From NCBI RefSeq assembly GCF_008831285.2, contig NC_045148.1, positions 17,601,002-17,665,001 of the forward strand: a stretch of DNA of 64,000 nucleotides. The letters run 5' to 3'. The first letter of the stretch is position 1, and each line of letters opens with the position of its first letter. The notes below the pieces were generated by a model, which saw nothing but the letters and a program-made list of their open reading frames with translations, searched no databases and was not told the DNA's origin. The DNA is from Nymphaea colorata. Lineage: Eukaryota; Streptophyta; Magnoliopsida; Nymphaeales; Nymphaeaceae. This document shows positions 1 through 64,000 of this stretch, piece after piece. The translations under genes were made by a program, and so were the position numbers.

Positions 1-2980
1 CTAGATCAGATGGCACCAACAGTTCTCAACTGGATGATCTTAACAAATTTTAACCTTTTACCTACCGCTTGGACTCAAGAACATTTTCTGGCACTGTGTA
101 TGCCAACGAAAGAGTTTGATCTTTTCGTGAAACAGCTGCTGAACCACGCTTTTCTTTTACCTGCGGCCATGTAGGTTTGCTCGCAAAATCAGGAAAAAGT
201 ATCGCACCTCCTACCCATCACATCATTTGCCCTGTTTCTGCTGAACTAAGTTAAAATATATATATTCATATAGAGGGGAATTGTTTAAAAGGATAGGATT
301 GCACTTTGAGCCTAGCCTCGTTCCCATTTCAAATCAAGCTGTAACGAATTTTGGATCGGGATGTCAACTAGATGCCCACAAGTAGTAGGTCAAGGTTTGA
401 TTGATGTAAAGAAGAGCATAACTGAAAGCTATGCTAGCTGCTTCTTGGGATGATTTAAGACTAGACTCGGACGTTACAGCCTAAGTACTCTCCCCCTTCA
501 GTTAGGCTTCCTGCCACCCTATTCCAACCATCACGTCGAGAGAGCCTAGCCCAACCTACGTCAATGGCAGTCAGCTGCCCTTCCCAAAGCTAAGCCCGTT
601 CATGGTAAAGACCAGAGGGGTTCAATTACTGTTCCGGCCATTGGAGTGCCCTTCCTGCGCACAACTCAACGAATTACAGGGTCTATTGCCTTGTGGGTAG
701 GAGGAGCTTCTTCTTCTTCTTAAGCCGCAATGGGCTGGCCGGTCGAGTCGGTTTAATGGTGGCGGGTCATTGACTCGACCCACGGTTATTAATGGTGCAA
801 CAGCCTCTTTTTTTCACATATAGGGAAAGAGATTGGGGGAAGGGGCCAGGATGCTTCGGGTGTTGGGAGTTGGGACAAGTGGGCAAGGAAAACTAGGGTT
901 AGGGTTTCAGGAAGAGGAAGAGAGGTGGGAAAGAAGAGGGGTGGAGGAGGAAGAAGGGGGTTGATGGGGACGTGACATGAGGAATCGTATTGGGGGTGTG
1001 ATTGATAATTGAATGCGTCACTCAGCGTTGCGCACGCGCATGGGAAGGGGGTGACCCTGTCACGTCACATCGCGCCCAAAGGAAAAGGGGACGGCCGGGG
1101 GAGAGAGAGTGTGTGGTGGCTCTGCTGTTGCTGCTGCTGCTCTTCCTCTCTGCTCTGTTACTGCCAGAAATAACATTATCTCTTCTCCTTCCTCTCTCCG
1201 TGTTTTTCTTCCTCTCTGTGCAGGGCCAGGGCGCTTTTTCCTCTCTCTGAGACCCATGTTGTGGAGGTGAAGGAAGGGAGAGACTCGCCTCCCCATATCC
1301 CCGGGCGCTGACCACTCCAGTGTCGGGATCCTCTTCCCCCAATGCTTTTTTCTCTCTGTTTTTTAATTTCCTCCCTTCTTTACTTTTTAGGATTTACTGC
1401 TTCTCATGGTGATCGAATGCACGCCTGGTCCCAAAGATGGGCCCCTTTTGCACTTACCTCTTCCTTCTCTTTTTCCTTTTTTCCCCTTTACTTGTCCTTT
1501 CTTTAATCTGCTTCAGGTCAAAATTTTACTATAGACGAATGGAAGAACTTGCGTGAGAGTGGACGTTTTCTGTTTCCTTTTCTTCCTGGTGGGGAGCTTG
1601 GGATGGTGGTGCTTCCTGGTTGAGCAGCATTTGGGAGTCTGCATTTCTTTTCTTCTGGAAATATGCTGTTGATGCTTTGAACTTTGATCAGTCTCCGGTT
1701 CTTTAAGGTCACCTTCCTTTTGTGGAGGGAACGATTGCCGATGCTTTGGCTCGAGCTAGGAGAATCAGACACACATTCTTGGTTCTCAAAAGGAAGGGTC
1801 TCTCGAGAATAGGATGCAAGAGCTCAGCCTTTTTCGCCATTAGTTTCTGTGCCTGCTCTGAGAAATGGGATGAGCCAAGCGTTTGTTCACATGCTCATCG
1901 GCTCATAAACAGCTTGTCCATCTTGGCTCTCGATGAGCTCATGCACTTCCATCGGAATAGAGTCGTTGTAAATGTGTTGCATATAAGTCTAAGGCCACAG
2001 ACTTAAAATGCTCAACTGCTTTTGCTCGTGAGAATAATCAAATGCCTCTTGCTTATGATCAAAATGATTAAGCATATTGGCCGACTACTTGAAACCATTT
2101 TAGAACGGAATCTTCAACATCTATTTTAGCTATAAGGTTTAGAAACGTTACGACCTATGAGCTCTTTGGATTTTCTCACCCGGTTGGGCTTGACCCTTAC
2201 TGGGCGAGCTAGGATCCAAGTTCAATAAGGTCTGAATCCCAATTAACATTCATATCCAGCCATACAGTTCAACTATCAAATGAGTTCCTTTGAAATGCCA
2301 ATGGATCAGATTCCAAATAGGATGTCCCTTTAGCTGATCCGATTTATCTGACTATCATATGATTAGATTCAAGTACAAATGAAGAAAATTTTATAGTACA
2401 TTTGCGTATGACTTTTAAATTCACAATCTGAATCTGACTTTTGCAAATACAACCGAATCCAAACTGCGTTTTGAATGTTAAAGAATTTTGACTTTCAAAT
2501 GCATTTAATTTGAAATTGAATCAGAATCCAATCAGATATTTATTTAACATCATAACCAAATTTAATCGGATTTATTGATCGAATGTTAATTTTTTTCTAT
2601 ATCGGAAGTACTTCAGCCAAATATTCGGTCTAAATCTGATTTGTTAGGCATAATCTTTTCATATAATCATATAATCAGCACCTGGGATGAATGCAGCATG
2701 TTGTAGTTTTTGTGGAAGATCGGCTCTTGATGGCTATCTTTCTTATTTTCCGGTGAAACGATCTTTTCTTATTTTTTTTGTACAAATGGAACATTCAATT
2801 CTTGGCATTTACAGGCTGAAAGTCAAATACTGATTTGATTTAAATTGTTGGTGCAGCTCGATCAGGCACCAGTTTGGTATGCCATTGTAGTCTCAAACTC
2901 GGACTCGATTTTCTAGTGGACACTTATTTGCAAATGTTATTATGTGAGGGTCGTTTTGGGTAAAAAGTTTTCAGAGGACG
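1..2980. other. Region without a recognisable gene
   Basis: I see no convincing coding exon here. A telomere-like motif (two TAGGGTT units) lies at 893-907. It is followed by a more GC-rich, pyrimidine-rich stretch (about 1100-1510) that resembles a plant 5' leader, but no open frame with protein-like composition follows. From 2280 to 2660 the DNA consists of degenerate repeats of the GAATCCGATT type; similar material recurs near 21.4-21.7, 29.4-29.6 and 50.8-51.3 kb. The 94-codon open frame at 1722-2006 is unlike any family I know and is probably chance. Confidence 0.4.
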
Positions 2981-2984
2981 GATC

Positions 2985-3170
2985 TCTTATATAAATTTCT
3001 GAGATTTTTCTTCCTCTTGCTATATCCTCCAAGTATTACAGGAGGGTCCCCATGAATGAATCAAGAAAGACTGACATCTCTCTTCATTGTCAGATAGCAG
3101 AGAAAGAGCTCTCCCTCTCTCTCTCTCTCTCAATCGATTGTAGTCTTTGCAATTTTCAACAATGGTACGT
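2985..3170 (+). promoter_or_regulatory. Possible promoter, leader and ATG-donor first exon
   Basis: A TATA box (TTATATAAAT, 2988-2997) is followed by about 160 nt of leader with a CT microsatellite (about 3111-3130). A Kozak-like ATG (3162-3164) is then followed directly by GTACGT, a strong plant splice donor. Plant ribosomal-protein and other housekeeping genes often have such a first exon ending at the ATG. A possible acceptor at 3739-3740 would give a reading of only 15 codons before TGA at 3783, so no full gene can be assembled. It may be a gene remnant, an lncRNA start, or a gene disrupted by the copia insertion downstream. Confidence 0.3.
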
Positions 3171-4248
3171 GAAATTTATCCTCGAAAGAATTCCTCATTG
3201 AATGTTTTGTCAAAATTCGCTTGTTTGTTTTGAAGAGTGATAGTTAATGTTCAGGAATGTTTCCGGACAGTTAATATTCAGAAAGAATTTGGGTTAGTTT
3301 CATGAAAACTGAAAATATTTGCTAAAGAAAAATTCGCATGGTGCGGTGCAAACGAATGAGATCAGACAGTTGTACAGGTGGACGTCGAAATGTATATGTC
3401 ATCGCCAGTGTAGTCGTAGGAAGAATTTCAAACCGTTGAACTTTCGCTTCCCCGATAACAGCGGATAGTTTGTTTTGTTGCGCTTTCGATGTCACTCTAT
3501 GATCACCATCAGATCAGTATCATATCTATAGTGCCAATGTTGCAAAAGGAAACAATCTGAAGCATTTGTGGACTCGAATACAAGGGCCAATATGTATTGA
3601 AGAAGAAAAATGTTGAACCCTTATTTTTGTGTTCTCGATGCATTTTACAGCTCTCATAATTGACTGACTTTGTTATCGATCTGGCAGTCATTATTTCTCA
3701 TGGCTGTTTGCTAGTTTAATGTTTGAAATTTGGCTTCTAGTCGTATGCGATTAAGGAAGTCAATATGCTCAATAAGGAGGGATGAGGATGTTACCAATAC
3801 CAGGTAGCAAATCATAGCCCTCTGATTAACTGTCTTCTTCTTCACAAAAATTAACATTTAGTGAATATTTTGAGTAGCATGTGCATCGTCCTCGCTTATT
3901 ACCACATTCCATCTTTTGGGAGTTTAGCTTCTGTTGGTGTTGCTCTTAAATTGCAGGCAGTACCCATTCCTTGTTTATGTCTTAGTTTCTTCAAAATAAA
4001 ATGCAGCAGGCTTGTGTCCCTTGTCCAGTATATTCTTACATCACTTTCAATTTGTCACCACTTTGGCTGGAAAGGGGCCTGTGATATCTCCTCTGTTGCA
4101 AACTTGATGGCGTTTTTCTCCAACTGATACGGCTTGTCTGCTTGCCCATGCTTGCCCATCCTGATTGATTTTTCATCTTAGAAGATCTTTAGCGATTTGA
4201 GACGTCCTCTTCTTGGCCCACAATATAATCTTAAAAAGAATGATGGTT

Positions 4249-4253
4249 AACGG
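4249..4253. repeat. Target-site duplication, left copy (copia element)
   Basis: AACGG immediately precedes the left LTR and is repeated exactly at 9688-9692 after the right LTR. It is the 5-bp duplication expected from Ty1/copia integration. Confidence 0.9.
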
Positions 4254-4918
4254 TGTTATAGTCGTGTCCCTCAAAAGAATGCTCAACAACAACAAAAGAG
4301 GGCAAACCACCACAAAAATGCTAAAAACGGAATCACAGGGCAGCGAGCATAAGATTGAATTTCCAACACCAATGTTGCAGCAATATATATCAAAAATATA
4401 TGCTAGAGATGCAAAAAAATGAGACACCAATTTACGTGAAAAACTCCCAATAATGAAGTAAAAAACCACAGGCAAGAGAGACTTTCTATATATCAAAAAA
4501 GGGAGCCAAATACACCAGCAATATCCCTACTGTTTTAAGAAAAACAGTGAACTCAAGAGAACAATAACACCCTCTTATGCGATTGAAAGAAAGAGCTCTA
4601 AAGATTCAAGAAAGAAATCACCCAATGAAGACTCCCTTCATTTTCTCTTTCTTCTTTGTCTTTCCTCTCTTCTCTTGGCGTGCCGATCGACTCACGCGCC
4701 TTGCTGCGATTTCTCCTCTTCTCTTCCTTGCCTTCTTCTTCTCCTTCTCCTCTAAGAGCAGCCACAAGAACCTCCTGTTTTTCTTTTTCCTCAAAAAAAA
4801 AAAAAACGAGAGAGAGGAAACGTAAGAGGGAGGGGCACCATCGGGTGCCCTCCCTTTCTCCCGCCCGTCACTTAAGTGACGGGTCAGGTCGGGTCTTGAG
4901 GCCGGACCCGACCCAACA
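4254..4918 (-). repeat. Copia 3' LTR (left in window)
   Basis: This 665-bp LTR starts TGTTATAGTCG and ends CCCAACA. Near its end are a short inverted repeat around the GTCACTTAAGTGAC palindrome and GGTCGGGTC/GACCCGACC arms. It carries 18 bp near 4658-4675 (within TTTGTCTTTCCTCTC) that the right LTR lacks. Confidence 0.92.
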
Positions 4919-4940
4919 AACTCCCCCTCCAGCCTCAAGA
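4919..4940 (-). other. Polypurine tract of the copia element
   Basis: Read on the minus strand, the bases next to the left LTR are GGCTGGAGGGGGAGTT. This purine-rich run is in the position where plus-strand DNA synthesis is primed, next to the 3' LTR. Confidence 0.75.
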
Positions 4941-4969
4941 GAGGGATCATACTTGCAAAGTGAACAAAA

Positions 4970-5794
4970 TTAATACACTGCCTTAAAGGCAGTCATCCCA
5001 ACTAAGTTTCTACATATGTCATGTTTCTCCTTAGGTAGAGACTTCGTCATCATATCTGCAGGATTCTTCTCTGTCTGTATCTTCTCTAACTGAATCAATT
5101 TTTGCTCAAACACATCACGTATCCAATGATATCTGATATCAATGTGCTTAGTCCTTGAGTGAAACGTTGAATTCTTCGCCAAATGTATAGCGCTTTGGCT
5201 ATCGCAATGCAACAAATAAGTCTTCTGACTAAGGCCTATATCATGGAGAAAACTCTTCATCCACAACAACTCTTTACAAGCTTCAGTTGTTGCAATATAT
5301 TCTGCCTCTGTAGTGGAAAGAACAATACATTTCTGCAACCTGGACTGCCATGATACAGCTCCCCCTGCAAAAGTAAAAACATAACCAGAAAGAGACTTCC
5401 TAGAGTTCAAATCACCTGCCATGTCGGCATCAACAAATCCTTGTATCTCTAGATTAGATTCACCAAAACATAAACAGTAAGTGGAAGTACTTTTCAAATA
5501 CCATAAGATCCACTTCACTGCTGCCCAATGCTCCTTGCCTAGATTTGACAAGAACCAGCTAACTACATCAACTGCATAAGCCAAGTCTGGGCGTGTGCAA
5601 ACCATAGCATACATGAGACTCCCTACTGCGGAGGCATATGAAATATTCTCCATTCTTTCTTTCTCATCCGCTGAAGATGGACATTGCTCATTTCCCAATT
5701 TAAAATGTGCTGCTAAAGATGTACTTACAGTTTTGGCATTTTTCAATGCTGAACTTGCTAAACACTTTCTCAATGTATTTCTCTTGATAACCAC
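4970..5794 (-). pseudogene. Copia RNase H region (pol C-terminus)
   Basis: A 274-codon frame holds the end of a copia reverse transcriptase and the RNase H domain. The connection segment has the typical YASAVGSLMYAMVCTRPDLA stretch. The RNase H part has DADMAGD, SGYVFTFAGGAVSW and STTEAEYIA, which contain the acidic catalytic residues seen in copia RNase H, then a late HIDIRYHWIRD. It is the best-preserved part of the element, but is separated from the upstream reverse transcriptase by disruptions between about 5795 and 5840. It would degrade the RNA strand of RNA:DNA hybrids during reverse transcription, but here it is only a relic. Confidence 0.85.
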
Positions 5795-5799
5795 AACTT

Positions 5800-6850
5800 C
5801 TTGGCCTTCCTATCACGAACAATCCTCATGCCTAATAATTATTGTGCTAGCCCCAAGTCTTTCATATAAAATAACTTGCCCATATCCTTCTTCAATTGAC
5901 TAATCAATTGAAAGTCATGTCCAAAAATAAGCATGTTATATACATATAACAATAAGATAATGAAGTTACTTGATAAGAACTCTCTGATGTAGACACAATG
6001 ATCTACAGCTGACCTGCAATACTTTTGATTTATCATAAATGCATCAAATTTCTTTGACCACTATCTAGGTGCTTGTTTAAGTTCATACAAGCTCTTCTTT
6101 AACTTACAAACCATGTATTTCTTCTTGGCAACCACACAACCTTCTGGCTGTGTCATGTAGATTTCTTCCTCTAGATCTCCATGAAAAAAAACAGTTTTTT
6201 ACATTTAACTGTTCTAACTCCAAGTCTAGACATGCCACCAAACCAAGTATTATTCTGATAGATGACATTTTAACAACAGAAGAAAAAATTTAATCAAAAT
6301 CAATACCTCTTTCCTGCTTGAAACCTTTCACCACTAACCGAGCTTTGTATCTTAACTTGCCTTTGCCTTGACCTTCATTTTTAAGCTTGCAGACCACTTG
6401 TTCTGCAACACTTTCCTACCTTTTGGTAGCTCTACCAAATCAAAAGTGTGATTCTTATACAAAGAATTCATCTTTTCGTGCATAGCTTTAATCCATTCAT
6501 TTTTATGTACATCATTTAGCATTTCTGCATAGAATTCTGACTCTCTACTATCTGTAAACATAATATATTCATCAGTAGAATATATTGTAGATGGTATACG
6601 TGTTCTTTTTACTTCTTCCCAATTGCTCCTCAATTGGCTTTGAATGCGAAGGAAGATCCCCCTCCAACTCATGCTCATAATCAGTTTGAATCTTCATAGG
6701 GCTGCCATCAGTATACTGTTCATTTGCCTCTCTTTCCTCTTCATCAACATCTTCATCAGTCTCACCATGCTCAGATGAAAGTTCTTCAGGTTCTGCATAG
6801 GTTGGCTCATGAGTACCACTAGCATTCACACCTGACTTCGTGTCTCCCAT
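5800..6850 (-). pseudogene. Copia reverse transcriptase region, disrupted
   Basis: Pieces of a copia reverse transcriptase lie in different frames. 6572-6850 holds the acidic linker before the domain. 6352-6678 holds the N-terminal part, with EWIKAMHEKMNSLYKNHTF. 5839-6036 holds the palm end, with FYMKDLGLAQ. Between them the minus strand reads [15 protein letters not shown] in yet another frame, and a TAG stop stands where the family normally has Gln before Trp. The active-site motif, normally YVDD in this family, reads YVYN, so both catalytic Asp residues are lost. The gene is dead by several independent changes. Confidence 0.85.
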
Positions 6851-7085
6851 GACATCTTCAATAGTCTGATCCTCTCTGAAGACAACATCACGACTCCTGT
6901 AGAGTTTGTCATTCTTTGGATCTCATAACCTGTAACTAAATTCATCATCTGCGTAACCAAGAAATATTAGAGGAATAACTTTATCATATAGCTTGGTCCT
7001 ATGTTCTTTAGGTACATGCATAAACGTTTTGCAACCAAAAACTTTTGAGGTGATCATACTTAACCTCTTCACCTGACCAAACTCT

Positions 7086-8216
7086 TTATGGAATGTCTTC
7101 ATCTAGAGGCACTGAAGGAGACCTGTTTATTAAATAAACTGCAACACGCATTGCCTCTACCCAAAAATACTTAAGTAACTTAGAGCTAGATAACAAACTT
7201 CTAACTCTTTCAATTATTGTTCTATTCATCCTTTCTGCAACTCCATTATGCTGTGGAGTATAGGGAACTATCTTTTCATGTCTAATACCATGTTTTAGAC
7301 AATACTCTTGTAAAGAAGATGTTATATACTCACCACCATTATCTGTACGCGGTCTCTTCATCTTCTTATCAGTCTCGCGCTCAACCATTGCTTGAAAGGT
7401 CATGAAGATGCTACTTACTTCACTTTTGCTTTTCATTGTAAAGACCCACACCTTCCTAGATACATCATTAATAAATGTAACAAAATAGGACGCTCCACAT
7501 TTAGATGTCACATTTATAGGTCCACATACATCTGAATAAACTAAATCTAATACATGTTTAGTTTTTGAAGAGCGCCTTTTGTGAAAGGAAACTCGATGCA
7601 ACTTACCAACCAAACAATGATCACATGAAGATATCTGTGCACCATCTGCCTTTGGTAACAAATTCTTCTTGGTGAGCAAGTCGATTCCTCTTTGACTTAT
7701 GTGACCTAACCTCTTATGCCACAAATCTGACGTTGTACCACCAGTAATTGCATTGACATCCACACTACTGATTTGAGACTTCATCTCATACAAAGAGCCA
7801 AATCTGTCACCTCTAGCCAACACTAGTGCCTCCTTGGTAAGTTTCTAACCTGTCTGACTAAACGAAGTACAATATCCATCTTCACTTTGTCTTCCTACAG
7901 AAATCAAATTCATTCTCTGGTCTGGAACATGTCTCACATCTCTCAAAGTCAACTTGCATCCTGTGCTCGTCTGAATGCAAACATCTCCTATCCCAACAAT
8001 CTTCGAAGTGTCACTGTTGCCCATGTGAACTACTCCAAAATCACATGCTCTGTAGGATAAGAATAACTCTCTACATGGTGTGGCATGATATGATGCCCCT
8101 GTATCTAAAATCCATGTAGAATCACCATTTTGAACTGTAAGACAATCATTTTCTTCAGATAGAAATAACACTACCTCATCATCTGAAGCAACTGCAGTGT
8201 ACTCTTTTGGCTTCAC
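7086..8216 (-). pseudogene. Copia protease and integrase region
   Basis: The N-terminal frame (7845-8216) has the aspartic protease signature WILDTGASYHAT. The next frame (7086-7823) is the same frame, separated by one in-frame TAG at 7845-7847. It has the integrase zinc-binding segment (WHKRLGHIS, then CDHCLVGK) and the catalytic core, with DVCGP, a TDNGGEY motif and HNGVAERMNR. The integrase stops short near 7086, where other breaks begin. In family terms the protease matures Gag-Pol and the integrase inserts the cDNA. The in-frame stop and downstream breaks make this non-functional. Confidence 0.88.
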
Positions 8217-8255
8217 ATTCTCTTTATTCTTTTTTTTCTGTTCTTTTTCTTCTTT

Positions 8256-8986
8256 CTATTTTCTGTAATCAATCTTCTTGTACCCTGGAATACTACAATG
8301 AAAGCATTTACCTGTCATCTTGGGTTTTGATTTGGACCTAGAGTTTGACCTATCATGCCATTTGTTATGGTTCTTCTGTCTGCCCTTGTCTCCCACCACT
8401 AGCACTTGCGAGCTACTAGTACCAAGAGACTTTCTCCTTGTTTCTTCATTTAGAATGCTGCTGGTTAAATGCTTCATCGTAAGCACACCATCTGGAGCGG
8501 AGTTGCTCAAAGAAACAACTAAAGTCTTCCTACTATCGGGAAGAGAACTGAGCAATAAGAGTGTTTGTAACTCATCATCTAATATCATTTTCATGGCTGA
8601 CAACTGATTGATTATGCTCTGCACTTCATTCGGATGCTCTGACACTGGTTTCCCTCTCTAAGTTTCAGATTTACCAATTGCCTAATCAAGAAAGCCTTGT
8701 TCCCAGCTGTTTTCCTCTCGTAAAGATCATGCAACTTCTGCCATAACGACTTCGCGCTCGTCTCTGCGGATACCAAATGAAAAACATAGTCATCTAACCA
8801 TTGTCTGATGGTGCCAATGGTTTTCCTGTCCAATAACTTCCATTTTTCATCTGTCATATTCGTTGGCAATTGGTTCTCAATGGATGCATATAAGTCTTTA
8901 CAATACAGCAAATCTTTCATTTTCGCTTTCCATATAATCCAATTGTTCCCATTTAAAGAGACCATCTTAGTAGGGGTCGACTCCAT
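8256..8986 (-). pseudogene. Copia gag region, frameshifted
   Basis: The reading begins with ATG at 8986 (MESTPTKMVSLNGNNWIIWK), the usual start of a copia capsid of the UBN2/gag_2 type, with WKAKMKDLL and DLYERKTAGNKAFLIRQL. It changes frame near 8645 and continues with HPNEVQSIINQLSAM and a basic stretch. The nucleocapsid zinc knuckle (CFHCSIPGYKKIDYRK) keeps the first two Cys, but the His and final Cys of the CCHC pattern are Tyr. The frameshift and the broken knuckle both indicate decay. Confidence 0.85.
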
Positions 8987-9022
8987 TCTTTAATAAGAAT
9001 GCACACAACCAACTGGCGCTAA

Positions 9023-9038
9023 CCTGACTCTGATTCCA
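9023..9038 (-). other. Primer-binding site of the copia element
   Basis: Three bases inside the right (5') LTR the minus strand reads TGGAATCAGAGTCAGG. It resembles the initiator-Met tRNA complement used by most copia elements (TGGTATCAGAGC), with a few differences. Confidence 0.75.
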
Positions 9039-9041
9039 CTT

Positions 9042-9687
9042 TGTTATAGTCGTGTCCCCCCAAAGAATGCTCAACAACAACAAAAGAGGACAAACCACCA
9101 CAAAAATGCTAAAATGGAATCACAGAGCAGCAAGCATAAGATTGAATTTCTAACACCAATGTTGCAGCAATATATATCAAAAATATATGCTAAAGATGCA
9201 GAAAAAAAGAGACACCAATTTACATGAAAAAACCCCCAATAATGGAGTAAAAAACCACGGGCAAGAGAGACTTTTTATATATCAAGAAAGGGAGTCAAAT
9301 ACACCAACAATATCCCTACTGTTTTAAGAAAAACAGTGAACTCAGGAGAACAATAGCACGCTTTTATGCGATTGAAAGAAAGAGCCCTAAAGATTCAAGA
9401 AAGAAATCACCCAATGAAAACTCCCTTCATTTTCTCTTTCTTCTTGGCGTGCCGATCGACTCACGCGCCTTGCTGTGATTTCTCCTCTTCTCTTCCTTGC
9501 CTTCTTCTTCTCCTTCTCCTCTATGAGCAGCCACAAGAACCTCCCGTTTTTCTTTTTCCCAAAAAAAAAAAAAAACGAGAGAGAGAAAACGTAAGAGGGA
9601 GGGGCACCATCAGGTGCCCTCCCTTTCTCCCGCCCGTCACTTAAGTGACGGGTCGGGTCGGGTCTTGAGGCTGGACCCGACCCAACA
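9042..9687 (-). repeat. Copia 5' LTR (right in window)
   Basis: A 646-bp LTR matching the left LTR end to end and lacking its 18-bp segment. It is followed directly by the AACGG duplication at 9688-9692. Confidence 0.92.
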
Positions 9688-9708
9688 AACGGCACACAAA
9701 TATGATAA

Positions 9709-9819
9709 GGATGCCAACATTATGTTAAGGATCGTTTGGTAAGGAGCATGGCAAAGATCAAGACGATGGATTATGAGAACAATTACTTTATCAATTTCAA
9801 GGTCGATGGCCGTCCGTGA
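9709..9819 (+). other. Possible orphan terminal exon
   Basis: A short frame directly after the copia insertion reads HYVKDRLVRSMAKIK, then YENNYFINFKVDGRP, then TGA at 9817-9819. Its composition is protein-like, and a poly(A)-rich run follows. I do not recognise a family. It could be the last exon of a gene whose earlier part lies before the copia insertion, or a pseudogene fragment. Confidence 0.2.
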
Positions 9820-12090
9820 GCGGAAAAAAAAAAATGCTCCACGTTAATCCCCTAAGCTCTTTTCTGTTATTGCTTTATGTTTTTCAACACCATGCAGTCA
9901 GAGTGCTGAAGAACATGTTAGAGAGCACATATATTAATTCCATAATGCGCTCAAGAGGTCTCTCCGAGTTTTCCAGCCATGTGAAGTTACCTTTGGCAAA
10001 TCCTAACTGCATAAACGTGGTTTATTTGTTCAAGAATCATAGGATTAAGAAGATCATAAAAATGTGGCACGTAATTTGATGTGGATACCGTAATTTTAAG
10101 GACTTACTAATGCCATGCACCGGATTCCATCAAAGCTCCATAGTTAAGATGCTTGAGCAAGAATAGTACTAAAATGAGTAGCCTTGTGTTGCATCAATAT
10201 GCTCCGAACTGATAAGATGCTGCCTCGCTATCACTGATCATGGTGCCTCAAGATTACGATCATCTTTCTGGATCCACTTATTTGTGCTCTCCCAAGGAAG
10301 GCTTCGCCTGAACTTTTGCTATTCGGAAGAACCCCCTCGTTATACTACTCGGCTACAGATTGTACGCCCATATGTGTGGCTTCTACATCTGCAGCCTAAG
10401 TTTGTGTTAATGAGTGTGACATTGCAAGTGTCCCCATGACAGCAACACCTCTGCCACCATCCCAATTCCAAGATCTGATTGCTACCCTGAACCCGAAACT
10501 GGTCAGTCAGATTTGGTCAGACCCTATATACCATTCATCAGATTTGGATACCGTACCTTCAACTGAATCCAGATCTAATCCGAGATTCTGACTAGAATCC
10601 AATCAGGAACCAACCCGATGCATATAAAAGTAAGATGCTGTACTAGTTGTGGGTCTTGGCTAGGTTTTTCCAGAAACGAAGGTTTGGATCTGAATCAATC
10701 ATGATCTATGTTTATATCAAGCTGCAGAGTAGAGAATGATCTATGTTTATATCAAGCTGCAGAGTAGAGAACCATGAATTTAAGATGCCAGTAGTCTAAC
10801 CCAAATTCATAAAATCTTCATAGGGGGAGAGAGATGACTGACTTGAGGTCGGTTCAAGGGTTACCAATTCATTTTGGTTCATGCATCGTAATTTCGAACA
10901 AGGATTCTAAGATCCTTGTTAAAAATCATTGGTCTGAAATATTGATTTCTAGTATTCCAAGATCTCATATCCCCTTGGGTCTAGATCCAAGACAAGCAAA
11001 CAGAACTTTAGTAGAACCTGGCCGATCTTCCCAAACTGTAAATAGAAAAAGGACAAAAAAAAAAAAAAACGAAGGTCGTGTTATCCAACCAAAAGTCAGT
11101 TTCACAAGATTTAGCAATAGAAAATATGAACACAGTTTTTTATGGTTAAAAGATCCACCAAACTCTTGAACCATGTCGACGTTTAATCAAATTAATTCTA
11201 AATCTTGTTAAGATCTTGCCTATACATGAACGACTACATTCGGAACCCATTTGAGCGATAGTTAGGTTTCAGTCTTCCATTTTGAAAATATCAATAGCCA
11301 AGATGATTAGTTAAATCTCATGCACTTAAAGGTCATACACACACGGACAAGGATGCATTTTTATATAGTCTTTTTCTCCACCATTTGTACAACAGTAACT
11401 TAAGTTACTTAACCACTGGTGCCATTGACAAACTGACATCAATAAATTCCATTAAAACATGCATGCACCCACCATGGAACCTATAGGAAAGTAGGCAACG
11501 TACATTCTAAGAAGAAATAAAAAGCATATTCACATTGTTTTATATTTGCCACTCCATACGTTTTCTCCCGTGCCTCTTTCTCTCTGTCTAGAAAAAAAGG
11601 ATTAAAAAAATGCACGAATGCCCATTTTTTGGTTAATTTAATTACGTTGGCCTATATGAGCGGCGCCATGCCGTTGTACCTACTCCAAGCAACAGGAAGA
11701 GAAAGACCTGACGTAAGTGTCAATGAAGCGGTTCTTAAAATAAATACAAGATAAAAAATTCTGAACACTTTACCGCTTTATTTTTTTAGTGAATTTCGTA
11801 AAACTAAAAGGAGAGAAGATAGCAGGAACAGTTAACATGTTAATCTTGCAGAAGATTATGCCCCAATTCCTAGCTATTGCTAGAGATGTTAGAATAAGTG
11901 TGTACAAATTCTCAAAAATTTCAGCATACACGTTTACATGGTACCTGTATTTGGAACTTTCCACCTTCTCTGCTTCGCTTCTTACGCGCTCTCTAAATTG
12001 AATTACGATCTCTGTGGTTATAAACCTGCAACTATCAAAATTCAGCTACCAGATCCAATTCTCTGAACTTCATGACTCATGAGAGACCGA
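9820..12090. other. Gene-free stretch
   Basis: Apart from the 35-bp tandem repeat at 10701-10770 I see no supported feature. The 111-codon open frame at 10834-11169 contains a poly-Lys run from an A homopolymer and matches no known protein pattern. Confidence 0.4.
10701..10770. repeat. Perfect 35-bp tandem duplication
   Basis: The 35-bp unit starting ATGATCTATGTTTATATCAA occurs twice back to back with no difference. Confidence 0.9.
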
Positions 12091-12094
12091 CACT

Positions 12095-12418
12095 TCAGTG
12101 GTGCAATGGGTTGGGCCCGGTAGGGACAAGTCTCTTCTCCACTCCGTATCTCGGATCGATCTCGTTCCCGACAGGATCCTCGATCAGATCTCCCCTTGCC
12201 CTCGATCTTGCGCTTGTTCTTGCGTCCGATCTCTTTCTCGCCCTCGCTCGTTTCGTTGCATCGAAAGAAATGAAATCGGTATTCACCAACATCTTCCTGT
12301 GGAGAAAGGCAGGAGACAGCTTCTGCCTGCTTTTCTTCAGCAAGCTGCAGCCATGAGCCAGCAAAGCTAGAATCAGAGATGCCCATATGATCGTCCCCAT
12401 GATATGCGCCATCTTCAT
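12095..12418 (-). CDS. CLE: CLE (CLAVATA3/ESR-related) signalling peptide precursor
   Basis: A single-exon gene for a 107-residue precursor. It starts MKMAHIMG followed by a hydrophobic core (TIIWASLILALLAHGCSLL), a clear signal peptide. A basic, variable middle (about residues 35-90) leads to the C-terminal CLE motif RLVPTGPNPLHH, directly followed by TGA. The 12-13-residue CLE peptide is cut out, usually with hydroxylated prolines, and is sensed by leucine-rich-repeat receptor kinases that control meristem, vascular or stomatal cell fate. The motif is closest to the Arabidopsis CLE9-CLE13 type. The open frame extends 15 codons upstream of the first ATG (12416-12418) without another ATG; ATG at 12412 is an alternative start. 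Which developmental role it has cannot be read from the sequence. Confidence 0.88.
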   Translation of the reverse strand: MKMAHIMGTIIWASLILALLAHGCSLLKKSRQKLSPAFLHRKMLVNTDFISFDATKRARARKRSDARTSARSRARGDLIEDPVGNEIDPRYGVEKRLVPTGPNPLHH

Positions 12419-12469
12419 CTTCTTCTGCAAGAAAATGCACAGCTTGTGTGGCTTCTTGTACACCTGACA

Positions 12470-13500
12470 ATCAACAGAGCTCTGAACAGAGACTGCACAT
12501 TGGGAGCTTCCTAGTTAGGGCCTTGTTTCTTCACCTCTCCGTCTTTGATTTCTTAAAACCAGGAGATAATAATGAGATATAGAGTTGAATTTCAAACAGT
12601 GTCCACTGCTTGCTTGTGTTTGACTCTCTTTTATTGCTAATTTAATTGGTTCATTGAGCCTTTCATCCCAGCTGATGCGGAGGGAGAGATGGAGGGGACA
12701 CCATAAGCCTTACTCCTCCTTTCCTTCCTTTCCAACACTTTCTTTATCTTTAAGAAAAACTTAAAGGTCTCGTCAAAGTCTCTTCCATCCAAGCTTCAGC
12801 AACGCAATAACAAAACTCTTTGGAAACTGTTTAAGAAAGCAAAATACAACCACCCTTTTCGATTTCAAGGCAATAACATCAATAGCCATTGACTTATGTT
12901 CTAGGGAAACGAACCCTATGCTTCCATGAATCACTGGTTACAGAGAGGTGGCACCACAAGAGTCCTGGACCTTGAGAGAAAACAATGTAAATGGTGGGAC
13001 CGACCATCTCTGAATGCTAGCTTTGATTAGTTCTCATGGGTCCCATAAAATATTGCGTACGAAACGCATAGGCATGTGTGATTTCACTAGTCACTTCCCC
13101 TGTCAACTGGGCTAGTTTGATCTTGCTTCTGTGTAACATTTTTTATGTTGAGTTGGTTGCTCACTGGCCAATTGATAACATGTTTATTGGTATCTAACTC
13201 AGCAAAGTCATGCTTTTCATAAGATTCGGTTGGTCGGCTTTCTATCGCAATACTCTTTTTCATCCTGGACAATTACTTCACGCCTTCTTCTTTCATTGAA
13301 GGCAATACTTATAGGACCATCTGTTCAATATCAATGTGTATTTAATATTCATAAATTTAATTAACTGAATGTAGTAGAGCTGTGTAAGTCAAATTGCTAT
13401 TGCCTTCAGGTGGTCAGAGTTAGGGATGAACAGGCGCTTTGGTTGGGAGACGAATCTTCCATTTATTCAAGATCATTTAACACAATACAGACAGTATATA
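12470..13500. other. Intergenic, upstream of CLE and downstream of GULLO copy 1
   Basis: Likely holds the CLE promoter (minus strand) and the 3' end of GULLO copy 1. No coding sequence is recognised. Confidence 0.4.
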
Positions 13501-13519
13501 TGATGCAGATACGAGTGCA

Positions 13520-15920
13520 TTAAGCGATATACTCTTCATAGCGACAGACTCTGGCTTCTTTGTACACAAGGCCAGGTCTGCAGAAGTAGCCTTTGTCTGG
13601 GGCACAGTGTGAATCAAGAGAGCAAATGCATAAGCCTTCTAGTGCACACCGTGGCTTGTCAATCACCAACCCCTTCTCTTGCAAGCCCAAAACACTGTCA
13701 CTCCACTCTGAGGAGAACAACCCTTTGGGATCAAATTTGGTCATCACCTTCACAAACTTCTCTATTCTTCCATCCAGCTTCTCCTTCATCCCCAAGAAAC
13801 CAATGTTGCGGTTCTTTCCCCAATGTGGCAGCCCCCCATACTTGAACAGCCCCATCTGCTCAACCTCCTCCAGCACATCCTCATTGAGCCTTGGCTGCGA
13901 AGGATCATGCTCCCTGTAAATTGTGATGTCTATGTCGACGCAATCGGACGTCTTGCCGAGATACGCAGTCGAAGCCCTGACGAACCTCAACAAGATGCCG
14001 TTGTACCAGTCGAAGGTGCAAAGCGAGCGAGGCACCATGTCTCTTAGCTTCTTGACATCTCTTACGAAGTCTGAGATAGTCGCCAGGGAGATGCTAAAGG
14101 CCAACTGATCAGTGAAGGAACCATGGATCCTTGGATCCCATGCACAAACGGTGAGCAGGCCATTTTCCCTGTCGAATAGGCATGAGCCTGCAGCTTGCAG
14201 GTGGCTATGGTTTCCAACAACAGGGTACCCTGTAAATGCAGCCTGACAGCTCAGGTTGTTCCTTAGGCCATTGCCAAGAGAGAGGGTACCGTTAATGCGT
14301 GCTTCTGCTAGCATGCATCCGCCGGTGGAGTTCCTGGTGGCCTCAATTTCTTCTTCTGCAGTCACAAATTCGTTTCTTAGCAATTAACTCGGTGTTTACT
14401 AGCTAATGCAAATAATAGGCAGCAGTCAATGGGCATAATATAATAAGGGGAAGGCAGTAGTGTGGAAGTCTGAAAATGGTCTCGCTTCTGATCTGAACCT
14501 GTCATACGCGCAGACACGACCGCAGATGTGGGCTGTGACCTCAATCCGATCACATCATTTTCGCCGTTGCCGGCTTCTGTCAATGGTACTCGGAAATCCA
14601 CACGGTGAACCACGATCCTTTGAGAGGCATACCAGGTAATATCGCCAAACTCGGTGGTTCTACCGAATCTTTCAATTAATTCTTCAAAACTACCATCTCC
14701 ACCAGCTTCATTCGTTATGGACCTCTTAAACATTGGTTCCATCTGCAACGTCACCTGCATTTTCAGAGACATAAGTTCACAATTATAAGCACAAACGTGC
14801 ATGGATCCAAGAGATCAGTCACATCTATAATCTGTTGGTGATCTTGGTCATGATCTGTTTTGGATGCAAAGATTACTTTAAACTGATCTTATTCTTAAGT
14901 GGTGCAGGGGATGTTGACTCATTGGACTTACATCTGGCATTGGTAGCTCACCCTTGGGTAATGTTCTTCTAAATCCATTTAATGCGAATTGATCTTGGGG
15001 CAAGAAACAAACGAAAATTTTAAATTAATTATATTCAAAACTGAATAATCGGAAGTTGGTCAGCATGTATTCAGGTATTAGGTGAAGAATCAAATAAAGA
15101 ATTACCGATTTGGATTCGGATATTTTACACTTAAAAGACAGGCATTTGCAGCCAAGATTTAGATCATATAATAAAACCGTGAAGTTTTTTTAAGTTTTTC
15201 CTGAGAACTGATTACCTGAGAAATTGCTCCAAGCACACCAAGCGACACTTTTGCAGCTAGAAGGTCAGGGTCATCCTCTTCCAGGCAGATGACTTTGGCG
15301 AAATAGCCATCAACGTCGGGCGACGACGTCGGCACGACAATCCTCATGCCGACCACATACTCGTGGACAGCGCTCCCTTTGCCGAAGATGGAGCTACCAT
15401 GGGCGCCTGTGCTCAGCACCCCACCCAAGCTCAGGCCGAACCAGTATGGAGAATTGGGCAGGGCCAAACCGTGAGCTGCAGCAGCCTCAATCAACTCATA
15501 TAGCGCGATGCCACTCCCCACGGTCATCCTCATGGATTCCACGTCCACTCGGACAACACGATTCAGTTTTTCGGTACTGATCGCGAGACCGGTGCCGGGG
15601 GGGCCGCCGGGGCAGCAGAGCCTGGGGAGGTTGTGAGAGTAACGTGTGACGATCTTCATCTTCCGGTTGGCCATGGAGGCGTTGGAGACGACGACAAGGA
15701 GCTCATCCTCCGTGGTAGGGTAGGCAACAGCCGCAACCCAGCAGGCCTGGCGGTCCGAAAATGCTCCATAAGCATTCTGGACCAGGCAATTGGTGTTCCC
15801 AGACGTGCAGTGAACAACGGGCCCAGGTGGGCTGCCGGTAACCAGCGCAGGCCGGCTAATCAATGAAGCTAAGCTAGCAAGCAGGAAAGACCATGCTATG
15901 CAACACAAGGAAGAATCCAT
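13520..15920 (-). CDS. GULLO: L-gulonolactone oxidase-like protein, copy 1
   Basis: Three exons: 15216-15920, 14499-14754 and 13520-14355 (705, 256 and 836 nt), giving 598 residues. Introns are 461 and 143 bp, phases 0 and 1, with GT-AG ends. The protein has a signal peptide (residues 1 to about 27), an FAD-binding domain (about 55-240) with YSHNLPRLCCPGG and GLSLGGVLSTGAHGSS, an ALO-type domain with the HWGK motif near 498-501, and a C-terminal Cys-rich tail (CICSLDSHCAPDKGYFCRPG). Plant members are secreted FAD enzymes oxidising L-gulono-1,4-lactone or related aldonolactones; substrate here is inferred. The start is ATG at 15918-15920; the frame extends upstream only to a TTG. It is the unit A partner of the broken copy at 31.6-32.8 kb. 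Confidence 0.93.
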
Positions 15921-15991
15921 TTCCCTCGCCAACTTATGTGCATGTCAGGGAGATAAGTAGTGCTGGTCTGGGCCGGCCATTGGCTGAGCTC

Positions 15992-16003
15992 TATATATAT
16001 ATA
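15992..16003 (-). promoter_or_regulatory. TATA box of GULLO copy 1
   Basis: A run of TATATATATATA lies about 72-83 nt upstream of the ATG at 15920. The bases between it and the ATG, including GGCCGGCCATTGG, are shared with the broken copy (32887 onwards), which has its own TATATA at 32901-32906. Confidence 0.6.
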
Positions 16004-16009
16004 CATATA

Positions 16010-18520
16010 CAATGTATATGTATGTGAGAGAATTTCTGTTCGCGTAAACTAAGTATGGTCCACTATTAATCATTGCCAAAAAAGCAGAATTGCAAAAGTT
16101 TAAGAAACCTTGGAAAAGGGGAGAATCAACAGCTTTGTTAGAGAGAGCTGAAACATCTGAGAAGCCAGTGCACATGGCTTTCTCTACTGGCTTAATCAGT
16201 AGAGAGACCATTTCAACAAATGTCATGATGTAGAACTAATCTCTAGGGTAATTATTTCTTTCACATTGGCAATAAATGTTAAGATGATATGGCATCGTCG
16301 CCGAAAATGTTTTAGCATTTAAATGGCTAAGTTTTTCTTGCAGTATCATACCGCAAGCTTTTAGATATATATATATATTAAAGTAAAGAATAAAAAATAT
16401 AATAAATGAAAAACTAATAACATAAACATAAAAAATAAGTAAATAAGAAATATATAAAAACAAGCCAACCGTAGCAAGTACCCCCAACATACCAATAGGA
16501 ATAAAAGTTAGTAAATGAAAGCAACCAGTTCGACAATAAAAAATGCAAAAAGTATAAAATGAAAAAAGCATTAAAAACGTGTATTCTTACGTTTCTATCG
16601 GCTTGACATTTTCTTTTAAAAAAAGGTGGTCCATTTTTTTTTTAGGTTTTATACTATTCATTTATGTGTATTTTATTTTAAAAAATACGCTTTTTGTGAC
16701 TTATTATGTACCACTCCCATCGGTTGACGGGCAGCATCTATAAGCCGGAAGTTGAGACAAATGCTACCAACAACAGTTATGGCGAAAGCAAGCACTTGTT
16801 CGAACTTTGGTTGATATTTTGCTTCAGGACTGGTGGCAAATGCCACCAACAACACTACAATAGTTATGGCGGAAGGTAAGTTCTTTTTTGTTTGTTTTGT
16901 TTTTGGACATTGAGCTTTAGTTGATACCATTGCTTTTTTGAGAGCCACTATCCCAGCTCAGGTTAATTGATATCCTGCACTTTTTCTCGAAAGAGATCTC
17001 CCCGAGCTTTTACAGGAACACTGAGACCACCATGACGAGATTGAGTTAGTCCACTTCCAATGAGGTAAATTCATAACGAATCTGTAGGAAACAGATTCAT
17101 AGAACAATAATAATATATGTTATTGTTGCCAAACAGCCTCTAAGGATTTAAAATGTGTGAACTCCATGCGGTGTGACTTTCTGCTACGAAAATCTAAGGT
17201 AAGATCAGAAACGACGATGGTCTGAGCCTTAATCTTTGAACTAAAAAATTCTAAGCATTTCCAGATCAAATGATGCCTGGAAGATGATTTTTAATGAACT
17301 TCTTCAGTTGGTTGCTGCTTCATTTTTCAGTCATATACATCCACCGGCCGGAAATGAACCATTCCACGTGGCCATGTTGGCTTCCTCGCATAACCATTTC
17401 TCAGACATGACTTACCAGCAGCTAAATAAATGCAGTGTAAAATGTGTGACAAAAATATATATTAATTATGTTTTTTGGCCTGATTTTCTCTAAAGTTTGG
17501 GGAAAGTATCCATCGACATGGTAGCGAACTTGATGCGACCAGCTACCAAACAACTTAGACTTTATAAGAAGACAATTCAAATAAAGAGGAGGGGTCGTTA
17601 ACCCATGTCAAGATGAACATGAACTGCCGACTAAAAAAGAAAAAAAAAATTGATGGGAGAACCAGTGGCAAATAAATTAAGCCCTGCGGCCAGATTTTGC
17701 TTACCAATTCCACTTTGCGATTGCCCTTAGCTAGTAACCATTTAGGAAATAATATATATTTGTGATCAATAAATTCTGTCGGTTGGTTAGTCCATTTTTC
17801 CACATGGTCCATTTGGTTTGTAAGGAAACGCTTCATTTTCCTCATCCGACCTTTAATTTCCCGGACGCCTACCAGCTGCAGTCTAAAGAAATCAAAACAT
17901 GAAAAATAATTGACTGCATTTGCGCAGGTAATTTTTCATTAAGAAAACTGTCCACACTTGTTCATGCATGGTGGCGTCGGGACCAATTGACCATCAAAAT
18001 AAAGCAACCACACAGTGGAGAAATTAAGGGATGAAGGGGATGGAGGGTCGAGAGCTTGGAAAAATGGATATGAAAATCTGTTTCAGTGTTCATCAGGTAG
18101 GCAAATTCGATGGAAAGAGCCAATTTGAAGCAAAACATTCCTTTTTGATCGCATCGATTACTTGTGGTTCATACGCTACATTCACTCGAGATTACTCTGC
18201 TTCTGTTTTAGAAAAATGGTATCGACACAGCTTATAGATCGATCCAGCAAGCAAACTCTGGACAAAATTATTGAGTACGAGTTTTTTTGGAACATGAACG
18301 CATAACGTGGTTTGGACGTGCATTTTAAGAATATAATGTTATTTCTAATCGAACATCTTCTTAAAGACTAGATATCATGTAAAACAAGATATATAATATG
18401 TTAGGATGCAGTTTTGATTTTTTGTCGTCAAAAAGAATCTCGCACGAAGCTGAAGGAGCTGTATTTACCCTCATCTTTGCCGCTGAGGAAAGTTTATCTT
18501 TTAAGGTTTTTTTGTGGCAT
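16010..18520. other. Upstream flank of GULLO copy 1, duplicated in unit B
   Basis: No coding sequence is recognised. The stretch aligns with 32880-35243 over nearly its whole length with many small indels. For example, the CATCCACCGGCCGGAAATGA region at 17338 matches 34287. Both copies probably hold distal promoter sequence and old repeats. Confidence 0.55.
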
Positions 18521-18790
18521 ATTGAACTGTCTTTGAAAAATATCGGATATGACAAGCAATTTTTTGATCGGATTCGGGTTTAAGAAATAACATACGATCG
18601 GATTCAGATTTAAGTAAATATCGATCGAATGCTTAACCATCTATCTCGGATTTCAAAGTAGCGTGATCTAATTCAAAAATTTCACCCAATTGAGCACGTC
18701 TAACATATTTTTTTAGATACGGGTTTGGAACAACTTCGTGAGTTGATCAAAATCCAGTGCTAACATCCGAATCCAAACCTGAAAAATTGA

Positions 18791-21379
18791 TTTGAAGTTA
18801 CGACCTATGAATGGTTGAGCAAAAGGTGTAGCCAAACACACCAACCTAAAGTTATAAAATAAGAATAATATAAATTGTATATGAATGTATAATAGGTAAT
18901 GACTTTTATTAAGTTGCAGATAATAATAGTCAAATAGTTACCATATACACCACTTAACTTAAAATATTTAAAACTATATCACATGAAACTAATTAATTAA
19001 TAACTCATATTTTATTTAATTAAACATTTTTTTATAAATAAGCAAACTATTATAGTTAAGACATCAACTAAACACGATATCTTAAATAATGTATTTATTT
19101 AATTAAAAATAATAATAAATACTTGTGTCAAAAGATTTCAATACAATGAGTATTTTTAAAAATATGAAATTAATCACAAATAAATATATTTAAAATAAAA
19201 CAGCTGTTGAACTCATAAAAAAGTTTTATTTATCAAATTATCAATTATTTATTTAATCAATCAAGTAAATTATTTTGTATAATCATATAATATGTTCAAA
19301 AGCCTTAGGTATTTGATATATAACACATAATTTATAAATTTAAAAAACAAAACCTAAAAAACAACAAATTATTTGATTTAATAAATTATATGATTTTATT
19401 AAATAATAAAAATTTAGGTAAAAAAAACACTTATTGCAATAAAGTTAAGAGGACTAACGCAAAAAGTTAGTGGGTATGTGGAAGAATGAAGGTTTGACAT
19501 CATTTTTTTCGGATATAAAGCAAAAGTCTTTTAATTAACACAATGAAATTGAAAAAAATCATTAAATAATGTCTTTCTTAAATGATAAATAATATGAGTC
19601 ACTTGATTTAATAATTATCAATAAGTGATTATCATTAAATACTAGTTTACTCCATCAAAATATATTATTATTTAAAAATAGACAAATCAATGTTCAATAT
19701 TCACAATTAATATGAAAAATGTATAAAAGTCATATGAATAACTTATGAAAAAAATATACAAATCGTATGAAATGAAAATCATATGAAAATATCTTTTACA
19801 GTAAATAGAAATCTTAAACACATTATGATATTCATTTTAAGTTGAAAACATCTTCACTATGCATAATATCAAATAAACATGTTTAGTATAAAAAAACTGC
19901 TAAACTTATAAAAAAATATTTATCAAATTATCAATTTACTTATTTAATCAATCAAGTAATTGTTTTGTATAATCATATAATTCATTCAAAAGTTTTAGGT
20001 ATTTGATATATAACATATAATTAACAAACTTGAAGACAAAAACCTTTACCTTTAAGAAAAAAGAATAAATTGTTTGATTTAATAAACTATCTTATATATC
20101 ATTGGAGTAATTATACAATTTTATGTAAAAAAAACAACTATTGTAATAATGGTAAGAGGACTAATAAATAATCTAATATATCATTGAAGACTCTTTTTAC
20201 CGATGTAACACAAATTATTCAATTAACTCAATAAAATAAGAAAAAATTATTAAATTACATATTTTTAATGAAAAATAATATGGGTCACCTGATTTAACAA
20301 TTATTATGAAGAAAGTATGAAAATCAAATATATTATTAAAAAAATGAAAAAATTGAATCAATGAACAGGTAGGTGCATACTCTTAAGTGTTTGTCCCATT
20401 AAAAATGACCTTAACCGTTGATGTGGACCATAAAAATAACAAATAAAATAAAATAAAGTATTTTAGTTTTCTACTATTAATTGACATGTCTCTATCATCA
20501 CTTTTCTTTAGTTATCTACATTGACAAAATCAACTCCATGTTCCAATTGGTGAGACAGAACTCAAAATGTTTATAATGAATACAACACCTCATAAAAAAA
20601 TGTTTTGAAAGAATTATAAATTTGAAAAAATAGTTTTTAATTAGTTTTAGATAATTAGTTCGATGTTTAGATGACACACTTAAACTCATTTCTTAAATAC
20701 ATAGGGATAAGGATTGATTAAGAAATTTTTTGTCACAAAAATCAAACTATAGTTTTAAAATTTTAAGTGAAGCAAAATCCTAATTTTTTGTTTTTTTTAT
20801 ATACGATAAACTTACCAGTTGTTTTGTTGCAAGAGTCAAACTATAATTTCAAAATTTTAAGTGAAGCAAAAACATAAATTCTTAATTTTTTTTTATATAT
20901 GATAAACTTACTAGTTGTTTTGTTGCAAGAGCCAAACTATAGTTTTAAAATTTTAAATGAAGCCAAAACATATTTTTTTTATTTTTTTTATATACGATAA
21001 ACTTACGAACAGCTGTGTTGTTGAGATTTCTTGATACAATTTTTTTTATTATTTTTAATTAAATAAATACATTATTTAAGATATCTTGTTTAGTTGATGC
21101 CTTAATTATAATAGTTTGTTTGTTTACACAAAAACGTTTAATTAAATGTAATATGAATTATTAATTAATTAGTTTTATGTGATATAGTTTTAAATACTTT
21201 AAGTTAAATGGTGTATATGGTAACTATTTGACTATTATTATATGCAACTTCATAAAAACCATTACCTCTTAAACATATTATACCTTCATATACAATTTAT
21301 ATATATTATTTTTCATAATTTAAAGTTGGTGTGTTTGTGTAAACGTTTTGCCCAACCATTCATAGGTTGCAACTTCAAA
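18791..21379. mobile_element. Non-autonomous DNA element with about 330-bp inverted ends
   Basis: The left end (18791-19120, starting TTTGAAGTTACGACCTATGA) is repeated in inverted orientation at the right end (21043-21379, ending GTTGCAACTTCAAA), with similarity along about 330 bp. The inside is extremely AT-rich and non-coding. It includes an internal duplication (about 19200-19450 and 19900-20150) and three tandem units of about 97 bp (about 20740-21005). Long inverted ends suggest a Mutator-like or foldback element. No target duplication was found next to the ends. Confidence 0.65.
20740..21005. repeat. Tandem repeat, about 97 bp x 3
   Basis: Three imperfect units, each containing CAAACTATAGTTTTAAAATT and ending in ACGATAAACTTAC, with CAGTTGTTTTGTTGCAAGAG joining the first two junctions. 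Confidence 0.75.
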
Positions 21380-21940
21380 ACGTGGGGATACTAACTCAAG
21401 CTCTCAGAGTTCGGATTTGGATCGAATTCGGACATAACTTAAAATTTAGATTTGGATCAGATTCTGATTCGAACATAACTTAAAATTCAGATTGATTCAT
21501 GTATAACTTTAAAATCAGATTTGAATTAGATTCGAATATAACTTCAAAATCAGATTCAAATCAGCTTCAAGTATAACCAAAAAATCGGATTCAGCTGTAG
21601 ATTTTAAGGTCGAATATGGTATAAATTTTTTTTCATCCGAATTCGAATCCTATTCCAAATTCGAATATATGAATATCCGAAATATCAGATATGATTTATA
21701 TGTTGGAATATCTATTTATCACCTAACGATCAAGTACTCTCCAATCAAAATGTCTTAGCGCACGATAAAAACGAGTTACGATGAACAGTGGATATTTCGG
21801 ATGTCCAATCACTCATTTATTCAAGATTATTTCATATACATTGTACAACGCGCAAACACATGAGTGCAGATGCAGTGTCTTGCATGTGCTTATTATTAGC
21901 TGAGGCTCAGCTACTCCATGACCGCGATGCTCCTTTTTGA

Positions 21941-24900
21941 TTAAGCGAAAGGCTTTTCATAGCGACAGACCCTGGCTTCTTTGTAGACAAGGCCAGGCCT
22001 GCAGAAGTAGCCTTTTTCTGGGGCGCAATGCGAATCACGAGAGCAAATGCAGAAGCCATCTAGTGCACACCCTGGCTTGTCAATCACCAGCCCCTCCTCT
22101 TGCAAGCCCAAAACACTGTCACTCCACTCTGAGGAGAACAACCCCTTGGGATCAAATTTCTTCATCACCCTCATAAACTTCTCTATTCTTCCATCCAGCT
22201 TCTCCTTCATCCCCAAGAAACAAATGTTGCGGTTCTTTCCCCAGTGAGGCAGCCCCCCATACTTGAACAGCCCCATCTGCTCAATCTCTTCCAGCACATC
22301 TTCATGGAGCCTTGGCTGCGTAGGATCATGGCCCCTGTAGTGTGTGATGTCCATTTCAACACAGTCAGACGTCTTGGCAATATACGCAGTCGAGGCGCGA
22401 ATGAACCTGAGCTGCATGCCATTGTACCAATCGATGCCACAAAACGAGTCAGGTGCCATGTCTCTCAGCTTCTTGACATCTTTTATGAAGTTTGAGATGT
22501 TCGCCATGGGGATGCTAAAGGCCATATGGTTGACGAACACACCATGGACCCTTGGGTCAAATCCACAAACAGTGAGCAGGCCATTTTCCTTGTCGAATAG
22601 GCAAGAGCCTGCAGCCTGCAGGTTGCTATGGTTTCCAACAACGGGGTACCCTGTAAATCCAGCCGAACTGCTTATGTTGTTTCTTAGACCATTGCCGCCA
22701 GAGAAGTTATCGTCCGTCAGTGCTCTTGCTAGTAAGCATCTGCCGGTGGTGTTCATGGTGGCTTCATGTTCCTCTTCTGCAACCACAAGTTCCTTAGCAC
22801 ATTGAGTTTATACAGTCCAAATCAAATGGTAGGAAGCAGTCACCAACATCAAGGGTAAGGCAGTAGTGTGGAACTAGTTCGTTAATGCAAATGACAGATT
22901 TTAATACTACTAACTAGTTAAGGTAATGAATCTTTTGTGTAATTTGTCATAAGATGGCGACCTACTCTACTCATAATGCACGCTCACTCACTCTTTTGTG
23001 GTTTTTATAATGGCAGCCACCGATTATACCAAACACCCAATTGCTAGACATATAAAGACGAGAGTTTTTAGCTTTAGATCTGAACCTGTCTTGCGCAGGG
23101 AGACGATCACGGTTGATGGCACTGGCCTGAATGCAGTGAAATCATTTTGGCCATTGCCGGGTTCTGTCAAGGGGACTCGGACATCCACACGGTGCATCAC
23201 TTTTCCCTGAGCGGGATACCAGTTCAGATCGCCAAATTCAGTGCTTCTACCGAATTGTTCAATGTCATCTTCAAACCCACTGTCACTACCAACTTCATTC
23301 GTTATGGACCTCTTGAACATTGGTTCCATCTGCAACGTCACCTGCATTGTAAAAGACATAAATTCACAACTCTAAGCATACGTATGCATGAATAGATCCA
23401 AGAGATCGATCGCAAACTATGTAATCTGTTTGTGATTTCGGTGATCAAACATGGATGCAACTACTATAAACTGGTCATATTTTTTTGGGGATACAAGGGT
23501 ATTTGACTCATTCTGCATCTGGTACTATTGGGAACCAATGATGCAATTGACTGGATCTTGCAAAGCAACAAAGTGACTTCAGATGTTAGTCTAACCGGTA
23601 GAGTATGTCTCCATCTGAATCAGATTTGAGCCATTAACGTGCCATGTTATTTATGATCACTTTGACAAAATTCGGTCGACAAAAACCAAAAATTTTGTAA
23701 GAGGGAGGGCGCGTGTTAATTTGCGTTTGATTTCTATCTTTATACTGAAAGATCCCATAAACCTGGTTCAAGTTAAATATATCTTCCAGTTTAATTTACT
23801 GTCCAGCCACAATCAGTTAAACCTGGTGAGCAATCCAGTACAATCCAAATCTCCACTCGCTTGAAAATCCACAGTTCTTATTTTTTCAATAAAAAATGAA
23901 CCAGATAAAAACCGAGGGAGGCAAAAGAATCGTGGTAGTTTTTATATAAAGTAGTTAAAAAATTAAAATATATACAAGAAACTTAATTGGTATGAAAATC
24001 TCTGTTTCTGTTTTGTTAGGGCCATTAATATTCGACATATATATTGTTACTTGAAGATCCAAATAAAGAAATACCGGAATATAGGACTTAAAAATTTAAT
24101 ACTCATTTAAAGACTATTTGCGTGCCTACTGGTTCCTGGACTTTCCATCACATCATACGAAAGTGGACAAGATAAGAAGTTGTTACAACTGATACAGGCA
24201 GGGAAAATCACAGTATTCAGAGAAAGAGCAGAGGAAGAACAGAGAGATAGAGTAGATTTTTCTGTTCAGGTTTACTTTGAATTATAACAACTTCTTGGAA
24301 CAGTCTAAGAGATGGAGTTAATTCGATAGACTTTATTTACTAAAAGAGGTCATAGAATAAGAACACATGCAAGCTTTTCCTGAGAACCAGTTACCTGAGA
24401 GATTGCTCCAAGCACACCAAGCGACACTTTTGCTGCCAGAAGGTCAGGATCTCCCTCTTCCAGGCTGATGACTTTGGCGAAGCGGCCATCAACCGACGAC
24501 TTCGTCGGCACGACGATCCTCATGCCGACGACATACTCGTGGACAGCACTTCCCTTGCCAAAGATGGAGCTACCGTGGGCGCCTGTGCTCAGCACTCCAC
24601 CCAGGCTCAGGCCGAGCCAGTATGGAGAAGTGGGCAAGGCCAGACCGTTGGCTGCAGCAGCGTCGATCAATTCATAGAGGGTAATGCCGCTCTCCACAGT
24701 CATCCTCATGGATTCCGCGTCCACTCGGACAACCCCATTCAATTTTTCGGTACTGATCGAGAGGCCGGTGCCAGGGGGGCCGCCGGGGCAGCAGAGCCTG
24801 GGGAGGTTGTGAGAGTAACGTGTGACGATCTTCATCTTCCGGTTGGCCATGGAGGCGTTGGAGACAACGAGAAGGAGCTCATCCTCTGTGGTAGGGTAGG

Positions 24901-25093
24901 CAACAGCCGCAACCCCGCAGGTCTGGCGGTTCGAAAATTCTCCATAACCATTCTGGACAATGCAATTGGCGTTTCCATTTGCGCAGTGGACAACCGGCCC
25001 CGGTGGGCTGCCGGAAACCGGCGCAGTTCTGGTAATTAATGAAACTAAGCCAAAAAGGAAGAACCAAGCTATGCACGAAACGAATGAACTCAT
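21941..25093 (-). CDS. GULLO: L-gulonolactone oxidase-like protein, copy 2
   Basis: Three exons: 24395-25093, 23086-23341 and 21941-22776 (699, 256 and 836 nt), giving 596 residues. Introns are 1053 and 309 bp, in the same phases as copy 1; the first donor is CAG|GTAACT and the second ACAG|GTTCAG. It has a signal peptide (MSSFVSCIAWFFLFGLVSLI), an FAD domain with YSHNLPRLCCPGG and TGAHGSSIFGKGSAVHEYV, an HWGK motif near 496-499, and a Cys-rich tail ending in RVCRYEKPFA. The role is as for copy 1: a secreted FAD-dependent aldonolactone oxidase. It is the closest relative of copy 3, but in exon 3 it has private changes (GFDPRVHGVFVNH, ARALTDDNFSGG) where copies 1 and 3 agree with each other. 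A TATATATA box at 25133-25140 lies 40-47 nt upstream of the ATG. Confidence 0.93.
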
Positions 25094-25132
25094 TTCTCCC
25101 GACTTGACTTGTTTGTAGGTGATCAGTACACA

Positions 25133-25140
25133 TATATATA
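25133..25140 (-). promoter_or_regulatory. TATA box of GULLO copy 2
   Basis: TATATATA 40-47 nt upstream of the ATG. The same spacing and neighbouring bases occur before copy 3. Confidence 0.6.
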
Positions 25141-25149
25141 GACAAGTAG

Positions 25150-26270
25150 AGAGAGGGAGAGGGAGAAAGAGAGCAACTATTTCAACTTTCTCTAAACGCC
25201 ATTTTCTATTGTGTGTGAGTCAAAGGTTTCCGCAGTAACGTTTCATAGAAGGTTTCCACTAAACTTTATCCACAAAAGATCGCAATTACAAATTTTTTTT
25301 TCCAGAACAAGAGAAAGAGGTAAACCAACCTCCGTGCTTGAGAACAGTAAAGAGCTTGGAAGCTTTTTCGGCCACTTTGCGTGCGTGCACCACTCTTGTG
25401 CACACTATGCATATGCACCAAAAGGATTTCACAACATTTTAGCCATTTCTGAGAAAGAAATGGACATGTGTTGGAAATTTTGTTTTTGCCCATCTCATAT
25501 CTTCTCGTCCTTAATAAGTTGGCTCTTTCTTTAACAGACTAGAGACTAGGCGTACACCAAAAGTTCTGTGCACCAGGGTAATGCACAATCAATATGCACG
25601 GAAAAAAAAAAAGAAAAAAAAATGTCTATTTTAGACATGTCACTTTTTTCACTCCTTTTGTAAAGGACCTCTTCTTCTTACTGATGAGGGGTATTATAGT
25701 TATTTTGCAATCACGTGACACATCTAACCTGATTGAGTGTAGCTGGTTGGGTCCTCAAAAATTGGTAAAAGGCCAATCACTGGTTCAACTTTTGTAGGTT
25801 CAAAACCCCACAAGTCTTGTGGGGCTAAAACGTATGAAGTCCTTGAGTGCCAAGTACCTGCCTCAAAAGTTTATGCTGTCCAATGAACAACAAAGTAATG
25901 CAGTTTGCTTGGTCATAGTTGTCTAAGCGGTAGCATATAAGTTCGACAAAAAGGCAGCTTAGTAAGCGGTAGCATCTAAGTTCGACGAGAAGGCAAACAC
26001 TATCAGCAAATTTTGGAGTCAAACTTCAAAACTACAGTTTGATTTGATTTGTCAAAAAGCTAATCTAACACAGAAAGCTGAGCCTCAATTCTTGAACTTC
26101 AAAAGTTTGAGGATTTCAAGATCAAATGATATTGAGATTGATGATCATCGAATTTCTATTAGTGACTCCTTCACTTTTTGGTTATAGTCAGGAAATGCCG
26201 TCGGGAAATAAGCCATTCCAACTGTTCCATGTTAGGTAATTTTTTCATCAGCTTACTATTTGTTTGAAAC
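25150..26270. other. Upstream flank of GULLO copy 2
   Basis: Matches 47170-48275 upstream of copy 3, apart from a MITE-like insertion present only in unit B (about 47330-47507). No gene is recognised. An A-rich run lies at 25602-25622. Confidence 0.5.
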
Positions 26271-26291
26271 ATATATATATATATATATATA
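26270..26291. repeat. AT microsatellite
   Basis: A short run of alternating AT. At the matching place in unit B it has grown to about 60 bp (48277-48337). Confidence 0.85.
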
Positions 26292-26292
26292 G

Positions 26293-26617
26293 GTGAAAGT
26301 CAAACCCTTATATGCCAGAATTAATGAAAATCCTGTAGATCACTTACTTTAAATAGATCATACAGTGCAATTAAGTTGACAGCCAGACCCTTGTATACCA
26401 GAATTAATGAAAATCGTGTAGACCGCTTACTTTAAATAGATCCTAGAGTGCCGATTAAGTTGACAGCCAGACCATTAATGAAAATCCTGTAGACCACTTA
26501 CTTTAAATAGATCCTACAGTGCAGATTAAATTGACAACCAGACCCTTGTACACCAGAAGTAATAAAAATCTTGTAGACCACTTATTTTAAATAGATCATA
26601 TAGTGCAGATTAAGTTG
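26293..26617. repeat. Minisatellite, about 80-88 bp x 4
   Basis: Four imperfect units. Each has AGACCCTTGTATACCAGAAT, ATGAAAATCCTGTAGACC and ACTTTAAATAGATC; the third lacks about 14 bases. Unit B has only two units (48338-48478). Confidence 0.85.
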
Positions 26618-26812
26618 AAACCATAGAACTCAACTATTTTTTAAAGAGGCTGAACTCCAGATTAAGTTCAAAACATAGAAGTCGACTATTTTTTAAAGAG
26701 GCTGAACTGCAGATTAAGTTGAAAACATAAAAGTCAACTATTTTTTAAAGAGGCTCAACTGCAGATTTTGTTGAAAACATAGAAGTCAACTATTTTTTAA
26801 AGAGGCTGCCAA
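26618..26812. repeat. Minisatellite, about 52 bp x 4
   Basis: Four units containing AGTCAACTATTTTTTAAAGA and GGCTGAACTGCAGATTAAGT. Unit B has a single unit near 48482-48520. Confidence 0.85.
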
Positions 26813-27600
26813 GCAGTTCGGCAAACAAAGTCGTCACCGCGGCAGTGTGTCTTCTCCAAGATAGGCCGCCAAGCAGGACTTCAGTTCGGAAAGTAAAGTC
26901 GGCGCCGGCGCCGTCGCCGTCGCCGTCACCCTCCGCCTCTTCTCCATGATAAGCCACCAGCAGGGCTTCGGGTTCAGCACGTAAAGTCAAGTCGTCGCCA
27001 TGATATTATATTTCATCAGTTCTTATCAAATGTCAAAATTAAAACGTTATATGTTAGCTAAACACCCAGGAATCATTATGTACACACGCAGGAGCATGCA
27101 CGTAACTAAAAAATTCATGTATCAAGATCACGTATATAACCAGATTTAAAGCGAGAATTACCCAAACACATTTGACACCACTCTTTCAATGGGTGCTCAT
27201 TCATTTCCGAAATGTTGTTGGGGAAAGGTGGAAGTCTACCCATGGCGCCGACTTGCCCCACCGCTAGAGAATCAGCCGAACGCTCTATTTATAATTCTAA
27301 CAGATGATAACTGTATAAATAATTAGCCAAGCAAACACGTTGGATAATTAGATAACTAAACGTGGGAATTGCTTTTATGCTGCAAAAAATTAGTACACGC
27401 ATCCTGTAAAAGCGAGAGAGAGAGAGAGAGAGAGGACCATCTTGGTGAAGAGGCATACAAGATAACTGAATTGCTTGAAATGGATTTCTCCACTTTAACA
27501 TCACTGTGATATGAAATCTTAAGTTTACGAGAATCAAACATTCTGAGATTGGGATCTGAAGTCTGTACTTAACTCCCCTAACACTGATATATGTCATCTA
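26813..27600. other. Unit A stretch poorly matched in unit B
   Basis: It begins with an unusually GC-rich 190 bp (26815-27000) containing GCCGTC repeats and near-duplicated phrases (GCCAAGCAG, TTCTCCATGATA). A 66-codon minus-strand frame there has a Gly-Asp repeat but no recognised domain. A GA microsatellite lies at about 27414-27434. Much of this stretch is absent between 48520 and 48780. Confidence 0.4.
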
Positions 27601-27649
27601 TTTTCCATCGAATTAGCCCAGAATGCTGCCTACCATGGGTCAAGAGCAC

Positions 27650-29675
27650 CTTCACAACTGCCTACCATGGGTCAAATAGCTAAAATTAAAATTTTATTGC
27701 TAAAAACACAATAAATTATTGTTAAAAACACCATGAATATTGTTGTGTCGGTAGATTTTTAATTCTCAGTAATGTAACAACATCCGGCAGTCAACAATAT
27801 ATGTGCATGTGTATTTTTTTTGTTAGTCTTCCATTGAGAATAATGTGACCAAGTGCAAGAAAACTTGCACCCTTAGCCACGGTCCGTGGTCATTCATTAA
27901 ACAAACTCGTTAATTGAGCAGGCAGGTATTCATGGTTTTTTCTTTATGAAACAATAATATATATTGGGATTTGTAATAAAAGTGCTATAAATAACAAATT
28001 ATTAACTCGAAGCTATCCCTTTGAGAAGAAAGAGGTAGTATCGTTCTTAAGAGTTTGTCATGAATGCACGCTTAATGGAAGGTACTAAAGAAGCACTTGT
28101 CGCATTTAATTATGATAGCATTTGATGCCTTCTTCAATACAATTTAAGAACACTCCGTTGTATATATGGCTTGTAAAATTAACTAATGGTATGTGCCACC
28201 GGAGTGGGGGGTGCGGGTGCTAGTGCGGGTGCCGGAGCGGCACATCTAAAAAAATCTAGGTACGGCGATGCGGTGAGAGTATTTTAGTATTATTATTACT
28301 TTTAATTTATTATATATATATAACAGAATAAACATGTATATATTATTATTACAATTTAGTTATTAATGTATATAACATATTTGAATAATTGTATTGCATA
28401 GAAAAATACCAAAACAATATATATTATATAAGTAATTTAGTAATATGACATTCTAACTAAGTTCGGGTGTGAATCGAAGCCGCACCCATGTCCGGTGTGC
28501 GCCTGACTCGATGCGACTCGGGTGCGGAAGTAAAATAGAAGAGTATGGTGACTTAGGGTATGTGGTAGTGCTTTTTTCAGTACTTTATGCTCATGATGAA
28601 TCTATTCGATTCCACGGAAGATAAAATTTTAGAAATTGAATCCAATTTCGTGAGTGCCTTGAGAAGTTTTTTTTCAAAAGCTAAGACATTCATATATATA
28701 TATATAGATATATATATCAGCACTTTGCAAATTATTTAAAAAGAAATATTTTTTTTTACTTTTTTGAGTTTTTCTTTTCCTTACCAAAAAAATTATTTTT
28801 TATTAACCATAAATATTTTGGTCACTAATCATACTAGCACAAAAAAAAAAAAAATTATGCCTCAGTGAGCACATGTAACCAGCTTCGGGTACTGAATGTG
28901 TGGCCAATTGGCCAAAGAAAAAAAAATACTTTTATAATGATATTTTAAGTTAATTTTTTTCACTTACATATTGATATCTCTTAAACATTTGCAATTTATT
29001 ATTAATGTTCTAATTTTCTATCTCCAAACCAAATGTGGACCAATAAATGGACCTTGACAGGTGGGCGGCTTGTTTGGTACCGCTGAATGCACCTCTCCCC
29101 ACTCCACTGTTGTAAAGGCGTTTGATTATAAGAGCATTATTGCAGTTACTTTTAAAATACAGCTTCTAAGAAAGCTATATTTGTATTTTGTTTTCAAAAG
29201 CATAGTATATTATGATAATGAGTGGCTTCCTATAGACTATCTAATCAAACTCCAGACACATTACATCATGTTTTCTATTAACAAGAACATGATATTTTTG
29301 GAACGTGCAATTTTCCAATTAGAATACATTTTTGTTCTTAGTATGCCAAATAGCTTGAAAGGGTTAGAATTCGGGTTCAGCCGCCCTCATCAAATTCAGC
29401 TTAATTAGATTTTGTGTAACTGGATTCAGATTCGGTCACAAACTTTAATTATTTTCAAAAAATAATATTGAATTCGGTTAGTATTTTATGTACAAAATTT
29501 ATTTGCAACTGAGTTGATTTTTTAATCAGATCCAGCATTCCATAATTTAACAAATATTTGAATCCAGTTACAAAACTGTTGAGCACATTCCAATCCGATT
29601 ATTTAATTATGTCCGAATTCCTTTATCTTACTTGACTAAGAGGACTTAGAGTCGAACCAAGTGGTCAGATATTAC
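27650..29675. other. Distal upstream flank in unit A
   Basis: Matches about 48780-51030. It holds old repeats, including a likely MITE (about 29113-29255) with the inverted ends GGCGTTTGATTATAAGA and its complement ATCTAATCAAACTCC. This MITE is also present at 50480-50625, so it predates the duplication. The open frame at 29061-29408 spans the MITE and is not regarded as a gene. Confidence 0.5.
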
Positions 29676-31609
29676 ATCTGGTTTTGGGTTTCAACATGAC
29701 TACATAATTAAGTAGTGATGCTATACTTGTGATCCGCGTAAAAAAGGATATTTGTGATAAAATTGCATGAAAAAGTTGTGCAGGCCAATTTGAAAAATCA
29801 AATTATGTCACCCTGATATATATATATATATCAATTGGAACTTGAAACACAGTGATGTCGGTTATTGGTCTGCAAGTTGGATTCGGGGTCCGTTGTATTT
29901 TTTGAGGAATGAAACATGATGAATAGGGACAATATCATAGTTTAATTGGTGGAGAAGACATCAATCCTACATCCAGCGTCAGATGCCGGCGTACCCTCAA
30001 GATATTAGATGAGGGCAGGTTTGTTTGGCCGGGTTTGTCCTTCGACCCAGATCCGATCCACATATATACTGTCGGCAGCTACAAACTTGTTCTAATTCAA
30101 ATCATGTTTTCATAATAACTTAAACTTTACTTATTTTGGACCCAAATTAAGTGCATTGAGGTTTCTTGATTAATTTTTTGTGTTGATTAGTGGATTCTTA
30201 TTTTTTTCATCCCTTCAACTTTTACAGCCTTATAATTCAGTAATTCTGGCTTGATCATCCTCTCTTTCAATAATCAAAGTATAAAAAATATGAAGCTTGT
30301 CACTTTTTTTTTTTCTTTCATGAAGACCGGAACTTGGTTGGAGATCAGACACTGGATTTAGAAAAACAGATTCAGATTCAATTACTGGTTGAACTTGATA
30401 TGCAGTTACATAAAGACATATAATATCTGGCTGAGATTTGATAAAGATCTGGCTCGATTACGTTTAGACGTCAGATACTATACTACTGACCAGATTCAAA
30501 TTCAAGTTTAACAAATAAAGTTCAGATCTTATTTTTGACTTGCATTCCACTGATGGCTTGTTCTGATGATATTCAGTGATTGGAGGACTCCTAGTTTCGA
30601 GCTGCGTCGATCCATATACTGAACATAATCAGAGCGTAAGTTCATTGAAGCATATTCATAGATTGCCTAATCCTAGATGGTCCGCTTCTACTCAATCTAC
30701 ACCAACTATTTTCGAGTCCGAACCAAATTGGAACACTTTGAGGACCAACTTATATATACATATATCTACCTAATTGGTCTTCTTTGTTTGATCTTGATCC
30801 AACAAAATGTACAAAACAAACCATGCCCCAATCCAAACAGTTAAGAGACCAATACTTAATTTAGTTGGAAAGAGAACCAGTGGAAAAATATGATTAAGAA
30901 GAAAAGGAAGTAGATCAAAGTGCTAGATGGGACTGAAAGAAACAATATGGTGCAATACAAATAAATTGATTCAGAAAATATTGAAGGTGGTGATTTGGGT
31001 TTGTCCCAATCCAAAGTCCATAATATTGATGAACCTGGTGTTTCATTAGATCCAAACAAGGATGGGATTCAATTATGTTTGATTTTGATGCACTTCTTTG
31101 TTTAGGATTGGAAATTGATTTTTGGATGTGAATCGAGCCAGAGACCAGGATGCGAGACTATTTCAAAACTGCTGGATGCACTACAAGATTTGAGGTCGAC
31201 CTGGGGCTCAAGACACCTACTGATCCTCAGTTTTGGGCCTTCCATGTTGTTACAACAAAGTGGTGGAGAATCCCAAGCTAGAAATCAAGTTATTTTGGAT
31301 TGGACGTGCAATTTTTCTTTCTTCGGGAATCTCTGTATTCACTTCGGTGGGTATCACAATCCAGTGCATGTAAAAACTGAACTTCGTGTTCAATTTATAT
31401 TTTGCCGCCGAATCTGCAAATTGACTCGCTGGAGTCCATAATTTGGTTTAATACATATCTTAATTAACCACATAAATGTTATTTTTATTTTTTGCTTTTG
31501 GTTTTAATATGATTATTTGATTGATTCAATTGATTAATTTAGTGGTACTTGGGGATTTCCAATACAATTTAGTTTAAGAGATGTTAAATTTTAGGTTAGG
31601 TGAAAATCG
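29676..31609. other. Spacer between units A and B
   Basis: No coding sequence is recognised. It is rich in GATTCAGATT-type degenerate repeats, and AT-rich, with short microsatellites (for example TATATATATATA at about 29817). It has no match in the other unit that I could see. Confidence 0.4.
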
Positions 31610-31611
31610 GA

Positions 31612-32834
31612 CTTCTTGCCGAGATACGCAGACGAACCACAACAAGATGCCGTTGTACCAGTCGAAGCTGCAAAGCTAGCAAAGCGCCATGTCTCTCAGC
31701 TTCTTGACATCTCTTATGAAGTCGGAGATGGTCACCAGGGAGATGCTAAAGGCCAACTGATGGGTGAAGGAACCATGGATCCTTGGATCCCATGCACAAA
31801 CGGTGAGCAGGCCATTTTCCCTGTCGAATAGGCATGAGCCTGCAGCTTGCAGGCGGCTATGGTTTCCAACAACAGGGTACCCAGTAAATGCAGCCAGACA
31901 GCTCAGGTTGCTCCTTTGGCCATTGCCAAGAGAGAGGGCACCCTTCATCCGTGCTTCTGCTAGTATGCATCCGCCGGTGGAGTTCCTGGTGGCCTCACTT
32001 TCTTCTTCTGCAGTCTCAAATTCGTTTCTTAGCAAATAACTCGGTGTTTGCTAGCTAATGCAAATAAAAGGCAGCAGTCAATGGGCATAATATAATAAGG
32101 GGAAGACAGTAGTGTGGAGGTCTGAAAATGGTCTCGCTTCTGATCTGAACCTGTCATACGCGCAGACACGACCGCAGATATTGGCTGTGACCTAAATCCG
32201 ATCGCATCAATTTCGCCGTTGCCGGCTTCTGTCAGTTGGTACTCGGAAATCCACACGGTGAACCACGATCCCTTGGGAGGCATACCAGGTAATATCGCCA
32301 AACTCGGTGGTCCTACCGAATCCTTCAATTAATTCTTCAAAACTACCATCTCCACCAGCTTCATTCCTTATTGGACCTCTTAAACATTGGTTCCATCTGC
32401 AACGTCACTTGCATTTTCAGAGACATAAGTTCACAATTATAAGCACAAACATGCATGGATCCAAGAGAACAGTCACATCTATAATCTGTTGGTGACCTTG
32501 GTCATGATCTGTTTTGGATGCAAAGATTACTTTAAACTGATCTTATTCTTAAGTGGTGCAGGGGATGTTGACTCATTGAACTTACATCTGGCATTGGTAG
32601 CTCACCCTTGGGTAATGTTCTTCTAAATCCTTTCAATATAAATTGGTTAATTGATCATGGGACAAGAAACAAACGAAAATTTTATGTGCCTATTACAGAG
32701 ATATAATGTCTCAAAAATTTAGTCTATTGAAAATTATGAGATATCTTCGAGGGCCTACTGTCGGTAACCAGCACAAGCCGACTAATTAATGAAACTAAGC
32801 TAACAAGCAGGAAAGACCATTCTAAAGAACTCAT
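31612..32834 (-). pseudogene. GULLO pseudogene, unit B partner of copy 1
   Basis: Pieces of a GULLO gene in the right order. The ATG and signal-peptide codons lie at about 32757-32834 (reading MSSLEWSFLLVSLVSLISR). About 600 bp of exon 1 is missing after that. Intron 1 sequence follows, then exon 2 (32151 to about 32405), intron 2, and the first 396 bp of exon 3 (31612-32007). The rest of exon 3, including the HWxK motif and Cys tail, is absent because the homology ends at the duplication edge. Further damage: the exon 2 acceptor AG is changed to AA, a base is inserted early in exon 2 (TTATTGG against TTATGG), and 11 bp is lost near 31634. It is nearest to copy 1, sharing its flanks. Confidence 0.9.
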
Positions 32835-32879
32835 TTCCCTTGGCAACTTATGTGCCTGATAGGGAGATAAATATTGCTG

Positions 32880-35243
32880 GTCTTAGGCCGGCCATTGGCT
32901 TATATATGTACGAGAGAAAAAATTTCTGCTCGCCCAAACTAAGGATGGTTCACTATTAATTATTGCCAAAAAAGCAAAATTGCAAAAGTTTAAGAATCCT
33001 TGGAAAAGGGGAGAATCTTACAGCTTTGTTAGAGAGAGCTGAGAAGCCGGTGCACATGGCTTTCTCTACTGGCTTGAGAGACCACTTCAACAAATGTCAT
33101 GATGTAGAACTAACCCCTAGGGCAATTCTTTCTTTCACATTGGCAATCATGATATAACATCGTCACCAAAAATCTTTTAGCATTTTAAACGGCTAAGTTT
33201 TTTTTGGGCAAGCTTAAAAAAACAAATATAATTTTTTTTCACAAAATAAAAAACAAAAATATGATAAATGAGAAACTAATGTCACAAATATCTAAAGAAG
33301 AAATATATAAAAACAAGCCAACCGTACCATGTACCCCCACAGACCAATAAGCATAAAAATTAGAAAATGAAAACAACCAGTTTGACATTAAAAAATTTAA
33401 AAAGTAAAAAATGAAAAAAAAAAGCATTAAAAACGTGTTTTCTTACGTTTCTATCGGCTTGACATTTTCATTTAAAAAGCGGTGGTTTTTTTAGGTTTTA
33501 AACAATTCATTTATGTGTATTTAAAAAAAAATACATTTTTTTGTGCCACTCCCATCGGTTGACGGGAAGCATCAATAAGCCTGGAGAGGAGAGAAATGCC
33601 ATCAACAACAGTTATGGCGAAATCAAGTTCCTGTTAATTTGGATATTGAACTTTGGTTGATATTCTTCTTTTTTGAGGATCACTATCCCTGCTAACGAAT
33701 GGCGACAAATGCCACCAACGACAATTATGGGGAAAGCTAAGTACTTTTTTGTTGAGCCTTAGTTGATACCTTTGCTTTTTTGAGGATCACTATCCCAACT
33801 CAGGTTAATTGATACCCAGCACATTTTCTCGTAAGAGATCTCCTGGAGCTTTTACAGGAACACTGAGACCACCATGACAAGATTGAGTTAGTCCACTTCC
33901 AATGAGGCAAATTCATAACGAATCTGCTACAATGTTTGAAATACATTTATAGAATAATAACAATATATGTTATTTTTATTGTTGCTAAAAAGCCTTTAAA
34001 AATTTAAAATGTATGAACTCCATGCCGCATCGACTTTCTGCTACGAAAACCAAATCCATGATTCAACAGACTAAGCATGTGCAGACTGATCACATTTCAG
34101 ACCTTCAAGTACAGTTGGCTGTGTTACATTGCTAAAAATCTAAGGTAAGATCAGAAAGAACGATGGTCTGAGCCTTAATCTTTGAACTAAAATAATCTAA
34201 GCATTTCCAGATCAAATGATATCTGGATCGACGATTTTTAATGAACTTCTTTAGTTGGTTGCCGCTTCATTTTTCAGTCATAGACATCCACCGGCCGGAA
34301 ATGAACCATTCCATGTGGTCCATGTTTCCTCGCATAACCATTTCCCAGACATGACTTACCAGCAGCTAAATAAATGCAGTGTAAAGTGTGTGACAAAAAT
34401 ATATATTAATTATGTTTTTTGGCCTGATTTTCTCTAAACTTTGGGGAAAGTATCCATCACTAGACATGGCAGCGAACTTGATGCGACCAGCTACCAAACA
34501 ACTTAGACTTTATAAGAAGACAATTAAAATAAAGAGGAGGGGTCGTTAAACCCATGTCAAGATGAACATGAACTGCCGACAAAAAAAAAATTGATGGGAA
34601 AACCAGTGGCAAATAAATTAAGCCCTGCGGCTAGATTTTGCTTACCACTTCCATTTTGCGATCGCCTTTAGCTAGTAGCCATTTAGGAAATAATATATAT
34701 TTGTGATCAATAAATTCCGTTGGTTGGCTGGTCCATTTTTCCACATAAGTTGTCCATCAGGTTTGTAAGGAAACGCTTCATTTTCCTCATCCGACCCTTA
34801 ATTTCCCGGACGCCTACCAGCTGCAGTCTAAAGAAATCAAAACATGAAAAAAAATTGACTACATTTGCGCAGGTAATTTTCCGTTAAGAAAACAATCCAC
34901 AGTTGTTCATGCATGGTGTCGTCGGGACCAATTGACCATCAAAATAAAGGAACCACACAGTGGAGAAATTAAGAGATGAAGGGGATGGAGGGTCGAGAGC
35001 TAGGAAAAATGGATATGAAAATCTGTTTCAGTGTTCATCAGGCAGGAAAAGTCGATGGAAAGAGCTAGTTTGAAGCAAAACATTCATTTTCGATCGCATC
35101 GATTACTTATGGTTCATACGCTACATCATTCAAGAATGCTCTGCGTCTGTTTTAGGAAAATGGTATCGACACAGCTTATAGATCGATCCAGCAAGCAAAC
35201 TCTGGACAAAATTCTTGAGTATGAGTTGTTTGGAACATGAACA
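32880..35243. other. Upstream flank of the GULLO pseudogene
   Basis: Aligns with 16000-18310 upstream of copy 1. No gene is recognised; open frames here also appear, differently broken, in the unit A copy. Confidence 0.5.
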
Positions 35244-38224
35244 CATAATGTAACATTCGACATTTTCAGGTGGGCTGGATCGGGTCTGGACCCGGACCCT
35301 TACCCACTTGCGTGAAGGAGCCCGACGCCTCTTCTCCCTCGCCTTTCCTCTCGGTCTCCCTCTTCGTTGCCTCTCTTGCTGCAGGGAACGCCCAACTCAG
35401 AGAAGTGGAAGACAGAGGTCAGTGCAGCGGCGACGGAAGTGAACGGCGGCTGCGGCGGTGGCGCTCAGGTGAGCCTCCCGACTTCTCTCCGCCTCCTCCT
35501 TCCTCTTCCTTCTTCTTCTCCTCCTCCCTCCTGCGCAGCCCTCTCCCCTCTCCATCAGCACCCTCCTTCTGCCCGCACGTTTTCTCTCTCCCTCTCCCTC
35601 TTTGCCTGAACCCTTTCCATGTCGGTCTCCCCTATATCGGCACCCTCTCACCCGCACGTTCTCCCCCTTGCGCAACCCTCCCTCAACTCGCTCTGTTCGT
35701 TTCCTCTCTCCACCGCCAGCCCCTCAACTGTGCACTCTCCCTCTATGCACACTCTCTTTTCCGCTAGTTTTTCCTCACTCCAAGTGTCTCTCATCTTCAC
35801 CCGAACCAGCTCTTCACTACAGAAGGTCATCTTCTAACATGCTTTTTGACTGCAGTTTGGAGACACATTTTCCCTCATAACAGCAACTAAAGGGCATTGG
35901 TGGTGGTGGCATTGAAGGATTTTAGCCGCTTGGGAATCACTCGAACTCTTCAAGTGACTGCTAATCAAGCCTAAATTGTTGAATATTTGTTGTTGGAGCA
36001 TGTATAATTATAATTGAGCATGCCAGATTTAAGATTTGATGAATTAGAATGCATATTAGCGATGTTATATTTTGAGGAAAGTTTATGACTATGTTGAGAA
36101 AGACGATGGTTCACGTGTATGTTTATCCCTTTAGCATTATGAGTTGATTTTCAAAGCTATTTGGAAACATGGTAGAGATTAGATGGGTTAAGAAGATTTA
36201 TAACCATTTTAGTGAATAAGTGGCACAAGCTATTATGAATATGTGTATCATGGTGTTAATTGCAAAAGAATTAGTAAGTTGGGTGTAATTATTGGGAAAT
36301 CGCCTCAACTATGACAACAATTGAAACATGTAGTAGTGATGGGTTGAATCGAAAGTTCGGAACATAGATAATTTTGGTGACAGCCTTTAGGGTTGGGAAG
36401 AAACCTTTTGGAGGGCCTTGTGAGTCGATACTACTCGTCGACACCCTCTTGAGGCGATGACATGCCTCAATGATTGTATTTTTAGATTTGTATAAATTGA
36501 AAAGCGAAGCGATTGGAGAACTTACCATTTGACTGTGTTTGCAGGTACACCGGGCACGTCAAATAGATCTTGAGCAACGTGATTTGAAGCTCGAGGTGTT
36601 TTGTGGACGCGTGACATGTATGAGGACATTCTAAGCGAATGCATGCCTGGGGTCAAATAGTGAATACGTGTTTTCAGGATTGTTGGATCATAAGATTGTG
36701 ATGTGATTGGATGATTGTAACGTGATTGAATGAGTGTATGCATGAGAATTGAATGCTTACGTGAGTAGTTTTGTTTTAAAAAGTTATAGGCAATTGCATT
36801 TGCATGCTAGACATGATAACTACTTAGGATAGATGATGTGAGGTATCGAGTCGAGTATCTTTTCGACTGCAATGGTGCATTAGAAAGCATTCTAGAATGA
36901 TAACTGCCTAGAACAAATACAAGTTAATCACGGATCGAGACTATTCTCCGGGATTTGGTCAAGTTTTGAAAGATGTGATTGATGTATTTGATAAAATGTG
37001 AATTTTTATGAATATGAATGTTGTGATTTGTTGCATATGTATTGCCGTGAACAATAATGCAATTGAATGAAATTGAATGGTAGTTGTACTTGTAATGTTA
37101 TGACGACTAGCTAAAAATGTTAATGATATGTGTAGCCCTCATACGGAAGCAATAGGAGGTGTGAATGCACTTGTGAAGTAAACTAACCTCATGATTTAGC
37201 CGGTCATTTTGTGAATGTGCAAATATAATGATAAGTAGGAAAGAATAAGAGATGAGAGGCCAGTAGGTTGTGGCCAGTGGCGGAGGGAGGGGTCCCCGCT
37301 GGGCCATGGCCCTACCCCAGGAAAATGAAAAAAAAAAGTTAATTGTAAAAATTTAAAAATTTTATTACTTCTATGTAGTATTTGGATCCGGGTTTAATTT
37401 GGCCCTACCCAGATCCAACTCCAACCCACAAAACCTCGCCCGCCCCCCTTTGGTTTGTCCTATTTCAACATTTGGTTTTCAAATGGGGAAAACACAAGCT
37501 GCGCCAGGGAGAGATGGGGTGACTAGAGAGGGCGATGGAGGAGAAAACGAGAGACAAAGAGAGAGGGAGATGGTCTGATAGAGAAAACGAGTGAGAAAGG
37601 GAGCAGGTCTGCAGAAGAGACCAAGAGACAAGAGAGCACTTACTACTGAGCATGCTGCTGGCTTCAGGAAGAGGTGGGGCCGTTTCCTGACTTTCTTTAT
37701 TTTAGTGGTCTTCATTTTTGTTGCGTAGTGGATTATGGTGGGGGCATTTCTTTCATACTTTAATTTTTCTTTTTCTTTTTTCTTAACCTTTTCTGTCATT
37801 TTCTTTTTCTCTCCGTTTTATGGTGGGTTTCTAATTTCTATTATGCACATTTTTTTTTTTAACCTTGATCTTTCACTGTGAATCTGTTATTGTCGCCTGT
37901 TGACCTCTTTTATTGTGCTGCTCTTAAGTCTTAAGTCTTAACTCTATTGTTGCCTTGTCGTGTATCCTTCTTAGTTCTTCCTAATCTTTGTTTATTATGT
38001 GTGTGTGTGACAGTGTGAGTTTCATTGTTTCCTTTAATTTAATTGTCTAAAATTTGAGTGAGAGTTTGTTTACAACAGAGAATGGCAAAGGTGCTTTGCT
38101 TTTAAAAAAATAGCAAAAGCTGTACTAATAGATGTATGTGAATTATTCAAAAATTAGATGCTATCTATGCTTCGTTTGGCTATTTCTTTGATGGTATTCA
38201 AAGTTCTATGTTAAAAGGCATTGC

Positions 38225-38830
38225 TGGAAACCACTCACTCCCTCTCCCTCACCTTTGGAGTTCAGGGCTACTTACTTGGTTTCGAATAGAAGGCTTCTCA
38301 CCATCAATAAGCTCCAATCTTTCAGGATCTTGCTTGAAAATGGTTGTTTGCTTGCAAATGGTTGTATGATATGCAATCAGGAAGCAGAGACCATTAATCA
38401 TCTATTTGTTAAGTGCAAGATCACATGGCTAGTCTGAAAAAATATTACAAGTTCATTTAATGTTTCAATTAAGAGGTCTACAACTCTTAAAGAGTTGCTG
38501 CTGTTGTGGTGAAAGAAGCGATTTAAATTGAAATTGGTCAAAACATGCTAAAGACTATCTTTCCCCATGACAATATGGAATACTTGGAAGCAACAAAATG
38601 CTATCTTCCAAGAAGGGGATAAGATAAATAATGACCTGTTCTGAAATTTGAGGAGAGACATTAAGATTCTATTGTGTGAGCTGGAATGGAGACCAGAGGT
38701 TAACCGGGGGATGCTTATGTGGTTTTCCATTGGAATAAGGCCCGAGCCATGGCCATCTTTTGGTGGGGCAGACTTCTTAATACAGTAAAAATGTGCACTG
38801 ACAACTTACAGTGGCAACAAAATGGTCTTC
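38225..38830 (+). pseudogene. L1-type LINE fragment (zinc-binding end of reverse transcriptase)
   Basis: The frame at 38255-38437 reads NRRLLTINKLQSF, then NGCMICNQEAETINHLFVKC. This is the zf-RVT zinc-binding segment that follows the reverse transcriptase in plant L1 elements (CxxC...HLFxxC). Downstream, WNTWKQQNAIFQEG in another frame is the usual C-terminal continuation. Stops and frameshifts break it. About 48 bp at its start (38225-38273, GGAAACCACTCACTCCCTCT) recurs at 39012-39060, so the fragment is bracketed by a direct repeat. Confidence 0.75.
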
Positions 38831-39341
38831 ATAGTTTGTAGTCCCCAGAGATGATTCCTGCATGCATGTGGGAATTTGTCATGTGAGAGGAAGTGATGAA
38901 TGGGAAGCGGAGTAGTTCATAAATGGGATGGCCAATCTGATTGGTGAAAGACAATGTGATGTGTGCTTCATTGCGGGTCCTAAAAAAGTTAAATGGTGAT
39001 TTGATGAGAGGTGGAAACCACTCCCTCCCTTTCCCTCACCTTTGGAGTTCAAGGCTACTTCAAAACCTGGGTGAAAAGTATGATTGTATGACGCTTGTCA
39101 ACTAGAGTGTAATGCATTCATCATTTGCAGTATGAGTGTGACATCCGTAGGAATTTATAAAAGTGGCTTCATAAAGGCCTAAAATCATTCATTTTTTCAT
39201 TTTTCAGACTTCACTCCACTCGTGGTAATTCAAAAAGTAAGTTAGCGAGGGGAGAAAACAACTCTTCGTTGTTGATGTTGCTATGTGTATAAATCTTATT
39301 GTCTATTTTAAATTTCAGATTTTTTGTGTTAGCTTATTGAG

Positions 39342-41523
39342 ATGATGAAGAAAAATATTCAAGATTATTTAAAAAAAAACAAGTTATTGACCAATTGGGA
39401 GAAAACCAAGAGGGAGAAAACAAAAATGCTGGTTGTTGTAGTCCGAAAGCTCTTGATGTTGTTCTTTTTTACTCAGATTCTCCACCTTTTAGGTATTCAA
39501 AAATTGAAATTGTAGAAAACATCGTGCGTAATCCAGGGTTACAACGACCTATATGAGAGATACCAATAAATAAGAGAGATGAAGTTAGGCGAACATATAT
39601 CAATTATGGGTCATATAAGCATAAGTTTCATAGATGTCCAGTGTCAGGTCCTTGAAGTCAACCTCGTAAATTTCAAGCTTTTTGGTTTCAAAGATTTTCA
39701 TGGTTAGACTATTCTTTAAAAACAGATAGTACATATTGTTTACCGTGTTATCTTTTCAGTACTCCAGATTCAAATGACAGTCCATTTATTACTGAAAGAT
39801 TCAGAGCTTGGAAGAGGGTGGGTGGTAGTGAGAAAACATGTGTTTTTCGTAGTCATGAAGGGACTAGTCAAAATTTGCCTCATGAGTTTATTAAAATTTT
39901 AGCTAATTATAATGACAAAGTTGCATAAGTTGTTTTGGATAATAGCCTAAAAAATGCTAAATATACATCACCAACAGTTCAGAAAGAAATTTTACATGTT
40001 TTTACAAGTAAAGTGAGCTAAAATTATAAAAGAAATTGGTGATGCTAAATATTGTATTATTATTGATGAAACTTGAGATGAGTCCAAGAAAGAGCAAATG
40101 GCTGTTGTTCTTAGATTTGTTAATAAGCAAGGACAAGTTCAAGAGTGATTTTTAGATGTTGTGCATGTGAGGGATACTACAGTAATTACACTGAAGAATA
40201 TAATTTATGCTTTGTTGTCTCAATATAATCTTAGTATTTAAGATATACGAGGTCAAAGATATGATGGTGCTAGTAATACGTGAGGTGAATGGAATCGATT
40301 GCAAACATTAATTTTAAATGAATGTCCTTATGCATATTATTTTCATTGTTTTACTCATAGATTACAACTTGCACTTGTTGCAGCTTCAAGAGAACTTGTT
40401 GATGTTCATAGCCTTTTTGAACAGTTGACATATGTAATTAATGTTGTTAATGCAAGCAGTAAACGTAAAGATGAATTGCACGAAGCTCAGGCAAATGAAA
40501 TTGCATTTAGAATTGCTATAGATGAACTTCAAATAAGAAGAAGACTTAATCAAATTGGTTCATTACAGCGGCATGATGATACTAGATGGAGATCTCATTT
40601 TTCGTCTGTGTGCAGTTTAATAAAAATGTTCGATGCAACATATGTAGTATTGAAAAATTTAAGAGACAATGGATCAACGTATCAAATACGGGGTGAAGGT
40701 AATTCAGCTTACAAAATGATAACATCATTTGATTTTGTATTTATTTTTTCATTTGAAACAAGAAATTTTGGGACAGAGTGATATTCTTTGTGAGACATTG
40801 CAGAGGGAAAGACAAGACATTCTAAATGCAATGAGTTTAGTTTATAATTCAAAAAAGTTTCTACAAAAACTTAGAGAGACTGGTTGGGATTCATTTATAG
40901 ATATTAGCAGAGCATTTTGTATGACACATGATATCCCTATTCCAGACATGGATGAACAATATTTTGTAAGAGGATCACATTCCTGTCGTGAACGTAATTT
41001 CATTACAGTGAGACATCATTATCATGTTGATATTTTTATTGTTGCCATTGATTCTTAGCTGGTAGAATTGAATAGTAGATTTAATGAGAATTCTATGGAC
41101 ATACTTCGTTTGATGTCGATATTCGACCCTAAAGATCAATAATGAGTCGTTTAATGCACGAATGCACGAGATGCCTACACTCTTCCACAGAAGTTTTATC
41201 CAGAAGATTTCCTAGATTTAGATTTTATGGGTTTAAATTATCAGTTAAGACATTACAAGAATGATATTTGTTATCATCTAAGTTTTCAAAATTTGGGTAC
41301 ACTATCATATGTATGTGAAGTATTGATACAAAGTAAAAAAAGTGAAGAATATCCTTATGTATACTGGTTGCTTAGTCTCATCCTAACACTTCTTGTCTCC
41401 ACTGCAACCACAGAAAAGGTATTCTCTGCTGTGAAACTTATTAAAACAAGGTTGCGTAACAAAATGGACGATGAATTCTTTGCAGATTGTCTACTTTTGT
41501 ATATTGAGAAAGAAATTGCTTAA
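39342..41523 (+). pseudogene. hAT transposase (TTF zinc finger/DUF4371 type), decayed
   Basis: In order along the plus strand: a TTF-type zinc finger region (YINYGSYKHKFHRCPVSG, about 39595-39650), the DUF4371 RNase H-like part with IIIDET, RGQRYDGASN and FHCFTHRLQLALVAASRE (about 40050-40390), HDDTRWRSHFSS, and the C-terminal hAT dimerisation region (STATTEKVFSAVKLIKTRLRNKM, about 41400-41465) ending in TAA at 41521. At least eight stops and several frame changes interrupt it. Many stops stand where relatives have Arg or Gln, as expected from C-to-T changes. The family resembles plant zinc finger MYM-type-1-like transposases. Confidence 0.9.
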
Positions 41524-42071
41524 ATGTTTAATTTAGATGATATTATTCATGCATTTTATAAAATGAAAAGCCGTAGAGCACAATTACAATAGGTAAAGTA
41601 TTTTGTTGCATCCTTTTTATGTTAATGTTTATTTGAATTATTATTTAGTTGCAATAATCAATGCTATAGTTTTTATTTATATTTTATTGTGTATGTAAAT
41701 GAATGATGATATGCAATTATTTTCAATAAAAATAAAAGCAAAAACTCATTGTGTATGCATAGAAAGAATGCAAAATTGCTTATTTTAGATAAGTAATATT
41801 TATTTTGGTTTTCGAGTTTGTAGATGTCTTTGTTCGCTATCTTTTTTGTTGTGATATTTGTATGTCTACTTTATGTTCACACCTACTTCACTGTAATAGA
41901 AATAGAGCACCTTATATGTTTAGGACAGATCGTGCTTTGTGCTAATGACACAAATATTTATTAAAATGTATCGTAGGACAGGTTGTACTTCACGTTCATG
42001 ATGTGGGTAATTATATACAACACATGTTCCCTTATACTATACTGTGGTTTTCAAATATCTAAAGTGTGTGA

Positions 42072-42072
<1 letters not shown>

Positions 42073-42138
<66 letters not shown>
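42073..42138. repeat. AT microsatellite inside the hAT element
   Basis: An uninterrupted alternating TA run of about 66 bp, 65 bp inside the right end of the hAT element. Confidence 0.95.
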
Positions 42139-42144
<6 letters not shown>

Positions 42145-43607
42145 ATTACAGTTCGTTGGACCGTTCTGCATGCCCAGAGAAAAAATCCTGGCTCTGCCCC
42201 TGGTTGTGGTAATGTGTTTGGGAGTTATCCCGCCTTCACCACTAGTCTCGCCTGTTTGGAGCGCATGTGGTGCAAGGCCCTCCCGCCTTCGCCATTGGTC
42301 TCGCCTGTTTGGAGTGCAGGTGGTGCAAGGCCCCAGGATATTATTGTGTGATGTGCTTGGAGCGATAGGCTCATGCCTTTCAAAACTGGGTGTCATAAGG
42401 AATGATGAGTATCTCTTCTTAGAATTCACACATCCATGGACGAGTGCTCTTCCGCTGCAGCGTGAATGAATTCGTATTGTTTCGGGCCACCACAGGGGTT
42501 GTCTTTCAGCTGTAGGCTGCCCGCAGTATACACGTGCCTATGTTTGCATCCACGGGAACGGTCAATTCACTAAAGTTAATGTAAATGAAAGAATGTGCAT
42601 GAAGTGAATGTGATTGTGAAATGTGTTAAGTGTGGCCTTTGAGTGGCCTTCACGTATAATGAATTATGTGAGGGGCATTCTTGACAAGTCAAGAGACTCT
42701 ATGCCTAATAACGACATGATAGTGGTTTGCTTTCGTATTTGTTATAACTTTTATTTGAGCCCTTACCTTAAAGGGTTAGAGATTTATCTCGCTTGTTACC
42801 AAGCTTTCAATTGTTTCCTTTTTCAGGTTTTGGCGGACCTGGGGCAGTAGGTTAATCAAATGGCTTTACTCACATCCTATTGGAGAGGTTTTGGGTCTTT
42901 TGTAGTGTCGGCGCGTCATGTTTTGGTCTTTTTGATGTCTTGTTTTTGTTAGACATCAAAGTTGTGATTTGGGGTATTTTTTGTCATATGTGTTAATATG
43001 ATTTTTGTATGAACGAAATTCATTATTTTTGTATGAACAAAATTCATTATATAATAGAAAGTTGCCCCATTGTTTGAAATTGCATGGCTCATTTTCTTTT
43101 CAATTGTTATGTCGTGGCACCTCAATGTTTTATATTTAGAAAAAAAAATTGTTTGAGAGTCCAAAAATTGAGGTGTAACATATAATGTACTTTATTCGTG
43201 TATTTTAAGAATATAATAATATTTCTAACCGAACCTCATCTTAAAGACTAGATAACATGTAAAACAAGATTTATAATATGTTAGGATGCAGTTTTAATTT
43301 TGTTTCGTCTAAAAGAATCCGGCACGAAGCTGCATTTAGCCTCGTCTTTGCCACTCTGAGGAAAGTCTAGCTTCTAAGGTTTTTTTTTATGGCATATTTA
43401 TCACCTAACGATTTGATCAAACGTCTTAGTGCAGGATAAAAACGAGTTAGGATGAACAGTAGACACTTCGGATGTCCTACCATTCATTTATTCAAGATTA
43501 TTTCATACACTGTAGAAAGCGCAAATACATGAGTGCAGATGCAGTGTTTTGCATATGCTTATTAGCTGATGCTCAGCTACTCCATGACTAAGATGCTCCT
43601 TTGTTGA

Positions 43608-45618
43608 TTAAACGATACGCTTTTCATAGCGACAGACCCTGGCTTCTTTGTACACATGGCCAGGTCTACAGAAGTAGCCTTTTTCTGGGCCGCAATGCGA
43701 ATCAAGAGAGCAAATGCAGAAGCCTTCTAGTGCACATCCTGGCTTGTCAATCACCAGCCCCTTTTCTTGCAAGCCCAAAACACTGTCACTCCACTCTGAG
43801 GAGAACAACCCCTTGGGATCAAATTTCTTCATCACCTTCACAAACTTCTCTATCCTTCCATCCAGCTTCTCCTTCATCCCCAAGAAACAAATGTTGCGGT
43901 TCTTTGCCCAATGTGGCAGCCCCCCATACTTGAACAGCCACATCTGCTCAATCTCTTCCAGCACATCTTCATTGAGCCTTGGCTGCGCAGGATCATGGCC
44001 CCTGTAGTATGTGATGTCTATTTCAACACAGTCAGACGTCTTGGCAACATACGCAGTCGAAGCGCGAATGAACCTGAGCTGCATTCCATTGTACCAATCG
44101 ACGCCACAAAACGAGTCAGGTGCCATGTTTCTTAGCTTCTTGACATCTTTTATGAAGTTTGAGATGTTCGCCATGGAGATGCTAAAGGCCATCTGGTGGG
44201 TGAACGAACCATGGATCCTTGGATCCCATGCACAAACTGTGCGCAGGCCATTTTCCTTGTCGAATAGGCAAGAGCCTGCAGCCTGCAGGTTGCTGTGGTT
44301 TCCAACAACGGGGTACCCTGTAAATCCAGCCGGGCTTCCTATGTTGTTTCTTAGGCCATTGCCGCGAGAGAGGGTATTCTTCATCCTTTCTCTTGCTATT
44401 AAGCATCTGCCTGTGGTGTTCATGGTGGCTTCATGTTCTTCTTCTGCAACCACAAGTTCCTTAGCACATTGAGTTTATACATTCTAAATCAAATGGTAGG
44501 AAGCAGTCACCAACATCAAAGGTAAGGCAATAGTGTGGAACTAGTTCGCTAATGCAAAGGACAGATTTTAATGCTACTACCTAGTTAAGGTAATGAAATT
44601 TTTGTGTAATTTGTCATAAGATGGCGATCTACTCTACTCGTAATTGTGATTTTTTTTACGGCAGCCACCCATTATACCAAACACCCAATTCCTAGAGATA
44701 TAAAGACGAGAGGGTTTAGCTTTAGATCTGAACCTGTCTTACGCGTGGAGACGACCATGGATGATGACTGTGCCCTGAATGGACTGGCATCATTTTGGCC
44801 GTTGCCGGGTTCTGACAAGGGGACTCGGACATCCACACGGTGAACCACTTTTCCCTGAGAGGGATACCAGGTAACATCGCCAAATTCAGTGCTTCTACCA
44901 AATCTTTCAATGTGATCTTCAAACCCACTGTCACTGCCAGCTTCATTCGTTATGGACCTCTTGAACATCGGTTCCATCTGCAGCGTCACCTGCATTGTAA
45001 AAGACACGTATTCACACTCTAACCATACGTATGCATGTATAAATCCAAGAGATCGATCACAAACTATGTAATCTGTTTGTGATTTTGGTGATCAAACTTG
45101 GATTCAACTACTATAAACTGATCATATTTATTTTGGGGATACAAGGCTATATTAACTCATTCTGAATCTGGTACTACTGGGAAATGTAGATGCAATTGAT
45201 TGGATCTGGCAAAGCGACATAGTGACTTCAGATGTTAGTCTAACCGGTACAGTATGTCTCTATCTGAATTAGATTTGACATATATATTGTTCGTCATCAC
45301 CCTTGAGCAAATTTTTCCAAGTCCACTCATTATAAATTGGTCATTCAAATCATGTTCGGACTTGGATAATTCAAATGCGGACGGAATATCTTCAGGTGTT
45401 GTTACTTGAAGATCCAAGTAAAGAAATACCGGAATACAGGACTTAAATTTGATAGTTCATTTAAAGACTATTTGCTTGCCTACTAGTTCCTGGACTTTCC
45501 ATCACATCATAAGAAACAAGACAAGATAGAGGTTGTTACAACTGATAAAAGCAGAGAAAATCACAGCATTGAGAGAAAGACCAGAAAGATAGAGAAGAAT
45601 TTTCTATTCAGATTAACT

Positions 45619-45698
<80 letters not shown>

Positions 45699-45959
45699 TT
45701 CTAGACAGTGTTGTACGTAACATATGATATGGAGCTGCATAGTAATCGTTGTATTTCGAAAATGCGATATGTTATAATATCTGTATCCTACAATTATATA
45801 TATGTTTTTACTGTTTTTTTATTATTTTTTTAGATTTTTTTTTATTAATGTTTTTCAAATACGATACAGTTATGGTATTTTATGATACAACATCTCTTCA
45901 TACAGCTTGGGATGCGCTTTTTACAACATTGGTTCTAAAGAGTTCACCTAAGCAAGTAG

Positions 45960-46021
<62 letters not shown>

Positions 46022-47105
46022 TTCTAGACAGTGTTGTACGTAACATATGATATGGAGCTGCATAGTAATCGTTGTATTTCGAAAATGCGATATGTTATAA
46101 TATCTGTATCCTACAATTATATATATGTTTTTACTGTTTTTTTATTATTTTTTTAGATTTTTTTTTATTAATGTTTTTCAAATACGATACAGTTATGGTA
46201 TTTTATGATACAACATCTCTTCATACAGCTTGGGATGCGCTTTTTACAACATTGGTTCTAAAGAGTTCAGCTAAGCAAGTAGTAAGCTATTCTATTACAA
46301 CTTGTTGTAACAGTATAAGAGATAGAGTTAAGTCTATATAGACTTTATTTAGTAACGGAAGTCATAGAATAAGGCCATATGCAAGCTTTTCCTGGGAACC
46401 AGTTACCTGAGAGATTGCTCCAAGCACACCAAGCGACACTTTTGCAGCCAGAAGGTCAGGATGGCCCTCTTCCAGGCTGATGACTTCGGCGAAGCGGCCA
46501 TCAACCGACGACGCCGTCGGCACGACGATCCTCATGCCGACGACATACTCGTGGACAGCACTTCCCTTGCCAAAGATGGAGCTACCGTGGGCGCCTGTGC
46601 TCAGCACTCCACCCAGGCTCAGGCCGAGCCAGTATGGAGAAGTGGGCAAGGCCAGACCGTTGGCTGCAGCAGCCTCGATCAATTCATAGAGGGCAATGCC
46701 GCTCTCCACAGTCATCCTCATGGATTCAGGGTCCACTCGGACAACCCGATTCAATTTTTCAGTACTGATCGCGAGGCCGGTGCCGGGGTGGCCGCCGGGG
46801 CAGCAGAGTCTGGGGAGGTTGTGAGAGTAACGTGTGACGACCTTCATCTTTTGGTTGGCCTTGGAGGCGTTGGAGACGATGAGAAGGAGCTCATCCTCTG
46901 TGGTGGGGTAGGCAACGGCTGCAACCCAGCAGGTCCTGCGGTCTGAGAATGCACCAATGCCATTCTCGACAACGCAATCGGCGTTTCCATTTGCGCAGTG
47001 GACAACCGGCCCCGGTGGGCTGCCGGTAACCGGCGCCGTTCTGCTAATTAATGAAACTAAGCCAAACAAGAAGGAGCAGGCTACGCAAGAAACGAATGAA
47101 CTCAT
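43608..47105 (-). CDS. GULLO: L-gulonolactone oxidase-like protein, copy 3
   Basis: Three exons: 46407-47105, 44734-44989 and 43608-44443 (699, 256 and 836 nt), giving 596 residues. Introns are 1417 and 290 bp, with splice sites matching copies 1 and 2. It has a signal peptide (MSSFVSCVACSFLFGLVSLI), an FAD domain (YSHNLPRLCCPGG, TGAHGSSIFGKGSAVHEYV), an ALO-type domain with HWAK near 496-499 (HWxK kept, Gly changed to Ala), and the Cys-rich tail. Predicted role: secreted FAD-dependent aldonolactone oxidase. Intron 1 is inflated by a tandem duplication with AT and GA microsatellites. Exon 3 has a patch like copy 1 rather than its direct partner copy 2. A TATATATA box at 47147-47154 lies 42-49 nt upstream of the ATG. 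Confidence 0.93.
45640..46285. repeat. 323-bp tandem duplication in intron 1 of copy 3
   Basis: Two near-identical 323-bp units (GTTCTAGACAGTG at 45698 and 46021; AAGCAAGTAGTAA ending at 45962 and 46285). Each starts with an AT run (45622-45679 and 45962-46000) followed by a GA run. The shared open frame inside each unit is a by-product of the duplication. Confidence 0.92.
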
Positions 47106-47146
47106 TTCTCCTGACTTGACTTGTTTGTAGGTGAGCAGTGCACATG

Positions 47147-47154
47147 TATATATA
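47147..47154 (-). promoter_or_regulatory. TATA box of GULLO copy 3
   Basis: TATATATA 42-49 nt upstream of the ATG, placed as in copy 2. Confidence 0.6.
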
Positions 47155-47329
47155 CAGACAAGTAGAGAGGGGAGAGGGAGAAAGAGAGCGACTATTCCAA
47201 CGATCTCTAAACGTGATTTTTTACTGTGTGTGAATAAAAGGTTTCTGCAGTAACGTTTTAGAGAAAGTTTCCGCTACACTTCATCGACAAAAGGAGAGAA
47301 GAAAAGGTAAACCTACTTGGGTAGTTGAG

Positions 47330-47507
47330 AATTAAGAGTAGAACAAAGACTTTTTTTCAGAGGGGAGTCAAATGGTTCAATGAGCTTATTTAAGTAAAGA
47401 CAAACTGAATTAAAATTTTTTATTTTTTTAATATATATTTTTTCAATTAGTTGAGGTGGGGCCATGGCTTATATGAACCCCCTGCTTCGGCCTTCATTGA
47501 GAGTCGT
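47330..47507. mobile_element. hAT-type MITE, unit B only
   Basis: Unit A reads GAGAACAGTAAAGAGCTTGG at about 25338. Unit B has about 175 extra bases here, containing CAGAGGGGAGTC, GGTGGGGCCATGGC and CCCCCTGCTTCGG. The subterminal sequence resembles the MITE at 53262-53476. Confidence 0.5.
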
Positions 47508-48273
47508 ATAGAGCTTGGAAGCTTTTTAGGCCACATTGGGTGCACCACACTTGTTCTATACACAATGCATATGCACCAAACGGACTTCAGAACATTTTAG
47601 CCATTTCAGAAAGAAATGGACATATGTTGGAAATTTTGTTTTTGCCCATCTCATCGTATCTTCTTGTCCTTAATAAGTTAGCTCTTCCTTTAACGGACTA
47701 GGTTTGCACAAAAAGTTCTGTGCACCAAGGATAATACACAATCAATATGCACGAATAAAAACATAAAAAGAACATAGGAATCAGACGGATTAAAAAAAGA
47801 AAAACAGAATGTCTATATTTGACGTCACTTTTTTCATTCCTTTTGTAAAGGACCTCTTCTTGTTAATGATGAGGGGTATTATAATCATTTTGTAATCACA
47901 TGCACATATTTTTGTGTGAGCAATGGTACATTTAACCAGATTGAGCCTAATTAAGGGGTTCAGTGTAGTTGGTTGGGTCGCCAAAAGCTGGTAAAAGACG
48001 TTCAACTTTTGTAGGCACGAGTGCCAGGTCTTTCAATGAACAACAAAGTATTGTAGTTTGCTTTGTCATGGTTGTCTAAGAGGCAACATCTAAGCTTGAC
48101 AGAAAGGCAAACACTATCAACAAATTTTGAGGATTTCAAGATCAAAACTTTGAGGATTTCAAAATCAAATGATATCTGAGATTGATGATCATCGAATTTC
48201 TATTAGTGACCCTTCACTTTTTTGTCATAGTCAGGAAATAAGCCATTCCAACTAGGTAATTTCCTCATCACTT

Positions 48274-48276
<3 letters not shown>

Positions 48277-48337
<61 letters not shown>
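48277..48337. repeat. AT microsatellite
   Basis: An alternating TA run of about 60 bp, expanded compared with the matching site at 26270-26291. Confidence 0.95.
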
Positions 48338-48339
<2 letters not shown>

Positions 48340-48520
48340 CAGTCAGACCCTTATGTACCAGAATTAATGAAAATCCTGTAGACCACTTACTTTAAGTAGA
48401 TCATATTAAGTTGGCAGCCAGACCCTTATATACCAAAATTAATGAAAAGCCTGTAGACCACTTACTTTAAATAGATCAGTTGATAATATAGAAGTCAAAC
48501 TGTTTTTTAAAGAGGCTGAA
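48338..48520. repeat. Short form of the unit A minisatellites
   Basis: Two units of the 80-88-bp type and about one unit of the 52-bp type, against four of each in unit A. Confidence 0.8.
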
Positions 48521-48718
48521 ATATCTTTCAAATGACGGTGGAGGGGGGAGAGAGAGAGAGAGAAGCGAAAACAAATCAATTTCTTAAATGACAGCATGTG
48601 CATCTTTGAGGGGCATTTTTGTCTCTTGTGGGAACAATTTATCTTCCATATTTTTATCTTAATCCCCATCGTTTGATATGCTTAGAATCAACCAGATAAT
48701 CCCTATTAAATCTGGTGT

Positions 48719-48750
<32 letters not shown>

Positions 48751-48779
48751 CTTGAATCTTTTGTTGTCGTGTGTTGGAT

Positions 48780-51030
48780 ATTGTCAAATAGCTAAAATTA
48801 GAAAATTTATTGCTAAAAAAACAATAAATTATTGTTAAAAACACCATGAATATTCTTGTTTCATTAGTTGTTTCTGATGCTCATGTGACTGCAGTTTTTG
48901 AGTGGCAGATTTTTAATTTTTAGTTATGCGACAACATCCGGCACTCAACAACATATGTGCATGTGTAATTTTTTTGTTAATCTTTTATTAAGAATAATGT
49001 GATCAAATGTAAGAAAATTTCCATCCTTAGCCACCCGTCTTGGTCATAACATGACTGCCAACGTAATTATATTAACTACCTAAGAAGGCAAAATACAAAA
49101 GATGGATCACTAAGCTGAATATAAGGACCACTTCAATGCCAAACTTGATGGAAAACCATTTGGACATAAAGTCCCTACGTCATAGATTTGCCCACCCTTT
49201 TCATTCTGAAAGACTTGCCCTTAAATCAGGGCGGAGTTAGAAATTTTTTATGAGGAGGGGCCGAATCAAAGTTTTAAAATTTTAATTAGGGTCAAAATAT
49301 TATTTTTCAAATTTTTTATACAAGTGAAATTTTCTAAAATTTACATATAACTTTTTTTAAAAAAAAATTAAGATAGGGCCAAAACTCAAGCGGGCCGTAC
49401 CTTGACTCTGCCCCTGCCCTGAGTAAAAGCAATAGTAGATGTTTGATTACCAATCAATTCCTTCGGTTGGCCATTGTGGTGTCCATACGACCATCAAAAT
49501 AAATAATATATATTGGGATTTGTAATAAAAGTGTTATACAAAACAAATTAATAACTCGAAGCTATCTCTTTTTGAGGAAAGAACTTAATAGCATTCTTAA
49601 GAGCTTGTCATGAATTAACGGTTATTGGAAGGTACTAACGAAGCACCTAATTGTCGCATTTAATTACGATAGTATTTGATAGCTTCTTCAATACAATTCA
49701 AGAACACTGCGCTCTATATATGGCTTGCAAAATTAAATCATCGCATGTGGTAGTTCTTTATGCTCAGGATGAATAATCGATTCGATTCCACGGAAGATAA
49801 GATTCTGGAAATTGAATCCACTTTCGTGAGTGCCTTGAGAAGTGTAACATATATATATATATATATATATAACCTGAGTAAGTAGAAGAAAACGAAATCA
49901 AAATTGCACTCGTTTCCCTGTACTGCCTACCAATATCTTTCGTCACATTGTTCTCTTGGTCGTTGAGGCATGACTCGACTTGGTCCGGTGTACCAGACGA
50001 GGCTGGCGTCCGGTGTACCAACCAACTCGACAAGACGGTATTGAATATAAAAAGGTGAGAGTTGGGGCACTTTGCAAATTATCTAAAAAGAAATATTCTT
50101 TTTTTGATCTTTTTATTTTTTTAGTTTTCTTTCCTTATAAAAAGAAAATTATTTTTTATTAACCATAAACAGTTTGGTCATTAATCATACTAACACAGAA
50201 AAGAAATTGTGCCCCAACAGCGAATACATATAACCAGCTTTGGGTACCCAATGTGTGGCCAGTTGCCCAAAGCCACAAAAAAAAAACTTATTTTTATAAT
50301 GATATTTTAAGTTATTTTTTTTCATTTACGTGCTGGTATCTCTTAAAAATATAAAATTTATTATTAATGCTTTTTAACTATAAATGTTCTAATTTTCTAT
50401 CTCCAAACCAAAATGTGGACCAATAAATGGTGGGCGGCTTGGTTGGTACCGTGAAATGCGGCTCTCCCCACTCTACGGTAGTAAGGTGTTTGATTATAAG
50501 AACATTATTGTAGTTATTTTTAAGATACAGGTTTTAAGAAGACTATGTATGTTTTTTGTTTTCAAAAGCATAGTATATTATGATTATGAGTGGCTTCTTA
50601 TAGACGATCTAATCAAACGCGAGACACATTACACCATGCTTTCTATTAACAAGAACATGATATTTCTGGAACGTGCAATTTTCCAATTAGAATACATTTT
50701 TTTTCCTAGTATGCCACATAGCTTGAAAGGGTTAGAATTCGGGTTCAGCCGCCCTCATCAAATTCAATTTGATTAGATTTTGTGTAACTGGATTGAGATC
50801 CAGCCACAAACTTCAATTATTTCCAGAAAATAAAATTGAATTCGGTTAGTATTTTATGTACAAAATTTATTTGCAACCGAGTTGATTTTTTTAATCAGAT
50901 CCAGGATTCCATAATTTAACAAATATTTGAATCCAGTTACAAAACTGTTCATCACATTCCAGTCCGATTATTTAATTGTGTCCGGATTCCTTTATCTAAC
51001 TTGACTAAGAGGACTTAGAGTCGAACCAAG
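48780..51030. other. Distal upstream flank in unit B
   Basis: Pairs with 27650-29675. Apart from the MITE at 49227-49416 no feature beyond shared old repeats is seen. The open frame at 50456-50776 spans the old MITE also present in unit A. Confidence 0.5.
49227..49416. mobile_element. hAT-type MITE, 190 bp
   Basis: The ends are CAGGGCGGAGTTAG and TTGACTCTGCCCCTG, an imperfect inverted pair like the hAT ends at 37275 and 42202. The interior is AT-rich and non-coding. A related gene-free flank at about 59850 lacks it (GCCCCAAAATTAAGGCAATAG against GCCCTTAAAT...AAAAGCAATAG). The 8-bp target duplication is only partly recognisable. Confidence 0.7.
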
Positions 51031-51650
51031 TGATCAGATACATCAAACCTATTTACACATCTAACAGTAAGGTTGGGGCATGCATGCACTCCCATACAGA
51101 AGAATAATTGGTTGGAGTGTTTGTAATTTTCTCGTAGAAATTGTCAATGGATCGAGTTCGAATTGGCCTTATCCTTTATCATATTTGATTTATCAAATGC
51201 ATGTTTACATATCTGGATTTGCATTCGGACTGGAGTGAAAATTTTATATCTTATCCAAATCTGAATTTTAAACTCAAATATGGATCCGATCTGATACTGA
51301 CTTTTCAATTCGCAACTGAATCCAATCAATTACGCTATAACTGAGAATCAAAATGCATGGATATTCGATATAGGAAAATTGAATAACTTTAAAGAGGAAT
51401 CGAAAGAATGTTTTAACGTGATTTGAGGTTAAGCCTACCACTCACGTTACACTAGATTTCTCTTTTAAATGGACGTACTGAATAGCAAAGGGCAGGATCC
51501 CTTAGGTAGTCACAAGATTTATTCAAGTACTTAAATAAAGTCATATTTTCATTATCATCTTTCTCTTTCGGGTGAGCAAGGGAGACCCATTAGTTGGATG
51601 AAGGCCAAAGCCTTCACCAAGGGTATTGGGCCTACTTTCAGTGTTTTGAG
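51031..51650. other. Gene-free stretch
   Basis: Degenerate GATCCGATCTG-type repeats near 51220-51320. No other feature seen. Confidence 0.4.
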
Positions 51651-51977
51651 TAGGGCTGCACAACGAGTCAAGCCAACTCGAGCTCGACTTGAACTCGCTT
51701 GGAAAAACTCGACTCGAGCTCGACTCGTTTATAAACGAGTCGAGTTCGAGCTGAAAGTTAAACTCGAATCAATAAACGAGTTGAGTTCGAGTTGTAAGAA
51801 CTCGACTCATTTATGCTCGGCTCGGCTCGATTATTGAAAATCGTTTCGCTTAATTATATGAACCGGTTCACCGAGCTACCGATTCACCGATTTAGGTTAA
51901 ACTTTTGTTGTTTATTACGTTTTCATCTTATAACACTTTCGTTTCAACTTCTCCCGATCTCTCTCTCATTTCTACAG

Positions 51978-52139
51978 CCCACGACTGCAGCGACTCACCA
52001 CCGCTCTCTCTCCTCTCTACCACTCACCGCCGCACACGCCATGACCACCACCACTCCGCCCACGGCTGCAGTGACTCACCACCACTCTCTCTCCTCTCTA
52101 CCACTCACCGCCGCACACGCCATGACCACCACCACTCAC
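51978..52139. repeat. 81-bp tandem duplication
   Basis: Two 81-bp units, each holding CTCACCGCCGCACACGCCAT and GACCACCACCACTC. Because 81 is a multiple of three, all open frames cross it, producing repeated His/Thr/Ser-rich translations with no known domain. Confidence 0.85.
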
Positions 52140-52383
52140 TACAACGGCGCCAAAGCGGTGGAAGGGACATTGGGGCTAACGTTAGGGTTCCTCTGATTCT
52201 AATCACCTCTCCTCACGACGGAAAGAGGCGATAGGGGTTCCGCCTTCGCGTAGCTATTTGGGTAACAATGCGACCATCCAACAGAGTCCAGCCACTATAC
52301 TGGTTAGTCTCTCTTCTCCCCTTTCCCTTAAACCCTAACGTTCCTTTGAAGCTCCACCATACATGTTTAGGGCTTTTTCCACA

Positions 52384-52643
52384 GGTGGATGTCGAGACAG
52401 AGGTCACCGGCAGACAAATGAAGAGGAGTTGATCTCGATGCCCTCCTTGACATGCCCACAGAGGAGCTCATCAAACTCTTCCTGGCTCAGATAAGGTTTG
52501 TATCTCTCGCACTCTGTTTTCCATCCTCCTCTCTCTCTCTCTTTCTCTTTTATATGGTTTTCCATCTTTTTGACGAATGTGTAGGTTCCAGAGAGGTTTG
52601 AAGAGGAAACCAATGGCATTGACCAAGAAAATGCACAAAGCAG
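52384..52643 (+). pseudogene. Ribosomal protein S15 (cytosolic) gene fragment with intron
   Basis: The exon ending at 52495 reads DVETEVTGRQMK and then, after a frame change and loss of about ten codons, RGVDLDALLDMPTEELIKLF. An 89-bp GT-AG intron (52496-52584) follows. The next exon reads RFQRGLKRKPMALTKKMHKA and stops near 52643. This is the N-terminal third of eukaryotic 40S ribosomal protein S15. An upstream intron end (TTTTTCCACAG, 52384) and a telo-box (AAACCCTAA, about 52329), typical of plant ribosomal protein genes, are also present. Retained introns show a DNA-level copy rather than a processed one. The frameshift and missing 3' two-thirds make it a pseudogene. Confidence 0.85.
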
Positions 52644-53261
52644 TAATCAATCTCTTCCTTAAATTTCATTTTGTTTGAGAAACATCTTCCTGGTTGAGTT
52701 TGAATTGGGGCTTCGGCACATAGATGTTTTTCATGGTGGATTTTGTTTGCCTGCACTTTGCCTTTTTTAATTGTACCGTAGAATTTGCTTTGGTGTCGTC
52801 AATGAATTAAACTAGTTGACATAAACAAGTTTAAAAAAAACAAGTCATAAACGAGTTAATTGAGTTAAAGGGAGTCGAGTTCGAGCTCGACTCTGTATAA
52901 TTGAATGTCAGTCTGATCTATCTAGATTGAGGCATTTAGTTCTCGTTTTTGTAAAGTGGTATTAGTCAGATTTCAATCAAAACTGTGAGGCTGCCGACTC
53001 GGTCAGTCTGATTCACGGATTTGGGCGTATCAGTTGTGAGTCAGACAAATGTATATTAGGAAATTCATTTAATTAAAACATAAATGAAGAAAGTACAAGA
53101 GTAATTAAAAATAAAAAACAAAAATATATTAAAAAATTAATGAAAAATTGATAAGCGGCCTCTGGAAACTGGGATCGAACGGAATCAGTGTGTTTGTGCA
53201 TAGCAATTCTAATCCATTGTATTCGTCGCAGCCCATTTTGGTAACACTGCTACATTTACTG

Positions 53262-53476
53262 CAGGGGCGAAGCTAGGATCTTTTTTAGGGGCGGGCCAAA
53301 CGGTCGTTCGATTGAGCCAAACGGTCCAACGAATTTATCCAAGTAGGACCAAACTAAATCAAAATAGTAAAAAATATATTAGACAACTAAAGTTTTTCAA
53401 ATTTTCTAATATAACTTTTTTTTAGTTAGCTAGGGTGGGGCAACAGCCTAGGTAGGCCCTCCTCCCTCTGCCCCTC
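53262..53476. mobile_element. hAT-type MITE, 215 bp
   Basis: Starts CAGGGGCGAAGCTAGG and ends CCTCCCTCTGCCCCTC, an inverted pair of hAT type. The flanks ATTTACTG (53254-53261) and CTTTACTC (53477-53484) agree at six of eight positions, as an aged target duplication would. Confidence 0.75.
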
Positions 53477-53814
53477 CTTTACTCCATTTCAGCCACAATT
53501 CAGAAAAACAAAAGACTATCTTGTGTTTTTACAATTGGAAAGTCGAGAAACAGGGTGACCTGGGGCTCGATTCCCCTTATTTCCATGTACAAGCATTGAT
53601 ATGAGATGCATTTTCCAGGTTATCACCAGGGCACGCCGTTCATTAAGAAAAATTGGCCTTCTATACAGGAAACGTTGGCCTGGTATAAGTCTATCCTGTT
53701 CAATTTCTTGCTTATCATAATGATAAGTCCTACAAGTTGAGGACTAACATATTTCGGGATATTTGTTATCAACGTTAACATTAACAAAAGTATAATAGTA
53801 ATTAGTAAGCAGGT

Positions 53815-56800
53815 TGTTTGCATCTCAAAATTGTTTTTGGTTTTTAGAGTGCTTTACAAAAATAAGATTTTGCTTTGAAAAGAAAAAAGAAAGCAACTTG
53901 CCTGTCGTGCAAGGATTTACCATTCTTGTCATCTTTAGCGATGGTAACGAATCCAAGGGCTATGCTTCTTCTTGATACATTTTGTTTTTACTTAAACATC
54001 CTCTTCACGTTAAATGGGGTGTGGTGCTTTAAAATAATTCTAAAGATTGATATTTCAAAGTCTTTTGAATGAAATTTTTTTTAAAGTATCATTTAAGAGA
54101 TTAAGTCATTTTGTGAGACCTTCAAATCAAAAAATCTTTACAAATATAATTTGAAAACCTTTGTAAGTTAATGTGGGGTTTTTTTTGAAGTTTTCGTTTG
54201 AAATCAATTTAGTATTTTCTTAATATTTTAAGTAGGCTAAATATTTTACCTTAATTCGGTTACTACCTAGTTAGAGTTTCAACACATCTTGCTTAAGTTC
54301 TCTAATAAAAGTGTTTGTAATCATTGGTGAAGTGAATGTGAATGCGTGGAGACATTTATTCCATATGATTGAAAGTAACTCGTTCATTCCTACCATTACA
54401 ATAATTTAAGAGCATTCATATCATCACATACATCTAAGTTTCTTAGACTTGCTCGCATATTTTCTATCATTTTATTATAAATATTTTTGTAAACAAAAAA
54501 AAGTTTTGAAAATTTTAATGAAGTTGCAGACCATCAAACATAATTTAACATTAGATCATTACATGAGTTTTGGTATTAATGAAGTTGATAAATAAAAATT
54601 AAAAGTTTAGTTCTTAGAAAAGAGAAGAAATTATTGAATCAATAAAAGAAAGAGAAAGAGGAAGTACTTTTGGAGAAAATGATACATATGTATATATATC
54701 CATATACATACATGCACTTACATATGTGATTGTTTGTAAAAATGATTTTAAATCATGAGAAATAGAGAAAAAGAGAAAAGGAAAGAGATGTTGAAAAGAA
54801 AGAAGTATTTTAAAAAAATCATATATATGTATATATATATATATATATGAGATGCTTTTCATACCTTTGCAGCAGCATGTCAATCGTTCTCTTTGACCCC
54901 TCTGTGAATGAATATAGCATCACCAGATGATACACATAGACAAACCTTTTTGTCTCTTTTAATAGATTACACTTGATGGCCTGAGAACTAACTAACCTCT
55001 TTTTTTGTTGTTCTGTTTAGAACAAAGGAAAGAGAGAGATGAACTTCTAGAGAAAAAGAGTGGAATATATATATATATGAAAGTTAAAATCATAAGATAA
55101 CTTGAAGCATTTCCAACTTCGATTTTTTTTTAGGCAAGAAAAAAACTTTGGCTCATGCAAGAGCCTATGCTAAATCTTTTGACGCATCATTGAAGAGTGT
55201 TCTTACTTTTGTAATTCTTTTGTTAAACAATACTCAAAATATTTTCATATAAACATGCAAAAGAATAATTATTTCGTCATGAAGATACATTTTAATATGT
55301 GCACATTCATAAGGGTTTTCCCAAGTTGAACAAATTACAACTTCAAACATCAACATAATAACAAAAAAAATTTCAATGCAAACACTAATTCTCATTCACA
55401 TATTAATTAAAAAGTCAATCAACTATGCATGAAAATCATTTTAAGGATAAACAATATGCACATTCAATGAGCAAAGAATGAAACTTGTGTTGATCTTAGA
55501 AAGAAAAATGAAGTTTATTTTTGCTCATGCTCTCGGTGCATTCAAGAACAACTTTTTAATTCCAAAAAGTTAGAGCTACCTTGTATCGTCATGGAGAGAT
55601 AAAGAAGAGAAAAGAAAAACAATAATTGAGGTATTAAATCAGGGAACGAAGCTTCTTCTCTAGATGATCCCGAAGCCTCTCCAAGTGAGCCTCCAAGGTA
55701 TTGATGATGTCTCCCCAAGAGCTCTCTTGTGTTCCCTTGAACTATGAAAGTTGAAGAAAAACATGCTCCTAAGCTTAAAGAAGAAGAAAATTAAAGAGAG
55801 CTAAGGGAAGAACTTCCAAAATCTCAAATGGAAAAACTCTAAAGTTATCAATGTTTAGTTCATACTCAAGAACTGAGATTTTAGAGGTATTTATAGAGAG
55901 TTTTGGAGCTAAAATTCAAAATTTGATTTTTTTAAATTTAACAAGACTTTTATGAGAATTTCAAGTATTTTTTGAATTATTTTCAGTTTTTTAGTAGGCC
56001 TTAATAAAAGAGGATTGACCCTTAGCTCAGCAAACACCCATGTGGGGGAGTGTTGGCAGGCTAATGCCCACCCAAGAGAGCCTAGGCTGGGCACGGGCCC
56101 TATCTCGACCAGCGTTGAGGGTCTGACGCACTGTACGCTGTACATGCTGCCGGGTGCATCTTCCTCCCCATTGGCTCGTTTTTGGGCCAACGAAAGCGGT
56201 TTTGAGCTCCAGCCCCCTTGGATGGGGTCCACGTCCAGTTGAAAAAAAAAAAATTAAATGCATATTTTAAAGGGTAGAATGGTAGTTTCAATTTGAGAGG
56301 TTAGGGGCATGTTTTAGACCCGCATTTGGTTTGCCTGATTCTAGTTGATGGCCAACGCTCAAATCAAGAGCTAGATGGATTTCAGGCTAAAAACATATTT
56401 TTAAAAGTTTCAGAGAAAAGGTTAAGTTGAAAAACAAAATAGAGGTTTATGCACCCATGCGCGGCACTACATAGGGTTGGAAATTGTTATTTTGATCTCG
56501 ACTTGGGATTTTGAGTTGAAATTTTTTATTTAGATCCAAACTTTGGGTTTGCATTTAATTTGGACCCGAGAGAAGCATTATGAATCAGTTTTCTTAATTT
56601 GGACTCGCTTTTGCCTTGTCAGGCTTGATTATGGACCTTGGCTTGTATTTTGGGTTGAGGTGTGAATTTTCGATCTAGGGATTTAGATCAAAATATGGGT
56701 TTGAAGTTGGATTTAGAACATGCATTAGGATTCGGATATGGGTCTGGAGGTCCGTTTGGGCTGAACTTGGGGCCAGGGTCTAAAATTGGATCCAAATTAG

Positions 56801-56876
56801 TCTAAAATTGAAATTGCTGAAATCATGTTTAAGTAAATGAAGTATAATTTTTTGGAAAAATTTAGAGGTGATAACA
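53815..56876 (-). mobile_element. LTR-like insertion (3.06 kb) in copy C
   Basis: It starts TGTTTGC and ends GATAACA (TG..CA). The flanks CAGGT (53810-53814) and CATGT (56877-56881) form a 5-bp near-duplication. The sister copy reads CATGC at the same point (about 61301) with no insertion. On the minus strand the end reads TGTTATCACCTC, like the start of many plant LTRs. A CTCTATAAATACC TATA box lies about 980 bp further in (about 55889-55901), followed by a leader-like region. No retrotransposon protein is seen, so a solo LTR is the simplest reading. Confidence 0.65.
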
Positions 56877-57340
56877 CATGTAAAAACTAGCAAACAATAT
56901 CCAAGTCTCCAAGAACTTGACCTCTATTTTCATCTCGTATAATATGAACCGTCGACATGTATTTAAGAGCTAGACATCATATCATAACATCGCAAAAGAA
57001 CTACAAAGACATAATTTCTAATGCAAACAACTTGCAATCACGAATGAATCCATCATATGCATGTAACAAGAAAATGGATGACCCAGTCCAATTTCCATAT
57101 TTAGAACCGTAGTCTGCAATCTTTTCACTCTTTGATTCAAAAGCAGAATCAACCGTGCACAGATTTATACAGAAAAGGCCATTGAAACATCACTGAAGGA
57201 ACAATCGTCTTTTAATTTTAACCCATACAATGAATACATACCTATTTCATGTGCTTCTAAGTAAATAATAATAATGATAATCGCTTGTTTCGTGACTTAA
57301 TTTTGCTTCATCATGTCCTCTTCACCCATCCATATGCACC

Positions 57341-57381
57341 TGTAGAGAGAGAGAGAGAGCGAGAGAGAGAAAGAGAGAGCC
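57341..57381. repeat. GA microsatellite
   Basis: An imperfect GA run, with further GA runs near 57730 and 57795. Confidence 0.8.
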
Positions 57382-59549
57382 GATAAAATGGGAATGTATA
57401 TCAAAATTTAGGGACAAGAAGTCCCCTAGTTATAATAACAAACCGCAAAAAAAGAAGCAAAAGAAAAAATATACAATACAACTCACAAAAACAAAATAAG
57501 AAGGGTGAGAAGAGAGTGGAAGGACGAAACGACACCATCACCCAGCCGCATAATGAGGACGCCGCCGCAGCCGAATGGCAAAATGAACATGTTTCTGCAC
57601 AAGTTGAGTGACAGGCTTCGGCGAAGAGAATGTACTCTTGAATACCCTGTTGTTGTGCTCTTTTTAAATGCACCACCAAGATAAAATGAGTCATAATCTC
57701 TAAACAAGATCCTAGGAAACAGCCAAGGAAGAGAGAGAGATTAGTGGATGCTTATGTCTAACTTTAGACAACAAATGAATAAAATGCTCAAAAGAGAGAG
57801 AGAGGGAGAGAGACTAGTAGGCTAGTAGAGACTTTGATGAATCCTTCAGCACAGCCCAATTTAGTCGAAGCCACATGAGTAAGTATGATACACCAAACGG
57901 GCAAGAACCGAAAGGACGCACAGATGTAACCATGCCAAAATCGAATTCTCATCTTCTATTTATTTTTAGTGTACGCTATTCATTCACGTGGTCAGCCGCC
58001 CACCACAAGCATCTTTTCCATTTTGACTTTGCAGAAATCTTTTGGCACGTTTATTGAAAATGTATTTACGGGTATTTCTCTACTTTTTCAAAGACTATTT
58101 TGAGTTCCACGAGCACCACTAAGTGGTGCCGATCTTATTGGATGAATATGAGGAGTATTTCATTGTACCGTTCAACAAGAAGCACAAGTCATCACATTTT
58201 CCCATCACTCCTTGGGTTTGTTGGATAATACTCCCACTACGCGTCAACTTTCATGTGATTAATGGTTTGCTTACGATTTTACAAACGATTGAGAAGCTTT
58301 GGGTGAGCCCATGTCTGATCAGATATATAACTTGGGATTACATCGGCCAGTAAACCTGATCCCCTACCCAGCTCATGAACGTAATTAGACTGCTAGAAAG
58401 TGTTTATTTCCGGCGCATCTCTTTTATTAAAGCAAAGAATAAAGAAACCAAAAACCTGAGGAGGACAGCCATCAAGCCTAAATGCCAAAATCAAGCCATC
58501 AAGCATAAATGCATAGGTGTCTGACCTCTATCTCTTTTGATTAAGAATCAAAAGAAATCATAAGGACGTGTATGTCAGACCAATTAATTTATCAAGAGGG
58601 AGAGAAAATAACAATTTCAAGTGAAGCCTTTATTAATGCAGTAGTGTATGCTTATTTTTTCCATCTTTTTTGGGGGCTTTCTTGTGTTCTTTAGCGACTA
58701 CTGGTTACTCAATTTTGTTATTGAATTCCCATTTTGTCGGCTTATTAATGCAGTACGAATATGTGCAACTTTCTCTTTTGCGCAACAACTTATACAACTA
58801 AGTCATAAATGCATGGTGTCTGACCTCTATCTCTTTCGATTAAAAGTCGAAAGAAATCATAAGGGACGTTCAGTTAAAATGCAGAGGTACCACATGCCAA
58901 CCAGTGCTCCATCCAATTGGCTTGCATTAAATTTGTAAAAGGACAAGAGTTTGATGAGAAAGGAACTTCGCATAAACTAGTAGGTCCTTTGCCCAACTCC
59001 ATCTCGCCTATACACTGACAAAACTAAAGCCACTGGCGCAACGTCAACCATCAATCTAGTTGTAGTTGTATAAAGGGTGGTAAATGTTTGGGGTCGAACA
59101 CACTATATATTCATGTTTTGGGCCCCTAACAAGCTACCACTCCTGCAATGTAGTTTCTTGATCTGGCTAAATAAATTTTATATACTGGCAAAGTCAAATC
59201 GAACATTACTTTCAGCCATAGCTGCGGCAAATTAAACTCAATAGGTATGCGTTTGGAGCAACAAAATTAAAAGCCTGGCGGACTATTTGGCTTTCAAGCA
59301 ACGATGTATACTTAAATTAATCTAAAAAATTTAAAGGGTTCAGCTCTTAGTAACTTTTTCATTTTCCATAACAAAGATTAGAGGATGATGATGCGGCCGC
59401 TTTAGTTTTGAAAATGCAGAATGATTTTTCGCTTTTTGAGAACATTAATTAGGTTTAAACAGACTTACCCTCAGAGTTTGATCGTAAGCTTAAAATTTTC
59501 AAACGTCCTAAGCCACCGATGATTGGATGAAATTGATGGGGATGGACAA

Positions 59550-60640
59550 AGGTGGCTCATAATGGTCAGCCATTAAAGAACACAACTAGAGCCACAGCTG
59601 GAGGCTTTTACGGCGAGATGGACCACCAATTATTTCCCTGCTACTTTCATTTTCCTTCTTTCTTTTCAAATCTGCGGGCAGCTTGGGTGTTTACACACAT
59701 GGCCTGCAACTTTACATATTGCACTTACACTAAGGCGACGACCTTCTTTGCAAAAGAGCTTCAAACATCAACACATGTTTCTACCCAAAACATTGCTGAT
59801 AAAGTCCGTGCGTTATAGATTTCATCACCAATTTGATTTTGGAAGAATTGCCCCAAAATTAAGGCAATAGTATAGGTTGATGGTCAATCAATTCCTTTGC
59901 TTGGCTGGTTCCTTTTCCCCCTACAGCCATTAGCTAGCAAATGAACCATCCGCCAGTCAATCAAATATATAGTAGCCTAGAAAACTGGGAAACATACAAG
60001 TTCTAACTTTATTTTCTTAGGTAGTTTTATATAACAATGGCCAAAGTGGATGAAAACTATATATCCACCATTGGCTATCGTTGTGTCCATATGGCCATCA
60101 AAACAAATAATCAGATATATGTATATATAACTGTTCAAACTCGTTAAGTTAGCGGACAATTAATACTTGAAGCACGTATTCATGGCTTTTTTCTTTATGA
60201 ATATATAGTCGGATTTTCAATAAAAGTGCTACATATAACCATTCTCTTTTGGAGTTACTACCATGATATATGGTAGTGCTTTCTTCAGTATTTTATGCTC
60301 ACGAGGAATCTAGTTGATTCCAGTTACCTGGTTCCAAAGAAAAGCTAGAAAATATAAGCAATCTTTGGAAATTGAATCAAATTCGTGCGTGCCACGGTAA
60401 GTGTTTTTAAAAAGTCTTCTCTTTCAAATGAATTTCATAAACATGTGACTCTAAACTAGTGGAAGAAACGGTGCAAGGTAGCCGGATAAGCAGAAGAAAA
60501 GGAAATCAAAATTGCACTCATCTCCCCGTACTGCCTACCACCTTTCATTAAATTTGCAGCTATTCTCTTGGACCTTGAGACAAGACAATTAATTGGCCCT
60601 GCTTGGTCCTTGTTTGATAGCCCGAAATATACTTGTTTAT
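59550..60640. repeat. Third, older copy of the GULLO upstream flank
   Basis: Resembles 49140-49980 in unit B and about 27900-28670 in unit A. Shared pieces include CCATATGGCCATCAAAACAAAT, TTTTCAATAAAAGTGCTACA, the TATGGTAGTGCTTTCTTCAG region, and AATCAAAATTGCACTCATCTC with CCGTACTGCCTACCA. No GULLO exons follow it within the window. Confidence 0.6.
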
Positions 60641-61004
60641 TGAAGTACTTGAAGTTCTATTTCCGTGATCATGTTTCTCTTCCATTTATATATACATTTA
60701 TTCTCCATCATTCCACGAGAATTGAGCTGGAGCATTGAAGAGAGCTTAGGCTTTTCTTCGACTTCTACATGATTCATGAACTCGAGCAATGAATCTGGTT
60801 TTCTTTGAGTTCAACAATATTGATGCTTGTTAACAAACACGACCGTAATGAACGGAGAATATGTGGTAGTGGTGTAAGATGAAACCAGATGGATGGCACT
60901 GGTAAAACAGTCATTACCGTCAACAAAAATCTGAGGGGACCGATGTCTCTCCGTTCAAGTTTCATTTTTTATGGCAGTTAATATGGTAATCCACATATGC
61001 AAGA

Positions 61005-63690
61005 GAGTCTTGTGTTTTTTCTAATCGGAAAATCGAAAAACAGGGCGACCTGGGGTTCAACTCCCCTTGTTAATTTCCGTGTACTAGCTTTGATCTAAGA
61101 GACATTTTCCAGGTTATCACCAGGAAACAACGTTCATTAAGAAAGTTATAATTGGCATTCTATACAGGAAAATGTTGGCCTCCTATAAGTTTACTCTGTT
61201 CCAATTTCTTGCTCATCATACTGAATGCTAAAAGTTGAGGAGTTACATATTTGGGCTCCTTTGCTATCATTCTTAACATTAATAAAGACTTACATTAAGC
61301 ATGCAAAAACTAGGAAACAATATCCAAGGCTCCAAGAACTTGACCTCTATTTACGTCTTGTATATAGCAAATCGTTGGCATGTATTTAAGTTGCAGTTCG
61401 ACAGCAGTCTAACTGCTGTTCAAGAACAGGAAAGACCTGGTGTCTACCCATTTAGCAGAACCAAGAATTTGGAGATCGACACAGGCATCCAACATTGCAT
61501 TCACATAACACGACACGACTAATCGATCTGCTTCTTTTCGTATTCTCTCTGTGCACAAACTTTGCTTTTTCTTTCTCCTCAATAACAAATGTATGCATTG
61601 GATTCTCGCATCATACAAGAATAATAAACTAAGTTCACGAATTATAACAGTTCGTAATATACCATTAGAACTTTTCACTGCAAGTGAACGGCGATGACGA
61701 CATGGCTGATTATAAGATAAAGGCATATCTTGTGGAACCCAATTGATCAGTACTGATACGTCCCCCTAAACTCAGTCAGTGGACGTATGGACTGGTACGA
61801 CTGCTGAAATAATAGAATAGCAATGTCAAAATCGAATTCTCATCTTACATTTGTTTTTAGTGTTCGCTGTGCGTTCAACAACGAACACATGGTTCACAAG
61901 CCAACTTAGAAGAAAGAGAAGGAAAAATAATGTCTCTTTTTCATTGTGCCGAACTTTGCAGGCAACTTTTTCACATTTATTGATAAAGTCATTGCTGTTT
62001 AGTAAGGAGCATTTTTCTGTGCTTTTCCAAAGACCACCTTCACGCCCGTGGGCTCCACGATTGAGTACCCGTCTCTGCATGGTGTATCATATCAGATGAA
62101 CAATTATTTGTTTGATTAATTTAAAGACAACCGTTGACAGTTAGGTATTTCATCTTACTGTAAAATAAAATAACAGAGCCGAAGGCCCCCACCCTTCACC
62201 ATCGCTTGAAAATACCGAGTCAGTGCTTCGGGTAACGCCACCATTATGTAGTTGAAGGTTAGCTGATGATTTTACAAGGGAAGAATTTGGGCTTTGCAAG
62301 CGATCGAGAAACTTGGGTGAGGCCATCTGTGACCAGATATACAACTTGGGGCCACATCGGCCAGCCGAGCCTCAGCCCCAACTCATGAAGGTAGTTAGAC
62401 TGGTAGAAGTATATACTTGATTGCAGCAAATTTGAAGTGAATTGGTGATGCCTTACTCCTTCTCAATTAACCCCGTGAGCAGGCCTGAAGAAACACTATA
62501 ATTAGCTACAGGTCTCTAGTGCTTAACCGTGTAAAAATTGGTATAATATACACAAATGCATGTCTGTTTGTCTTCACTCTCTCCAGCCATTTTCCAAGAG
62601 TGACAGTAACCATGGAATGATATGATCCATTAATTTGGTTCATTTCTTAAAGGGTCGTTTGACAGCAGGGACACTTTGTTAGCATTCAATAAATTTGTTC
62701 CAAAGATTGACTTAAAACTATTGTTCTACAAACATGCCCCAATCTTTGAAGTATGAAGTAGGTTTAAAAAACAGTCACAAAGTGCCACTTCTACCAAACA
62801 ACCTCTAAGCACCTCTCTGTAGTAAACCACACAAGGACAGCGCAGAATGCAATGCTTTGTATACCGCGTCCATCTGTCCATTGCATTTCTAGACGTAGGT
62901 TTGGGTCGCTTTAAGATATAAAGAAGACGTGTCCCTGTTGTGTCCGCTGGAACACTTGCACTGACAAGCTTTGAGATAAGGGTGAACCCGCCGTGGAAAA
63001 GGGCCTACAAGTATATGCGACCAACCAAACTCTTGATGACTGACGGGGGAAAGTAGAGTCAACCCAAGTGAATCAGTCGGCTTACCTTTATATTAGTGAA
63101 GGAAAGTCATGCATCCTCATGGAAAGGGTTCATATGTCAGACCGATTTAACAAAAGGGCGAGAAATTGATACTTTCAACTCAAGCACTTATTAATGCTGT
63201 CATGGTGGAAATGCATGGTGTCTGACTCGTTATCTCTTTTATTTAACAACTTTTGAACAACTAGGGCACTTGCTGTCGTGGTGGAAATGAATAGTGTCTG
63301 ACTCCTTATATCTTTTATTTAACAACTTGTACAACTAGGTCATAAATGCATAGTGTCTGACCCCTTGTCTCTTTTAACTGAGATTCAAAAGAAGCCGTAA
63401 GGGCGTTTAGTTAAATATGGAGGTGCTACATGCCAACCAGGCCTCCATCCACTTGGCTTGGATTAAATTTGGACGTGGGACCGGCTTTAAGTTATAGATG
63501 GTCAAGAGTTTAATGAGATTTGCAGAAACAAGTAGGTCCTTTGCCCAACTCCGTCTCACCTATACATTGACAAAACTAAAGCCACTGACGCAGCGTCAAC
63601 CACCAATCTAGCTGTAGCTGTGTAGAGGGTGGTGCATGTTTGGGGTTGAGCACACTATATATTCATGTTTTGGGCTCCTAACGAGCTACC
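61005..63690. repeat. Diverged duplicated segment, copy C'
   Basis: The uninterrupted partner of 53520-59150. It also contains local duplications of its own (AATGCATGGTGTCTGACTC-type phrases at about 63212, 63290 and 63346). No coding sequence is recognised, and the window ends shortly after. Confidence 0.65.
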
Positions 63691-64000
63691 ACGTCTCAAG
63701 GGCACCATACTTCTTTCAAGCACTCAAAACACTTGGGTTGTGTTCGGGGACAAACACATACCCACTTTTAAAACACGACCTAAAATCCCACCACAATTGT
63801 TTTGGGTTTGAGATTGGACGTGCAGCCCATTCCGGTCAACCATCAAATGGTGATTTTGAATATATATCAATAGAAGCCCACGTCGCTTCTTTCACTGGGA
63901 AAGGGAAGAGGGTATGAGATTAGTCTGATTTAAACCAGCAATTGATATACCTCAGTTTTATCTTATTAGCTGCGTCATTGCTTTAAGTGCAAAAATAGAG

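Follow-up and report, generated by a model that had tools for sequence, protein, structure and literature searches.

The window analyzed here, a 64,000-nucleotide stretch of Nymphaea colorata contig NC_045148.1, carries four GULLO-type loci on its minus strand (G1 to G4; Table 1). G1, G2, and G4 are intact three-exon genes whose splice sites are conserved, and each covers the whole TIGR01677 model of the plant GulLO/GULLO family (Arabidopsis GulLO1-7) at 760 to 762 bits, above the curated cutoff of 383.1 bits. The frames holding their exons 1 and 3 contain the Pfam domains FAD_binding_4, ALO, and GULLO2-like_3rd, and all three proteins carry the HWXK motif named for the GulLO family (PMC11505616), in the form HWGK in G1 and G2 and HWAK in G4. 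Domain and profile searches of these three genes revealed no feature from outside the family. The FAD domain of G2 matches L-galactono-1,4-lactone dehydrogenase (8qnr; E = 5e-14) and alditol-xylitol oxidase (2vfr; E = 7e-11), although these matches are confined to about residues 94 to 245 of its 596, and nothing closer appeared among the 22 structures listed.

The GulLO family is described as FAD dependent, with predicted secretion and a link to L-gulono-1,4-lactone (PMC11505616, PMC6077269). The nectar GulLO of Mucuna sempervirens, an AtGulLO5-like protein that is likewise predicted to be secreted and belongs to the same family as the array genes, formed no ascorbate in vitro and showed only weak L-gulono-1,4-lactone oxidase activity (PMC6077269); oxidation of this lactone is disputed even among known family members. 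Since the nectar member formed no ascorbate, "gulonolactone oxidase" is applied to the array genes only as a family name, and the function is putative.

The copied pair did not give two working genes: G3 is dead, a fragment in which the final ~140 codons are missing and most of exon 1 is absent, its place taken by 73 bp of other sequence (32685 to 32757); its exon 2 acceptor has changed from AG to AA, and frameshifts and stops are present. Judging from synonymous divergence between G1 and G2 (dS of 0.326) and between G1 and G4 (0.367), the a-type and b-type genes appear to be products of an older duplication, at a dS of about 0.35. G2 and G4 differ by a dS of 0.123, with a dN/dS of ~0.6 (0.073/0.123), suggesting relaxed constraint on this pair. 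A chimeric origin of G1, whose last 140 codons are nearer to the b type (dS of 0.213 versus about 0.4), was considered and rejected: the signal is weak (P = 0.074 against G2 and 0.023 against G4), and this part still places G1 outside the G2-G4 pair (bootstrap 82).

Table 1. Features of the GULLO array in window coordinates
Feature	Coordinates	Strand	Details
G1, a-type GULLO, intact, 598 aa	13520..15920	-	Exons 15920-15216, 14754-14499, 14355-13520; TIGR01677 760.4 bits
G2, b-type GULLO, intact, 596 aa	21941..25093	-	Exons 25093-24395, 23341-23086, 22776-21941; TIGR01677 761.1 bits
G3, dead a-type copy	31605..32834	-	Truncation and lesions
G4, b-type GULLO, intact, 596 aa	43608..47105	-	Exons 47105-46407, 44989-44734, 44443-43608; TIGR01677 762.5 bits
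G5, open three-exon model	70448-73478 (right of window)	+	
G6, open three-exon model	78831-82353 (right of window)	+	
G7, open three-exon model	85729-89102 (right of window)	+	
Unit A part mirrored by the GULLO part of unit B	13942..29671	+	Self-comparison, block alignment
Unit B part mirrored by unit A	31605..51040	+	Self-comparison, block alignment
Unit B left end, matching C11:17567253-17568358	30343..31604	+	Own-genome match; meets GULLO exon 3 at 31604/31605
Low-divergence tract T1	13942..15022	+	K2P 0.052
Low-divergence tract T2, between normally diverged tracts	17182..18308	+	K2P 0.063
Unit A-specific insertion, an AT-rich dispersed repeat	18524..21712	.	~350-bp inverted arms 18791-19141/21021-21379
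Unit B-specific insertion, a ~3-kb outer element with nested hAT-type element	~35250..43180	+	Genome search, Pfam
Upstream-type flank joined to downstream-type flank	59140..59144	+	Flank comparison

Two colinear units and their insertions

Self-comparison of the window gave an off-diagonal from 13942/31605 to 29671/51040, with the same order throughout and on the plus diagonal. Units A (13942 to 29671) and B (31605 to 51040) align in 13 colinear blocks of the same orientation, comprising 8,648 aligned columns with 807 mismatches; this count excludes short matches in tandem repeats at ~25.9 to 26.8/48.1 to 48.5 kb and some matches below ~75 bp. These results bear out the initial annotation, which had described consecutive units sharing genes and flanks in the same order and orientation, and whose limits (13947-29675 and 31610-51030) prove accurate to ~10 bp. 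That the GULLO pair was copied together with its flanks, as also proposed there, is supported by the 919 columns common to G1 to G4, in which 133 sites pair G1 with G3 and G2 with G4 and only 2 and 1 favor the two alternatives.

A dot plot of this kind could arise if the flanks came from dispersed repeats only. This was not so in searches of the plant's own genome (407.8 Mb). For 13942 to 15022, the 14 matches were the segment itself, unit B, and GULLO paralogues (GULLO identities checked). For the right end of unit B (50067 to 51040; query 50067 to 53500), the only match listed apart from self, among the best 40 of 2,197 candidates, was the unit A copy. The right end of unit A (28720 to 29671; query 28720 to 31604) matched unit B at 1,131 bits, and all 13 other pieces listed (76 to 165 bp, 73 to 103 bits; best 40 of 112 candidates) fell within its first 291 bp, which include a short dispersed repeat. 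The copies are thus adjacent, colinear, and in the same orientation, with flanks that go beyond mere dispersed repeats, as expected of a direct tandem segmental duplication.

The two units carry insertions at different places, as had been noted from the sequence, and for each of them the opposite copy retains an empty site. Both insertions are dispersed repeats. The empty site of the A insertion lies at 43395 to 43398 in unit B, with a 4-bp overlap (TATT). That of the B insertion lies at 18308 to 18317 in unit A (CATAACGT), and the insertion is bounded by a near-perfect target repeat of 5 to 8 bp (CATAATGT/TATAATGT). A single hAT element in unit B was ruled out by the genome search, which showed the hAT-type part (~37275 to 42280) to be nested in an outer element of ~3 kb with a relative on C6. 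The Pfam scan of the B insertion (three plus frames) placed DUF4371 at ~39.85 to 40.30 kb and a hAT dimerization domain at ~41.3 to 41.5 kb, together with a zf-RVT match at ~38.3 to 38.4 kb; long terminal inverted repeats were not found at the outer ends. The nested part matched at least 35 places over at least 1.2 kb, 34 of them at 84 to 91% identity and one at 75% (best 35 of 2,232 candidates). In the A insertion, one frame was scanned and gave no Pfam match. The natural reading is that both insertions arrived after the duplication, and it is firmer for the one in unit B.

The spacer, its joints, and the proposed history

A spacer of 1.9 kb separates the end of unit A (29671) from the GULLO start of unit B (31605, within exon 3), with no Pfam match in six frames. 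Within it, 30343 to 31085 is a copy of C11:17567253-17567986 (92% identity) and 31242 to 31604 a copy of C11:17567996-17568358 (87%), which places the parent sequence 33.7 to 32.6 kb left of the window; the match extends up to the start of the GULLO sequence. Pieces of this left segment diverge from the parent by K values of 0.15, 0.06, and 0.14, in the range of the remaining unit and just as uneven, with 42/730 differences in one piece and 45/362 in the next. Between the end of unit A and this segment, 29672 to 29815 has no match on either side and 29816 to 30342 consists mostly of repeat remnants. A weaker piece at 29816 to 29975 fits C11:17566634-17566811 but fits a dispersed relative at C11:11885917 equally well, and for this reason only the segment from 30343 on is firmly placed at the proposed parent. 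The copied unit was not the 16-kb gene pair alone, as had first been supposed: the copy starts with DNA from 33 to 34 kb left of the window and is without 46.6 kb.

At the joint between the left segment and exon 3, a short imperfect microhomology is common to both parents (left parent, AATCAGACTTGTTG; GULLO parent, AATCGGACGTCTTG; joint, AATCGGACTTCTTG). A dispersed repeat, with at least 20 short matches listed elsewhere, supplies the final 132 bp ahead of the joint; the sequence to the left of these (31242 to 31472) is still 89% identical to the parent. At the parent site the repeat spans -32774 to -32408 in window coordinates, reaching 235 bp beyond the joint, whereas in unit B the same repeat ends at the joint (31473 to 31614). 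A repeat cut in this way is what a deletion predicts.

We consider a stepwise history the probable one. One GULLO-type FAD oxidoreductase gene would have duplicated into an a-type and a b-type gene at the older date given above. A direct tandem duplication would then have copied ~64 kb, from C11:17,566,634 or 17,567,253 to 17,630,672, including both genes and other DNA (noncoding K of about 0.12); the unit would measure 64,039 bp with the start at 17566634 and 63,420 bp with the start at 17567253. The second copy would have lost 46,584 bp (C11:17568359-17614942), the DNA separating its left end from exon 3 of the a-type gene, joining at the short microhomology; this loss would have truncated G3, which separate lesions would have struck as well. 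A transposon insertion of its own would later have entered each copy, and gene conversion would have homogenized tracts of both. The duplication and the subsequent loss would together explain both the spacer and the truncation of G3, and they provide the simplest account. The untidy first joint and the dispersed repeat ahead of the second speak against this history.

The main rival is a single event of the FoSTeS/MMBIR type, running from the end of unit A into 1.3 to 1.7 kb copied from 33 to 34 kb to the left, switching at microhomology to exon 3 of G1, and continuing to the end of the unit, with no 46.6-kb deletion. Such switching would fit the short common sequences around the first joint, a (TA)n run, and around the second, AATC-GAC, and also the 73 unrelated bp that fill the exon 1 gap of G3. 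However, a (TA)n run is common sequence, and the exon 1 gap and the pseudogene lesions require extra events regardless; we regard this event as unlikely. We give still less credence to a single replication-slippage episode in which repeated template switching produced the copy together with the chimeric joint and the truncated gene, while later concerted conversion has preserved similarity between patches of the dead gene and the live one.

An assembly that placed two haplotypes or homeologues in series might be suspected from a 324-bp intronic repeat in G4 that is 99.4% identical. Such an artifact is nevertheless highly improbable in view of the noncoding divergence (about 12%), the dS of 0.123 between G2 and G4, the copy-specific insertions, the deletion joint, and the absence of any N from the window and the adjoining flanks.

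Uneven divergence between the copies

The initial annotation had expected the duplication to provide a local clock, yet the clock is not uniform. Divergence falls in tracts T1 and T2 (Table 1), while K2P is 0.141 between them and 0.083 to 0.163 over the other ten blocks, including the two main G2/G4 gene blocks at 0.094 and 0.100. Noncoding sites differ at 18/411 positions in T1 (4.4%) and 67/1,123 in T2 (6.0%), compared to 147/1,141 in the stretch between and a rate of 0.116 (11.6%) over the 4,587 sites outside both tracts. Outside the tracts, all windows of 1,123 sites (693, overlapping) differ by at least 0.097 and all windows of 411 sites (836) by at least 0.063. Binary segmentation recovered T1 only; circular segmentation recovered T2 too (P = 0.01, the lowest value attainable with 100 shuffles). 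Tracts whose divergence is significantly reduced thus lie beside normally diverged sequence, the pattern by which gene conversion is recognized, and three tracts at 5 to 6% against ~12% noncoding divergence elsewhere suggest that conversion between the copies probably followed the duplication.

Slower mutation or constraint in these tracts, with a duplication of one age, would offer another explanation, compatible with the other structural accounts. The rate varies outside the tracts too, and a 157-bp stretch of T2 is recognizable upstream of the b-type G2 as well (68%), both of which fit such a cause. However, introns fall within T1, and the gene to which they belong is dead in one copy; moreover, over the 919 shared columns, G1 and G3 carry fewer private changes (36) than G2 and G4 (68; P = 0.0016), although G3 is dead. 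T2, in turn, has no long open frame common to both copies and contains gaps of 1, 4, 1, 4, 2, 3, 8, 1, and 1 bp. Slower mutation or constraint is, in our judgment, the less likely explanation. Some of the variation in divergence may nonetheless stem from mutation, since the edges of the low tracts are not perfectly sharp, divergence within the right end of the unit drifts from 17 down to 6 to 7 per 100, and noncoding counts beyond the tracts show mild overdispersion (1.32).

The wider array and its evolution

The array extends 25 kb rightward, with three further intact genes on the opposite strand (G5 to G7) and one slot that appears to have been deleted. Against TIGR01677, exon 1 of these genes alone scores 272 to 276 bits (below the whole-protein cutoff) and exon 3 alone 386 to 389 bits. 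Their dS values are 0.080 to 0.132 among themselves, near that of G2 and G4, and ~1.0 against the minus-strand genes. The sequence from 59144 to 64000 repeats the flanks of G5 to G7, the plus-strand half of the array consists of repeats of one gene with its flank, and the flank junction at 59140/59144 is read as the probable scar left where a plus-strand GULLO slot was deleted. From the G5-G7 repeats, the older pair duplication, and this scar, the array has grown by both single-gene and block duplication and has lost genes by deletion. The initial view that growth came from copying a gene pair and not from single-gene duplication therefore holds for the block copying, but its exclusion of single-gene events was too strong in light of the older duplication (dS of 0.33 to 0.37) and the plus-strand half. 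Pfam found nothing in six frames of 1 to 4250, or, for 51041 to 64000, in the three minus frames and a single plus frame, a second plus frame being likewise empty from 53500; in 9700 to 13500, the scan covered the CLE-like frame only. Rfam gave nothing at gathering scores, and no publication on this array was found among the matches listed in literature searches.

Direct-order copies, transposon insertions, and dead copies are likewise found in other tandemly arrayed plant gene clusters. Unlike in the usual cluster, the second copy here has apparently been reduced by a 46.6-kb deletion, making the duplication look smaller than it originally was. The locus represents ordinary gene-array evolution of a known kind, real and informative, and preserved in unusual detail. 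If the reading by template switching and conversion were true, which we doubt, the making and the collapse of a large tandem duplication would be readable base by base. The locus shows that a tandem block resembling a small gene-pair copy can be what is left of a far larger duplication, here probably one of 64 kb. Neighboring tracts of one duplication give ages about twofold apart, which cautions against dating an array from one stretch, and a "local clock" needs care whether conversion or mutation produced the low tracts. With two insertions that have empty sites, and with its uneven tracts, the locus is usable as a small test case.

Mobile elements and repeats

The own-genome searches covered an assembly of 407.8 Mb in 783 contigs, with matches listed on contigs C1-C15; the published account describes a 409-Mb Nymphaea colorata water lily genome with 14 chromosomes (PMC7015852).

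The LTRs of the Copia-type element differ by a K2P of 0.052, and its target repeat is AACGG (5 bp); the element is probably younger than the block duplication. The ~1.26-kb dispersed repeat bordering unit B, the second copy of the duplicated block, had matches on many contigs among the matches listed. Upstream of G5, a plus-strand GULLO gene right of the window, the two copies of a 420-bp direct repeat are 98% identical and lie 5.1 kb apart, and could be a young LTR element. Window self-comparison placed a 324-bp tandem repeat (copies 99.4% identical) in intron 1 of the intact GULLO gene G4, starting within an (AT)n run; it is either very recent or an assembly slip.

Positions of features (window coordinates unless a contig or assembly stretch is named)
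Feature	Position	Remarks
Copia-type element	4255-9690	LTRs, target repeat
Short open frame	12095-12470	minus strand; ends in RLVPTGPNPLHH
Tandem repeat, G4	45639-46285
Dispersed repeat	51647-52904	adjoins unit B on right; own-genome search
Direct repeat, G5	64753-65172, 69870-70287	window coordinates (in L017)
Exon-3 matches	C1:28199055-28199560, C11:17731517-17731667	first in L007
Two frames	L025:3567-4847, L037:2455-3555	in 46.6 kb absent from unit B

Open frames and outlying GULLO matches

Just downstream of the intact GULLO gene G1, the short open frame resembles, by its terminal motif, the precursor of a CLE signalling peptide; a Pfam scan of this frame gave no match. Outside the array, two more GULLO exon-3 matches are probably fragments. 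The frames within the 46.6 kb are candidates, by resemblance, for a MYB of the AS1/PHAN type and a receptor kinase of the malectin type.
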